Source: Halichondria panicea
Taxonomy: Eukaryota; Porifera; Demospongiae; Suberitida; Halichondriidae
NCBI RefSeq assembly: GCF_963675165.1
Contig: NC_087384.1
Coordinates: 855,001-919,000, forward strand
Direction: 5' to 3'
DNA length: 64,000 nt
In this document: positions 1-64,000 of the stretch, one piece after another
Position numbering within the stretch: the stretch's first letter is position 1
Layout of the letters: every line of letters begins with the position of its first letter
The notes under the pieces: model-generated
Databases searched by the model: none
What the model saw: the letters and a program-made list of their open reading frames with translations, nothing else
Told to the model about the DNA's origin: nothing
Translations under genes and position numbers: made by a program

Positions 1-2447
1 GCACAACAACAAAGGGAGGAAGTGGAGCACTAACAATGAGAATTGTTAGAAAAGAGTATGATATCAACATCAACATCAAATCATGGTTAAGGTAGTAGTA
101 AAATTAATATTACATAACGTAAGGTGTTAATAAGGTTCTAATAAATGTTAATTTAAAGTAAGGTACATTGAGCGTGAACATACCGCCGGCCAAGACCGGA
201 TGGTCTTACAAAACAAAGAGGTGAGGAGTGTTCAATTGTCAAATTGTTCATCATTCGGCAGGATTACTGCGAGTTTGGTTATTGGCCGAGTATAGGTTCC
301 GTTAGTGGTTCTAATCGTTGCCACGCGTACTAAATTGTCTTTTCCTGGGTGAACTTCGATTACGCGGGCGAGAGGCCATTTGGTAGATATTAGAGAATCT
401 TCATGGATTACAACTAAATCACCAGGTTGAATGTTTCGAGTGGGGTGCCGCCATTTGTTAAAGCGTCCAAGTTGGGAGATGTATTCTAAGGACCATCACT
501 TCCAGAAGTGTCTGAGTAGAGACTTGCACAGCTGCCAACGCTTGAGGAGGGAGGTGCATCCTGTGGGGGTGACTTCTGGGAGAGCTGTCAGTGGCTTCCC
601 GATGAGGAAATGACCAGGTGTGAGAGCTTCAATTCCATCATCATCATTAGGGAGTGGAATGAGAGGTCGACTATTGAGGCAAGCTTCAATTTGGGTCAAG
701 AGGGTGGAAAGTTCTTCATACGTCAATTTTACATCACCTAGAATTCGTCTCAAATGAGTCTTTGTAGATTTGACTGCTGCTTCCCAGATGCCGCCAAAGT
801 GAGGTGCGTGCTGGGGAATGAACTTCCAGGTAATCTTCTTAACACTGAGGTAGTGACTGACATTTTCTTGAGTGGATTGGATTTGTAGGAATTGGTAGAG
901 ATCTTTGAGTTCTCGAGCAGCTCCAACGAAGTTTGTGCCGTTATCACTCCAAATGAGCGAGGGGAGGCCGCGTCGAGAGATGAGGCGTTTCAGATACGCA
1001 ATAAATGCGTCTGAGGTGAGGTCAGTTACTAATTCAAGATGGACTGCCTTCACTATTAGAGAAACAAACACACAGATGTAGGCTTTGACTACTGTGGGTT
1101 TACGAACGTGTCCATATTTGATCATCAAAGGACCCAGCATAGTCGACGCCGACTTTGTCAAAGACTGAGCCAGGTGTGATCCTTTCGATAGGGAGTTGTC
1201 CAAGCATCTGAGGTTTGGGTCTTTCTGTGTACCTGCGGCAAATAATGCATTTCCTAGCAACTGATCTGACTACCTTACGTCCACCAACAATGTGATAACG
1301 TCTGGATAGGGAGGCAGAGAGTAGAGTAGGACCTGCATGTAGTAGTCGCTGGTGTTCATGTCGTATCATCAAGTGGGTGAGAGGATGTTTTCCATGTAAA
1401 ATGGCTGGGTGTCGAGACTGATAGTTGGAGGTTTGAGAAAGTTGTTTTCTACCACCTACTCTGAGAATAAATTATCAGAATCATCAATAAAATTAATGGT
1501 TGCAGAGACAATAGTGAACTGGAGTTGGAGAGAGTTTGTTTTCTTTGGAGTGAATCCAGGTCAGCTGCGAAGTGAGTTGCTTGAATAACCTTGATCCAGT
1601 AATTTTCTGCTGCTTGCAATTCAGTGGTTGTGAGATGAGTCTTGATCCGTTCTGCTATGTTCTTGGTTTGAGAATTTCGATTGAAACAAATGGTCCAAGC
1701 AGTAACACGTTTCAAGGAGTCATAATTTGAAAATCGATCCATAGGGATGATGGGTGTGAGATCTTGAGTGAGTACAAGTAGTGACACTTCTTTTTCATCA
1801 ATTTCAGGTTTGTTTGGAGGGAGAGGTAGTCTTTCAGGCCAATTAGTTGGTGGTTCTTTAAGCCAAGTGGGTCCATTCCACCAGAGAGAGTGGCCAAGGA
1901 GTTCTGAGGGGTAGAGTCCTCTTGAGGCACAGTCAGCTGGGTTGTCAGCTGAGCGAACATGTCTCCATTTGTCAGGAGGGATGAGGTCGACTATGGTTGA
2001 GATTCTGTTTCCAACATATGTCTTGTAGCGTCTGACTTCCATCCAGCCAATTTAGTACAATTGTGCTGTCGGTCCAAGAATGTGTGAGTGAGAGGGGAAT
2101 ATCGAGTACTTGTCTGATATGATGGATAAGTCGAGCCAGTAGTTGAGCTCCACAGAGCTCTAGGCGAGGGATAGTTAGCCGCTTGATAGGTGCCACCTTG
2201 CTCTTAGACATCACCAAAGCAATGTTAAAGGTGTCTGTGATGCGTAGATAGACTACAGCTGCATAAGCAAATTCAGAAGCGTCCGAGAAACCATGGATTT
2301 CTGTGGAGAAGGGTTTGGACTTCTTGTCAAAGTAGCATCGGGGAATGGGTATCTGTGAGAGTAGGTGCAGTTCTGTTCTCCATTGTAGCCAGGCATCATG
2401 GACATGTTCAGGCACAGAGTCATCCCAGTCAACCTTTAGCTCCCATA
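1..2447 (-). mobile_element. BEL/Pao-type LTR retrotransposon relic, main part
   Basis: Minus-strand frames carry a retroelement polymerase end typical of the BEL/Pao family. An integrase core (about 500-1260) includes a WSDNGTNFVGA motif, and further integrase and linker sequence lies toward about 1400. An RNase H-like stretch covers about 1450-2415, and a basic C-terminal integrase extension about 235-490. The element is degraded, with several breaks in its frames, and is cut by a DNA transposon at 2448. No second LTR can be recognised, so its outer boundary on the left is unknown. I treat it as a fossil of moderate age. Family assignment rests on the integrase and on the order of the parts. 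Confidence 0.8.
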
Positions 2448-4135
2448 CACTGTTAAAAACGGTGTGTTGAATAGCACACTACTTTTCACAGGTAATTTTT
2501 AGTGTGTGTTAATGTGCACACCTGTGCATATCTGTGTTCACTGACACTCAATTGTGTGTAATAGAACACTCAACTGCACAGTGTGTAACTGAACACTCCT
2601 GACATTCATCTATGGACAAAATTAGTTTAAGTACAAGGTGCTAATGTTAAAGAATTTTACTCAATGACATCGCTCTAAAATCTCATTGGTTAGTTTGTAG
2701 TTTTCTCACTTCACTGCCACATGTTTCTCTTTGAAACTCAAGAGAACCAGCTTGGAGAAGTTGGAGCTAGCTGAAGCAACAACTTGATCTAGTCTAGATA
2801 TATAATGATATAATAGTATCTACCAGTTCTCCAAGGTCTTTTGGTCAAAGAGAGATCAATCCAGCACCCAAGGACGCGAGGACACGGGTGTATCAAAGCA
2901 AGACAGCTGTACATATAGCCAGGAGTACTCAGTCCTGATAATAGCAGCCATGTAAGTCATTTGTTATACACTATAGCTTAATAAAGGTTTATCTTAATCT
3001 TTTTACACAGGGAGCTCGTCTACATGTCTATGCCAGTGAATAAGAACCAAGAACAATGTCAATTCTTGATGTGAGTATAATTATATACATGTACCGTATT
3101 CACCCGAATTACCGGGACACAATTTTAAAAATAATTATGGCTTGCAGTGTCCCTTGAAGAAAAATTACGTTAAAGTCGAAGTGTCCCTTGTATTAGGGTG
3201 TCCCGTAGTAATTAGAACGAATATTTTCACATTTAAGGTACGTACGTGGCCTCGATTCTAGTAGAATCCAGTAAGAGTTTTGAGTCTCTACCGAGCTGAC
3301 GTTAGGGGCAAACTGTGTTGAGAATGACTAGACTATCTAGATCCGTTCCTTTGCCTACCCCTAATTCTTGCTGATTATTGTGTCTAGGAGTTTCTCCACT
3401 AAGCAATGAGCAGCCCCTCCCCTTCTAGTCACGCTCCCGCATTCCGCATGCTCTTTTTCGTTCTAATTAGATCGGGACGTCTAAAATATTTACATTTCCT
3501 GTTGTTCGTTAATATAGAGTGAAAAAAATTACCTAAGTTCGAATTGTCCCTTAGAATAGAGTGTCCCGGTAATTCGGGTAAATACGGTATACACGTACTG
3601 AATATTTCTCTGTCTAATTATTATTATGATGCCTATAAATGTATTCATCCAGGCTGAAGAATGTGGAGACAAACATGAAGAGCCCATGCAGTATCCGTCA
3701 GACTGCTTCAGCAAAGAAAGTTCTTCAATTATGTGACTTTGTACAAAACTTGGTATAATTATACTGCTTAGGTTTCACTATATATGTACGTTACATTGTT
3801 TTTTTCTTGTGTTTTATCAACCATTATACATACGTGTACTCTAATGTTTCATTACTGCTAATAATTATTTTAATTGATCAGATGATTGTGTAATTGTTAA
3901 ATGCATGCCATGCATATAGGCACGCTTTGGCATGTAAGGCTAGCACACTAAGGGTGTTGCTTTACATTCATTATGTGCAGTAGAGCACACCACAGCAGTG
4001 TCCCTGAACACTCTTGAAATGTGTTAAACAGCACTCTTCATAGGTGTGTTGTGTAGCACCCTAAAGTAGGTAAAACTTAAACAGTCATCCCAACGCCCCA
4101 AAAGTGTGTTAATCAACACATCATTTTTAACAGTG
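2448..4135. mobile_element. Non-autonomous TA-flanked DNA transposon inside the BEL relic
   Basis: The ends are inverted repeats. The left end starts CACTGTTAAAAACGGTGTG and the right end, read on the other strand, starts CACTGTTAAAAATGATGTG. TA dinucleotides flank both ends (2446-2447 and 4136-4137), as expected for a Tc1/mariner-type target duplication. The element is about 1.69 kb and has no transposase frame. Copies of a GTGTGTTnn(C)AACAC-like word recur near both ends. BEL coding sequence stops at one side and resumes at the other, so this is a later insertion. A 67-bp relative with the same CACTG ends lies at 54456-54522. Confidence 0.8.
3092..3589. mobile_element. MITE with CCGTATTCACCCGAATTACC ends, nested
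   Basis: A segment of about 0.5 kb is bounded by near-perfect 29-bp inverted repeats: the left arm reads CCGTATTCACCCGAATTACC and the right arm ends GGTAATTCGGGTAAATACGG. TA flanks each end. It has no coding frame. It sits inside the 2448-4135 element, which sits inside the BEL relic, giving three layers of insertion. A half copy of a related CGGACAC-rich family begins at 46143. Confidence 0.8.
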
Positions 4136-4525
4136 TAGCTGCTGCATGAGAATCTTGGCCTTGATAGTAGAGGGAGAAAACCAACCTAGGGCATCAAAAA
4201 TCTTGGCAACATCTGAGACAAGACCACGTTTTGTCAGAGTTTCCAGTGGTGTATAGGAGAAGGTACAGACAGTTTGAAACAATCCTTGGGAGCATTCCAT
4301 TGAATTCCAAGTGTCTTTGTGTATTCTTCCGTCGAGGGCATTTCTTGAATAGACTTGGGGTCTTTGAGGTTTGCTGGCAAGTGCTGGATAGCTCGTAGAT
4401 CGCTAGAGTTCCACTTTCTTAGAAGAAATCCTCCTGCAGAGAATAAGTCCTGGAGTTGCCGTTGAAGCTCAATAGCTTCTTGAACAGTATCAGCTCCTGT
4501 GAGAACATACAAGAGTCAGTATACT
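4136..4525 (-). mobile_element. BEL/Pao-type relic, second part (reverse transcriptase region)
   Basis: BEL-type reverse transcriptase sequence continues on the minus strand beyond the inserted DNA transposon, with a recognisable stretch at about 4234-4512 (TLGIQWNAP motif). It is the upstream part of the same relic as 1-2447. It ends abruptly near 4525, where the sequence changes to a decayed copy of the receptor-cassette 3' flank. No LTR or gag part is seen. The piece is a broken fossil. Confidence 0.7.
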
Positions 4526-4534
4526 GTTGCAAGT

Positions 4535-4790
4535 AGACAGGTTTCCATTTAAACATTTTGTCGAGTGTTTGCATACACATAATTCAGTCAACAAGTCTAT
4601 ACACATGCATAGTATACTGTATACCTAATTTGCAGTTCGTACCATGCACAGTCATATGACACAGGCTATAATAATTATGAAAATAAAACAGGATGTGCTC
4701 TAAACACAGATGTCAATTTTGTGTCTCTTGACTGATTAGTAATTGAAGTGCTTAATGTATAGTACCATGCACTAATTATATTGGCCAATT
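4535..4790 (-). pseudogene. Decayed copy of B-gene 3' flank and smoothelin-like last exon (cassette 0 relic)
   Basis: This stretch aligns by eye with 60670-60920, the region after B3 that ends in the last exon of the smoothelin-like gene. Shared landmarks in order are a CATTTAAACATT word, an ACATAATTCAG word, an AAAATAAAACAGGATG word, an AACACAGATGTCAATT-like word, and a GACTGATTAG..TTGAAGTGCT word at the exon's stop codon. It is more diverged than the copy behind B1, and the exon part is no longer readable. It implies a still older receptor cassette to the left, now replaced by the BEL relic. Confidence 0.6.
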
Positions 4791-5655
4791 ATTAGTATCT
4801 CCTGCATGCCCCCCCCCCCCATACAGTGACCTTCATGCATGTTCAGCTTCTATACTATACAGATTACTGACTGATCATGCAATTGTTTTCACCCACCCCA
4901 CCCCCTATACATGCAGGGCATGATCCATGAAGGATAATTTGCTACATGCAGGTATACTCTTACTCCAGTGATGTTGGCAGTTCACAGCCACCGAGCGACC
5001 TTCTTTCTCCAACATTGTCAGTTTACTGTCAAAAATGTATATAATGTATCCAGTAAGCAATTAACTTGACATAATTATATCATACACAGAAGTTAAGATA
5101 CAATGAATGACATAGCTAATTATAATACCCTTGGGCATTATGTTGCTCCAGTGCAATATGGCATGTTGCAACCGTGCTGGGCAATAACTAATCCTACGTA
5201 GTGCATGGTATAAAGTTGGGACTATTATTATACAAGCACACACTATATATAATTATTCAGTCTTCGGCATTAGGATGCTCATGATTTGCTTCCACCTCTT
5301 CCACCAAATACTACAAAAAATCAGTTATATACACATGTCTATATATAATTATATTGATGCATATAATATATACCAAAAGATTCCTCTAGCTCGGCAGACT
5401 CCAGACCAATATATACATTACGCACACTATGGGCAAATTTTTGATGCTCAACCTTGGTAGAATTCTAACCTTCAGTCTCAACACAGTTTGAACCTTCAAT
5501 CTTGGTAGAGCCCAAAAATTTGTACGATTTGGCGTTATGCTAATGCCTCTCGCCATGTTTTTGCTTTTGCTCAAAAGTATTATAGAGTGTTATATTAGTT
5601 TCTTTATATTAAAGTTAGCTTATCTATATAAAGTCACTGAGAAGAAAAGACTTAT
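4791..5655. other. Non-coding spacer
   Basis: No credible gene is visible. It contains a C10 run near 4810. A segment at about 4958-5030 (GTTGGCAGTTCACAGCCACC) is clearly related to 16297-16380, again behind a copy of the smoothelin-like exon, so the inter-cassette spacer was also duplicated. A short ATGCTAATGCCTCTCGCC repeat at about 5537 recurs near 13080. Confidence 0.6.
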
Positions 5656-5659
5656 TAAC

Positions 5660-6165
5660 CCAAGGCGCGTGGGCGGCCACGGGTTATAGTAGTCTGTCTG
5701 TTTGTTAACCCGAGGCGCGTGGGCGGCCACGGGTATAGTAGTCTGTTGGTCTGTTACCCGAGGTGCGCGTGGGCGGCCACGGGTATAGTAGTCTGTCTGT
5801 TTGTTAACCTGAGGCGCGTGGGCGGCCACGGGTATAGTAGTCTGTTGGTTTGTTTGTTACCTGAGGCGCGCGTGGGCGGCCACGGGTATAGTAGTCTGTT
5901 GGTCTGTTTGTTACCCGAGGCGCGCGTGGGCGGCCACGGGTATAGTAGTCCGTTGGTCTGTTTATTACCTGAGGCGCGTGGGCGGCCACGGGTATAGTAG
6001 TCTGTTGGTTTGTTACCCGAGGCGCGCGTGGGCGGCCACGGGTATAGTAGTCTGTTGGTTTGTTACCCGAGGCGCGTGGGCGGCCACGGGTATAGTAGTC
6101 TGTTGGTTTGTTACCCGAGGCGCGCGTGGGCGGCCACGGGTATAGTAGTATGTTGGTCTGTTTGT
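5660..6165. repeat. GC-rich minisatellite, units of about 50-66 bp
   Basis: About nine head-to-tail units carry the core GCGTGGGCGGCCACGGGTAT followed by AGTAGTCTGTTGGT and a TTTGTTAC(C)CGAGGCGC spacer. Unit length varies through the number of TTTG or GTCTG steps. It grades into a (TTTG)n tract at about 6160-6190. One isolated unit recurs at about 6853-6890 inside the following tandem array. Long frames such as RPRAPRVT repeats on either strand are by-products of the tandem structure. Confidence 0.9.
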
Positions 6166-6188
6166 TTGTTTGTTTGTTTGTTTGTTTG

Positions 6189-9100
6189 TCACAGGTATAT
6201 CTACTCACCTGGATGCCACAGCACTGCGTTTACAGCATGGATAGCCTTCACACAACAATATCTTGGTTTAAATAGTGACAGATTGTGATGTTAAAGCTTC
6301 TTTGTCGAGCAAAAGCTAAGAAGCTTGAACAAGCTTGTGACTGGGTCTGCTTACCTGGATGCTCTAGCACTGCGTTTACAGCATGGGTAGCCTCCACATA
6401 ACAAGTCAGTACTTCTAATAGTGGCAGCTTTCGGTGTTAAAGCTTCTTTGTCTAATAAAAGCGAGCAAAATGTAGCTTGAACAGAACTTGCACATGCGTT
6501 ACTTATAACTGAAGTGATCCTGTACCAGGTCCAGAAACAATGGAACAGGGTCACTAAAGTAGAAAGCTTGCTTTAGCTGACTGGGATCCATGCAGGACCT
6601 GGAGCCATACTTCTCTAAGACTCCAGGCTTCTTTGCTGTGATCCTAATCCACAGTGCATATTATCTATAGTACTACTTGTTCTCAAATGTTTCAGCATGC
6701 CTCCAGTCTGGTTTAGTTTTATTGCTCCTGAGTTGCTGTGCAAGTCATGCATGATGATGATAACAACATCACTATATGCACTGCATTATATCAGTCTTTT
6801 GGTTTCATGTCACCAGCCGAGGGTTTGCACTTTAGTGCTCTAGTTTGTTTGTTACCCGAGGCGCGTGGGCGGCCACGGGTATAGTAGTCTGTTGGTTTGT
6901 TTGTTTGTCTGTTTGTTTGTTTGTCACAGGTATATCTACTCACCTGGATGTCACAGCACTGCGTTTACAGCATGGATAGCCTTCACACAACAAAATCTTG
7001 ATTTAAATAGTGGCAGATTTTGCTGTTAAAGCTTCTTTGTTGAGCAAAAGCTAAGAAGCTTGTGACTAGGTCTGCTTACCTGGATGCTCTAGCACTGCGT
7101 TTACAGCATGAGTAGCCTCCACACAACAAGTTAGTACTTTTGATAGTGGCAGCTTTCGGTGTTAAAGCTCCTTTGTCTAATAAAAGCGAGCAAAATGTAG
7201 CTTGAACAGAACTTGCACATGTGTTACTTATAACTGAAGTGATCCTGTACCAAGAACGATGGAACAGGGTCACTAAAGTAGAAAGCTGTATATACCAGGA
7301 ACAATGGAACAGGGTCACTAAAGTAGAAGCTTGAATTATAGCTCCTGCTGCTGACTGGGATCCTACTCCATGCAGAACCTGGAGCCATACTTCTCTGAGA
7401 CTCCAGGCTTCTTTACTGTGATCCTAATCCACTAATCCACAGTGCATATATCTATAGTACCACTACCTGTTCTCAAATGTTTCAGCATGCCTCCAGTCTG
7501 GTTTAGTTTTATTGCTCCTGAGTTGCTGTGCAAGTCATACGTACAACATCACTATATGCACTGCATTATATTTCTGGTTTCTTTTTAATCATGTCACCAG
7601 CCGAGGGTTTGCACTTTAGTGCTCTAGTTTGTTTGTTTGTTTGTTTGTCTGTTTGTCACGAGTATATCTACTCACCTGGATGCCATAGCGCTGCGTTTGC
7701 AGCATAGGTAGCCTTCACAGAACAATATCTTGATTTAAATAGTGGCAGATTTTGATGTTAAAGCTTCTTTGTCGAGCAAAAGCTAAGAAGCTTGAATAAG
7801 CTTGTGACTAGGTCTGCTTACCTGGATGTTCTAGCACTGCGTTTACAGCATGAGTAGCCTCCACACAACAAGTTAGTACTTTTGATAGTGGCAGCTTTCG
7901 GTGTTAAAGCTCCTTTGTCTAATAAAAGCGAGCAAAATGTAGCTTGAACAGAACTTACACATGCGTTACTTATAACTGAAGTGATCCTGTACCAAGAACG
8001 ATGGAACAGGGTCACTAAAGTAGAAAACTGTATATACCAGGAACATGGAACACTAAAGTAGAAGCTTGAATTATAGCTCCTGCTGCTGACTAGGATCCTA
8101 CTCCATGCAGAACCTGGAGCCATACTTCTCTGAGACTCCAGGCTTCTTTACTGTGATCCTAATCCACAGTGCATATATCTCAAATGTTTCAGCATGCCTC
8201 CAGTCTGGTTTAGTTTTATTGCTCCTGAGTTGCTGTGCAAGTCATACATGATAACAACATCACTACATGCACTGCATTATATTTCTGGTTTCTTTATAAT
8301 CATGTCACCAGCCGAGGGTTTGCACTTTAGTGCTCTAGTTTGTTTGTTTGTCTGTTTGTCACTAGTATATCTACTCACCTGGATGCCATAGCGCTGCGTT
8401 TGCAGCATAGGTAGCCTTCACATAACAATATCTTGGTTTAAATAGTGGCAGATTTTGATGTTAAAGCTTCTTTGTCGAGCAAAAGCTAAGAAGCTTGAAT
8501 AAGCTTGTGACTAGGTCTGCTTACCTGGATGTTCTAGCACTGCGTTTACAGCATGAGTAGCCTCCACACAACAAGTTAGTACTTTTGATAGTGGCAGCTT
8601 TCGGTGTTAAAGCTTCTTTGTCTAATAAAAGCGAGCAAAATGTAGCTTGAACAGAACTTGCACATGTGTTACTTATAACTGAAGTGATCCTGTACCAAGA
8701 ACGATGGAACAGGGTCACTAAAGTAGAAAGCTGTATATACCAGGAACAATGGAACAGGGTCACTAAAGTAGAAGCTTGAATTATAGCTCCTGCTGCTGAC
8801 TGGGATCCTACTCCATGCAGAACCTGGAGCCATACTTTTCTGAGACTCCAGGCTTCTTTACTGTGATCCTAATCCACAGTGCATATATCTATAGTACCAC
8901 TACCTGTTCTCAAATGTTCTGAGTTGCTGTGCAAGTCATACATGATAACAACATCACTATATGCACTGCATTATATTTCTGGTTTCTTTATAATCATGTC
9001 ACCAGCCGAGGGTTTGCACTTTAGTGCTCTAGTTTGTTTGTCTGTTTGTTTGTCACAGGTATATCTACTCACCTGGGTACCACAGCACTGCGTTTACAGC

Positions 9101-9297
9101 ATGGATAGCCTTCACACAACAATATCTTGCTTTAAATAGTGGCAGATTTTGATGTTAAAGCTTCTTTGTCGAGCAAAAGCTAAGAAGCTTGAACAAGCTT
9201 GTGACTAGGTCGGATGTTCTAGCACTGCGTTTACAGCATGAGTAGCCTCCACACAACAAGTTAGTACTTTGGATAGTGGCAGCTTTCGGTGTTAAGG
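6189..9297. repeat. Tandem array of about 0.7-kb units (five copies)
   Basis: Five head-to-tail units begin with TCACAGGTATATCTACTCAC or close variants at 6189, 6924, 7656, 8359 and 9053, so spacings are 735, 732, 703 and 694 bp. Each unit contains two internal GCACTGCGTTTACAGCATG-like blocks, an AAGCTTCTTTGTCGAGCAAAAGC block, a GGATCCTACTCCATGCAGAACC block and an ATGTCACCAGCCGAGGG block, then a (TTTG)n tract. The last unit is cut at about 9297. Repeated 80-100-residue minus-strand frames are present but drift between copies, so I do not call a gene. Diverged pieces also occur in B1 (13903-13939) and at 61880-62200. Confidence 0.9.
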
Positions 9298-9306
9298 TAT
9301 AGCCAG

Positions 9307-9680
9307 CGATCCGATTACGGCAGATGTTTTTAATATATCTGATGATAGATCTTGATTAGTGCTCTCTAGTGGTGGTCTTGGATTTCCCCAGTGCCTTGCT
9401 TGGTTCTCTAGATATGAAGGCCGAAAGTAGCTGGGCGTGGTCTGGCGAGTGGGTAAAAGGTGCTAGGTATGACCCTTTACCCACTCGCCAGACCACGCCC
9501 AGCTACTTTCGGCCTTCATATCCCTTTTACCCACTCGCCAGACCACGCCCAGCTACTTTCGGCCTTCATATCTAGAGAACCAAGCAAGGCACTGGGGAAA
9601 TCCAAGACCACCACTAGAGAGCACTAAATCAAGATCTATCATCAGATATATTAAAAACATCTGCCGTAATCGGATCGCTG
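9307..9680. mobile_element. Foldback element with arms of about 165 bp
   Basis: The left arm (from AGCGATCCGATTACGGCAGA) and right arm (ending TCTGCCGTAATCGGATCGCT) are near-perfect inverted copies over about 165 bp. The centre contains a direct repeat of a block of about 47 bp (ACCCACTCGCCAGACCACGC...), so the hairpin loop is itself partly duplicated. There is no transposase. It lies between the end of the 0.7-kb tandem array and the lone first exon of a lost C gene, close to the point where the rest of that gene disappeared. Confidence 0.85.
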
Positions 9681-9721
9681 CTTTCACCAGTCTGGGATTT
9701 CACTAGTCTGGGATAACTAAC

Positions 9722-9809
9722 CAAAGCGATCCTGTCTAGAGGAACTTATGTTCAGCAATTGCAGCAGTACCATCATCACTTTCACAATCAGGTAGCAAGT
9801 AACCGACAT
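9722..9809 (-). pseudogene. Orphan signal-peptide exon of a C-family receptor (C0 remnant)
   Basis: Read on the minus strand, ATG at 9809 opens an 88-bp exon coding for a hydrophobic leader (core VKVMMVLLQLLNISSS) and ending in phase 1 at a GTTAGT donor. It matches exon 1 of C1 (19836-19737, ending AATG|GTTAGT) and exon 1 of C2 (55710-55638) in sequence, phase and position 475 bp upstream of an A gene. No C-type Ig, FN3 or membrane exon follows; the space is filled by the foldback element and the tandem array. The leader exon is intact while the rest of the gene is gone. It could still be transcribed from the shared promoter. Confidence 0.8.
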
Positions 9810-10283
9810 CATAATAATATAACATGCACCGCTTTGACCATAGATAGTGTGACTGTCTATACAGAGAGGATTCGTGATGAGCTGACTTACGGCCTGGAAT
9901 CGAGGCTAGAGTGTATCATTTGTAGCCTTTATAGCTTTAGTATAATTTTCTTTAGGCTAGTTAGTACAGTAGTGCATGGACATCATGAGACCATATAGAG
10001 ATAGAACATTATACGGTCCTTCACATGTATGACATGTGCACATGGCTATGAATCAAGACGGCATGTGTGGGATGTGTGCATGAATGCATGAATATAACAT
10101 TTATGCTCCCCGTACACATTATAACAACACATGATTTCACTTAATACCAATGATTTTACTCTGCACATATATTATCGTAGCTTCGAAGCAGCAGATAGAC
10201 TGTCAGTCTCGTGAATTCTAATAAATGGACAGCATAATAGTTACTAGATCTATTAGCTCTCTGTCAGTGTCACTATAGAAAGT
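9810..10283. promoter_or_regulatory. Putative bidirectional promoter region, cassette 1
   Basis: This is the 474-bp interval between the start codons of the C0 remnant (minus) and A1 (plus). It contains TCATGAGAC (9983-9991), the reverse complement of GTCTCATGA, a word also present in the two sister intervals. A CATGTGTGGGATGTGTGCATG-like block at about 10060 resembles one at about 20090. Promoter function is inferred from head-to-head geometry and shared words only. Confidence 0.5.
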
Positions 10284-12882
10284 ATGCATTTTAAAATAAG
10301 CATAGCCATAGTAGTAGTTAAAGTTTTAGCCATGATAGCTTTACATACTCTACAGGTATCATGCCAAGTCAACTTGACAGCAAACTTTGATACACAAGAC
10401 AGTATCATCGAAGGAACAATAATTACTCTGACGTGCAGAGTTGAGGACCGTAACAATGGACATGGAGCAACAATAATAAGTGGTAGCCAAGCTATATTCA
10501 ATTGCCCAAGTTTCAATACAGTTCATAGCAATAGAATCTACTTAGTGCACATACATTTGCACACTGCCATAGCAGAGTGTGGAGAGCTCGTTTTTGGTCG
10601 AATAGTGGAGGTGCAAAATGGAACAACAACTGTGTACATTGCCCAAATCTATATCGTCACAACAATTGCCATGAACGGAGGATATGTAGAATGCAGTGAA
10701 CTCGGACAGGATGGTAGTCAACAAATACAGCTGTCCAATATCATAGGTAGAGTGAATTATGACCGTTTATACTGTGCTTGTTCCAGTAACTATATATAGA
10801 TTATAGTGCCATTATCTATATAATCGTATAATGTGCTATTAGTGACTGATGGAGCTTGCATGTACAGCAATTAATCCCGTATCACATCCAGTTCAGTAAT
10901 TGTACGTCGCCATTGAAAGCATTAAATGAAAACTGCAGAGAACTCCATCATGCATAGAAATCAATAACATCATCATGGTTACTCGTGCAATAAGCACTTC
11001 TAAGCACTATAATTATAGCAAGGTTAATATAGCACTCGGCTACACCTTGTGTGCAATTAGAAGCCTTGCCGCTATACTTGTGTTATTATAATCCCATATC
11101 GCACTATTTTAATTGCACTTTTAGCTACCATGGATTATATACACACACGTATACACAACACTGTTTATATGCATGCAGTTCTTCTTGGTCCTCTTGCTGT
11201 GAAGTTTCCATCTAATGATACATTTTTCATTTATTGGAACCAATCCAATGAGAGTGCCACTCGGATTGCACATTACTCCATCAATGTGACTGGAGAGGAC
11301 TGTGGTAACTGCACCAACCTTGATAGGATTGTGAGCAATGTCACTAACCAGCTTTCATGCACTGGGTGGGAGCCCAATGGACAGGTTTGCAATGTTACTG
11401 TCACGGCAGTCGCTTCTGTACAACGATTGAACTTTTCAAGTCTAGCCACAGTCTATTTACAAAGTGAGTCAGTTAATATATATATATCACAGTAAAAACA
11501 GATTTGTTATATTAACATAAAACATCTCAAATGAAATTTAATGTAGAAACGACATACTTTTCTGTTATAATGACACTAAAATACGATGATGCATCCCATA
11601 TAACATAATATGTGTTTTTACTTATATACCTATACCGGTATAATATACATGCATGCGTGCTTGTGCTTATTTAATTTACGCTAAAGCAGTTAAATTTTAC
11701 TCGAGTCCATTTCATACACTACTCACATCTATCTCGGCACATGGTACAGCTCCCACGGCTCCTTTCTTGGAGGAACTAATACCTGTCTATTCATATGACC
11801 GCGAGGAACTTCAAAGCGTGGAAATATTGCTGGCTGTAAGTTATCATGAATGCGTGGTCATGATCATAAGGATACTATCTATACAGGCTGACTCCACTGT
11901 TGACCCTAATGACCTTCCCATTACGTTTCAAGTGAATGTGGAGCGTTCTAGTCAGGACGATATTCCAATTAGCTGCTTTTTCAATTTTTCTGCCAAAAGT
12001 AAATGCAGTACAACTTATGCTCAAAAATATCGCTGTGGAATTAATTTCTCTGTTAGGCGTTGTTCGCAGTTACTTTTTCAACAAGAACAAGAAGCAGCCA
12101 ACTATCAAATCAGATTCTTTGCAGAAACTAGCATCGGGAGATCTCTAAGTGCAAATTCTAGTGTACTAGGTAAGTTGAACTTTGCACTATACTCTCATGC
12201 AGTATATAGATCTAGGCTGTAAGTTTATAATTATGCATCATCATAATATATTTACATGCAGCTTATGCTAACTTAGCGGTGCGGCTCTTGATTGAGCCAC
12301 AGCAAGCCCAAGAAGAGTTTAGTTACATCTCTATCATCTTTCAACAAATACATGCGAAAGTTAGTTCCAAGATCAAGTATGGTCCCAACTGCCAGGCTCT
12401 TGACAATCAAGCATCTAGTGTTGATTTTATTGTGACTACAGTGACGTTTCCTGTTTCTATCACTGACAAAATTTGCTTCATTGTCGTAATCAACAACACT
12501 TTTCAGTCTTATATAATTCAAGGAAACTTTACCATAATAAGCAATGAAACATCGACGACTTTCTCAGGTAATCTTGCTAGATCTATATAGCATTGAGCGT
12601 GTGTCCTCCATTATATAATTTTATGCAGGTACATCAGATTTAACCACCTCCGATTCAACTACTTCTTTTTCAACTAACTATGATTCAACCATCTCAACAC
12701 TACTGGTGATAATTGGATTTCTTACCACTCTTTTTGTTGCCGCTTTGCTAGTCATTCTAGTGCTGCTACTAGTATACCTTTGTAAACGATGGCAACAAAA
12801 GAAATCTGAAGATAAGTATAACCTGTCATCCTGGCAAGATAATGAACAAATTAAACTCAAGAAGTTGTGCAGTAGGCAGTAG
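10284..12882 (+). CDS. A1: Ig-like/FN3-like single-pass receptor
   Basis: Six exons: 10284-10746, 11179-11463, 11750-11835, 11887-12169, 12262-12567 and 12629-12882, 558 residues. All junctions are GT-AG with phases 1,1,0,1,1, and the frame stays open. Exon 1 holds a signal peptide (to about VSCQ) and a diverged Ig-like domain with FNCPS and MNGGYVEC motifs. Exon 2 is an FN3-like domain with GEDCGNCTNL and SCTGWEPNGQVCNVTV. Exons 3-4 and 5 encode two more cysteine-containing sandwich-like segments. The last exon has a Ser/Thr-rich stalk, a helix of about 25 residues (VIIGFLTTLFVAALLVILVL) and a 37-residue tail with one tyrosine (DKYNLS). Many N-glycosylation sequons are present. Ligand and function are unknown. 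Its close paralogues are A2 and A3. Confidence 0.8.
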
Positions 12883-13394
12883 ATCATGCACACAGATATG
12901 CATATATATAGTGCATAATTATATATATATATGATAGGCAACATCTCATATAATGTAACATCAGCTAATGACGCACCACCTCCACACTGTCCTTGTGTGT
13001 ATGTAGTGCATGTAGTGCATGCTCAGTTAACTTGTTTCAATAATAATTAAGCCAATTGCATCATGCAATCTGCGCTGTGCTAATGCCTCTCGCCATATTT
13101 TGCTTCGCTCAGAGTAACAGACAGAAGAGGCATTTGTATAAATGTTGTGTTACAAAATAAATCGCCTCGAAGTTACTATACCGGGTATTGAAACCAGCGG
13201 CTAAGCAGCAAGTAACACTGAGGAATAAATAAAAAAAAGACTAGAGGCTTGCTGAAATGTGGACTATAGGATCACAGCAAAGTCAGCAAAGAATCCTGGA
13301 GTCTCAGAAATAATTATGGCCCTGTTGTTTCGATTCCAGGCCGCCGCTGGGAAAAGAAGAGGCTGGTTTCGAGGGCGGCTTGGAATTCTCAGTG
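12883..13394. other. A1-B1 intergenic spacer
   Basis: No gene is seen. It contains a GCTAATGCCTCTCGCC repeat (about 13080), an ATCACAGCAAAGTCAGCAAA block related to the 0.7-kb tandem units (about 13269), and a GATTCCAGGCCGCC word (about 13340) of a short repeat family found at 23420, 27570 and 47945. B1 starts 512 bp after the A1 stop. Confidence 0.5.
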
Positions 13395-15120
13395 ATGAAG
13401 GTAGCAGTTGACCTAGTTGTTACACCTTTATATCTTTTTGAATCAGGTAAGTACTCTGATTAACTGCTTGTCCGTATGAATAATTCTATCTTGGTTATGC
13501 AGTTCTCTTGGCTTACTGCAGTCAAGAGACACTCCTCAACAAGAAGCAAACTTCTGGTTGCTACAGTGCTAATGATACTGTTGCATTCGTGTGTACTGTA
13601 ATGGATTCTAGTCACTATGATGGAACAGACTGGAGTGGCACTGCTTTCAACTGCCCTTCAGCAAACTCAATCATTAGCAACATGATCTTTTTGCCACATG
13701 AGCATTTCAGTTCTGTTGCACGTGGCACTTGCAACAATGGCACAATTGTTGCAGAGGGTACAGAAGTGAATGGTTCATTCTATATGTCAACGCTTACTAT
13801 AGCGCCAGTTACCCTAGACATGACTGGGCAAACCATCATCTGTTCAGTTTCAGGGATTATCCTAATCGGTACGGGTAATACAAGTAGTTTCTTTAGTATC
13901 ATGTCACCAGCCGAGGGTTTGCACTTTAGTGCTCTAGTTAGAATGGTATTGGCATGCAACAAAAGAAAACGAAACAACTTTTGCATTTCGTAACGTCATT
14001 ATGACCCTTTACCTACTGTTGCACTAATAATTGCAGTAGTGAATGTGTTGCATTTTGAACATAGATGAGAATGGATTCACAATCAAGTATGTGATTGTAT
14101 ACACTCACTCATCACTGGGAAGTGAGCCGATGGAGATTCTGTTGGACTGTGCCTCAAGAACTGAATGTACACACATCCTCAATGTTAATAACTCTCATGG
14201 GGAGTACTCAATAGCAACTGGTGCTGTGACTCCAGTGGGAAAAGCAATCCAACAGGACAACTCCACCATAACGATTGGTGAGTTTACATGCAATATTATA
14301 ACGACTTGTTTTTGTAAAAATTGAGTTTCATATGATTTGATATACTATACTTTTCTTTATATAGGAACAAACACTTTTGTACGAGTTACTGTTGATGTAT
14401 TTCAGAGTTTCACAGCTGTCAACTGTTTTTTCTTCGACAAATACAATCAAATATCCTGTGAAGTAGAGTACAGCCAAGATTGCGATACCCTTATTCAGAA
14501 AAAAAGAAATGGAGCTTCAATTAATGAGTCAGATGTGGCTATACTTCTTAATGATGTCTTACCATCAACACAATACTGCTTTGTCTTGACAGCTGAAAAT
14601 CAAACGTATACTGTGAAAATACAAGGACAATTCACAGGTGAGTTGATAATAACTGAAACTTGTAAGCCCATGCATGTTCTATATTCCAGGACACAGTGTA
14701 GAAAGCACCCTCGTGATAAGCACAAGCATAACTACACACTTTACTCCAGGATACAATGTGGTAGAGAGCAATCTCAGCATAAGCATAATAACAAGTGTCA
14801 CCATCTTTGTAGCTTTAGTCTCTCTAATAACACTCATTGCAATCATTATTGTCTGTTACAAGAAAAAGAGAAGCTCAAAAAGTGATGAATCTATAGAACC
14901 TGTTTATTACTCCGTTGTAAGGCCCGTGGCTGAGGAAGTCACACCTGATCCAACTTATGATGAGATCTCAGTAGCTGTGAAAACATGGAGGGATATCACC
15001 ACGGAAGCCAACGAAGCATACCACCCCGTGTCAGTGCAACCTAACGAGGCCTACCAAACAACCAACATCATGCAACCTAACGAGGCCTACCAACCAACAA
15101 ACATCATGCATGATAATTAG
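13395..15120 (+). CDS. B1: tyrosine-tailed Ig-like receptor lacking its FN3 exon
   Basis: Exons by comparison with B2: leader 13395-13446, Ig-like 13503-13868, then 14065-14277, 14365-14637 and 14690-15120. The FN3 exon and the short exon after it are missing. About 195 bp of unrelated sequence, including a piece of the 0.7-kb tandem repeat (13903-13939), takes their place. A GTACGG donor at 13869 and an ATAG acceptor at 14064 would rejoin the remaining exons in frame, giving 444 residues. The ectodomain keeps WSGTAFNCPS. The membrane segment is about VTIFVALVSLITLIAIIIVC. The tail has VYYSVV, TYDEIS and three NEAY motifs, one from a local duplication. It may be a shortened functional gene or a young pseudogene; transcripts would tell. 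Confidence 0.65.
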
Positions 15121-15256
15121 TCTATATATATCTCACACCCAGCTTGAATTTTTTCATGGACGCTATATAGATCAAGTCAGTTGCAGGTAGATATAATTAT
15201 GTTTCCACCAGTTTCCATTTAAACATTGTGTGTGTTTTAATAATTATTACATACCA

Positions 15257-15497
15257 CGTGTTTAGCGGGAAATTTTCGCGAGTGCATATTTTCGCTATTT
15301 GGCTCCAGAGCCCTCAACATAAATTTTCGTGGGTTCTAATATTTGCGTTTCAATGCCAAGAAACCACACCCACCAATATAGCTTTGAATGTGAAAATACC
15401 GGTGTGTGGGAGTAAATCCCTGTTTTAATTTTTGCGTTACTGCTCTGCCCTTGAAAAACGCGAAGTTTTGCACCCCACGAAAATTTCCCGCTATACA
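15257..15497. mobile_element. MITE with TAGCGGGAAATTTTCG ends
   Basis: A 240-bp element whose left end (TTTAGCGGGAAATTTTCGCG) is inverted at the right (CACGAAAATTTCCCGCTATA). It lies 140 bp after B1. A truncated copy sits at the same place after B2 (45741-45867), whereas the flank of B3 (about 60710-60730) runs straight through without it. It therefore inserted before cassettes 1 and 2 separated but after their split from cassette 3. Confidence 0.8.
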
Positions 15498-15683
15498 AGT
15501 ACATAGAGTTCAGAATTCAGCAAGTCTACATGTACATGCACATGTAAAAATATACAAATGCATGTATAGCTAGATAGTTTTGCAGTTTGTAGACACATGC
15601 TATAACAGTATAACCAAAATAAAAGCAGGAGGAGCTCTAAAACACAAATGTCAATTCGAGGGATGATTGTGTCCTTTGACTGA

Positions 15684-15795
15684 CTAGTTGAAGTGCTGGT
15701 AGATGGTAACTAGGAAGGTCATGATGCTCCTAGAGTCTGGAATCGTCACCATCACCATGTCCTCTATGTCCAACATCTCTAGAATGCCCGCTTCC
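15684..15795 (-). pseudogene. Orphan copy of the last exon of a smoothelin-like CH-domain gene
   Basis: This 112-bp minus-strand exon is the same length as the terminal exon at 61018-60907, with the same CTCTCAG-like acceptor, phase and stop. It reads EAGILEMLDIEDMVMVTIPD followed by SRSIMTFLVTIYQHFN and stop, differing at three residues. No other exon of that gene is nearby. Homology continues into the upstream intron to about 15940. It shows that the duplicated block carrying the receptors also carried the 3' end of the neighbouring gene. The reading frame is undamaged despite isolation, which points to a recent duplication or to gene conversion. Confidence 0.85.
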
Positions 15796-16039
15796 CTGAG
15801 AGAGGCGATGCATGACGTGGGAGAGCATCAGTAGATATCATATGAATACATCATGTGATATAGAAGTCGAAAGCTGATCAAGAAGCACAAGACAATCCAA
15901 CTCAGACGTCCCTTCAAAATCTATATCATTTCGTCCTTTAAGAAAAAACACAGTGTGTGCATACTAAGCTACCTTAGGTGCAGTAACAAATGTAATGATT
16001 GCTTATAATGCATGCTCAACAATGATCATACTCAATACT

Positions 16040-16182
16040 TTCATTTTTGAGGCATTTTGCCATCCGTAATGTGGTGTCAATGGTGCATGGGAGTGACCAC
16101 ACAGGAGGGTCCAACATGCCTCCTACTAGAGTTTGTCCCTCATGGGCGTCTAGATAACTTCCTCTTCAGTAATGAGATGTAG
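16040..16182 (+). pseudogene. Receptor tyrosine kinase domain fragment
   Basis: The plus strand from 16084 reads CMGVTTQEGPTCLLLEFVPH then GRLDNFLFSNEM and stop. This matches the hinge region of metazoan receptor tyrosine kinases (pattern GV-x3-G-P-x-L-L-L-E-[FY]-x-P-H-G-x-L-x-x-F-L). The preceding strand 3 region (IRNVVSMV, cf. HPNVVS) is in another frame, so the piece carries at least one frameshift. No catalytic loop or DFG motif follows. It is a relic of a kinase exon between cassettes 1 and 2. No kinase domain belongs to the intact receptors here. Confidence 0.6.
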
Positions 16183-17086
16183 ACTAAGTGAATTTATTGG
16201 TTACGTGAGCTACTCCTTTTTAATTACTTACCATCATTTATAGCTGTTCAATAGGTGCTCTCTGGGCGCCTTTTCACACTATCACATAGATACTTCCTGC
16301 TCCAGTGCATGGTGTTGGCAGTTCACTGCCACCGAGCGACCTACCTTTCTTCTCTAACATAGTCACTGTGACCTCAAAGACATGGTCGAGAAGCCAACCA
16401 AGCATATCATCCTCAACGTAGCAAAGAACCACAGAGTGGTTACATCAGCGATGGACAGGTGTTCCTACACCCACTACCCTCGTATATCGACAACTCTTCG
16501 AAGGCAATAAAGAAGAACTGGAGGAACAGCGCCACTCAACAGAGCGTAATATTCACAGGTCTTCGTTTTATGGCAATGCCCTTGTGGTTTTGTTGGCAGG
16601 CTTGTATAGTTCTGTCCTTCCATCAATGATACAATGTACACGAGAGAGACAGTACTGGATACTCAGTTTGAGAGCAATAACTATGAGGGATATCTCCGTG
16701 GCGACCTGTCATCATGGAACCAAAAAAGAGCAGCTAATCATCTGAGGGGGAGGGGGAAAATTGGCCACACCCAAACTACGAGAGAGCAAGGGCATATATC
16801 ACATTAAATTTCCTGTGCCCTTGATCTGTACATCAATTACACCACATTAATTTTATTTGAAATAATAGTTCCGGATTTTTACAGTTGGCCTGCGGGATGA
16901 GAGCGTGGGTGGAGTCAGCCGGCAGCAAGAGGAAGGGGAGTGGCAGCACTAATGAGCTACCGAGGAGGACGAGACTAACTGCAGTGTTGCTAAGACTAGT
17001 GACCAATCAGATAGCAGTAGACTTTTGAGCAATTCTATAGAGAAGAATTGTGATATTTTGCTTCGTTCCTCATTCTTTGCATGTAC
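16183..17086. other. Inter-cassette spacer
   Basis: No gene is recognised. About 16297-16380 repeats the 4958-5030 segment (GTTGGCAGTTCACTGCCACC). Short open stretches around 16500-16720 could not be assigned. From about 16975 (ACTAGTGACCAATCAGATAG) the sequence becomes homologous to 52570 onward, marking the 3' edge shared by the C1 and C2 blocks. Confidence 0.5.
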
Positions 17087-17298
17087 CATATAGAGGGTAA
17101 TTTTGGTGGGGGTAAAATATTCGTGGTTTTTGTGGTTGGAGCTCTGACCACGAATATTTTACCCACGAATGAAGCGACCTTGCCTACCTTTACCTGCAGT
17201 GCAAGCAGCTACCACGAAAATATTACCCACGAAATGTCTCAATAATTTTATTGCTGAACCACAAATATTTTGTCCCCCGAAAATTATCCGCTATACGG
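17087..17298. mobile_element. MITE with GGTAATTTT / AAAATTATCCGCTATA ends, downstream of C1
   Basis: A palindromic MITE of about 210 bp: GGTAATTTTGG.. at one end and CCGAAAATTATCCGCTATAC at the other, with AATATTCGTGG arms meeting CCACGAATATTTT inside. Related copies lie at 21748-21945 and, truncated, at 52645-52785 and about 24400-24507. The 52645 copy occupies the same place after C2, so insertion predates the split of those two blocks. Confidence 0.8.
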
Positions 17299-17413
17299 TA
17301 TCTATTCAATATGCATGGTGCTAAAATTACACATCCTGTAACTACAATCTGAACAAATAAAAGTCACGATATACATGCATGAATATAATTATCAGTATAC
17401 TGTATTCTCGTTG

Positions 17414-19836
17414 CTAATTAATGGAGACACTATTCTGTGTAATAGTTTGTTGTAGTTCTATATTTAAATAAGATACATTACTCGCGCCACGGTCTCGGTC
17501 GTCAGGATCAGGCTCTACTGATCGCAAATCTTCACCAGCACCTGCATGCATGACACAACATGCCATAAAATTTAGCTATGATGTATACTGTTTCATTGAT
17601 AAATGCCTCTGAATAAGCACGCATGGTGTTTAGTAGGCAATAAAGAAGCCAATAAGAATTAATATTAAGCGTACTTAAGACATACATGCAGTTAGTGTTG
17701 TAGCTTACTATTTTTTCTCCTGTAACACAAACACTCTCCAAGTACTATTACTACCACCAACAACACCACAGCACTGGAACCAATAGTAGAGCCAATAATA
17801 AGCTTTGAATCTGAAAGGGAAATACACGTAAAATAATATGTAGCAATAAATGCTACTTACAATCAAAACAGCGACATCCATCCTGCAGAATATGACTTAT
17901 AGATGGTTGAAATGTTCCATTAGCACAGCGACTTTGACTTTGGTCTATAGTGCAATTACGGTCACAAGAAAAGTAAAGTGTTGAGTTGTGAGGAATCATT
18001 TCAATCCCACGTGGGATTTCACCATTGGTTGAGTTAATGTTCACCCTTGTAGAATTTGATGTTTTGAGTATGCATGGTAAGAGAATCAGTTCTTGTCTCT
18101 CAGTTCTGCCGAGTTCTAGTTCATTATGGAAAATCACGATGGAGTAGCAGATTGTGCCGGCTACAACAGGAACGCATGTTTTGTAGCCATCTTGCAGAGT
18201 GTAGTTGTTAGTACTGTTGGTTAACTCAGGATCAGATTCACAAGATCCCATATTGAACTGGACTTGGGCTTGAAAGATGTCACTTCTCTCATCACAGTGA
18301 CTGTTTATTGACACTTCAATGCACTGATCAGGAGTGACAGCAGAGCTTGTGTCTAACATGATAGTGTCTTCAACTGCGTAATTACATACAATTAATTTTT
18401 GCCGGTTCATACTAAAATGGTATACTATTATAGTGCCCAACAAAATCAAATTGCAAAGAAATCCCAAACATGCACCACTATTTATCACAAGTTGCTTATA
18501 AACTGCATGGCATATATAAACATGCCACTAACACGCATGTCTGCATGCATAATTATATAATACCTGAGAATTCTATCGAGTTATAAGCGAACTTGTTCTC
18601 CTCTTCTAAAGCCATAACCTCCACAGTAATATTCCAGATATCACCAACCAAACCATAATCTTCCCTCAATAACGTTGAATTGACGTATTTGGTTCTAACT
18701 TTTGAGTCTAACAGGGTATCCAAGACAGTGTGGTTGGACTGGTCTGAAATGGTTATCAGGAATCCCGAGAATGCACGTCTGCTCTCTTCAGAGAAGGCAT
18801 ACTGCATTATAATGATTAATTTATATCATAATTTGATACTTTAAGCCTTACAATCCATTCCACATAGATAGGAGGAGGGTTAGGGGTGAGTGAGCAAGTG
18901 ATGGACACTGTACTGTCCATTGGTGAATTTATTGGAGAATCTGTAAATGACATAAACACATGTAAATGCAGTTTTAAAATTCATGTAAAACTCACCAGTA
19001 GTTGCCTCAACAGGAAGACTGTCAAACGAACAATCTTTGCTCACTGTATTGACTTCAAAACAGCACATGTTATTATTTTCTTCAATACATGCCATACAAT
19101 CAGCTGTAAGTTCCGTTTTGTTGACAAACCCAGCTGCAGGGTTGCAGTGTCCACACTTCTTGCCATATCTAATTTTGTATCCTCCGATTCCACCAACACT
19201 TTCACTTGGAGGGAACCAGTCAAACTGGCAGCTTTGATCTAGTCTAGTTATTACCCTCACATGTGACGGTGGATTTGGAGGTACTAAGAAATTAAACAAA
19301 TGAACGTAATTTCAGTGTAAATTAAGGCATGCATGTAAGCTTTAAAAACACTTACCTCCAACTCTTATTGGAAATATTTCAGTGTGACCCAAGAACTGGC
19401 AACTAATGAAACTTCCATTCATTTCATGGTTAGATACAAATGTTATCACAGAAATTAGACTTTCGGAATTCTCTGTACAAGTCACGTTGGCAAAGTAGGG
19501 ACCACATACTCCAGTGTGTACTATCCCATGTATTAGTGGACATGGTGATGTTGGGAGAGCAAGGACATTGTTGGAAATACTGCTAACGCTTGGACAGTCA
19601 AAACCAACACCGTTCCACAAGAGTATACCATACACAGCTGGAACTTCACATTCGTATGTTATCATCGTCCCTTCATTGAAGCATTTTTCTGTGCTAGCTG
19701 CTAATTAATATAGCTTAATTCATTAATTTAACTAACCATTAATGTCTTGGTCCAGTCTAGAGAAGCTCATGTTCAGCAATTGCAGTAGTACAATCACTTT
19801 TACAATCAGTTGGTGATTAACTAGGATCAAATACAT
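17414..19836 (-). CDS. C1: Ig-like/FN3-like receptor with sushi-like membrane-proximal module
   Basis: Eight exons on the minus strand: 19836-19737, 19700-19356, 19283-18996, 18940-18852, 18801-18564, 18373-17861, 17810-17709 and 17541-17414; 600 residues, GT-AG throughout, phases 1,1,1,0,1,1,1. Exon 1 is a signal peptide (start MYLILV). Exon 2 is the Ig-like domain with WNGVGFDCPS and MNGSFISC. Exon 3 is FN3-like with KKCGHCNPAAG. Exons 4-5 form a split third domain. Exon 6 ends in a sushi-like segment (IPRGIEM..LYFSCDRNCTI..GTFQPS..DGCRC). The helix is in exon 7 (SSAVVLLVVVVIVLG). The tail of about 45 residues is acidic with one tyrosine, SYLN, a Grb2-SH2-like Y-x-N. The start codon lies 423 bp from that of A2 on the other strand. 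Confidence 0.8.
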
Positions 19837-20258
19837 GGCCATGCATACGCTTCAAGATGTTTCCCTTTTCACCTATACATGCACATTAATGATGATAGCT
19901 ATAATTATAATATGAAACAAATTACCTGGGCCGTCAGCATATAAAGCACAGTACGTCAGCTTGCCCCGGTCTTGGTAGCTAGATGCAATATGTGAGTTTT
20001 GATCATCCACGGCCAGTATAGTGTATACATGCACTGCATGCCGCTTATAATGTATGTGATGATTCTACTTTTATAAAGATGCCATGTGTGGGACATGTGT
20101 GCATGTGGGATATGTATTATGAATGTATTTGCACTTGGAGTTACACCTGCATGTGAATTTACTTAACACACAGTCTCATGACCTTATTATTATTTGCTAT
20201 CTGCCTATGATATATGGCAATGCTGCTATAAACTTTGTCAATGTCACAATTAAGAACT
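19837..20258. promoter_or_regulatory. Putative bidirectional promoter region, cassette 2
   Basis: This 422-bp interval separates the start codons of C1 (minus) and A2 (plus). GTCTCATGA lies at 20173-20181, as in cassette 3 (55993-56001) and inverted in cassette 1. A CATGTGTGGGACATGTGTGC block at about 20087 resembles one at about 10060. The tight, conserved head-to-head spacing suggests co-expression, which is inference. Confidence 0.5.
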
Positions 20259-23200
20259 ATGGATTTTAGAAAATTAAGCATTGTAGTGCTTTTAGCATCC
20301 CAATTAGTATCATGCCAAGTCAACTTAACAAGAAACTTTGATCCAGACTGCATCATTGAAGGAACAGTGGTTACTCTGACATGCACGGTTGAGGAGGACC
20401 GTAACGATGGATCAGTGGCAACAATAATAAGTGGTAGCCCAGTTATATTCGATTGCCCAAGTGTCAATACAGTTGAAGATAATAGGCTTTACTTAGAACA
20501 CTCGGCAAATACATCTACCATAGCTGTTTGCGGAGATTTTGTTTCAGGCCGATTAATGGAGGTGCGAAATGGATCATACATCGCCCAAATCAGCATTACC
20601 ACTACAATTGCCATGAATGGAGGAAATGTAGAATGCTGTGTACTTGGAATACAAGATTGTCGACAAATACAGCTGGACAATATCAAAGGTATAATAACAC
20701 ACATGCATGCATGCAATCACATACATGCTTGCATGCAATATTAGTACTGGCAAGTCCTTAGATTGTCTGTATGTAGTCTCATGAATCAGCTGCCATGCAT
20801 GCCCTTGGCCTTCCTATATAGGGGAGAGATTGTCTGAGCTTTAGTAAACTTTTTGGTAAGGTCAGAATTCCGACTTGACCAATCACATGTCAAGGATTGA
20901 GGAAATAATAAGAATGAAATAAAGCGTATATGCGTTCTATGTAGTGGGGCGCATTTAGCTAGCGCTGGCGTATATTGCTATGAATCACAAGGGCAGGGTG
21001 TTAGCTAGTCAGCCTAACACTATTATATTTAGTTACAGTCAAGGAGTTCTAGTATAACTTGAGTTGACTGCACTATATAAAGACACAGAAAAAGGAGGGA
21101 TAGGAACGGAGTGATGCACGTACGTGATGCTTTTACATTGAATCTGTATGTGAAGCCTCGAAAACTATCCGTTTTTCGCCCTATAAACGAGGCTTACATT
21201 CCAGTAGAGTAACTGAGTTATAAGCTTCTAGGTGCTGATTTTCTGAGGTATTTAATTATTGCTATAACGTGTATATAGCCGAGCGTGCTGGTTATAACTA
21301 CTAGATCTACTATACAATAGGTATATTAAGTGAGTTGCACAGAATAGAAGCACATTTTCGTGTTGTTTATTATGAAACTGTGTGTATAATTATGCTTATA
21401 ACTTTGGGTGTGGTCAGTCATTAGTACTACATGTGGCTCACAGACTGGGCATGTTATGATGTCTCAATGAAACACTTATTTTTAACGAGTTAGCCGGCAA
21501 AATAGCCTCGTTTATATAATTCTAATTATAGGGCGTAACATGTATAGTTTTCGAGTCTTTACTGCTGTGCAGATTCAATGTAAACGTGCACTGCTTCCAT
21601 TACCAATCCCTCTTCCTCTTACACAGTCTCGAATAAACTTTATAATTTGAGGAGCACCCCATTGAGAAATTGCTTCCTACGCCACTGCTTTAGTTTGCAT
21701 ATAAACGGCAACCTTTGCATGCATTAGCCTTGTTTGGCTACCATATATAGCCAGTAATTTTTGGGGGCAAAACATTCGTGGTTGAGCAATATTTACACTT
21801 TGTTGATAATATTTCGTGGTTGCTGCTTACACTGCAGATAAAGGTAGGGAAAGTCGCTTCATTCGTGGGTAAAATATTTGTGTCAACGCTTCAACCACGA
21901 AAACCACGAATATTTTGTCCACCGGAAATTATCCGCTATCATAATAATACATTACCTGCAGCCTAGAGAGTAAAATCTACAATAGGGGGAGTATTTGTAC
22001 TTAAGGTTGGAAGAAATTGTGCTGATACCATTGTATAGGTGAATGTAAGCTACAACATTATTCAAAAATATTTTCCCAAAAGTTTTGGTGTAGTGGGAAG
22101 GAGAAAATGGGGATGATCATAAAAAAATGTGTGTATAACATCAAGTATCTCCGGAACTAAAGTATTTCTGGACAAATTTTTGTATCAAAAAATTAACAAT
22201 AATAATTATGCAAAACAATTAGACTTTATCTACATCAAATTTGCTTGAGTTCCATCGCTAAGCAAAAAGGCACCCAAAAAAACTCAATAATTGAGTAGTA
22301 ATCAGTTTGTGTACTTATGTAAACTTTACGAAACCAAGGGCGTATAAAAGAAGAGAGGGCATGCAACTCCTATATGAGCAGAGTTCAAACGTGGGCGGAT
22401 GAATGTGCATGATTGTGCATGAAATGCTAAAAATAGACATTTCTATTTTTAGCACTTCATGCAAATGCACACATTCCTCCGCCCACGTTTGAACTCTGCT
22501 AGCTACGTGTACTGATAGTGGAGTTGCATGCCCTCTCTTCTTTTATACGCCCTTGACGAAACCATGCATATGTTAGATAAATTATTCAGGAATGTTGTGC
22601 CAGAGTTCCCTTATATATACCTTAGCCAACAACGATTGGTCTTTTCCATCACTATAAGCGATTGTCCACTATAGAACATTTTTGCTCTTATATAAACCAC
22701 CACATACCCATCACTTTTGGTTTCCATGGAAACAATTTTGGGTATTTATGTTTGAGTATTCACAATGGTACGGTAGAACCTCGCTAATCCGAATAGAGCT
22801 AGAATAGTCTTTATCTCAACTTTCTTCCCAATACAGTGAGTCTTGTTGAGCTCTCTCTTCGTTTTCTTTACAGTGGACATTGTCTTGAGAGTTTATCAAT
22901 AAAATTATTGCTGATTCAGCTAAGCAATTTACATTGCGCATGCACAGTTCTCTATTCTACTGACACCAGCAAATACGAAACGTGATCCCCGAGTATACGT
23001 TGAAGTTAGCCGCTCCTTCTCATGCAGGCTACCTATTGCTTTCAAGCCCTTATATTTTTCAAAATATTGTTATTAGGCCTATATAAATGCATGCACACAA
23101 TAATTTTTATAAATTGTATATGCAGCTTCTTTTGCTCCTCCTATCATATATGTGGAATTTCCATATGATGCTACATTTTTTGTTCACTGGAACGCGGTAA

Positions 23201-26200
23201 CTCGGATTTCACATTACTTCACCAATGTGACTGGAAAATATTGTGGTAACTGCACCAACCTTGGAATTGTGAGCAATGTCACCAACCAGCTCTCGTGCAC
23301 TGGGTGGGAGCCAACTGGACAAGTTTGTAATGTTACTGTCACAGCTGTATATGCTGGGCAGCAACTGAGCTCTTCACATCTAGTCTATTTACAAAGTGAG
23401 TCATGCATGCATGCATATCTGCTAGCCTCGATTCCAGGCCGAGTTGTTTCTAGCTAGGCCGAGTTCTATAAAAAAAAAATCGACCTAGGACTCGAGGCTA
23501 GCTTATCTGCATGCATGCACACAGTCACTGCATGCACACAGTCACTTTATACATAGCAGTAATCTTTACCTCACACATGCACTGCATGTTCACGGCAATC
23601 TCGGCACATTCATTGTATATACAGTTCCCCAAACTCCACACTTGGAATACCTAATACCTGTCTATTCATATGACCTGGAGAAACTTCAAAGTGTGGAAAT
23701 ATTGATGGCTGTAAGTTATCAATCATGCGCATTAATTGTCATTATAGTGATATTACCATATATAGGTTGAATCCACTGTTGACTCTAATGGCTTTCCCAT
23801 CACAATTCAAGTGAATGTGGAGCGTTCTAGTAGGGATAATGATATGATTTTGAAGTGCTCCTTCAATATTTCTACCAACAGCACATGCTTTGCAAATGCT
23901 CTCCGAGTAAAATATCGTTGTGAGATTAATCTCAATGTTAACAGTTGTCTGCAGTTACTTTTGCACCAAGAACAAAGAGTCAACTATCACATCGGAATTT
24001 TTACGAAAAATAGCGTCGCAAGTTCATCTCCAACTACAACTCATGTACCTTGTAAGTTGAAGTTTGTATGCAGTGTATAATATAGCAGGTAATTTTCCTG
24101 GGGTCAATCCGGAGATTTCAAATCCGCATTTCCTGAACTGCATTTTTTTTACCTTTTTTTATTAAAGGTAAAGCAATATGCAAGGATACTATAAAGCTAG
24201 GGTGAAGAGTGTCCTATAATATAAAAATTAAAACATTAAAACCCATACGTTTTAATAGCTACAACATGTCAACTATATTATAAGTGAGAATACAAATATG
24301 ACTTTAATGAACATAATTATACTAGCGCAGTCTACTAGAGCAAATTCCTTGTGGCTAACCAGCTTATTCCATACTGCGATTGCATGAGGGAATTTGTACT
24401 GCATGCGTTCTGGAAAAATCACGCCTAGGTTTTGTGTGCCAAGAAATTTTTTTGTGGAGGTCAGCTTTCCCACGAAAATAATTATCATCACCAAAATTAC
24501 CGGCTATAGCTATATAAGGTATATATTAACAGTTTTGTATTCCAAATATCAGACTCTGCATGGGAAAGGGCCCAATTAATTGGCGTAAGCTAGTTTGCTA
24601 TCTATATATATATATATATATGTATATACCAGATGACAGAGCAAAGAATTATAAAAAATTAAGTGCGGTGGGCACACTAAAACGGTTGCATATATATATT
24701 TATATCCCGTTGCTACGTTGTTGCCAAGTGCAATATAAAGCATATTGCACTGCTGAAAGTCATATTGCACTGACCGCAAAGTCATATTGCACTGACCTCA
24801 AAACGCCCCTCTGGCAATTAGACAGACAATTAAATTAAAATTAAATTAATACGCATGAGAAATAACAAGTATCAAAGTATGTCCAGCCATGCAGGAATGA
24901 ATGTTCAGCACTGCTGGAGTTTCTTCTTGCAACCATGCAGGTTTTAAAATTGTCCAAGATTCATTTTGTGGAAGATTCTGTGTTCCTAGATCGACCTAGT
25001 CCTCGACATCGTTATGCATGTCAATTCTGCTTCACCGTAGCACTAGAAGTGGCTCTTTTTGCTGGGGGCATGAGCTGTTTTGCAGCAGTGTAGAAGCGAG
25101 CTTTCTTAGCTTGGTTATGAGGCCGAGCGTAGACCAGCAGCTAATACCATGTATTCACTGAGTAGTGGGGTGGGGCTGTTTCTTTGCAGCAGTAAGTGGG
25201 GCGGGGCTGTTTTGCAGCACCAGAAGTGGGGTGGGGCTGTTTTGCAGATTTCAGTTGAAACTCCAACAATTTTGTGTCAAGCCATTCGTCGGTCATGCCA
25301 ATCTTATACGCTGCAGATACTGGAGTCTAGAAGAGAGAAGAGATGGAGCTGTGTCTAGAGTTGTCTCTGTCTTTTTTTGTGCTGTTTATATTGTGTTACT
25401 AGGACAGTGTTATGTTGCTATGCCCTCGGGATATAAACTAGTTATAACACGTGCACTCGGGCTGCATGGCATATATTGCACTCAGCCCTCGGGGCTGGCG
25501 CCCTCGTGCTTCAGTGCAATATATTCCATACATCCCTCGTGCCCGTGTTATAACTATAACATATATGTGACAGGCTCTAGGAAAACCAGACTATTGGAGC
25601 AGACTAAAATTTTGGTGATTAATGTACCAAGTGATAGAGCAGAGCATTGCCTACACAATGATATGCTTAGTGTTCACATACCTAGTTTCATACCCAAGTT
25701 ATGCGCGTTGGAAACTCGAAGCCATAAAATGTAGTATCGAGAAAAACGGCTCTCAAAGATTGCTTAATTAGGAAAAATAAGGTAATAGCGAAAGTTTGGA
25801 CGAAGCGTTTCGATGGAAAGAGTTGGATTTAGAGCATCAGATTTTACAGAGAGGTAGTAGAAGGACTGTAGATACTTATACATCAATAACATTTTATTTG
25901 AGATTTTATACTGTAGGCATAAATTTAGCTGTAGCTCAATACTAAATTCTGCTCCAATAGTCTGGTTTTCCCAGAGCCTGTCACATATTATAGCACACTT
26001 TTCAATACAGTGTACGCATTGATATGCTTAGTGTGCACATACCTCGTTTCATGCCTGAGTTATGCGCGTTGGAAACTCGAAGATGTAAAACAGCAGTATT
26101 AAGAAAACACCCACTCAAAGATTGCGCTTTGGTGGAAGAGTTGGATTCAGCAGAGCAGAGAGGTAGTAGAAGGACTGGTATAGAAAACTATAAAGCGCAG

Positions 26201-26875
26201 GCAAAATTATATACACACTGTATATAGTCTAGCTATTGTCTCGGCCCTTTTCGCAGAATCTGTCACATACTAGTGCATGCATGGGCTGTATAATTATAAG
26301 CTCTGAGGCAGAGAATTTTGCTCATGCATCCATGTGTTATGTGTGATTGCTTTATGTATATACTGCAGCTTATTCCCACTTATGGGTGAAGATTTTTGAG
26401 CCAGAGCAATCCAAAGAAGAATATTACTTCATCTCTATCAGCTTTCCACAAATAACAGCTAAAGTTAATTCTATGATCAAGTATGGTCCCAACTGCCAGA
26501 CTCTTGACAATCAAGCATCTAGTGTTGATTATAATGTGACTACTCTTACGTTGCCAGTATCTATCATCAACAAGATTTGCTACACAGTCACAATCAACAA
26601 CACTTTTCAGTATGTTGCAATTCAAGGAAATTTTACGACTTCGAATTCCTCAGGTAAGCAAGCCTGTTAGATCTAATTATCATTGGTTTTTTGCCCATAA
26701 TTATATCCATGCAGATAATTCAGCACATCTATTGGCGATAATTGGAGTATTTGCTGCTGTTTTAGTGTTGCTAATACCATCTATGATAATACTCATAATA
26801 GTATTAGCATGGGGTTGCACCCTATGGCACCCAAAACGCAGTTGCATAGTTTCTGCTAACATTCCTGATTTATAA
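20259..26875 (+). CDS. A2: Ig-like/FN3-like single-pass receptor
   Basis: Six exons: 20259-20688, 23126-23395, 23625-23710, 23766-24051, 26369-26653 and 26715-26875; 505 residues, open throughout, same phases as A1 and A3. I chose ATG 20259 (MDFRKLS) because A3 starts MDFKLFL at the matching point; an upstream in-frame ATG exists at 20235. Domains: signal peptide, Ig-like with IFDCPSVNTV and MNGGNVEC, FN3-like with YCGNCTNLG and SCTGWEPTGQVCNVTV, then two further segments (KYGPNCQTLDNQ). The helix is AIIGVFAAVLVLLIPSMIIL plus following residues. The tail is only about 20 residues with no tyrosine, much shorter than A1 or A3. Introns 1 (2.4 kb) and 4 (2.3 kb) are swollen by MITEs, a foldback and an 0.8-kb repeat. 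Confidence 0.78.
21748..21945. mobile_element. MITE copy in A2 intron 1
   Basis: Same family as 17087-17298: AGCCAGTAATTTTTGGGGGC at the left, GGAAATTATCCGCTATC at the right, with ATTCGTGG / CCACGAAT arms. It is a private insertion, since introns 1 of A1 and A3 are short and lack it. Confidence 0.75.
22336..22554. repeat. Long imperfect hairpin in A2 intron 1
   Basis: The left arm AAGGGCGTATAAAAGAAGAG returns as CTCTTCTTTTATACGCCCTT at the right, continuing inward through GAGTTCAAACGTGGGCGGA and its complement to an AAAATAGACATTTCTATTTT centre. Arms are about 95-105 bp. It is a foldback/MITE-type structure, with no coding content. In an intron transcript it would form a strong stem. Confidence 0.8.
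24701..25503. repeat. 0.8-kb dispersed repeat, copy 1
   Basis: This block, from TATCCCGTTGCTACGTTGTT to CAGCCCTCGGGGCTGGCG, is nearly identical to 48029-48832. It contains three CATATTGCACTG words at one end, three GGGG(T/C)GGGGCTGTTT(TGCAG) tandem elements in the middle and no conserved long frame. The two copies differ by few substitutions, so dispersal was recent. No flanking target duplication or TIR could be fixed, so the class is unknown. Confidence 0.85.
25562..25989. mobile_element. MITE with TGTGACAGGCTCT ends in A2 intron 4
   Basis: Inverted ends of about 37 bp: ATGTGACAGGCTCTAGGAAA... at the left and ...TTTCCCAGAGCCTGTCACAT at the right. A partial, more diverged tandem relative follows at about 26005-26275 (shared ATGCTTAGTGTGCACATACC and GTTATGCGCGTTGGAAACTC words, ending TCTGTCACATAC). 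Confidence 0.8.
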
Positions 26876-28249
26876 TTATATAATTACTTATAATTATCGT
26901 CACTTATGGAATAATGTTACCGGTATGCCTCGAAGCGTATAGCGGCACAAGGGATATGGTAAAGCTGCATGACTTATAATATGGCTACCATTCCAAGATA
27001 GTCCAGAAGGTCTACCCGGCAATGGATTATTTATGTACTAGTATAGGCCCTGATAAATTATCCTTTTTTCACCCTTTTTTCACCCGTTAATTCTATTCTT
27101 TAATTCTTGAAAAATGTCCCTATTATTCTCATAAAATCCATAAAAAGTGCAAAAAAATGCAACATATTAATTATACACAAAATTAAGACGTAGACATAAA
27201 ACACAGCACATTTACACACACACAACTGACATACGACATCTTGCTGACTTGAACTGATCAATAATATTCAACTTCGGCATTTTTTGTCTTGAAAACGTCG
27301 TTATGCAAAATTTTATGTAATAATCTTTACCAACAATGCATGGACATTAATTTTTGTGCTCAATTATTCTTTAGACACCTATTATGCTAAAATTATTGAG
27401 CATAGCCTCAAGACCAGCCGTTCGTTATCTGAAAGAATGCCTGGTCAAGTTTTCTGTGAACAACTCGTCTAGCTGAGTCAACGTTTTACAGCATCATAAT
27501 GATATTCATGGGTAATACACCTTGTGCGGGCAATTATCGGTCCAAGTTGTAAATCTACATTGGAACTAGCCTCGGTCCTAGGCCGATCTTTTTTTAATAG
27601 AACGAAGTTGTAGTTGTTGGCCTAGCTAGAAACAACTCGGCCTGGAATCAAGGCTACATTGGAACTCGAGGCTAAATTTATCAGGGCCTATTATGTACAG
27701 CCTAGCCTCGATCTTGAGAGTGGCCTGGAAATCGAGACTAGTGTAGTAGTGACAGCCAAGGCCTGGGAATGAGGCTACCAAATTAGACAACATGTGCACA
27801 CATGTAGGGGTGAAAGGTAAATGTGAAAGGTAAATGAGTGGGCAAAGGAGCTGGGAATAGCTCAGAGCATAGCTAGTCTAATCATATTACTGCACTGTGT
27901 CTACTAGCAGGAGCAAATGAGAAGGATCTTCTTATTTGCTCCTGCTAGTAGATACTCCACTATAGTCACTCTATGTCTGGCCAACCTAGTTTTAAGAGTC
28001 AAGTAAGTAGACTTTACTGTCTGCAGTAGACTATAGCTACCTACATGCTACATGTACAATAATAATATGACTGAATGAATTATGTCTGTAGACTGAGCTA
28101 GATCTAGTATGAAATTCACCAAAATGAATAGGCCTAGCATTCTTTTAAGGTGAGTTCGACATGCTGAACCATTAAGTGCGTTGCAGATTGATAGTTTTGT
28201 GCCATACTGCTGTACAGTGATTCTTTTGGACACATGCATGGTGTGAAAA
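26876..28249. other. Repeat-rich spacer after A2
   Basis: No gene is seen. Short dispersed repeats include ATGCCTCGAAGCGTATAGCG (about 26933, family also at 51966), GCCTCGGTCCTAGGCCGATC (about 27570) and a second AGCCTCGAT element (about 27710). A near-perfect hairpin lies at 27899-27952 (CTACTAGCAGGAGCAAAT facing ATTTGCTCCTGCTAGTAG). Confidence 0.5.
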
Positions 28250-28562
28250 GTGGAAAATAAATCTAAATGTAGATAAGTGCCCTCAGAAACAAATCTCAAG
28301 ATACCCACGAATACACCATCAATTCTAATGACTTGAGAAAATCAGAGACTCAAAGAGACCTTGGAATTCTAGTTCACCAAAATCTTACTTGGAGGCAGCA
28401 ACACAGCCAAGTCTGCAAAAAATCATACATCTCTCTCAACCTAATCAAGAGGACGATCCCAGCAAACTCTTCAACTAATAAAAAAAAAAAACTGTATCTA
28501 TCTCTGGTAAAAAGTCACCTATCATACTGCTCTCAGTTATGGAGGCCAATGTATATCAAGAC
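28250..28562 (+). mobile_element. LINE reverse transcriptase fragment (C-terminal half)
   Basis: Plus-strand frames read WKINLNVDKC, then after a frameshift SETQRDLGILVHQNLTWRQQ and LYLSLVKSHLSYCSQLWRPM. These are the thumb-side motifs of a CR1/Jockey-like LINE, matching 42160-42500 in the better copy. The piece ends exactly where palm-side sequence of another LINE (NYRPISLL) begins, so the order is inverted relative to an intact reverse transcriptase and two insertions abut here. Confidence 0.75.
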
Positions 28563-28714
28563 AAATGTTCAGTTTCCAACTACAGACCAATTTCACTACT
28601 GTGTTCTGTTTCGAAAGTGATGGAACGCCTAGTTTACGATAAGCTCTATGAGTTCATCAGAGGGAAAATCTCCATCCACCAGTTCGGTTTTCTCAGAAAC
28701 CACTCTTGTGTCCA
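28563..28714 (+). mobile_element. LINE reverse transcriptase, palm part left of insertions
   Basis: The frame reads KCSVSNYRPISLLCSVSKVM, ERLVYDKLYEFI and HQFGFLRNHSCV, the start of a CR1/Jockey-like reverse transcriptase domain. The coding sequence breaks at 28714 by insertion of a TIR element, continues for a few codons at 30096-30118 (QQLLCFL), breaks again, and resumes at about 41755 (VDVVDLYLDLKKAFD). Fragment order and reading suggest one LINE copy split by later DNA insertions. Confidence 0.75.
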
Positions 28715-30095
28715 ACCAAAGATATAGGAAGGGAAGGATTGGCAACGGTAGAAAATTTGAAGCTATCCGTGACACGCTTACGTCATTGGAATGCATCACT
28801 TTGCCTCTACTTTTGTTGCCTCCAAACTATGGCAATAAAAATAACAGAGAGAACAAGTCCTTATTAACTCTGAAAGAAGTCATTGATGACAGATGCAAGT
28901 TGACATCCCAAGAATCTGCCTCAAGTTAAATACTGAGAGGGATTCTCAAAGTCAACAAGAAAGAGAGAAGCTCAGAAACAACACTTTAATACTTAGACAA
29001 TACTGCTTGTGTTCATGTCCATTCTCACATTTGATACAAGCTCTGGGCTTGTATGCACAAGAACTAGATAACATAGATAGACTGATAGTACTGTAGCCAT
29101 TATCAATATTCTCTGTAACATGTTCTGTACGACATTTTATTAATACCAAATTTTAATAAATTATCAACATTTCACAAGTCATATAAACTGCCATAATAAG
29201 CTGCATAATGAACTGCTACTGCTGCTACTGCATGAGGTAGAGCTGGTGCTATAGAACTGTACAGGTCTTTTGCATGTAACAAAGTCTTTCATTTCGTTTT
29301 TTAATATGTAGCCAAAATAGTCAATCAACTCTTCCTTCTTCAGCTTCATAAATTTCTTCCAGCATACTGATAGTACGATGAAGATCTAATAGTATGACTG
29401 TGTATGTGGGGGGGGGGGGGCATATGAATGAGTTAGTAAAACACTGTGGCACTGACCTGGAGCTTTCTATCCCAGTTCTGTTTCTTACTATATAAGCCGA
29501 TAATCAGGCCTTACACCTCCAGTCATATTTTCTGCGACTGACTAAAATTTAAAGCATTAAACCTGTACCAGTTGATGGACCTGACATTGATAAACACTCT
29601 CATGAAGTCGGTATAATTTTAAAAGCATGTGTGTTTCTTAAAAAGGGAGCATAAAACGTCAGATGAAATAAGCCATACTCAACACTACAACACATTCTAA
29701 ATGGTATGAATAGGCGATTTTTGCCTTTCAGTAGATCAACCTACATACATACAACCAGGAAAACTTGAAGAATAGTATGGATGAGTACTGTTTCTTAAAA
29801 AGGGATCAAACCTTGTAAAATTGTAGTTTTTCTGTAGTAAAAAGTCTTTGTTTCTTTAGTTTTACAAACTGGCAAGATAATCTAACTCTAAATAAAGCAC
29901 AACATCAGTGTAACACCATGAGAGGTCATGAGGCACTAAAGGAAGACCATAAACAGACTTTTTCTGCTTTTCGCGGGCATTCTGGCAGGAAAACAGGCGA
30001 GTCACGGATAGTTTCATTACAAAACTGCAGAAACACATGTAAAATGATCACGTGAACCACTTCCGTTGCCAATCCTTCCCTCCTATATCTTTGGT
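28715..30095. mobile_element. Non-autonomous TIR element inside the LINE
   Basis: The ends ACCAAAGATATAGGAAGGGA (left) and ACCAAAGATATAGGAGGGAA (right, complement) form 33-bp inverted repeats continuing through AGGATTGGCAACGG. A CCA triplet occurs on both outer sides, and joining across it restores the LINE reading. The element is about 1.38 kb. No transposase is recognisable; the interior has a G12 run at 29409 and scattered short frames only. Confidence 0.8.
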
Positions 30096-30709
30096 CCAGC
30101 AACTACTGTGCTTCCTTTATCCCTTTCCCGTTCAGCCGCACACAATCTGGAAAATCTGGAACAGTTCCATCACTTTAGTTTGCATCTGAGCCCAACCCAC
30201 CAAATTAGCTTGATGTTATCGCCGCCCCCAATGAAGTGGCTATGGCTTGTAGAGATGGGCGTGGGTCAATGGCTGTGCACAAACTAACCATCGATTTTAT
30301 GCCTTGCTGCTGCCTCGATGGAAGTATGTGTGGCCTTTAAAAGCTGCACTCTGGTCAACTCTAAGCTGCTTAGCAAGCATGTAGACTATTGTAGAGCTTG
30401 TGTCCACTTGTGAAGTGCCTGTGTACACAAATGGCTTGCTGCTTCCTCTTCGAAAATATTCTATGGCTACCAAAATAGTCCAGAGGGTCTACCAATGGAT
30501 ACTACTCAGTCCTACATGCTGTATAGCTTGTTTTAAACCTTTTTTTTTTTTTAAGTGTCCTAATTGAACAGCTCAGCAGAACATCAAAGGATAATCGCAT
30601 TCATGATACTATCCAATCTGCCACAGAATCCAGCAATATTCACAAGTTGATAGCACGCTCCCTCCCAGATTGTACGTTGTTGTAAAAATTACAACAACCT
30701 GACCTGTAA
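30096..30709. other. LINE sliver and unassigned spacer before the piggyBac composite
   Basis: The first 23 bp are LINE sequence. From 30120 a CCCTTTCCCGTTCAGCC start loosely recalls the composite's CCCTTTCCTTGCCATTC end, so a diverged relative may lie here, but its right end is not resolved. A GTTGTTGTAAAAATTACAAC palindrome at about 30678 echoes one inside the composite's right end (about 31616). GTAA at 30706-30709 is the left target copy. Confidence 0.45.
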
Positions 30710-31650
30710 CCCTTTCCTTGCCATTCGTGAAATCTGGAACAGGAGCGTCTTTAGGTCGATCAATTAGTGTGGATCCGGCCTCACCACGCCTCCAAGTCAT
30801 TCTATTAGTCTAGATCCGGCTAGCAATTCTAGCTGGGACTCCCAGTTCTAGCTCCTTTTGTTTAGCGTGTCAGAGACTGGGAGAAGATGATTGGCACTCC
30901 CTGGCTCCTTTGGATGTACAGCTGTCCAGATCCCTAGAACATACCCTCCATTCTGACGAGTTATCAGTGCATAGGGTGCTTACTAGATTCTTGCCAGCCA
31001 GTACAGTTCAAGCTACACACAGCACCGCTCAACTATTCTCTACCCCATTATCTAGCTAAATCTGGTCCAACTAGACAGCAGACACAGCTAGTTAATTCAG
31101 TAAAGCCAGGGGTAGCCCTACTTCTACGGTTGTTCAGTACCCACGGTAACAATTCCTCTGGGCTGGGCTAACTAGTTGAGCCACGCCTCCCAATTCTCAA
31201 GGCTAGGTACATGTCTCTGTCTAGCTGCTTCTTCAGCTTCTTGCTCAGTTTTGTGGCTTAGAGAAAGGCCAGCTACTCAGGGGGAAGAGTCCAGATGAAA
31301 GTCTGGCAGCCAGGTGACGTCCAAACGGTCAGTTATTCTTTCCACCAACTTTTTAATCTAGTCTAGTCCTGCTTGCACTGCTACTACTACTGCTGCCTAC
31401 TGCTGCTACTCTTCCTAGCTAGTCAAAGGTTTCTTTTTTTTTTTTTTTTTTTTTTATAACTACATATGCACAAAGAGACATCAAAGCTTACATCAAAGGA
31501 CACAGATTTTTAGCCTACTTGACTGATAAGGCGGTTACCTAGACTACAGTTTGTTTGTCAGGGAGGAGCTCACATACAACTTCATCTAATTCATCATAAC
31601 GATTCCTTACCCATTGTTGTAATTTCTACAACAGATTGCCAAGGAAAGAG
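30710..31650. repeat. U element, copy 1 (copies 2 and 3 at 35761-36701 and 40811-41750)
   Basis: A 0.94-kb TIR-bounded block with no coding frame. It contains a T20-22 tract at about 31435 whose length differs by one base between copies, an ATCTAGTCTAGTCCTGC word and a terminal TTGTAATTTCTACAACA palindrome. Three copies bracket the two piggyBac genes as direct repeats. Copy 2 has identical 4-bp flanks (ATAA), as expected for an independent insertion or a duplicated unit. Confidence 0.75.
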
Positions 31651-31816
31651 ATAATTACAACAGAATTTACAACAGAGTGGGTTAGGGCCTCTCATATACA
31701 ACTGAATTCTTTATCACAATTTTATTAATCATTGAAATAATACCCCTTTCCTCCCCTCTCCAAGGCCAATTTAGACCAGGAGAGTACCATCTAACAAAAA
31801 TCAGTCACACAGCACA

Positions 31817-34800
31817 TTAGCTAGCACATGTGTGTCCGATAACAGAGTGTCCTTTGCATATTCTTATGCGACAGTGGGGACATGCCATTGCAGTGTGTTG
31901 CTGCTCTCTGCTAGGGATCTTCTCCCGAACACACACTTGACAGCGCCCACGAGACACTCCGACACTATTTGCACTCACACGTGCGCCCTGTGATGGGGGG
32001 AAAACGATATTTAGACTGGCCAGACCTGAGGCACTGCTACGAGTACGTGGCACACCCAATAGACTATGAATTAGTTCCAATCGAAACCCTTTCAAAGGCA
32101 TGGCCTTTGAACCCACCCTGACACAGTTGTGCCTGTATAGAATGTATGCATTATTCACACTAACGTCAAGGAATTGAAAGAAAATCCTGAACCAATACCG
32201 CCGACACTTTCTATCGTACCCATAGGTTTTCCTCATACGCCCTGTATTGTCAACTCCTCCCATGTACATGTTATATGCAGGGAGACAGGGGGGGACACTC
32301 TGAGAGCGTAGGGTACCGTCTTTGTGCATTCGCATTACAGTGTGGGGCATATGGTCAGGGAACACATTTGTTGCAAAGGACACAACTCTACGGTCGTTAA
32401 ACATAGAGTAAGAAATATCACCAACAGTCATGGACGTATAGTCACCTTTGTCGAGTACCACATCCTTAAGACTTGCTGGGAAACCAGCAGCATTCTTCAA
32501 AATTGTGCCGACAGTAAACACATTTTGCTTAGCCAACTCTTCTATCAATGGACCGGACGTGTAAAAGTTGTCCATGTACACAACATGCTGATGACCATAA
32601 AAAGGAGTGAGTAAACGATGGACTACATTTTTCACAAGCCCTTTCACAGCTATCTTTTTCCCAGAGGAATCGGTGAGCTTACCACTGTATACATCAAACA
32701 CACAGAGATACCCACAGCATGAACATGAGCAGCACCATACCTTGAACCCCAGTTTAACAGGCTTCTTGGGCATATGAATTTTCCCGCTTTTACGACCCTT
32801 GTACTTTATCATCATCTCATCAACGGAAAGCTCCTGACTGGGATTATACCTCATGAAGTAGTTGGCTTTAAGAGTCTCTAAAACAGTTTTTAGCTTGCTA
32901 GTTACCTTACGTGCATCAGTGATGGACGTATTGTCCTCACAGTGCAGATACCGCCATAAACTTTGGAACCTTTTGAGCGACATTACATTGCTCACACATT
33001 GTACACCTAAAAGGGGATCCTTGGACCAGTAGTCCGTAATTTCAGGGAGCCTATGAATGCCCATCTCTAGTACAATCCCCAAAAACACCCACAATTCGGC
33101 ACTGTTTGTAGCTGACCAACCCTTAGCACCACACTGCCTAGCGTACAGGTTGGTCTGTTCGGCTATGTACTCACACAAACTATCGGGCCAAAGTAACTTA
33201 ACAAAATCTAGGCATGGAGTTACAGACGGATCAAGTTGATTGACAGGACCGACCACACCGCCAAAGACGGGGTATCTTCCTGTGGACTTAGCTTTTTGGA
33301 GTCCATTGTCCCTCGCCAGCTTCCTCCGTTTGGGAGTCGGAGCCATGCCATCGACCATTTCGTCATCATCCTCCACTGCAGCATCTGCACGGAAACAAAG
33401 CATGAATATCATTAGAGTACCACAAGAGTGCTCGCCAGTGCAGGTGGGGGACAGGCTATGAATGTCATTATGTGGGCGTACCACACGCTAGTGGTGCTAT
33501 GAATATCATTAACTACTGGGGGGGGTTAGGGCGCATAGGTACAGTACAGCAGAGGAAAAGGCTCGTCCACATCAAAGGCTCGTGGGAGGAGCCCAACAAA
33601 CCACAACAACCATGAATGTCATTAGTGGGCGTACCACACGCTAGTGGTGCTATGAATATCATTAACTACTGGGGGGGGTTAGGGCGCATAGGTACAGTAC
33701 AGCAGAGGAAAAGGCTCGTCCCCATCAAAGGCTCGTGGGAGGATCCCAACAAACCACAACAACCATGAATGTCATTATGTGGGCGTACCGCACGCTAGTG
33801 GTGCTATGAATATCATTAACTACTGGGGGGGGGGGGTTAGGGCACATAGGTACAGTACAGCAGAGGAAAAGGCTCGTCCCCATCAAAGGCTCGTGGGAGG
33901 ATCCCAACAAACCACAACAACCATGAATGTCATTATGTGGGCGTACCGCACGCTAGTGGTGCTATGAATATCATTAACTACTGGGGGGGGGGGGTTTAGG
34001 GCACATAGGTACAGTACAGCAGAGGAAAAGGCTCGTCCACATCAAAGGCTCGTGGGAGGAGCCCAACAAACCACAACAACCATGAATGTCATTACGTGGG
34101 CGTACCACACGCTAGTGGTGCTATGAATATCATTAACTACTGGGGGGGGGGGGGGTTAGGGCACATAGGTACAGTACAGCAGAGGAAAAGGCTCGTCCCC
34201 ATCAAAGGCTCGTGGGAGGAGCCCAACAAACCACAACAACCATGAATGTCATTATGTGGGCGTACCACACGCTAGTGGTGCTATGAATATCATTAACTAC
34301 TGGGGGGGGGGGGTTAGGGCACATAGGTACAGTACAGCAGAGGAAAAGGCTCGTCCCCATCAAAGGCTCGTGGGAGGAGCCCAACAAACCACAACAACCA
34401 TGAATGTCATTATGTGGGCGTACCGCACGCTAGTGGTGCTATGAATATCATTAACTACTGGGGGGGGGGGGTTAGGGCACATAGGTACAGTACAGCAGAG
34501 GAAAAGGCTCGTCCACATCAAAGGCTCGTGGGAGGAGCCCAACAAACCACAACAACCATGAATGTCATTACGTGGGCGTACCGCACGCTAGTGGTGCTAT
34601 GAATATCATTAACTACTGGGGGGAGGGGGTTAGGGCACATAGGTACAGTACAGCAGAGGAAAAGGCTCGTCCCCATCAAAGGCTCGTGGGAGGAGCCCAA
34701 CAAACCACAACAACCATGAATGTCATTACGTGGGCGTACCGCACGCTAGTGGTGCTATGAATATCATTAACTACTGGGGGGAGGGGGTTAGGGCACATAG

Positions 34801-35734
34801 GTACAGTACAGCAGAGGAAAAGGCTCGTCCCCATCAAAGGCTCGTGGGAGGAGCCCAACAAACCACAACAACCATGAATGTCATTACGTGGGCGTACCAC
34901 ATGCTAGTGGTGCTATGAATATCATTAACAACTGGGGGGGGGGGGGGGGTTAGGGCACATAGGTACAGTACAGCAGAGGAAAAGGCTCGTCCACATCAAA
35001 GGCTCGTGGGAGGAGCCCAACAAACCACAACAACCATGAATGTCATTACGTGGGCGTACCACACGCTAGTGGTGCTATGAATATCATTAACTACTGGGGG
35101 GGGGGGGGGGGGTTAGGGCACATAGGTACAGTACAGCAGAGGAAAAGGCTCGTCCACATCAAAGGCTCGTGGGAGGAGCCTAACAAACCACAACAACCAT
35201 GAATGTCATTACGTGGGCGTACCACACGCTAGTGGTGCTATGAATATCATTAACTACTGGGGGGGGGGGGGTTAGGGCACATAGGTACAGTACAGCAGAG
35301 GAAAAGGCTCGTCCACATCAAAGGCTCGTGGGAGGAGCCCAACAAACCACAACAACCATGAATATCAATATGTGGGCGTAATGCACGCGTGTGGTGCTAT
35401 GAATATCATTAACAACTGGGGGTTAGGGTACAGTACAGTACTGCAGTCAAGGCGACGCCAAAAAGAGGCTCACACAATGTAGGAGGAGCCACAAAAGGCA
35501 TGCACATGACGCCTCCGCCAAAAAGAGGCCACATATCGTTAGGGCATCACAATGCTGCCTCCCCAACCACTATTTAATGGTGCAATGACACAAACCTGAA
35601 TCACTCTCCAGATCTGTCTCAAAATCGTCATCACTGGGCTCGTCATGGTCATAACAGACTTCCTGGTCCTCCTCAAGCTCTCTGACAGTGTGCTCAAGCT
35701 CGCTGACAGTGTCAAGGAGTCCAATCAGCTCCAT
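31817..35734 (-). CDS. piggyBac transposase, copy 1 (spliced)
   Basis: Two exons on the minus strand: 35734-35596 and 33384-31817, joined in phase 1 (TTCAG|GTTTG donor, GTGCAG acceptor), 568 residues. Exon 1 supplies the acidic N-terminus (MELIGLLDTVSELEH..). Exon 2 continues DAAVEDDDEMVDGMAP and contains the DDE_Tnp_1_7 domain. The catalytic aspartates are visible in YLCVFDVYSGK, VVYMDNFYTS and MGGVDNTGRM. A Cys/His-rich C-terminal domain (CQVCVREK..CPHCRIRIC..H) closes it. The open frame running upstream of 33384 is intron. The 2.2-kb intron is mostly a 158-bp minisatellite. All key residues are intact, so the protein may be active. Confidence 0.85.
33460..35385. repeat. 158-bp minisatellite in the piggyBac intron (second copy at 38511-40435)
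   Basis: About 12 units of roughly 153-162 bp each contain GGGCGTACCACACGCTAGTG, TATGAATATCATTAACTACT, a G8-G17 run, GGTTAGGGCACATAGGTACA and AAAGGCTCGTGGGAGGAGCC, followed by a degenerate unit. Unit length differs mainly through the G run. Every unit yields mirrored 61-62-residue frames on both strands; these are repeat artefacts. The array is repeated almost base for base in the second piggyBac copy. Confidence 0.9.
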
Positions 35735-36867
35735 TTGGATTCAAAAGTTTTGAAAAATAACCCTTTCCTTGCCATTCGTGAAATCTGGAACAGGAGCGTC
35801 TTTAGGTCGATCAATTAGTGTGGATCCGGCCTCACCACGCCTCCAAGTCATTCTATTAGTCTAGATCCGGCTAGCAATTCTAGCTGGGACTCCCAGTTCT
35901 AGCTCCTTTTGTTTAGCGTGTCAGAGACTGGGAGAAGATGATTGGCACTCCCTGGCTCCTTTGGATGTACAGCTGTCCAGATCCCTAGAACATACCCTCC
36001 ATTCTGACGAGTTATCAGTGCATAGGGTGCTTACTAGATTCTTGCCAGCCAGTACAGTTCAAGCTACACACAGCACCGCTCAACTATTCTCTACCCCATT
36101 ATCTAGCTAAATCTGGTCCAACTAGACAGCAGACACAGCTAGTTAATTCAGTAAAGCCAGGGGTAGCCCTACTTCTACGGTTGTTCAGTACCCACGGTAA
36201 CAATTCCTCTGGGCTGGGCTAACTAGTTGAGCCACGCCTCCCAATTCTCAAGGCTAGGTACATGTCTCTGTCTAGCTGCTTCTTCAGCTTCTTGCTCAGT
36301 TTTGTGGCTTAGAGAAAGGCCAGCTACTCAGGGGGAAGAGTCCAGATGAAAGTCTGGCAGCCAGGTGACGTCCAAACGGTCAGTTATTCTTTCCACCAAC
36401 TTTTTAATCTAGTCTAGTCCTGCTTGCACTGCTACTACTACTGCTGCCTACTGCTGCTACTCTTCCTAGCTAGTCAAAGGTTTCTTTTTTTTTTTTTTTT
36501 TTTTTTATAACTACATATGCACAAAGAGACATCAAAGCTTACATCAAAGGACACAGATTTTTAGCCTACTTGACTGATAAGGCGGTTACCTAGACTACAG
36601 TTTGTTTGTCAGGGAGGAGCTCACATACAACTTCATCTAATTCATCATAACGATTCCTTACCCATTGTTGTAATTTCTACAACAGATTGCCAAGGAAAGA
36701 GATAATTACAACAGAATTTACAACAGAGTGGGTTAGGGCCTCTCATATACAACTGAATTCTTTATCACAATTTTATTAATCATTGAAATAATACCCCTTT
36801 CCTCCCCTCTCCAAGGCCAATTTAGACCAGGAGAGTACCATCTAACAAAAATCAGTCACACAGCACA

Positions 36868-39800
36868 TTAGCTAGCACATGTGTGTCCGATAACAGAGTG
36901 TCCTTTGCATATTCTTATGCGACAGTGGGGACATGCCATTGCAGTGTGTTGCTGCTCTCTGCTAGGGATCTTCTCCCGAACACACACTTGACAGCGCCCA
37001 CGAGACACTCCGACACTATTTGCACTCACACGTGCGCCCTGTGATGGGGGGAAAACGATATTTAGACTGGCCAGACCTGAGGCACTGCTACGAGTACGTG
37101 GCACACCCAATAGACTATGAATTAGTTCCAATCGAAACCCTTTCAAAGGCATGGCCTTTGAACCCACCCTGACACAGTTGTGCCTGTATAGAATGTATGC
37201 ATTATTCACACTAACGTCAAGGAATTGAAAGAAAATCCTGAACCAATACCGCCGACACTTTCTATCGTACCCATAGGTTTTCCTCATACGCCCTGTATTG
37301 TCAACTCCTCCCATGTACATGTTATATGCAGGGAGACAGGGGGGGACACTCTGAGAGCGTAGGGTACCGTCTTTGTGCATTCGCATTACAGTGTGGGGCA
37401 TATGGTCAGGGAACACATTTGTTGCAAAGGACACAACTCTACGGTCGTTAAACATAGAGTAAGAAATATCACCAACAGTCATGGACGTATAGTCACCTTT
37501 GTCGAGTACCACATCCTTAAGACTTGCTGGGAAACCAGCAGCATTCTTCAAAATTGTGCCGACAGTAAACACATTTTGCTTAGCCAACTCTTCTATCAAT
37601 GGACCGGACGTGTAAAAGTTGTCCATGTACACAACATGCTGATGACCATAAAAAGGAGTGAGTAAACGATGGACTACATTTTTCACAAGCCCTTTCACAG
37701 CTATCTTTTTCCCAGAGGAATCGGTGAGCTTACCACTGTATACATCAAACACACAGAGATACCCACAGCATGAACATGAGCAGCACCATACCTTGAACCC
37801 CAGTTTAACAGGCTTCTTGGGCATATGAATTTTCCCGCTTTTACGACCCTTGTACTTTATCATCATCTCATCAACGGAAAGCTCCTGACTGGGATTATAC
37901 CTCATGAAGTAGTTGGCTTTAAGAGTCTCTAAAACAGTTTTTAGCTTGCTAGTTACCTTACGTGCATCAGTGATGGACGTATTGTCCTCACAGTGCAGAT
38001 ACCGCCATAAACTTTGGAACCTTTTGAGCGACATTACATTGCTCACACATTGTACACCTAAAAGGGGATCCTTGGACCAGTAGTCCGTAATTTCAGGGAG
38101 CCTATGAATGCCCATCTCTAGTACAATCCCCAAAAACACCCACAATTCGGCACTGTTTGTAGCTGACCAACCCTTAGCACCACACTGCCTAGCGTACAGG
38201 TTGGTCTGTTCGGCTATGTACTCACACAAACTATCGGGCCAAAGTAACTTAACAAAATCTAGGCATGGAGTTACAGACGGATCAAGTTGATTGACAGGAC
38301 CGACCACACCGCCAAAGACGGGGTATCTTCCTGTGGACTTAGCTTTTTGGAGTCCATTGTCCCTCGCCAGCTTCCTCCGTTTGGGAGTCGGAGCCATGCC
38401 ATCGACCATTTCGTCATCATCCTCCACTGCAGCATCTGCACGGAAACAAAGCATGAATATCATTAGAGTACCACAAGAGTGCTCGCCAGTGCAGGTGGGG
38501 GACAGGCTATGAATGTCATTATGTGGGCGTACCACACGCTAGTGGTGCTATGAATATCATTAACTACTGGGGGGGGTTAGGGCGCATAGGTACAGTACAG
38601 CAGAGGAAAAGGCTCGTCCACATCAAAGGCTCGTGGGAGGAGCCCAACAAACCACAACAACCATGAATGTCATTAGTGGGCGTACCACACGCTAGTGGTG
38701 CTATGAATATCATTAACTACTGGGGGGGGTTAGGGCGCATAGGTACAGTACAGCAGAGGAAAAGGCTCGTCCCCATCAAAGGCTCGTGGGAGGATCCCAA
38801 CAAACCACAACAACCATGAATGTCATTATGTGGGCGTACCGCACGCTAGTGGTGCTATGAATATCATTAACTACTGGGGGGGGGGGGTTAGGGCACATAG
38901 GTACAGTACAGCAGAGGAAAAGGCTCGTCCCCATCAAAGGCTCGTGGGAGGATCCCAACAAACCACAACAACCATGAATGTCATTATGTGGGCGTACCGC
39001 ACGCTAGTGGTGCTATGAATATCATTAACTACTGGGGGGGGGGGGTTTAGGGCACATAGGTACAGTACAGCAGAGGAAAAGGCTCGTCCACATCAAAGGC
39101 TCGTGGGAGGAGCCCAACAAACCACAACAACCATGAATGTCATTACGTGGGCGTACCACACGCTAGTGGTGCTATGAATATCATTAACTACTGGGGGGGG
39201 GGGGGGTTAGGGCACATAGGTACAGTACAGCAGAGGAAAAGGCTCGTCCCCATCAAAGGCTCGTGGGAGGAGCCCAACAAACCACAACAACCATGAATGT
39301 CATTATGTGGGCGTACCACACGCTAGTGGTGCTATGAATATCATTAACTACTGGGGGGGGGGGGTTAGGGCACATAGGTACAGTACAGCAGAGGAAAAGG
39401 CTCGTCCCCATCAAAGGCTCGTGGGAGGAGCCCAACAAACCACAACAACCATGAATGTCATTATGTGGGCGTACCGCACGCTAGTGGTGCTATGAATATC
39501 ATTAACTACTGGGGGGGGGGGGTTAGGGCACATAGGTACAGTACAGCAGAGGAAAAGGCTCGTCCACATCAAAGGCTCGTGGGAGGAGCCCAACAAACCA
39601 CAACAACCATGAATGTCATTACGTGGGCGTACCGCACGCTAGTGGTGCTATGAATATCATTAACTACTGGGGGGAGGGGGTTAGGGCACATAGGTACAGT
39701 ACAGCAGAGGAAAAGGCTCGTCCCCATCAAAGGCTCGTGGGAGGAGCCCAACAAACCACAACAACCATGAATGTCATTACGTGGGCGTACCGCACGCTAG

Positions 39801-40784
39801 TGGTGCTATGAATATCATTAACTACTGGGGGGAGGGGGTTAGGGCACATAGGTACAGTACAGCAGAGGAAAAGGCTCGTCCCCATCAAAGGCTCGTGGGA
39901 GGAGCCCAACAAACCACAACAACCATGAATGTCATTACGTGGGCGTACCACATGCTAGTGGTGCTATGAATATCATTAACAACTGGGGGGGGGGGGGGGT
40001 TAGGGCACATAGGTACAGTACAGCAGAGGAAAAGGCTCGTCCACATCAAAGGCTCGTGGGAGGAGCCCAACAAACCACAACAACCATGAATGTCATTACG
40101 TGGGCGTACCACACGCTAGTGGTGCTATGAATATCATTAACTACTGGGGGGGGGGGGGGGGGTTAGGGCACATAGGTACAGTACAGCAGAGGAAAAGGCT
40201 CGTCCACATCAAAGGCTCGTGGGAGGAGCCTAACAAACCACAACAACCATGAATGTCATTACGTGGGCGTACCACACGCTAGTGGTGCTATGAATATCAT
40301 TAACTACTGGGGGGGGGGGGGTTAGGGCACATAGGTACAGTACAGCAGAGGAAAAGGCTCGTCCACATCAAAGGCTCGTGGGAGGAGCCCAACAAACCAC
40401 AACAACCATGAATATCAATATGTGGGCGTAATGCACGCGTGTGGTGCTATGAATATCATTAACAACTGGGGGTTAGGGTACAGTACAGTACTGCAGTCAA
40501 GGCGACGCCAAAAAGAGGCTCACACAATGTAGGAGGAGCCACAAAAGGCATGCACATGACGCCTCCGCCAAAAAGAGGCCACATATCGTTAGGGCATCAC
40601 AATGCTGCCTCCCCAACCACTATTTAATGGTGCAATGACACAAACCTGAATCACTCTCCAGATCTGTCTCAAAATCGTCATCACTGGGCTCGTCATGGTC
40701 ATAACAGACTTCCTGGTCCTCCTCAAGCTCTCTGACAGTGTGCTCAAGCTCGCTGACAGTGTCAAGGAGTCCAATCAGCTCCAT
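36868..40784 (-). CDS. piggyBac transposase, copy 2 (spliced)
   Basis: Exons 40784-40646 and 38435-36868 encode a protein that reads identically to copy 1 wherever I compared it, including the three catalytic aspartates and the zinc-binding-type C-terminus. The offset to copy 1 is 5051 bp for exon 2 and 5050 bp for exon 1, so a single base (in a G run of the intron repeat) separates them. Perfect coding identity means either very recent duplication, homogenisation, or an assembly duplicate. Confidence 0.85.
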
Positions 40785-41754
40785 TTGGATTCAAAAGTTT
40801 TGAAAAATAACCCTTTCCTTGCCATTCGTGAAATCTGGAACAGGAGCGTCTTTAGGTCGATCAATTAGTGTGGATCCGGCCTCACCACGCCTCCAAGTCA
40901 TTCTATTAGTCTAGATCCGGCTAGCAATTCTAGCTGGGACTCCCAGTTCTAGCTCCTTTTGTTTAGCGTGTCAGAGACTGGGAGAAGATGATTGGCACTC
41001 CCTGGCTCCTTTGGATGTACAGCTGTCCAGATCCCTAGAACATACCCTCCATTCTGACGAGTTATCAGTGCATAGGGTGCTTACTAGATTCTTGCCAGCC
41101 AGTACAGTTCAAGCTACACACAGCACCGCTCAACTATTCTCTACCCCATTATCTAGCTAAATCTGGTCCAACTAGACAGCAGACACAGCTAGTTAATTCA
41201 GTAAAGCCAGGGGTAGCCCTACTTCTACGGTTGTTCAGTACCCACGGTAACAATTCCTCTGGGCTGGGCTAACTAGTTGAGCCACGCCTCCCAATTCTCA
41301 AGGCTAGGTACATGTCTCTGTCTAGCTGCTTCTTCAGCTTCTTGCTCAGTTTTGTGGCTTAGAGAAAGGCCAGCTACTCAGGGGGAAGAGTCCAGATGAA
41401 AGTCTGGCAGCCAGGTGACGTCCAAACGGTCAGTTATTCTTTCCACCAACTTTTTAATCTAGTCTAGTCCTGCTTGCACTGCTACTACTACTGCTGCCTA
41501 CTGCTGCTACTCTTCCTAGCTAGTCAAAGGTTTCTTTTTTTTTTTTTTTTTTTTTATAACTACATATGCACAAAGAGACATCAAAGCTTACATCAAAGGA
41601 CACAGATTTTTAGCCTACTTGACTGATAAGGCGGTTACCTAGACTACAGTTTGTTTGTCAGGGAGGAGCTCACATACAACTTCATCTAATTCATCATAAC
41701 GATTCCTTACCCATTGTTGTAATTTCTACAACAGATTGCCAAGGAAAGAGGTAA

Positions 41755-43089
41755 AGGGGTTGTGAGACTACTACTGCTCTAGACTCTAAATCTCAGGTAG
41801 ACGTTGTAGATCTATATCTGGATTTAAAAAAAGCTTTTGACAAGGTTTCCCATAGTGGCTTACTTGTGAAACTAGATTCACTGGGTGTAAATGGGAATGT
41901 TTGGTTCTGGCTTAGGGAATATCTCAATAACAGACGGCAACTGGTCTCTGTGAATGGCCACCATTCCTCTATCCTGCCTGTTACCTCTGGAGTGCCACGG
42001 GGCAGTATACTAGGCCCCTTGCTATTTCTCGTCTTCATAAATGACTTACCAGACTCTGTCAAGTTCTCCAAAGTGCACCTTTTTGCTGATGATACCAAAT
42101 GCTCCAAGGTTATAGATAGTGTAGAGGATGTCAACAAGCTTCAGTCAGACATTAATGACATCACTAGTTGGAGCAAAAGCTGGTCGCTCCCTTTCAACGA
42201 AATGAAAAGCATAGTAATTCAATTCTGCTCCTCCCCTCCACCCCAAACCTCATACACTCTAGCCGGTCTAAACGTAACTCACTCAATGTCCAACAAAGAT
42301 CTAGGTCTCATTTTCCGATCGGATCTCAAATGGGTGTCCCACTATAACCAAATCTCTGCTAAAGCTTACAAGAAACTAGGACTGCTCAAAAGAACATTTT
42401 CATCATCAAACTCGGTTGATACTAAAAAGAAACTTTATATCTCTCTAGTGAAGTCTCAACTGTTGTATGGCTCAGTACTATGGAGGCCGATGCTCATCAA
42501 AGATATCCTATCTCTAGAAAAAATTCAGAGGAGAGCGACGAAGTTTATTCTTGGCCAAGGTCTATCACCGTTAACCTACAAGGGAAGACTCGTTAAGCTA
42601 AATCTCCTCCCCCTTATGTATCATCTAGAGCTGGCAGACATTATGTTCTACATAAACTCTTACAAAAACAGAACTCCAAGATACAACATTTCGGATTATA
42701 TCACACAAACTGCAGGCTTCACCAGATCCTCAGACTATCATAGACTAAGCCACAAGTACTCACGTACGAACACGTCCAGACATTTCTACTACAATCGTCT
42801 CCCAAGACTATGGAATAACCTGCCACCACTAGACATTAACCTCAGGAGCAGCTCTATCAAAGCAAAATTGAAGAATCTCCTCTGGCAACACTTCCTTAGC
42901 AATTTTGATTCTGACGCTCCCTGCACTTTCCACTTCAAGTGCCCATGCAACAAATGTTGTTAGTTATATAATTGGTAACCTGTCTCTACAGGCTTGCCTT
43001 CAGCATTATACTAGGTGATTGCTATATTTATTCAGAACTCATTTTGTCTTTAATGCTGTAAAATCATGTTGATGAATTGAATTGAATAA
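41755..43089 (+). mobile_element. LINE reverse transcriptase, 3' part, with tail
   Basis: An open frame from about 41760 to 42963 starts inside the palm domain: VDVVDLYLDLKKAFDKVSH, then GVPRGSILGPLLFLVFINDL, FADDTK, KDLGLIFRSDLKW, KKLYISLVKSQLLYGSVLWR and a C-terminal CPCNKCC. The catalytic A and C boxes (DLKKAFD, FADD) are present. After the stop there is about 120 bp of 3' UTR ending in TTGAATTGAATAA, a microsatellite-like tail of the CR1/Jockey type. The 5' half lies at 28563-28714, across the DNA insertions. Endonuclease and ORF1 are not present here. Confidence 0.85.
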
Positions 43090-43531
43090 TAAGCCAGAAA
43101 TTAAGATTAGTCACAAAGTTCCAGTTGTTGCTGCACTCTCCTTGTTTCTTTGACTCCTGTCTTAATATAGCAGGTGTAGCAACGATAGTTTTAAACTACT
43201 ACGACTCATAGACTAACAGGAGACGTAATACAAGACAGATAAACGATCAAGAATTCCAAAATAACATGAAAATGCTGACTCAGCGGGTTGGGTAGGTTGG
43301 GGTTCTTTCAATGGCTTCTGTGCATTTACTGTAGGAATTGGAGGTTACAAAGAAAATTAGAAGATTAATTAACAATCGTGACCAACCTACATCTGCGCAA
43401 AGTCAAGGGTTAACCTTGGAATGCATTGCCCTGCTACGCCCACTCATAGACCCACTCGTAGACCCTTCACTTCCGCTTTTTCTGATTTCTGGCTTTCTGG
43501 TCCTACATGCGCAGTAGACAAGTGTAGATCA
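43090..43531. other. B2 upstream spacer
   Basis: This is 442 bp between the LINE tail and the B2 start. It holds no gene. GCCCACTCATAGACCCACTC near 43438 is a short local duplication. It probably contains the B2 promoter; no TATA-type element is convincing. Confidence 0.4.
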
Positions 43532-45602
43532 ATGATGAAGACATTAACAGTTGACCTTGTTGTTACATCTTTATGTCTTTTTGAAGCACGTAAGTACTAA
43601 CTGCTTGTCTGTGGTATAATTTTGACTTGTTGATACAGTTCTCTTGGCTTACTGTGGTCAAGAGATACCTCTCAGCAATAATCAAGTTCCTGGTTGCTAC
43701 AGTACTAACGATACTGCTGTGTTTGCGTGTACTGTAATGGATTCTAGTCACTTTTATGGAACAGACTGGAGTGGTACTGTCTTCAACTGCCCCTCAGCAA
43801 ACTCAATCAGTAAGAACAAAATCTTCTTGCCTCATATGCAGTTCAGTTCTCTTGCACGTGGCACTTGTAATGCTGGCACCATTGTTGCAGAGGGCACAGA
43901 AGTGAATGGTTCATTGTATACATCAGTGCTTACTATAGCGCCAGTTACCCCAGACATGAATGGGCAAACCATCATCTGTTCAGTTTCAGGGATTACAGTG
44001 ATTGGTACAGAGACACTCAGAGTCGGAGGTAAAATAATACAATATAGCCTCTTAATTGGCAGTTTTTTAATCACAGTGACTCCTGAACCACCAATCAACA
44101 CTAGTCTCAGTTTTACAATAATACCATCCAAAACATTCACTGTAAGTTGGACAGATGCAATAGGAGTTATTGGAGGGGTAGGTGGGTACCATACCAACGT
44201 GTCTGGTGACTGTGGACAGTGTACTAATGTGGGTATAGTGAGTGCCAATGTGACAAACATGTCATGCTCGGGATGGGAGCCCATTGGACAGACCTGCAAC
44301 ATCAGTGTCTACACAGTTACTGATGACTGTCAGTTTAGGAGTGAAAGTCCTGCCTTTGTTGTTGTACATCTGAAGTGTATGTTTAAATAATTATTGTGTA
44401 TATAGGCGTGCATTCCACCTTAATATATATATATAAATTATAGTGCCAACAGTCCCCACAACTACTAGTGTAATACCGACTTATGACCTTAGTGGAGGCC
44501 TGTTGCGAATTGCAACTACCTTCATTGCAAATCAAGTGAGTTTACATGGAGTTCAGTTGTTCATTATTATAGTTTAGTAAAATAATGTGCTTTTGTATTA
44601 TAAGGAGATCACAGATGAGAATGGATTCACTATCAAGTATGTGATTGTATACACTCACTCATCACTGGAGAGTGAGCCGGTGGAGATTCTGTTGGACTGT
44701 GCCTCAAAAACTGAATGTACACACATCCTCAAAGTTAATAATTCTCATGGCGAGTACTCAATAGCAACTGGTGCTGTGACTCCAGTGGGGAAAGCAATCC
44801 AACAGGACAACACTACCATAACGATTGGTGAGTTTACATGCAATAATGACTTGTTTTTGTAAAACTTGATTTTCATATGTTACACTTTTAGGAACAAACA
44901 CTTTTGTACGAGTTACTGTGGATGTATTTCAGAGTTTCACAGCTGTCAACTGTTTTTTCTTCGACAAATACAATCACATCTCCTGTGAAGTAGAGTACAG
45001 TCAAGATTGCGATACCCTTATTCAGAAAAAAAGAAATGGAGCTTCAATTAATGAGTCAGATGTGGCTATACTCCTCAATGATATCTTACCATCAACACAA
45101 TACTGCTTTGTCTTGACAGCTGAAAATCAAATGACTACTGTGAAAATACAAGGAAAATTCACAGGTGAGTTGTTATTGGCTAAAGCTGAAATTTGTGAAC
45201 CCTTGTTCTATTCCAGGATATAGTGTAGAAAGCACCCTCAGCACAAGCATAACTACACACTCTACTCCAGGATACAGTGTAGAGAGCATCCTCAGCACAA
45301 GCATAATTACAAGTGTCACCATCTTTGTAGCTTTAGTCTCTCTAATAATACTTGTTGCAATTGTTATTGCCTGCTACAAGAAAAAGAGAAACTCAAAAGG
45401 TGACGAACCTGTAGAACCTGTTTATTACTCTGTTGTAAGGCCCGTGGCTGAGGAAGTCACAGCTGATCCGACTTACGATGAGATCTCAGTAGCTGTGAAA
45501 AAATGGAGGGATATCACCACAGAACCCAACGAAGCATACCACCCCGTGTCAGTGCAACCTAACGAGGCCTACCAAACAACCAACATCATGCATGATAATT
45601 AG
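43532..45602 (+). CDS. B2: complete Ig-like/FN3-like receptor with tyrosine-rich tail
   Basis: Seven exons: 43532-43589, 43639-44028, 44077-44376, 44444-44535, 44605-44827, 44892-45164 and 45217-45602; 573 residues, GT-AG, phases 1,1,1,0,1,1. ATG 43532 or the adjacent 43535 may start it. Parts in order: signal peptide (MMKTLTVDLVVTSLCLFEA), Ig-like domain with DWSGTVFNCPS and MNGQTIIC, FN3-like with SGDCGQCTNVG and SCSGWEPIGQTCNISV, two further sandwich-like segments, a short repeated stalk (PGYSVES twice), a helix (VTIFVALVSLIILVAIVIAC), then KKKR and a tail of about 75 residues. The tail holds VYYSVV, TYDEIS and two NEAY motifs. It is the best template for the B family. Adaptors with SH2 or PTB domains are plausible partners, by motif only. 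Confidence 0.82.
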
Positions 45603-45740
45603 TCTATACATTTCACACCCAGCTTGCTTCGTGTATTATTCTTTACGTACATGGACGCTATATAGATTGAGTCAGTTGCAGGTAGATATATAATCCATTT
45701 AAACATTGTGTGTGAGTGTTTTAATATTACATACCACGTG

Positions 45741-45867
45741 TTTAACGGGAAATTTTTCGCGGGTGCAAAATTTTTGCTATTTGGCTACAGAGCCCTCAAC
45801 AGAAATGTTAGTGGGTTCTAATGTTTGCGTTTCAATGCCAAGAAACGTCACCCACCAATATAGCTTT
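45741..45867. mobile_element. Truncated MITE after B2
   Basis: It matches the left half of the MITE behind B1 (15257-15497): TTTAACGGGAAATTTTTCGC onward through GCCAAGAAACGTCACCCACC. It is cut at 45867 by a LINE fragment. Position relative to the B stop codon is the same as in cassette 1. Confidence 0.75.
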
Positions 45868-46142
45868 GCAACTCTCTACCTAAAATGATGCACCTTGATG
45901 GCAGATCGGAATCCTCTGACTCTGATAAAGTTAATTTTTTTGAATTAGTTTATTCCAAGCCCCTGTCTAACACTCCTCAAGATGATGACGGTACAAATCT
46001 ACAAGCAACTCTGGATTTTATAAATATCACGGATTTGGATGTTCTCACTGCTCTCTCCAACCTTGACCCTTCTAAAACAAGGGGCATAGATGGGATAGGC
46101 CCCGTTCTTGTGCTTTCGCTTTGTACCCTGTAATTCATCATC
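45868..46142 (+). mobile_element. LINE fragment (linker before reverse transcriptase)
   Basis: The frame 45885-46130 reads FFELVYSKPLSN, LDFINITDLDVLTALSNLDP and SKTRGIDGIGP, the conserved stretch just before the palm domain in CR1/Jockey-like LINEs (pattern N-F-F-x-V-x-S, L-x-x-L-D-P-x-K-x-x-G-x-D-x-I). It breaks off at a stop and is followed at 46143 by the half MITE. It is a short 5'- and 3'-truncated piece. Confidence 0.7.
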
Positions 46143-46342
46143 TACCGTATATCTTCTAATTTATCGGACACTTCTAATTACCCGGACACTCTTTTGGGCA
46201 ATTTTCGTTGTTCTAATACAACGGACACTCCAGTACTTTAATATTACATTTTTTCTAAATATCCGGACAATACCTTGAAAAGTTGAGTTACCATTCATAG
46301 ACGGCAAGTAAGACTTGGAGTGCTGCAGTTAGATATCCTTGA
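46143..46342. mobile_element. Half of a CGGACAC-type MITE
   Basis: The left end ACCGTATATCTTCTAATTTA followed by spaced CGGACAC words resembles the CCGTATTCACCCGAATTACC family (3092-3589). Its right half is not present; the Merlin element begins at 46343, so the two elements abut. Confidence 0.55.
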
Positions 46343-47908
46343 GGGATCAGTAACGGTGTTCGCCTCCAACTTTTAATTGCTTCCGGAAGCGGGGGCGTAG
46401 CTTCATTGCATACTCTACTAACCGTAGTAGCTAAGTGACCTTTGACCTGCCCTTATTTGTAGAAAAAAATTAATGATACTGGCTGAAGAAAACAGATGAT
46501 ACTGGATGGATAAACTGATCCAAAACTGGGATGATACTGTGTGTGATGTTTCTGGATGTGAAAACAAGGGAAAGTGATATGATACTGATGTTCCTGGATG
46601 GATGAAAACAATGAAGAGTTAATTAATCGAGTGAATAATACAATCATGATTGATGGATGGACAGATAGATGATTTTGGCTTAGACTGGATACTGTGTGGC
46701 GATGTCAGCCATTACTTGGGTAAAGGCAGCTTGTTTCGATTGAGGGGTTGACAGTCGCTCTCTCCACATGAACTCGTCAAGGTATGATGGCAACTGTTGT
46801 TCTGTCACCCCCCCGCATCCTCTTCAGCTTGATCTTAATTCTATTCCAATAGCTCTCAATGTTTTGTGTGTGTACCCCTGTGACGCTGTTCACAAACTCA
46901 ATACTGTGGTTGACGGTGCCATGGGATCCAACATTTGGCAACGATGCTACATTATTGTAAGCGGCCCAACAGTCGGAATGTATCACTGTGCCTGGTTGAA
47001 CATGTGCCTGTATTATAGGCAAGAGTGTGACTGCTCTTCTATCTGCCACTAACTGGACAAAGCCAGTGGCAGGGGTTGTTGACATGTCAGCCAACCCAAA
47101 CACCCACAAGTCACTCCTGGGTCGCCTACCCCGTCCACCCTATTGTGTTTAAGTGTTTACAATATTATTGTGAGCACAATTTTACCTTAGGTTTGTGTCG
47201 GAACAGACTTTCATCGATCTGAACAATAACACCAGCTCCTCCAAGACGGATAACAGTTGCGATCAGCTTTGCTGAGCATACCTCTCTGAGCCATTGGTAT
47301 ATATCACACCCCGTGGATGGTCTCACCTCAGCCTCCATTGCCATGTCTGTCACAGGGTATTCTCTGGACCACCACAAAATGGCTACCAACCACTGTTGGA
47401 GAGTAATCCTACTCTTAGAGAAGAAACTGAGGTGTCTGATGCTCCTGGTGGTCTTACATTGTGGGCAGGACCAACAGACACCATCCGAGCCTGATGAAGA
47501 CCTTCGCCGTTCGATCATTGGAATAGCACACCTATTTTTGTTTATTATTTTGATCACACCTATTTTTCCTTTTATTATAATTATGCTTATTATGGATATC
47601 CCTTATTATAATATAAGATACCTACCTTGTACAGTCGCAGGTAGTTGCAAGCAGTCCTTTACCCCTAAGATAACTGATAATACCCCCTGTCCCACCTCCC
47701 ACCACTGTTGACATGCTCAAAATAGACATACTGATAGTGGATGGATGGATAGATGTACTTAGAATGCCATGTGTGAGCGAATATCCCGGCAGTAACGCAC
47801 CAAGGTCAAAGATCATTTAGCTACTACGGTTAGTGGAGTATGCAATGATTCTACGCCCCCGCTTCCGGAAGCAATTAAAAGTTGGAGGCGAACACCGTTA
47901 GTGATCCC
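46343..47908. mobile_element. Merlin (IS1595-like) DNA transposon
   Basis: Terminal inverted repeats of about 95 bp: left GGGATCAGTAACGGTGTTCG, right complement GGGATCACTAACGGTGTTCG, continuing through GCTTCCGGAAGCGGGGGCGT. Total length is 1566 bp with a minus-strand transposase inside. CCTTG occurs just outside both ends, compatible with a decayed 8-bp target duplication. Both flanks inside the TIRs (46450-46770 and 47560-47810) carry GATGGATGGAT-like simple repeats. Confidence 0.85.
46777..47557 (-). CDS. Merlin-type transposase (DDE, ISXO2-like), spliced
   Basis: Minus-strand exons 47557-47186 and 47139-46777 are separated by a 46-bp intron (AAG|GTAAAA and AATAG|GG, phase 0); 244 residues. 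Without splicing the two frames are separate. The N-terminal part has a CWSCPQC zinc-binding pair and RSIRHLSFFSKSR. The catalytic core has acidic residues in VIVQIDESLF, VIHSDCWAAY and HTQNIESYW, plus WVFGLAD and VNHSIEFV. That is the full D-D-E set of the family. Length is somewhat short, so an upstream exon may be missing, but no clear candidate lies before 47557. It looks intact or nearly so. Confidence 0.82.
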
Positions 47909-48028
47909 CTTGTTCTATTAAACTTAGCTAGCTCGCATGTAGCCTCGATCCCAGGCCGCTCTTCCTCGAAGAGAGGGCCTGGTATCGACTGTTTGCGCAT
48001 GCGAAACTGGGGACTCCGGATATCATCG

Positions 48029-48832
48029 TTTATATCCCGTTGCTACGTTGTTGCCAAGTGCAATATGCTTCATATTGCACTGCTGAAAGTCATATTGCAT
48101 TGACCGCAAAGTCATATTGCACTGACCGCAAAACGCCCCTCTGGCAATTAGACAGACAATTAAATTAAAATTAAATTAACACGCATGAGAAATAACAAGT
48201 ATCAAAGTATGTCCAGCCATGCAGGAATGAATGTTCAGCACTGCTGGAGTTTCTTCTTGCAACCATGCAGGTTTTAAAATTGTCCAAGATTCATTTTGTG
48301 GAAGATTCTGTGTTCCTAGATCGACCTAGTCCTCGACATCGTGATGCATGTCAATTCTGCTTCACCGTAGCACTAGAAGTGGCTCTTTTTGCTGGGGGCA
48401 TGAGCTGTTTTGCAGCAGTGTAGAAGCGAGCTTGCTTGGCTTGGTTATGAGGCCGAGCGTAGACCAGCAGCTAATACATGTATTCACTGAGTAGTGGGGT
48501 GGGGCTGTTTCTTTGCAGCCAGCAGTAAGTGGGGCGGGGCTGTTTTGCAGCACCAGAAGTGGGGTGGGGCTGTTTTGCAGATTTCAGTTGAAACTCCAAC
48601 AATTTTGTGTCAAGCCATTCGTCGGTCATGCCAATCTTATACGCTGCAGATACTGGCGTCTAGAAGAGAGAAGAGATGGAGCTGTGTCTAGAGTTGTCTC
48701 TGTCTTTTTTTGTGCTGTTTATATTGTGTTACTAGGACAGTGTTATGTTGCTATGCCCTCGGGATATAAACTAGTTATAACACCTGCACTCGGGATGCAT
48801 GGCATATATTGCACTCAGCCCTCGGGGCTGGC
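48029..48832. repeat. 0.8-kb dispersed repeat, copy 2
   Basis: Near-identical to 24701-25503 in the same orientation, 23.3 kb apart. It begins in TATCCCGTTGCTACGTTGTT and ends CCTCGGGGCTGGCG. It is preceded by a GTAGCCTCGATCCCAGGCCG short repeat at 47940 and followed by the ATGCA-rich minisatellite. See copy 1 for content. Confidence 0.85.
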
Positions 48833-48939
48833 GTATGGCGCGCCGTGTGTTTCAATAACAATGTCTGCATATACATAGGAGTGTCCTGGTGTGAATATAC
48901 CGACATAGCATGCACGTGCAATGATCGCCTTATGCAGTG

Positions 48940-49262
48940 ATCATGTCTGCACATGCAACCATTAGTCTCTGCACATGCAGTGATCATGTCTGCACATGCA
49001 GTGATCATGTCTGCACATGCAACCATTAGTCTCTGCACATGCAGTGATCATGTCTGCACATGCAACCATTAGTCTCTGCGTGTGCAGTGATCATGTCTGC
49101 ACATGCGACCATTAATCTCTGCACATGCAGTGATTATGTCTGCACATGCAACCATTAGTCTCTGCACATGCAGTGATCATGTCTGCACATGCAACCATTA
49201 GTCTCTGCACATGCAGTGATCATGTCTGCACATGCAACCATTAATCTCTGCACATGCAGTAT
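48940..49262. repeat. Minisatellite of TGCACATGCA blocks, about 44-bp units
   Basis: Seven to eight units alternate CATGTCTGCACATGCAACCA with TTAGTCTCTGCACATGCAGT and GAT. Individual words are palindromic (TGCACATGCA, TGATCA). It lies just upstream of the pelota fragment, where the 5' exons of that gene would be expected. Confidence 0.85.
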
Positions 49263-49592
49263 AGTATAGGTGTACCTGAGTCCCATTCAGAAACATATAC
49301 TTTGACCTGATGCAGCAGCTCTATTTAAAGCACGTGTATCAAAGATGTTTTACCAATCATGACAAGGTTCGGCACTGTTGCTATGGCTACTTATCAAGCC
49401 CCTCCCCCTTACAGGCTGTACAGAGGTTCTACGACACTGTCATGCAGGCACTACTGAGACACGTCAGGTTCGAAGGTGAGAGGTCTTTCGTGTGTAGAGA
49501 ATTTGCAATAATGATCCATTGCAATGTGATGTATTGCAGTGGTCAAGTGCATCATCTTGGCCAGTCCAGGATTTGTCAAGGTTAGGTGGGAA

Positions 49593-50376
49593 CAGAGATA
49601 CAAAAGAAAGGGGATTGGAAACGAAATTTTTACGAAATTTTTGCGTGAAGCATTCCGCGTTATAGGGCGTGGCTAAAACTACAAAGGATTATATTTATAG
49701 TCAGCATGCTCATTACCTGTCTTGACTGCTGTACAATGTGCTGTACATAGAAACAGTGAAATTGATCATTTTTAATGTTGATTTTTCTAAAAAGTAAAGA
49801 GAATTTAGCTCTAAAAAGTCGACTAAGCAACGCAGCCACTATTACTAGACAAATAAATGCTATGCAAGAAGAAATAGCCTTTACTATGAAGTCGTAGGAG
49901 GGACAGGCCCGTGGTGTGTCTAAAAGTATACTAAAGCAGTTTAAAGGACTATACTGCAAACGTTTATGAACAGTACAGCTTATTTATAGCATAAAGCCAT
50001 TCTATGTAGCACTTAGATAGAGAGCTACATAATAACCAAGTCAAGCAATGTCCTTTGCTGTTTTGACTTCACAGGAGGGACAGAGAAAAGTTGACATAGA
50101 GTAATTCAAGCTAAACTCAAAAAAATTGGAAGCAGAGTAAAGACAACGGACTTAGAGCTTGTCAGTGGTATAAGCTTACTTCTCTCAAGTATCTCCCAGG
50201 CCCTGAGTGATCTCTAGTGGATAGGAGAGCTAGAAACCAGGGATACAAAACCGTAGCGCAGTCCTCCATGTAATTATTTGCGAGCGCAATAATTACACGG
50301 AGTGCTTCACCGGATGTCAGTCCTTTTACATAGGGCGTGGGCGGTCGTTTCCAATCCCCTTTCTTTTGTATCTCTG
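49593..50376. mobile_element. hAT-like non-autonomous element in a pelota intron
   Basis: The inverted ends CAGAGATACAAAAGAAAGGG and their complement CCCTTTCTTTTGTATCTCTG continue for about 33 bp. A 7-bp direct repeat GTGGGAA flanks it exactly (49586-49592 and 50377-50383). CAGAG termini and a 7-8 bp duplication suggest hAT. The element is 784 bp and has no transposase. It sits a few bases after the splice donor at 49581, which is preserved. Confidence 0.85.
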
Positions 50377-50522
50377 GTGGGAATGATTGTAACTACACTG
50401 TATTTATGCTCAACATCTTTGAAAGCCTCTAACCAGTTTGGAAGGACTAGATTGCGTTTGTACCAGCTCTTACAACGCTGAGTATGATTATAAGCTTCAT
50501 TTTGAAAGTATTAAGAGTTCTG

Positions 50523-50761
50523 ATGGTCCAAATCCAATGATTTTCTGAAAGCTTAAAAGGAGCCTGTTCAGATGCAGCAGATGGTATGCTCAAATCCCAA
50601 ATTTAGAATGGGCCACAATTTACGATTTTCGGGAAAAGACCATGGGCGTGTTTACCGTGCCCATGGTCTTTTGTTGAAAACAAGTTGAAAATATTAACAC
50701 ATTATCTGAAAGGCCTCTCTCTAAGCTTTCAGAAAATCATAAAATAAACGATTTTGGACCA
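50523..50761. repeat. Foldback-like inverted repeat in pelota intron
   Basis: TGGTCCAAATCC and TGATTTTCTGAAAGCTTA at the left face TAAGCTTTCAGAAAATCA and ATTTTGGACCA at the right. A second hairpin (AAAAGACCATGGGC facing GCCCATGGTCTTTT) lies in the middle at about 50634-50672. It is probably a small MITE. Confidence 0.65.
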
Positions 50762-51887
50762 ACGGAATTAAAGTTATGACCGCTCAAATATGCTACTTAA
50801 GGTATACATGAAATGTCATAAAGCTGGCTACATTAGAGGACCACTATTAATGTTCCATAATTCTTTAATTCACTCGCACAACAATTATGACCGTGCAGGA
50901 TCAATTCTACGAGTATATATACGGGGAGGCAGCCAGGCACGACGTGAAGGTGCTGTTTGAGAACAAGCCCAAGTTTCTACTAGTGCACTCGTCCTCAGGG
51001 CACAAACACACCCTCAAGGAAGTGCTAGCTGACCCAGCAGTGGCAGTGCGACTGGCAGACACTAAGGTCAGTAGGTCTGTATACAGTTTGTATGCTAGTG
51101 CAAAATGCTGCTGAAGTGCAAAAAATATTTTAACTGAATTTTGTGGGTCACTGTCATTGAGTGTACTGTGCCCTGTATATAATTATGTGTCTGTATACTG
51201 TCCCGGAGGGGGAGGGGTTATCGATAAGCAGAAATTACCAATCATGTGGAAATATATTATTGTACACAGATAAATTACTTAGTTGTTTGCCCCCCCCCCC
51301 CCTTCTCCCCAGGCCCTTGCCAAAGTGAAGACATTGGATGCTTTCTACAGTATGTTACAGTCAGAACCTAACAGAGCATATTACGGGTGAGTCCATACAG
51401 CCCCTCACAACTGTCACACCCTCACACCCGCCCCCACACAGTATACGGCATGTGGAGAAAGCGAAAGAGGCTCACGCTATCGAGATACTCATGGTCACAG
51501 ATGAACTGTTCAGGTAAGTTCTCGACGTTTTGTGATTTGGTTTCTATTATAATTATGATAATTATAACTTGTTGAGATATCTATAGTGCACCCTTAGACC
51601 GATATTAGGGTTGTATAAAGAAGTGGCCTGCTAAATGTAAGACAGGTCCAAACACATGCTATGGAGCCTATAATCTAGCTGTATTATAGAGGCCGGGTAA
51701 CCTGCTTTACTTGGTGACCACAGGGAGATCTTACTGTATGGTTATCAAGTGTGTGTCTGTGTCTGTGTCTGTGTGTGCAGATCAGCAGATGTTCCCACGA
51801 GACAGAGATATGTTCGACTAGTGGAGGCAGTCAAAGATGGAGGAGGAACTGTACGCGTCTTCTCAAGCCTGCATGTCTCAGGAGAAC

Positions 51888-52644
51888 GTATGTACAACGC
51901 CCACTCACTGTACTTTACCCTGTGTGACTATTCCTACCACTATTGTATCATGCTTAAGCATTATTATGCCTCGAGGCGTAGCCGCACGAGGGATACGGTA
52001 AAGCTGACTGTGTGTGTGTGTAGACTCGCAAGCCACTCCCTTTTCTCTGATTGGACGGGGGCGGGAGAAAAGGGACTGGTGACTCTGGGACACATTTTGT
52101 GTCTCTACCAGAATTTGGGTAGAGATTATTCATTGATTTTTCCACGTGATCCAAAAATTGCGTGAGGTTAAGTAGAATTGCGTAGCCTGCAAAAGTGATC
52201 GCGGGCTTCTTAGCTACAGTTTAAGAATGGATGCTAGTGCTAGAAAAGAGAAGATGATGGAGTAATAACATCATCAGGCATTCAGCTAGGATATAGTCAT
52301 CTAACTTCTAAGACACCAGCAGAGATTAGCTTGTTTTAGTTTTACGTGATGAGAACTGGCAGCCGAAAGTCATTGGTTGCCTAAAGCTTTTAATAACCTG
52401 TACAATACAAGACAGATAATGGCAGACGGCAGCAGTTGAATTGAGAGTAGTCAGACTTGTACAAGCTGTCTTAAATCGCTGCCACTCCTCGGTTTAAAGA
52501 AGGACTGCCAAGATTTCTACGTTCATCAGCTGTTCCATGCTAATCCACAAGTTGTGGCACAACAGACACTGGGACTAGTGACCAATCAGATAGCAGTAGA
52601 CTTCTGAGCAATTCGAATTGTGATTCTGTGCATGTACCGTATAG
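51888..52644. other. Spacer between pelota fragment and the C2 block
   Basis: No gene. A short dispersed repeat ATGCCTCGAGGCGTAGCCGC lies at 51967 (family also near 26933). From about 52566 (GACTAGTGACCAATCAGATA) the sequence is homologous to 16980 onward, the edge of the duplicated C block. Confidence 0.5.
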
Positions 52645-52785
52645 CAGGTAATCTTTGTGGGGCAAAATATTCGTGGTTTTCGTGGTTGGAGCTCTGACCA
52701 CGAATATTTTACCCACGAATGAAGCGACCTTTACCTGCAGTGCAAGCAGCTACCACGAAAATATTACCCACGAAATGTCTCAATA
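52645..52785. mobile_element. Truncated MITE downstream of C2
   Basis: GGTAATCTTTGTGGGGCAAA at the left with ATTCGTGG / CCACGAATATTTTACCCACG arms; the right end is lost after CGAAATGTCTCAATATT. It is the positional counterpart of 17087-17298 after C1, so it was present in the ancestral block. Confidence 0.75.
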
Positions 52786-52907
52786 TTAATTTGAGAAATG
52801 CATATCTGTTCAATGTGCATGGTGCTAAATTACACATCCTGTAACTACAATCTGCACAAATAAAACTCACTATAATTATTATAAAACAGTATACTGTATT
52901 CTCGTTG

Positions 52908-55710
52908 CTAATTAATGGAGGCATTATTCTGGGTAACGGTTTGTTCTGTATTTAAATAAGATGCATTACTTGCGCTACCGTTCCGGTCGTCAGGATCAGG
53001 CTGTATTGATTGCAAATCTTCACCAGCACCTGCATGCATGACACAACATGCCATAAAATTTATAGTTCTGATGTATACCGTTTCATTGATAAATGCCTCT
53101 GAATAAGCACGCATGGTATATAGTAGGCAATAAAGAGGCAATAAGAAGTGTACTTAAGACATGCAGTTAGTGTGAGTAACTTACTGTTTTTTCTCCACCT
53201 GCAACACAAACACCCTCCGAGTATTATTACTACCACCACCAACAACAACAACACCACAGCACTGGAACCAATAGTAGAGCCAATAATAAGCTTTGAATCT
53301 GAAAGGGAAATACACATAAAGTAATATGTAGCAATAAATGCTATACTTACCATCAGAACAGCGACATCCATCCTGCAGAATATGACTTATAGATGGCTGA
53401 AATGATTCATTGGCACATCTAGTTTGATTTTGGTCTAGAGTGCAATTAGAGTCACAAGATAAGTAAATTATTGTGTTGTGAGGAATAATCTTTTCAATTC
53501 CAGGTGGGATTTCACCAATGGTTGAGTTAATGTTCACCCTTGTAGAATTCGAGGTTTCAAGTTTGCACGGCAAAAGAACTAGTTCGTGTCTCTCAGTTCT
53601 GCCAAGTTCTAGTTCACTGTGGAAAATCACAGTGGAGTAGCAGATTCTGCCGGCTACAACAGGAACGCATGTTTTGTAGTCCTCTAGCGTGTAGTTGCTA
53701 GTGGTGTTAGTTAATTCACTATCAGATGCACAAGATCCCTCAATGAACTGGACTTGAGCTTGGAAAGTGTCACTTCTCTCATCACAGTGACTGTTAATTG
53801 ATACTTCAATGCATTGGTCAAGAGTGACAGCAGAGCTTGGGTCTATCATGATAGTGTCTTCAACTGCATTATATATTCGTTCATAAAAAGAATTCCTGTA
53901 TAATTATACTGTCCCGTGTATGCATGCACCATTGTGATAGCTTTCTAAATTATACTGCACTGCATGGTAATACAATTTTATTGTACTATCTATTTGGACA
54001 TGGACAATACAATACATGTCAATGTAACTATATTATACCTGAGAGTTGTATCGATTCGTAAGTAAATTTATTCCTATCTTCATCAAAAGCAACGTCAACA
54101 ACAAAATTCCAGATATCACCAATAAAATCATGTTCTTCTCTCAATACAGTTGAATTGACATATTTTTTCCTGACTTTTGAATACTGCTTGTCCAGGATAT
54201 ACGAGACACTGTGGTTCGACTGGTCTGAAATGGTTATCAGGAATCCCGAGAATGCACGTCTGCTCTCTTCAGAGAAGGTATACTGCATGCATGTATGTAT
54301 GAATTATAATTATGACCAATAAAGAATAATATAAGCCTTACGATCCATTCCACATAGATAGGAGGAGGGTTGGAGGTTAGTGAGCAAGGGATGGACACTG
54401 TACTGTCATTTCGGGAATTTATTGGAGAATCTGTAAATGACGTATAGAGTCTATACACTGTAAAAAATGATGTGTGGTTTTCAACACAGAGTGCGCACTT
54501 ACAGGAAAACCACACATCAGTGTAGATCTACCGTACGTATAGTTAATAGTATGGTTAAGAGTGCAGCATGGGATTAATAGCACGAGTATAACAAGGCTAT
54601 AATTATATATAATTATATACGCACTGTATACAGAGGAGGTTGGTCATCATTTACTATATATACTAGTATAGATTTACAATCATTTTCAGTATGTTAGCTT
54701 AGCTATAGAATAGCTACTTTTCTCTCTTAATTATTAGTTTATACGCACATTCCTCCATAAAACATTACGAGTCATGACGAACCTCTTCTGCACACAGTAT
54801 ATGTATAATTATAGTTGCTTATAGTTAGCTGTGAAACTTACCAGTAGTGGCCTCAACAGGAGCACTGTGAAACCAACAATCTTCACTAACTGTATTCACT
54901 TCAAAATAGCACATGTTATTGTTCTCTCCAATGCATTCACTACACTCAGCTGTGAGTTCTTCTGTTTTGTTAAAAAACCCAGCTGCTGGTGTGCAGTTGC
55001 CACAGTTCTCTCCATAAGTAATGTTGTATCCTCCGATTCCACCAATACTTTCATTTGGAGAAGTCCACCCAAATCGACAGCTTCGATCTTGTTGAGGTGT
55101 CACCCTCACACGTGACGGCGGATTTGGAGTAACTATTCGAAAAATGATAACTATAATGATACGTTTTATATAGCTACATGCATGGCTGTTCTAATAGTCC
55201 AATTAAAAACAGCGAAAACTTACCTCCAATTCTTACTAGAAATGTTTTAATCCCATTATTGTTTAATCGACAATTAATAGTGCCTCCATTCATTTCAATG
55301 TTAGTTTCAAATTCTAAGATAGAAGTTAGGTGTTGATCATCTGTACAAGTCAAGTTTCCAAAGTAGGGACCACATATTCCAATGTAAACAGGTTCATCTG
55401 GTAGTGGACAGGTTGCAGTCGGGAGAGGAAGGGTATTGTTGGTGATAGTGTTACTGCTAGGGCAATCAAAACCAATACCATTCCAATCGAGTGTACCAAC
55501 CTCAGCTGGAACTCGGCAGTGATATGTTACTATCTTTCCTTCATTGAAACAGCGATCTGCTGCATGCATGATTATATATAGGTGTTATATAAATTATCAC
55601 CATTTAACTATACAGAATAACTTATCCTATAACTGACCAAAGGGTCGATCCAGTTTAGAGGATCCTATGTTCAGCAATTGTAGTAGTAGCACAAATCCTA
55701 TAGTTGACAT
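52908..55710 (-). CDS. C2: Ig-like/FN3-like receptor with sushi-like module
   Basis: Eight minus-strand exons: 55710-55638, 55559-55224, 55123-54842, 54430-54342, 54282-54039, 53863-53351, 53298-53185 and 53029-52908; 590 residues, open frame, same phases as C1. Signal peptide MSTIGFVLLLQLLNIGSS. The Ig-like domain has DWNGIGFDCPSSNTI and MNGGTINC. The FN3-like domain has GENCGNCTPAAG and NMCYFEVNTVSEDC. Exon 6 includes a sushi-like end (IPPGIEK..IYLSCDSNCTL..ESFQPS..DGCRC). The helix is SSAVVLLLLVVVVIILGGCL. The tail is about 45 residues with SYLN. Intron 3 holds a 67-bp MITE. The ATG lies 430 bp from that of A3, head to head. Confidence 0.82.
54456..54522. mobile_element. 67-bp MITE with CACTG ends, C2 intron 3
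   Basis: CACTGTAAAAAATGATGTGT at one end and ACACATCAGTG at the other, flanked by TA on both sides. The ends and TA flank match the 1.7-kb element at 2448-4135. The matching C1 intron (18941-18995) lacks it. Confidence 0.75.
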
Positions 55711-56139
55711 TGTAAAAGCTGGAAAGTTTCAGTTTTGTGTCTATAGACACTTTATTATTATTATAGCTACAATGTTTTGCATGATGTGCAGTCAGTGGCT
55801 TATTTTCATGATTCTACTTACTTAATATGTCACATGTCATGTAGACAATTATGTGCGAGAACTGATTGGCCAATGAATATGTTTTAGATTTAAATTTACT
55901 TCTCTATGCATGCAAAAACAACAAATGATTTCATTTTACCACACCTGTGATTCCACTTCACACATGTAAAGGTGCAGACAGTATGTCGGTAGGTCTCATG
56001 ACTGCATGGCTACGCATGACGTGCATAATTATGAGTATAGCTCAAATAACAGTATAGCAGCATACTTATACTTATCTTAGCTATATATACACAACACCTA
56101 CTAACATACTATATAGCTGTTACCGATAACTCAAGAACT
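55711..56139. promoter_or_regulatory. Putative bidirectional promoter region, cassette 3
   Basis: This 429-bp interval lies between the C2 and A3 start codons. It contains GTCTCATGA at 55993-56001, shared with the sister intervals at 20173-20181 and, inverted, 9983-9991. The rest is AT-rich with little similarity visible by eye. Confidence 0.5.
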
Positions 56140-58261
56140 ATGGATTTCAAACTATTTTTAGCTATTATAGTTTTATGTGCATTGAAAATATCATGCCAAG
56201 TCAGCTTGGTACGTAACTTCGATCCAAACGACTGCATCATCGAAGAAACAGTAGTTACTCTGACGTGCACAGTTGAGGACCGTAACAATGGAAATGGGGC
56301 AACAGTAATAAATGGTAGTCAATCTATATTTGATTGCCCAAGTGTCAGCAAAGTTGAAAACAACATAATTTACTTAAGGCATGCACATATGGAATCTGCC
56401 ACAGCTATGTGTGGGGAACTCATTTCAGGCCGAATAGTGGAAGTGCAAAATGGAACATACATCACTCAAATTTACATTGCCACTAACGTTTCCATGAATG
56501 AGGGATATGTAGAATGCCGTGAATTTGGACAACAAGGCAGTTCACGAATACAACTGGCCAACATCGAAGGTGTGTAACTCAGTCTAAAGAATATAATTAG
56601 GCAGTTTATATGTGCATATAATATATACATGCATGCAGCTCTTCCACGTCGTCCCACCTTATATGTGGAATTTCTCGATACTTTGTTTCGCATTCACTGG
56701 AACCAGTACAACGAGGGTCTGACTAAGAGTTCAGACTCACACTTTTCTATTAAGGTGACTGGAGAGGACTGTGGTAATTGCACCAACCTTGATAGGATTG
56801 TGAGCAATGTCACCAACCAGCTCTCGTGCACTGAGTGGGAGCCCAATGGACAAGTTTGCAATGTTACTGTCACAGCAGTCGCTTCTGTATGTGGCTTACA
56901 ACAATTTATAAGCTCTTCACGTCTAGTCTATTTAAGAGGTGAGTGCATGTTAGTTAAATTTTTATAAGCTGAGCATGCAATATTGAACTTGAAGTTCCCA
57001 TGTACATTGTATAATGCTAATTATTACATGTATATATCTCACTAATTTTCAATTGAATTCGTCATGCATTGCTACTGCATGCACATTAAATTATCTCGGA
57101 CATGCATAAGATGTATACATGCAGTTCCAGAGGCTCCAATCTTGGAGGACCTAATGCCTGCTTATTCACTAGACCTGGAGGAACTTCAAAGCATGCAAAT
57201 ATTATTGGCTGTAAGTTGCCAGTGTCATGTATGCACATAACACAATGTTTACTACATACAATTATAGATTGAATCCACTGTTGATCTTAATGGCCTTCCT
57301 ATTGCCTTTCAAGTGAGCGTGAACCGTTCTACTGACCGATGGGATAATAATCCAGAGTGTTCCCTCAAAATTTTTGCCGGCAACAAATGCATTGCAAATG
57401 CTAATGCTCTAGTAAAGTATCGTTGTGAGATTAATTTCCCTGTTAACAGTTGTCAAGAACTATTTTTGCAACCAGAGCAAGACGCGGACTTTCAAATAGG
57501 AATTTTTTCAGAAAGTAGTATTGGAAGATCATCTCTAAATTTTTCCAATATACCTTGTAAGTTGACTATAATTCTACATATATAATAATATAGTCAGAAC
57601 CAATGCTGATTGCTGTTATTATGCATATGCATGTCTTTATACATGCAGCTTACGCCCATTTAACGGTGCAGTTTTTATTCACTGACCCACAACAGTCCCC
57701 CCCAAAATACAACTTTATCTCTGTTAACTTTCTTCAACTACACGACAACATAACTTCTATGATTAAATATGGTTCCAACTGCCAAGCTCTTGATAATCAA
57801 ATGACGATTGTTGGCTTTAATGTGACTACTCTGACATTTCCTGTTCGTGGTACCATGGACGATATTTGCTGGATTGTCACGATTAGTAACATTTCTAAGT
57901 CTTTAGCATTTCAGGGAAACTTTAGTACAGTGGATTCATCAGGTAAAATTTTTAGTCTGCCATGTTGACTGGGTTAAATAGAATCTATAAGCAAAATATA
58001 AAGTTGATATATAAATATTATTATAATTATGTTTGCTTCCATGCAGATGCATATCAAGTATCTTTTGACTACAGTATCAGTGCTGTGGTTTTTGCAGCAT
58101 TCGTTTTGTTCATCATAACCTATACTCCAACTGTAACATGGTATACCCGAAGAAAATATAGCAAAAATATAAATGTTCAGGCTAATAGCAGTATCAAGTC
58201 GGAGCTGTTGTCCAGTGAGGCTGAACATGATATACATAAACAAAATAGCTATAAATTATAG
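56140..58261 (+). CDS. A3: Ig-like/FN3-like single-pass receptor
   Basis: Six exons: 56140-56569, 56639-56938, 57125-57210, 57268-57556, 57649-57942 and 58047-58261; 537 residues, open frame, phases 1,1,0,1,1. Signal peptide MDFKLFLAIIVLCALKISCQ. The Ig-like domain has SIFDCPSVSKV and MNEGYVEC, without the tryptophan seen in B and C. The FN3-like domain has GEDCGNCTNL and SCTEWEPNGQVCNVTV. The fourth segment has KYGSNCQALDNQ and DICWIVTI. The helix is ISAVVFAAFVLFIITYTP. The tail (RRKYSKN..SSEAEHDIHKQNSYKL) has two tyrosines in no obvious signalling motif. It is the most compact A gene, with introns of 57-186 bp, and shows what A2 looked like before transposon invasion. Confidence 0.82.
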
Positions 58262-58469
58262 TTTCTATGCTGAACAACTTATAATATGCAACACTGAGTT
58301 TTGTTTTTAGCAAGTCAGTTTAATTTTAACCTCCTTCTTAATGTCAGTACTTCCTGTGGATATACACATGCATATGATGTGTGGTGGTTTGCTTTATTTG
58401 CATGCAAGAAGTAAAATGCTGAATTGCCAATGCCAAGAGTACTCTTATCTATACTTTTATAGATCTAGA

Positions 58470-60599
58470 ATGATTTTTTTCTGGATGCTCTTACTCAAAG
58501 GTATATATGTAGCTAAATATGTGTGAACTACTAGCTAGGTACTTATACATGCACGCATGCATGATTGTGTGTTTTCAACTTTAGGGGTTTTAACACAAAA
58601 TACAATATTCCTGGGTAGAAACAAGATAACAAATTATTGTTACGATGAAAACGAAACTTTGATGTTTGTTTGCTCTGTTGAGGATGACAGTCACCATGCT
58701 GCCACAGTGTGGAGTGGGACAGCATTTAACTGCTCTAGTGTGTTTTCGATCACAGACAACCAAATATACTTGGCTCATTTACAATACAGCTCATTTGCGT
58801 ACGGCTCTTGTAATGATGGTGCTTTCTCTGCTGAGGGTATTGAATTTAATAATTCATTGTACACTTCAACTCTTACTGTAATGCCGGGCTCTCTAGAAGT
58901 ACCAAATGGAAAGACGATTGACTGCAGTCTCTCTGGAGCTACCATATTTGGCTTAGTAATTTTTCGTGTAGGAGGTAAGCTGGATAACATATGTATCATT
59001 TTTGTATCTCTATATAGACTTACACAGTTGTACCTGAGCCCCCTATTGGTAATGGCCTTACTTTTTCAGTAGAGACTTCCCAACTTTTAACAGTAAGTTG
59101 GACTGAACCATTGGGAGTGACTGGTGGAGTTGGTGGATTCTTAGTTGATGCATCCAGTGATTGTGGACAGTGCATTAATGTGGGTATAGTGAGTGCCAAT
59201 GTGACAGACATGTCATGCTCGGGATGGGATCCCATTGGACAGACCTGCAACATCAGTGTCTACACAGTTACTGCCTATTGTCAGATCCAGAGTGAGGTCC
59301 CCCTCTTGTTTGCAATACACTTTAAGTGTGAGTTTATATACATTCATATCACGGATTTATCACAGATTTATTGTATATTGCAGTGCCTGAAATACCAAAT
59401 ATCACTGCGATTATTGTAACGTATGAACTCAGTGGTAATTTAAAAAGAATAACAACAACTCTTTCAAAGAAACAAGTAAGAAAAACGTATACTAATCAAG
59501 TCATGCATGCCGCCGAGTTTCATTAATGTAGAACACAACGGATGAGAATGGATTGACTGTCATCTATGTCCTTGCGTACACCCACTCATCCATTGGAAGT
59601 AATCCGGTAGAGGTGCTACTGGACTGCTCAGAGAGCATTGACTGCATGGATGTATTCGAGGTAGACCAAGCTCAAAAGTTTGGAGAATATTCTGTTGCAG
59701 TTGGTGCTATGACTCCAATTGGGAAAACAGTTCAACACAGTAACAACAGTTTGACAATTGGTGAGTGTTATCCTCTAGTTGTCAAAAATGTTTATCTTGT
59801 GGGATCTTTTGTTTTTAAATTATGTCATATACAGGAGTAGCTAATACATTTATGTATGCTACTGTGGATGTGCTTGAGAGTTACACTATTGTCAACTGCT
59901 TTTTCTTGGCAAAATATGACCACATCTCCTGCCAAGTGGAATATAGCCACGATTGTAACAGGCTCTCTAATAGCAAGCGAAGAAGTGTGGTTAATGCATC
60001 TGACGTCTCTATTCTCCTTGAAAGTATCTCTCCTTCAACAGTGTACTGTTTTGTCTTGACAGCTGACAACCAATCGCACACTGTGAAAGTGCAAGGGAAT
60101 TTTAGTGGTTTGTTGTTAGTGAGACGTGTGTTAACTGTACGTACTTCCCCTGCATACAGGATACAGTCTACTGAGCAACGCGTGCAACTCCAGCAACAAC
60201 TCTGGCAACAACTCCAGCAACAACTCCAGCAACAACTCCGGCAACAACTCCAGCAACAACTCTGGCAACAACTCCGGCAACATCCTCAGCACAAGCTTAA
60301 TTGTCATCATGGGTGTCACCATCCTAATGGCTTTAGTCGCTCTGATAACACTCGTTGCAATTATAATAGTGTTGTACAAGAAAAAGAACAGCTCAATAAA
60401 AAGTGATGAACCTGTAGAACCTGTTTATTACTCCGCTGTCAAGCCTGTGGCTGGGGAAGGTGCACCTGATCCGACTTATGATGTAATCTCAGCTGTTAAG
60501 ATGAGAGATATCCCCACGGAAGCCAATGAAGCATACCACCCCGTATCAGTGCAACCTAACGAGGCCTACCAAACAACCAACATCATGAATGTCAATTAG
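58470..60599 (+). CDS. B3: Ig-like/FN3-like receptor with Asn-Ser repeat stalk
   Basis: Seven exons: 58470-58500, 58585-58974, 59028-59327, 59384-59475, 59532-59760, 59835-60107 and 60160-60599; 584 residues, phases as in B2. Exon 1 codes only a short hydrophobic leader (MIFFWMLLLK), so the true start is less certain. The Ig-like domain has VWSGTAFNCSS. The FN3-like domain has SSDCGQCINVG and SCSGWDPIGQTCNISV. The donor after exon 6 (GTTTGT) is weak. The last exon opens with a 12-bp-repeat stalk of NNSS and NNSG units (60190-60285), giving dense N-glycosylation sequons, then the helix (VTILMALVALITLVAIIIVL) and a tail with VYYSAV, TYDVIS and two NEAY motifs. It is the most divergent of the three B genes. 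Confidence 0.8.
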
Positions 60600-60906
60600 T
60601 TTGTCATACGACTCAGCCTTAATTTTTTGATTATTCATCATGCACGCTAGAGTCAGTATCGTTGTAATTACACAGATTTTCATTTAAACATTGTGTCTGA
60701 GTGTTTCAATATCACATACATAATTCAGAATCAGCCAAGTCTACAGTATGCACAGTAATAGCACAAATTATACAAATGCATGTATACCTAGATAGCTTTG
60801 CAGTTTGTACGACACATGCTATAATTATTATTATAACGAAAATAAAAACAGGATGAGCTCTAAAACACAAATGTCAATTCGAGGGATGATTGTGTCCTTT
60901 GACTGA
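60600..60906. other. B3 3' flank
   Basis: 307 bp between the stop codons of two convergent genes. It is homologous to the flank behind B1, without the MITE found there, and to the decayed copy at 4535-4790. AAATAAAAACAGG (about 60840) may serve as a polyadenylation area on the plus strand. Confidence 0.5.
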
Positions 60907-63900
60907 CTAGTTGAAGTGCTGGTAGATGGTAACTAGGAAGGTCATGATGCTCCTAGAGTCGGGGATCTTCACCATCACCATGTCCTCCACGTCCAACATC
61001 TCTGGAATGCCCGCTTCCCTGAGAGGGGGTAGGAGTGTACGTCAGTGATATGAATATAGTCATGTAATATAGAGTTATCCATAAATCTAGGACAATCCAA
61101 CGAGTCCTTCAAAATTTAATCTCATTCCTGTATTTGAACCTAAAATCAATCAGTATTCTACATCACATGATAATTAAATGATTAACTATTGTATTCCAAA
61201 ATAAAGCTGTGGTTTTGAAGTAGTAACTTAGCACACGCTCTAATAACAAAAGGTACCACAAAACGTACTTTGCAGCTTCGAAGGCGATGGTGAAGTTTTC
61301 GCGAGGGTTAGAGGGTGAGAGATCATCATAGGGGACCTTATCGGGCAGGAAGGAGTGCATGATGGCACAGAACGCCATACCATCAGACCAGCTGCCTCGG
61401 AAGTCTTTCACCTCAACATTCTGCAATAGAGACGTAATACATAATTGTGTGTCTATAAAAGAGCACTAGTAGCTTTTGTTTGTTGTTGCTAAGGTTGATA
61501 GCGAGGACCGTACAATGTACAATGTATAGTGGGAACAACAAGCACACAATTTTCTCAACAGAGGATGTAGGTTGGGCATTAAGGTATTACCATGGTGATC
61601 GCTTAGCATCATGCATTCTCAGGATGTGGTACAAGATACAGAGAGTGTGCAGTTGTACTCTTACCTCATAGAAGCGTGTCTTGTGTTGACACCAGGCCAG
61701 TAGTTGTCCAGTGGCACTATCCTTCTTCTTAAAGTTGGCACCTTTAGCCTCGGCTCTGAAATGGGGCAAAGAGAGGATAACTAGAGCACTGAAGTGTTAA
61801 ACCCTCGGCTGTTTAAATATAGCACGAATAATAGATCTATAGACCGGAGGAGTGTTATACAGTAAATGCAGTAGTTGATTTTAGTGGATGACCCATTTAC
61901 TTGTGGACTAGGATTCAGCCAAGTCAGCAAAGAAACTTGAAGTCTTAGAAATAATTATGGTTCTTATAATTAATAATGTTCTGACCAATTAGGCCGTAAC
62001 CATACAATAAAGATGTGGGTGCATGGAAACTGAAGTGATTGAGGCTGTTTCACAACAATATCCGTTTAGTAAGAATCTTATGTTTACATTTCTCATTTCA
62101 TAACGTTAAATAATTCTCTGAAAAAGCAACACACTATAGTTTTCTACTGTAGTGACCCTTTTCCATTGTTCCTGGTACAGGATCACCTCAGCTGCAAATA
62201 AACCCCTTGAATAAAGGCCGCCCTCAATTGTGGCTATAAGTAAGCCCTGCAGCCTACGTGCAAGTCAACCTTCTTCGCTTTTATTTTAAAATCTGGCTTA
62301 AAAGTGCTAGCTCTTGTACACCCTCTAACACACATCACACATCACACACTGTCATTAACACCCACCCACTCCACAACAGACACCAGGCACTCACTTGTCT
62401 CCACTCTCCTCCTCCATGTTGGACCACTTGCTGCGACTATCGCGAGCATTATCCATCTGTTTCTTATTATCCAATGCCTTTCTCTCTCGATAAGTCATCC
62501 TCGGTTTATCATCTCCCGTGGCCGACGTAGTCTTCAGTCTCTCTTCCCTCGCCTTCCGACGTGCCTCTCGACGAGCTTCGTACGAATCCTCGTCAACGCC
62601 ATTACTAACTGATGGCTTCTCGCTCTTTTTAACCTCTACCGTCTGCATCTCCTTTGACCTCTCGGCACGGCGACGTCGTCTCTCCGCCATACGAGCCTCG
62701 TACGACTCAGGCTCCGCCTTCTTTTCTGGCTCAGCTGCATCCACTTGATCCTCTACTTGATCTTCTACTTGATCTTCTGACGGCTCTTCTTGAGGTTCCT
62801 CAGGTTCTTCATTTGCAACATTTGATTCAGGTTCCACCTCCTCCGGTTCTGGTTCTACAGATTGCGATTCTACCATTTCTGATTCAACTGATTCCAGTTC
62901 CGGTTCCACCACAGGTTCTGGTTCGTATTGTTCATCATCAGCTGTCTCCTCTTGTCTCCTGCGGCTCTTTGGCTTGGCCTCCGGAGCATTGTTCTGAGGT
63001 AGAAATAGTTGTATTTATTATGGCTAACAATCCATGAAAGATGATAATTACTCCTACACAAACTTGACTACTTCGAGGAATGATGGACACATGTACAACA
63101 CAAAATTAATCCGAAAATCCGTGCTATAGACTATAGATCACATGGTACTAATACAAATATCACATGACATTAATATAACTCACTGGTGAGGGTCGTCCCT
63201 TGAGACTACCACGGAAGTCACTCTGAGCAGCTGCCCCGGTCTTGATCCTTTTTATCTCGGGACCTGCCGCTTTTCGCAGAACATTTCTGAAATCGACTTG
63301 CTCCCCTTTTGGTTTTGCCTGAGGGAAGGCCTTTGTTGTGTCGATCTTTGTCGCCTCTGCCTTACGTAGTTTCTTACGGAAGTCTCCATCGATGCCCTCC
63401 TCTTTCTTAGTGAGTACCTCAATGGGTAGGGACGTCTTGACCCCCACCTTACTGGGGTCGTAGGAGGACCGCCCCCCACGATATTGGTGGGTATCTTTCT
63501 CAGAACGCCCACCCAATTCCTCAGATTCCTGTGGGGAGCAGGTAATGTAATTATATATTTCAAGGAAAATAGCAATAGTTCTAACAAGATATCAACGGGA
63601 TTAATCATATTCGTACGTGTACTTTATTCTACTGGTTTGAAACTACAGCTATTATATCAACACTCATCTACATGCCACACCCACTGACCTCATCGTCATC
63701 ATCTTCGTACTCTTCCTCGTCATCGTTACCCTCGCTAAGCTCCTCCCCCTCACTCTCTCCTGGCTCATCTGCTGAGTCAACAGCTGCCTCGGCCTCCCTG
63801 GGCTCTGGGGATAGCTCCTGTGAGGGTGTACGTGTAATGTGTGAGGGTGTGTGAAGTGTGAGGGTGGGGACGGTATATACGGCTTGTTACATAGAAAATA

Positions 63901-64000
63901 TAATTGTAGCGTAACTAAAATGCACAATACCAAAGACATACAAAACGTACCAGCTCTGGAGAATATTCTCGCACTGGTTCTGGGCTTGGCTCCCGTATTG
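60907..64000 (-). CDS. Smoothelin-like CH-domain protein with DFRxxL motifs (5' end beyond window)
   Basis: Minus-strand exons: 64000-63951 (partial), 63817-63689, 63528-63184, 62993-62395, 61755-61665, 61420-61269 and 61018-60907, open in one frame, about 490 residues in the window. The N-terminal part is acidic and Pro/Ser-rich (EYEDDDDE). Next come three DFRxxL motifs (DFRKKL, DFRNVL, DFRGSL) about 25-30 residues apart, the actin-binding motif known from smooth-muscle myosin light chain kinase. A long Glu-rich stretch with EARMAERRRRRAER and EARREARRKAREER suggests helix or coiled coil. A single CH domain ends the protein: LLAWCQHKTRFYENVEVKDF, SWSDGMAFCAIMHSFLPDKV, LDVEDMVMVKIPD. The CH domain is of smoothelin type. 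Role inferred: actin filament binding in contractile or cytoskeletal structures. Confidence 0.82.
61880..62230. repeat. Diverged piece of the 0.7-kb tandem unit in an intron
   Basis: GTGGACTAGGATTCAGCCAA...AGTCAGCAAAGAAAC and GACCCTTTTCCATTGTTCCT...GGTACAGGATCACCTCAG are recognisable, inverted counterparts of blocks in the 6189-9297 units. No unit structure is left. Confidence 0.5.

Follow-up and report, generated by a model that had tools for sequence, protein, structure and literature searches.

The analysed window, a stretch of 64,000 nucleotides from the sponge Halichondria panicea (contig NC_087384.1 of assembly GCF_963675165.1, positions 855,001 to 919,000), contains three families of receptor-like genes, termed A, B and C, which recur at three positions in the order C (minus strand), A (plus strand) and B (plus strand), the cassette at the first position being eroded (Table 1). 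Exon borders were picked by hand from GT-AG sites common to the copies and were then checked by script. According to this check, the frame is open from ATG to stop in all seven full-length models (A1, A2, A3, B2, B3, C2 and C3), the intron phases are identical among the copies within each family, and GT-AG borders are present at all 41 introns, which is partly so by construction. The length of 30 of these introns is 36-104 bp, and introns 1 and 4 of A2 each exceed 2.3 kb. A TM-like segment is located close to the C-terminus of every full-length protein (7/7); A1 is laid out as Ig, FN3, D3, D4, TM and a short tail. An Rfam search gave zero matches.

Table 1 Receptor genes, remnants and neighbouring features of the window.
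Feature	Position	Strand	Exons or parts	Length	Remarks
Palindrome	9304-9680		arms 9304-9460, 9523-9680	arms ~157 nt	41 bp from C1 remnant
C1 remnant	9722-9812	-	signal-peptide exon only	91 bp	donor GTTAGT intact
C1/A1 intergenic region	9813-10283			471 bp	divergent; candidate shared promoter
A1	10284-12882	+	6: 10284-10746, 11179-11463, 11750-11835, 11887-12169, 12262-12567, 12629-12882	558 aa	
B1	13395-15120	+	exons 1, 2 (cut), part of 5, 6, 7		
CH-domain gene 3' end	15509-15805	-			downstream of B1; CH profile positions 75-108, below Pfam cut-off
C2	17414-19836	-	8: 19737-19836, 19356-19700, 18996-19283, 18852-18940, 18564-18801, 17861-18373, 17709-17810, 17414-17541	600 aa	
C2/A2 intergenic region	19837-20258			422 bp	divergent; candidate shared promoter
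A2	20259-26875	+	6: 20259-20688, 23126-23395, 23625-23710, 23766-24051, 26369-26653, 26715-26875	505 aa	
Tandem repeat	30707-41754		2 copies + partial third	unit ~5,051 bp	between A2 and B2; copies 99.95% identical; encodes DDE_Tnp_1_7 transposase
B2	43532-45602	+	7: 43532-43589, 43639-44028, 44077-44376, 44444-44535, 44605-44827, 44892-45164, 45217-45602	573 aa	six tail tyrosines
C3	52908-55710	-	8: 55638-55710, 55224-55559, 54842-55132, 54342-54430, 54039-54282, 53351-53863, 53185-53298, 52908-53029	593 aa	
C3/A3 intergenic region	55711-56139			429 bp	divergent; candidate shared promoter
A3	56140-58261	+	6: 56140-56569, 56639-56938, 57125-57210, 57268-57556, 57649-57942, 58047-58261	537 aa	
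B3	58470-60599	+	7: 58470-58500, 58585-58974, 59028-59327, 59384-59475, 59532-59760, 59835-60107, 60160-60599	584 aa	juxtamembrane Asn/Ser/Gly repeat
CH-gene end after B3	60724-61028				

Cassette order, block duplication and decay

A preliminary description of this DNA had claimed that the three families stand in the same order and orientation at three positions, which is borne out by the exon models. Its three C-A-B cassettes hold in so far as each family is represented at all three positions; the first cassette, however, is not whole, C1 and B1 being partial. C and A are indeed arranged head to head, with measured distances between the start codons of 471, 422 and 429 bp in cassettes 1, 2 and 3 rather than the 423-475 bp given before. 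B follows A in each cassette as stated; B2, however, lies about 16.7 kb from A2, with a transposon array between the two genes. Most of this gap is made up of the tandem array of about 11 kb, the transposase of which we take to be of the piggyBac type. Since the C-A intergenic sequence is poorly conserved across the cassettes, a shared C-A promoter is regarded as a candidate only.

The 3' end of a CH-domain gene, which is located downstream of B1, shares 89% DNA identity with the corresponding segment after B3. Because the end of this neighbouring gene was copied too, we conclude that the cassettes arose by copying of one three-gene block. With the order inherited by block duplication, selection on gene order is not needed. 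Pelota pieces and the CH gene, which are conserved, lie between and next to the units.

Cassette 1 is decaying, and the other copies are open. Using C2 and C3 as tblastn queries, no other C exons were found near C1. B1 is devoid of exons 3-4 and of the start of exon 5, and its frame is kept open if a cryptic donor after position 13874 joins the acceptor before 14065, which would result in 447 codons including the stop. The duplication, gene loss and tail variation initially proposed are supported, the last of these in A. The palindrome, the matched arm segments of which are 100% complementary (89% over the whole), adjoins C1 on the side where the remaining C1 exons are missing. A 53-bp fragment of the 6-9 kb repeat sits in the gap region of B1.

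Kinship, domains and constraint

Similarity between the families was detected by blastp (A1-B2, E 3e-34; B2-C3, E 1e-18) and by hhalign, which scored D1 at 96-97% and D2 at 64-99% in each of the three pairs of families, compared to at most 6.3% for non-corresponding domains. Similarity of D3-D4 was restricted to A and B (35-37% and 75%), and domains 3-4 of C had no counterpart in A or B in the hhalign comparison. The three families are therefore not devoid of mutual similarity, as D1 and D2 are common to A, B and C. From these alignments we conclude that A, B and C are paralogs from one ancestral receptor, which consisted of an N-terminal V-like Ig domain, followed by FN3, further extracellular domains, a TM segment and a tail. 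Rather than an exact architecture without a described counterpart, as first suggested, the cluster represents one ancestral Ig-FN3 receptor that was duplicated into three families.

In the Pfam scan, none of the seven full-length proteins contained a domain above the cut-off; this includes Ig (0/7), for which the sole match was Ig_3 in D3 of C3 (18.1 bits versus a cut-off of 30). A PDB search with a profile of eight Ig sequences retrieved no Ig chain at E 1 and two chance-level non-Ig matches, so that the Ig identity of domain 1 is not visible at the sequence level. The best AlphaFold model of domain 1, based on the Ig exon alone, reached a pLDDT of 78.9 and a pTM of 0.75, and its top Foldseek match was a TCR V-beta domain (probability 0.99; no match at E <=0.001). 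This model, which was the only confident one out of five (mean pLDDT of the other four: 36-42), predicts an Ig V-type fold for domain 1. The core cysteines of the domain (C30 and C113 of B2) are invariant in all eight aligned sequences, and its Trp, which all five B and C copies have, is missing from the three A copies. Domain 2 is assigned to FN3 based on its profile, which was built from seven sequences and matches fibronectin with an E of 1.8e-7; Pfam fn3 was found in C2 and C3 only, below the cut-off. A model of the B2 Ig and FN3 domains, which was read through an in-frame 48-bp intron, had a pLDDT below 50 in the FN3 half, and Foldseek returned nothing usable. When Pfam was applied to domains 3 and 4, D3 of B2 and D4 of C2 had no match, and D3 of C2 showed a sub-cut-off Ig_3 match and a chance-like repeat. 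The earlier notion of single-pass proteins with Ig-like and FN3-like ectodomains is thus supported for D1 by the fold and for D2 by the profile, and is unsupported as such for D3-D4. The C stalk was at first read as Sushi-like on the basis of cysteine spacing; this was dropped, as there was no Pfam match even at E 10, and Pfam found a Sushi domain neither in the seven complete proteins nor in pieces of the C stalk.

Over whole alignments, dN/dS ranged from 0.26 to 0.62 in the five full-length pairs (A1-A2, A1-A3, A2-A3, B2-B3 and C2-C3). As judged from their sequences, the seven open copies have accumulated amino-acid changes at less than the unconstrained rate. In the five pairs tested, no positive selection was detected at the Ig tip, and the idea was dropped, as even the highest value (C2-C3, 0.87) has a bootstrap range of 0.48-1.63. 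The Ig tip of C2-C3 is above the rest of C with a p of 0.037, which applies to one of five pairs and is uncorrected. The tail exons 7-8, introns 6-7 and the 3' flank of C2 and C3 are 88-96% identical, compared to 51-75% for introns 1-5; this homogenised end of C has no clean border, since exons 4 and 6 likewise show high identity (0.90 and 0.88, respectively).

Regarding the cytoplasmic tails, 55 of 72 aligned residues are identical between B2 and B3, and all six tail tyrosines of B2 are kept in B3, with the motifs VYYS[VA]V, YD[EV]I and two NEAY sites. The ITIM consensus [SIVL]xYxx[IVL] occurs in the tails of B1, B2, B3 and C2, at a chance rate in shuffled tails of 20-25% per B tail and 10% for C2, and is absent from C3 and from every A; the C2 site VSYLNI corresponds to ASYLNT in C3, in which the consensus is lost. 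A strict ITAM (Yxx[LI]x6-12Yxx[LI]) is absent, and only the B tails have a looser variant, with V at +3 (by chance in 6-7% of shuffled B tails, versus 5-7% for two NxxY). These motifs hint weakly at signalling. The A tails contain none of the nine motifs sought and differ between the copies. When the last exons of A were compared against 1000 shuffles, in which TM hydrophobicity was uncontrolled, 269 shuffles reached the score of A1-A3, which is not above chance, 23 that of A2-A3, a borderline value, and 0 that of A1-A2, which exceeds the shuffles.

Candidate functions of the cluster

We give an even chance to the explanation that the locus represents a cluster of single-pass IgSF recognition receptors under birth-and-death evolution, which spreads by three-gene block copies and in which B signals. 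The short divergent promoter would drive C and A jointly, with B expressed alongside, and the V-like tips may bind a ligand or one another between cells. A, with its short tail that varies between copies and is free of the motifs sought, would be the binding chain, and B the signalling chain, whose phosphorylated tail could recruit SH2 and PTB proteins via VYYS[VA]V, YD[EV]I and the two NEAY sites. C may act as a third, partly independent receptor, with a tail end that was homogenised between copies and an ectodomain that drifted. The most likely use would be the discrimination of other cells, either conspecific self/non-self or microbes and symbionts.

That the receptors sense microbes or symbionts and expanded like other sponge innate receptors is considered possible though doubtful. 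Against it, the domains SRCR, TIR and NACHT, by which the named microbe-sensing families of sponges are marked, were matched by Pfam in none of the seven proteins. In favour of such sensing, the accessible part of one report describes that sponge Ig-domain genes shift their expression after microbial elicitors, and cites Ig-like and FN3 genes as commoner in sponges of low than of high microbial abundance (PMC6208332). That the genes are ordinary cell-adhesion paralogs, which do not act jointly and form a cassette as a by-product of segmental duplication, appears rather unlikely: order and orientation are fully explained by block duplication and the whole-alignment dN/dS is below 1 in all nine comparisons, but a homogenised C tail end and diverged A tail exons would be unusual for structural adhesion genes.

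A role in allorecognition is a hypothesis. We regard it as unlikely that the cluster is an allorecognition locus proper, the alleles of which would decide on fusion or rejection between individuals, with A and B acting like the FF/FcoR pair. Such a locus would be in line with three linked IgSF receptor units including decayed members, as in the accessible descriptions of fuhc (PMC12065747) and Alr (PMC11067881), with a motif-poor A tail next to a tyrosine-bearing B tail, and with conserved Pelota pieces and a CH gene between or beside the units, which parallels fuhc as far as described there (PMC12065747). In contrast, the graft-response transcriptome of Amphimedon showed no significant enrichment of cell-adhesion genes, the word 'immunoglobulin' is nowhere in the text of that paper (PMC5450542), and positive selection was not detected here. 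Quite improbable is the further-reaching version of a sponge histocompatibility supergene, in which the unit would be a trio of co-expressed Ig-FN3 receptors, with A as the motif-poor binding chain, B signalling through its tyrosines and C as a partner transcribed divergently, and in which haplotypes would differ in copy number. An assembly artefact, with the cassettes being uncollapsed haplotypes or misjoined copies, is highly improbable. The 99.95% identical 5-kb tandem repeat and the perfectly complementary palindrome arm segments are both difficult for assemblers, but the cassettes diverge at a dS of 0.13-1.2 and differ in gene content and spacers, and alleles would not be expected to diverge so unevenly.

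Comparison with known receptor clusters

We know of no earlier IgSF-type candidate for sponge self/non-self recognition; if the supergene reading is true, the cluster would provide one at the molecular level. Vertebrate KIR and LILR clusters, which belong to a different lineage and are likened here by description only, are similar to the present cluster in block duplication, conserved tails and divergent ectodomains. Some unnamed predicted proteins of Amphimedon presumably have the W, C and N residues of their Ig and FN3 domains spaced as they are here. Searches of public viral and genome contig collections with individual A or B sequences (Ig-FN3 or FN3), an FN3 alignment, the last exon of B2 and the transposase revealed no relatives; the sole contig match, to a bacterial MAG (L001), comprised 27 residues at 52% and was judged to be chance.

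In the accessible parts of four sponge surveys, all describe Ig domains and three also describe FN3; these parts give domain counts, combinations and expression changes, and contain no C-A-B cassette or this family (PMC4772301, PMC6208332, PMC4704026, PMC12909245). Our results suggest that Pfam domain counting may miss receptors of this type, since the domains of all seven stay below the Pfam cut-offs. Sponges reject grafts specifically and repeatably, which is said, in the part of the source available, to indicate an underlying polymorphic genetic system (PMC5450542). With its copied receptor trios, open models and a candidate signalling tail, the locus offers a well-defined subject for studies of haplotypes, expression and grafting.

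The likeness to invertebrate immune or allorecognition complexes that had been noted at the outset holds in kind, as the cluster appears to resemble both the Botryllus FF/FcoR and the Hydractinia Alr clusters; Alr, however, is not the closest. As described in the accessible parts of two reports, Alr genes are clustered single-pass IgSF genes of low mutual identity with many probable pseudogenes, and have polymorphic ectodomains that bind the same protein or a near-identical one; unlike the present locus, no fixed three-gene unit is described there (PMC11067881, PMC11876637). By analogy, the closer published parallel is Botryllus fuhc, in which, according to the accessible part of the report, FF/FcoR pairs each lie beside a third gene and copy number varies between haplotypes (PMC12065747). 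Judged by the same description, FF has three TM segments and Sushi, whereas the proteins reported here are single-pass with no Pfam Sushi; FcoR combines a V-type Ig with Sushi and two C2 Ig domains instead of Ig-FN3; and the third gene, HE3L, is an E3 ligase, whereas all three genes of our cassettes are Ig-FN3 paralogs (PMC12065747). Common to both, as far as fuhc is described there, are repeated linked units of a receptor without a known signalling domain and an Ig receptor with a tail capable of tyrosine motifs, copy-number change, and conserved framework genes around (PMC12065747). If the supergene reading is true, linked units of a receptor and a signalling co-receptor would have arisen in sponges as well as in tunicates.

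Gene models and layout of the cassettes

The exon borders of the three receptor families were hand-picked from the DNA of the three regions, guided by GT-AG sites common to the copies, and splice dinucleotides, phases and open frames in these hand-built models were verified by script. A genes comprise six exons, B genes seven and C genes eight; signal peptide and Ig-like domain occupy a single exon in A, and in B and C the signal peptide has an exon of its own. From the end of the Ig exon onwards, the first five introns have phases 1, 1, 0, 1, 1 in A, B and C alike. Within the full models (A1, A2, A3, B2, B3, C2 and C3), 30 of 41 introns measure 36-104 bp; intron 1 of C2, at an unusually short 36 bp, is the least certain junction. 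Such genes, whose exons are short and whose introns mostly are too, together with pieces of Pelota and CH-domain genes, give the window an animal-like content. The start codons of C and A lie 471, 422 and 429 bp apart in cassettes 1, 2 and 3, and the two genes might share a candidate promoter. Further A, B or C copies in the window were not found by tblastn at E 1, which outside the models gave five short matches (E 0.29-0.89).

Receptor genes, mobile elements and neighbouring genes (window positions)
Feature	Position	Strand	Remarks
C1	9722-9812	-	signal exon only
A1	10284-12882	+	
B1	13395-15120	+	partial
C2	17414-19836	-	
A2	20259-26875	+	
Tandem unit of ~5,051 bp	30707-41754		two full copies plus a partial third (~948 bp); identity 99.8-99.95%
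Reverse transcriptase ORF, 402 aa	41755-42963		upstream of B2; RVT_1, E 2e-17
B2	43532-45602	+	
ISXO2-like transposase ORF	46777-47139	-	DDE_Tnp_IS1595, E 7e-13
Pelota (Dom34) gene pieces	50869-52165		one piece matches PDB Pelota at E 4e-16; sub-cut-off Pfam matches to eRF1_2 and eRF1_3
C3	52908-55710	-	
A3	56140-58261	+	
B3	58470-60599	+	
CH-domain ORF	61163-61465	-	Pfam CH 3e-11, profile positions 19-73; adjoins cassette 3 and the B3-side CH end

Each full copy of the ~5,051-bp unit carries a 556-aa DDE_Tnp_1_7 transposase ORF, which we take to be of piggyBac type, and a 158-bp minisatellite of 12.4 copies; the array is either very recent or an assembly effect. An 806-bp repeat (97.8% identical), found in intron 4 of A2 (24699-25500) and outside the cassettes (48029-48833), is probably a recent mobile-element insertion. 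Cassettes 2 and 3 have Pelota, a conserved gene, between them.

Kinship of the families and their cytoplasmic tails

By blastp, the A1-B2 match covers most of the protein (E 3e-34), the B2-C3 match the first ~270-280 residues (E 1e-18). In an hhalign grid of the four successive extracellular domains (D1-D4) in the three families, D1 matched D1 at 96-97% and D2 matched D2 at 64-99% in all family pairs, and A and B also matched in D4 (75%) and weakly in D3 (35-37%); non-corresponding domains reached at most 6.3%, and D3 and D4 of C had no match among the domains of A and B. From these correspondences we conclude that, judged by sequence, A, B and C are paralogs, of which C has changed most. For D1, the modelled structure is an Ig V-type domain: the best of five models reached pLDDT 78.9 and pTM 0.75 (the other four pLDDT 36-42), and Foldseek ranked a TCR V-beta domain first (probability 0.99, TM 0.50/0.57), with many Ig domains and some others among the top 50 and no match at E 0.001. 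A profile match identifies D2 as FN3 (E 1.8e-7); none of the seven full proteins passed a Pfam cut-off. All seven have a transmembrane-like segment near the C-terminus, and N-terminal segments exceed the hydrophobicity threshold in five, the exceptions being B3 and C3. Residues 124-143 of B3, also above this threshold, lie inside the Ig exon and were not accepted as transmembrane.

The tails were searched with consensus patterns. B tails contain VYYSVV (B1, B2) or VYYSAV (B3), YDEI or YDVI, NEAYHPV and NEAYQTT, with an additional NEAYQPT in B1; their NEAY is presumably a PTB-type NxxY motif. B2 and B3 each have six tail tyrosines at corresponding places, B1 has seven, and 55 of 72 aligned residues are identical between the B2 and B3 tails. 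The ITIM consensus is present in the B1, B2, B3 and C2 tails and arises in 20-25% of shuffled B tails; two NxxY arise in 5-7%. No tail meets the strict ITAM pattern, and A tails (23-41 residues with the cut chosen here) matched none of the nine patterns sought. In exon 7 of B3, a 12-bp tandem repeat (60185-60282) encodes a juxtamembrane tract of Asn, Ser and Gly, rich in glycosylation sequons and absent from B1 and B2.

Block duplication, erosion and uneven age of the copies

The regions after B1 (15509-15805) and after B3 (60724-61028) are 89% identical, and each encodes the end of a CH domain: on translation they align with positions 75-108 of the CH profile (E 0.012 and 0.0004, neither reaching the Pfam cut-off); the gene of the CH-domain ORF probably extends to ~63.6 kb. 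Since CH ends follow both B genes, the end of the CH gene was copied along with the cassette, and the common gene order is therefore inherited from a duplicated block, so that no selection on order is required to explain it. At 4512-4752, a more distant match (67%) to the CH gene 3' end region (60649-60920) may be the trace of a fourth, lost block.

Cassette 1 is eroded. C1 is truncated at a palindrome just downstream in its direction (9304-9680; arm segments of ~157 nt 100% complementary, 89% over the whole), which is either an assembly artefact or a foldback element. In B1, exons 3-4 and the beginning of exon 5 are missing; the gap, at ~13.9 kb in the window, contains 53 bp of the tandem repeat at 6-9 kb, whose roughly four units of about 700 bp (6093-9295) are 79-92% alike. 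Because splicing from 13874 to 14065 keeps the frame open (447 codons including the stop), a shortened B1 protein may still be made.

The copies differ in age along the block: over whole alignments, the two parts of B1 differ from B2 at dS 0.25 and 0.13, C2 from C3 at 0.33, the A genes from one another at 0.48-0.81 and B2 from B3 at 1.23. Between C2 and C3, intron 6 (0.96), intron 7 (0.93), the 3' flank (0.91), exon 7 (0.95) and exon 8 (0.88) are highly alike and introns 1-5 reach only 0.51-0.75, which we read as homogenisation of the transmembrane and tail end, putatively by recombination or gene conversion; its border is not clean, as exons 4 (0.90) and 6 (0.88) are similar too. The A genes exhibit the reverse, their last exon being the most diverged (0.43-0.57, against baselines of 0.47 for one unrelated control pair and 0.45 for the B1-B2 5' flanks) and the other exons reaching 0.68-0.81.

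Selection, proposed role and comparison with known systems

The receptor genes are under coding constraint, with no overall excess of change: whole-alignment dN/dS is 0.62 (A1-A2), 0.41 (A1-A3), 0.55 (A2-A3), 0.26 (B2-B3) and 0.53 (C2-C3), and 0.19-0.56 in four comparisons involving B1 parts. Higher values occur in single short exons (signal exon C2-C3 1.37, B1-B2 0.99), saturated exons yielding none, and of five pairs compared, only C2-C3 showed a nominal difference between the Ig exon and the rest (uncorrected p 0.037). The data establish a cluster of receptors that has undergone block duplication and decay, in which the tail end of C is homogenised and the A tails have diverged. For a recognition-receptor cluster of the following kind we see roughly even chances: B would signal through tyrosine phosphorylation of its tail, A would be a binding chain relying on a partner, and the V-like tips would recognise other cells. 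That this recognition is allorecognition in the strict sense we consider rather unlikely.

In titles and abstract openings, most subscription papers being outside the scope, we did not find a C-A-B cassette described. The portions seen of sponge papers mention Ig and FN3 domains (including PMC4772301, PMC6208332, PMC4704026 and PMC12909245) or specific graft recognition (PMC5450542), and contain no such cassette. Hydractinia has, according to the excerpts, about 40 clustered Alr/Alr-like allorecognition loci with probable pseudogenes (PMC11067881, PMC11876637). In Botryllus fuhc, the parts consulted describe one haplotype with three FF/FcoR pairs, each adjoining an HE3L gene, and FcoR tails that can bear ITIM, hemITAM or core YxxI/L/V motifs (PMC12065747). 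Sushi domains occur in both FF and FcoR, and FF has three transmembrane segments; we therefore do not claim that the cassette belongs with them. By analogy, and as far as these excerpts reach, the FF/FcoR pairs are the nearest functional parallel to the cassette.
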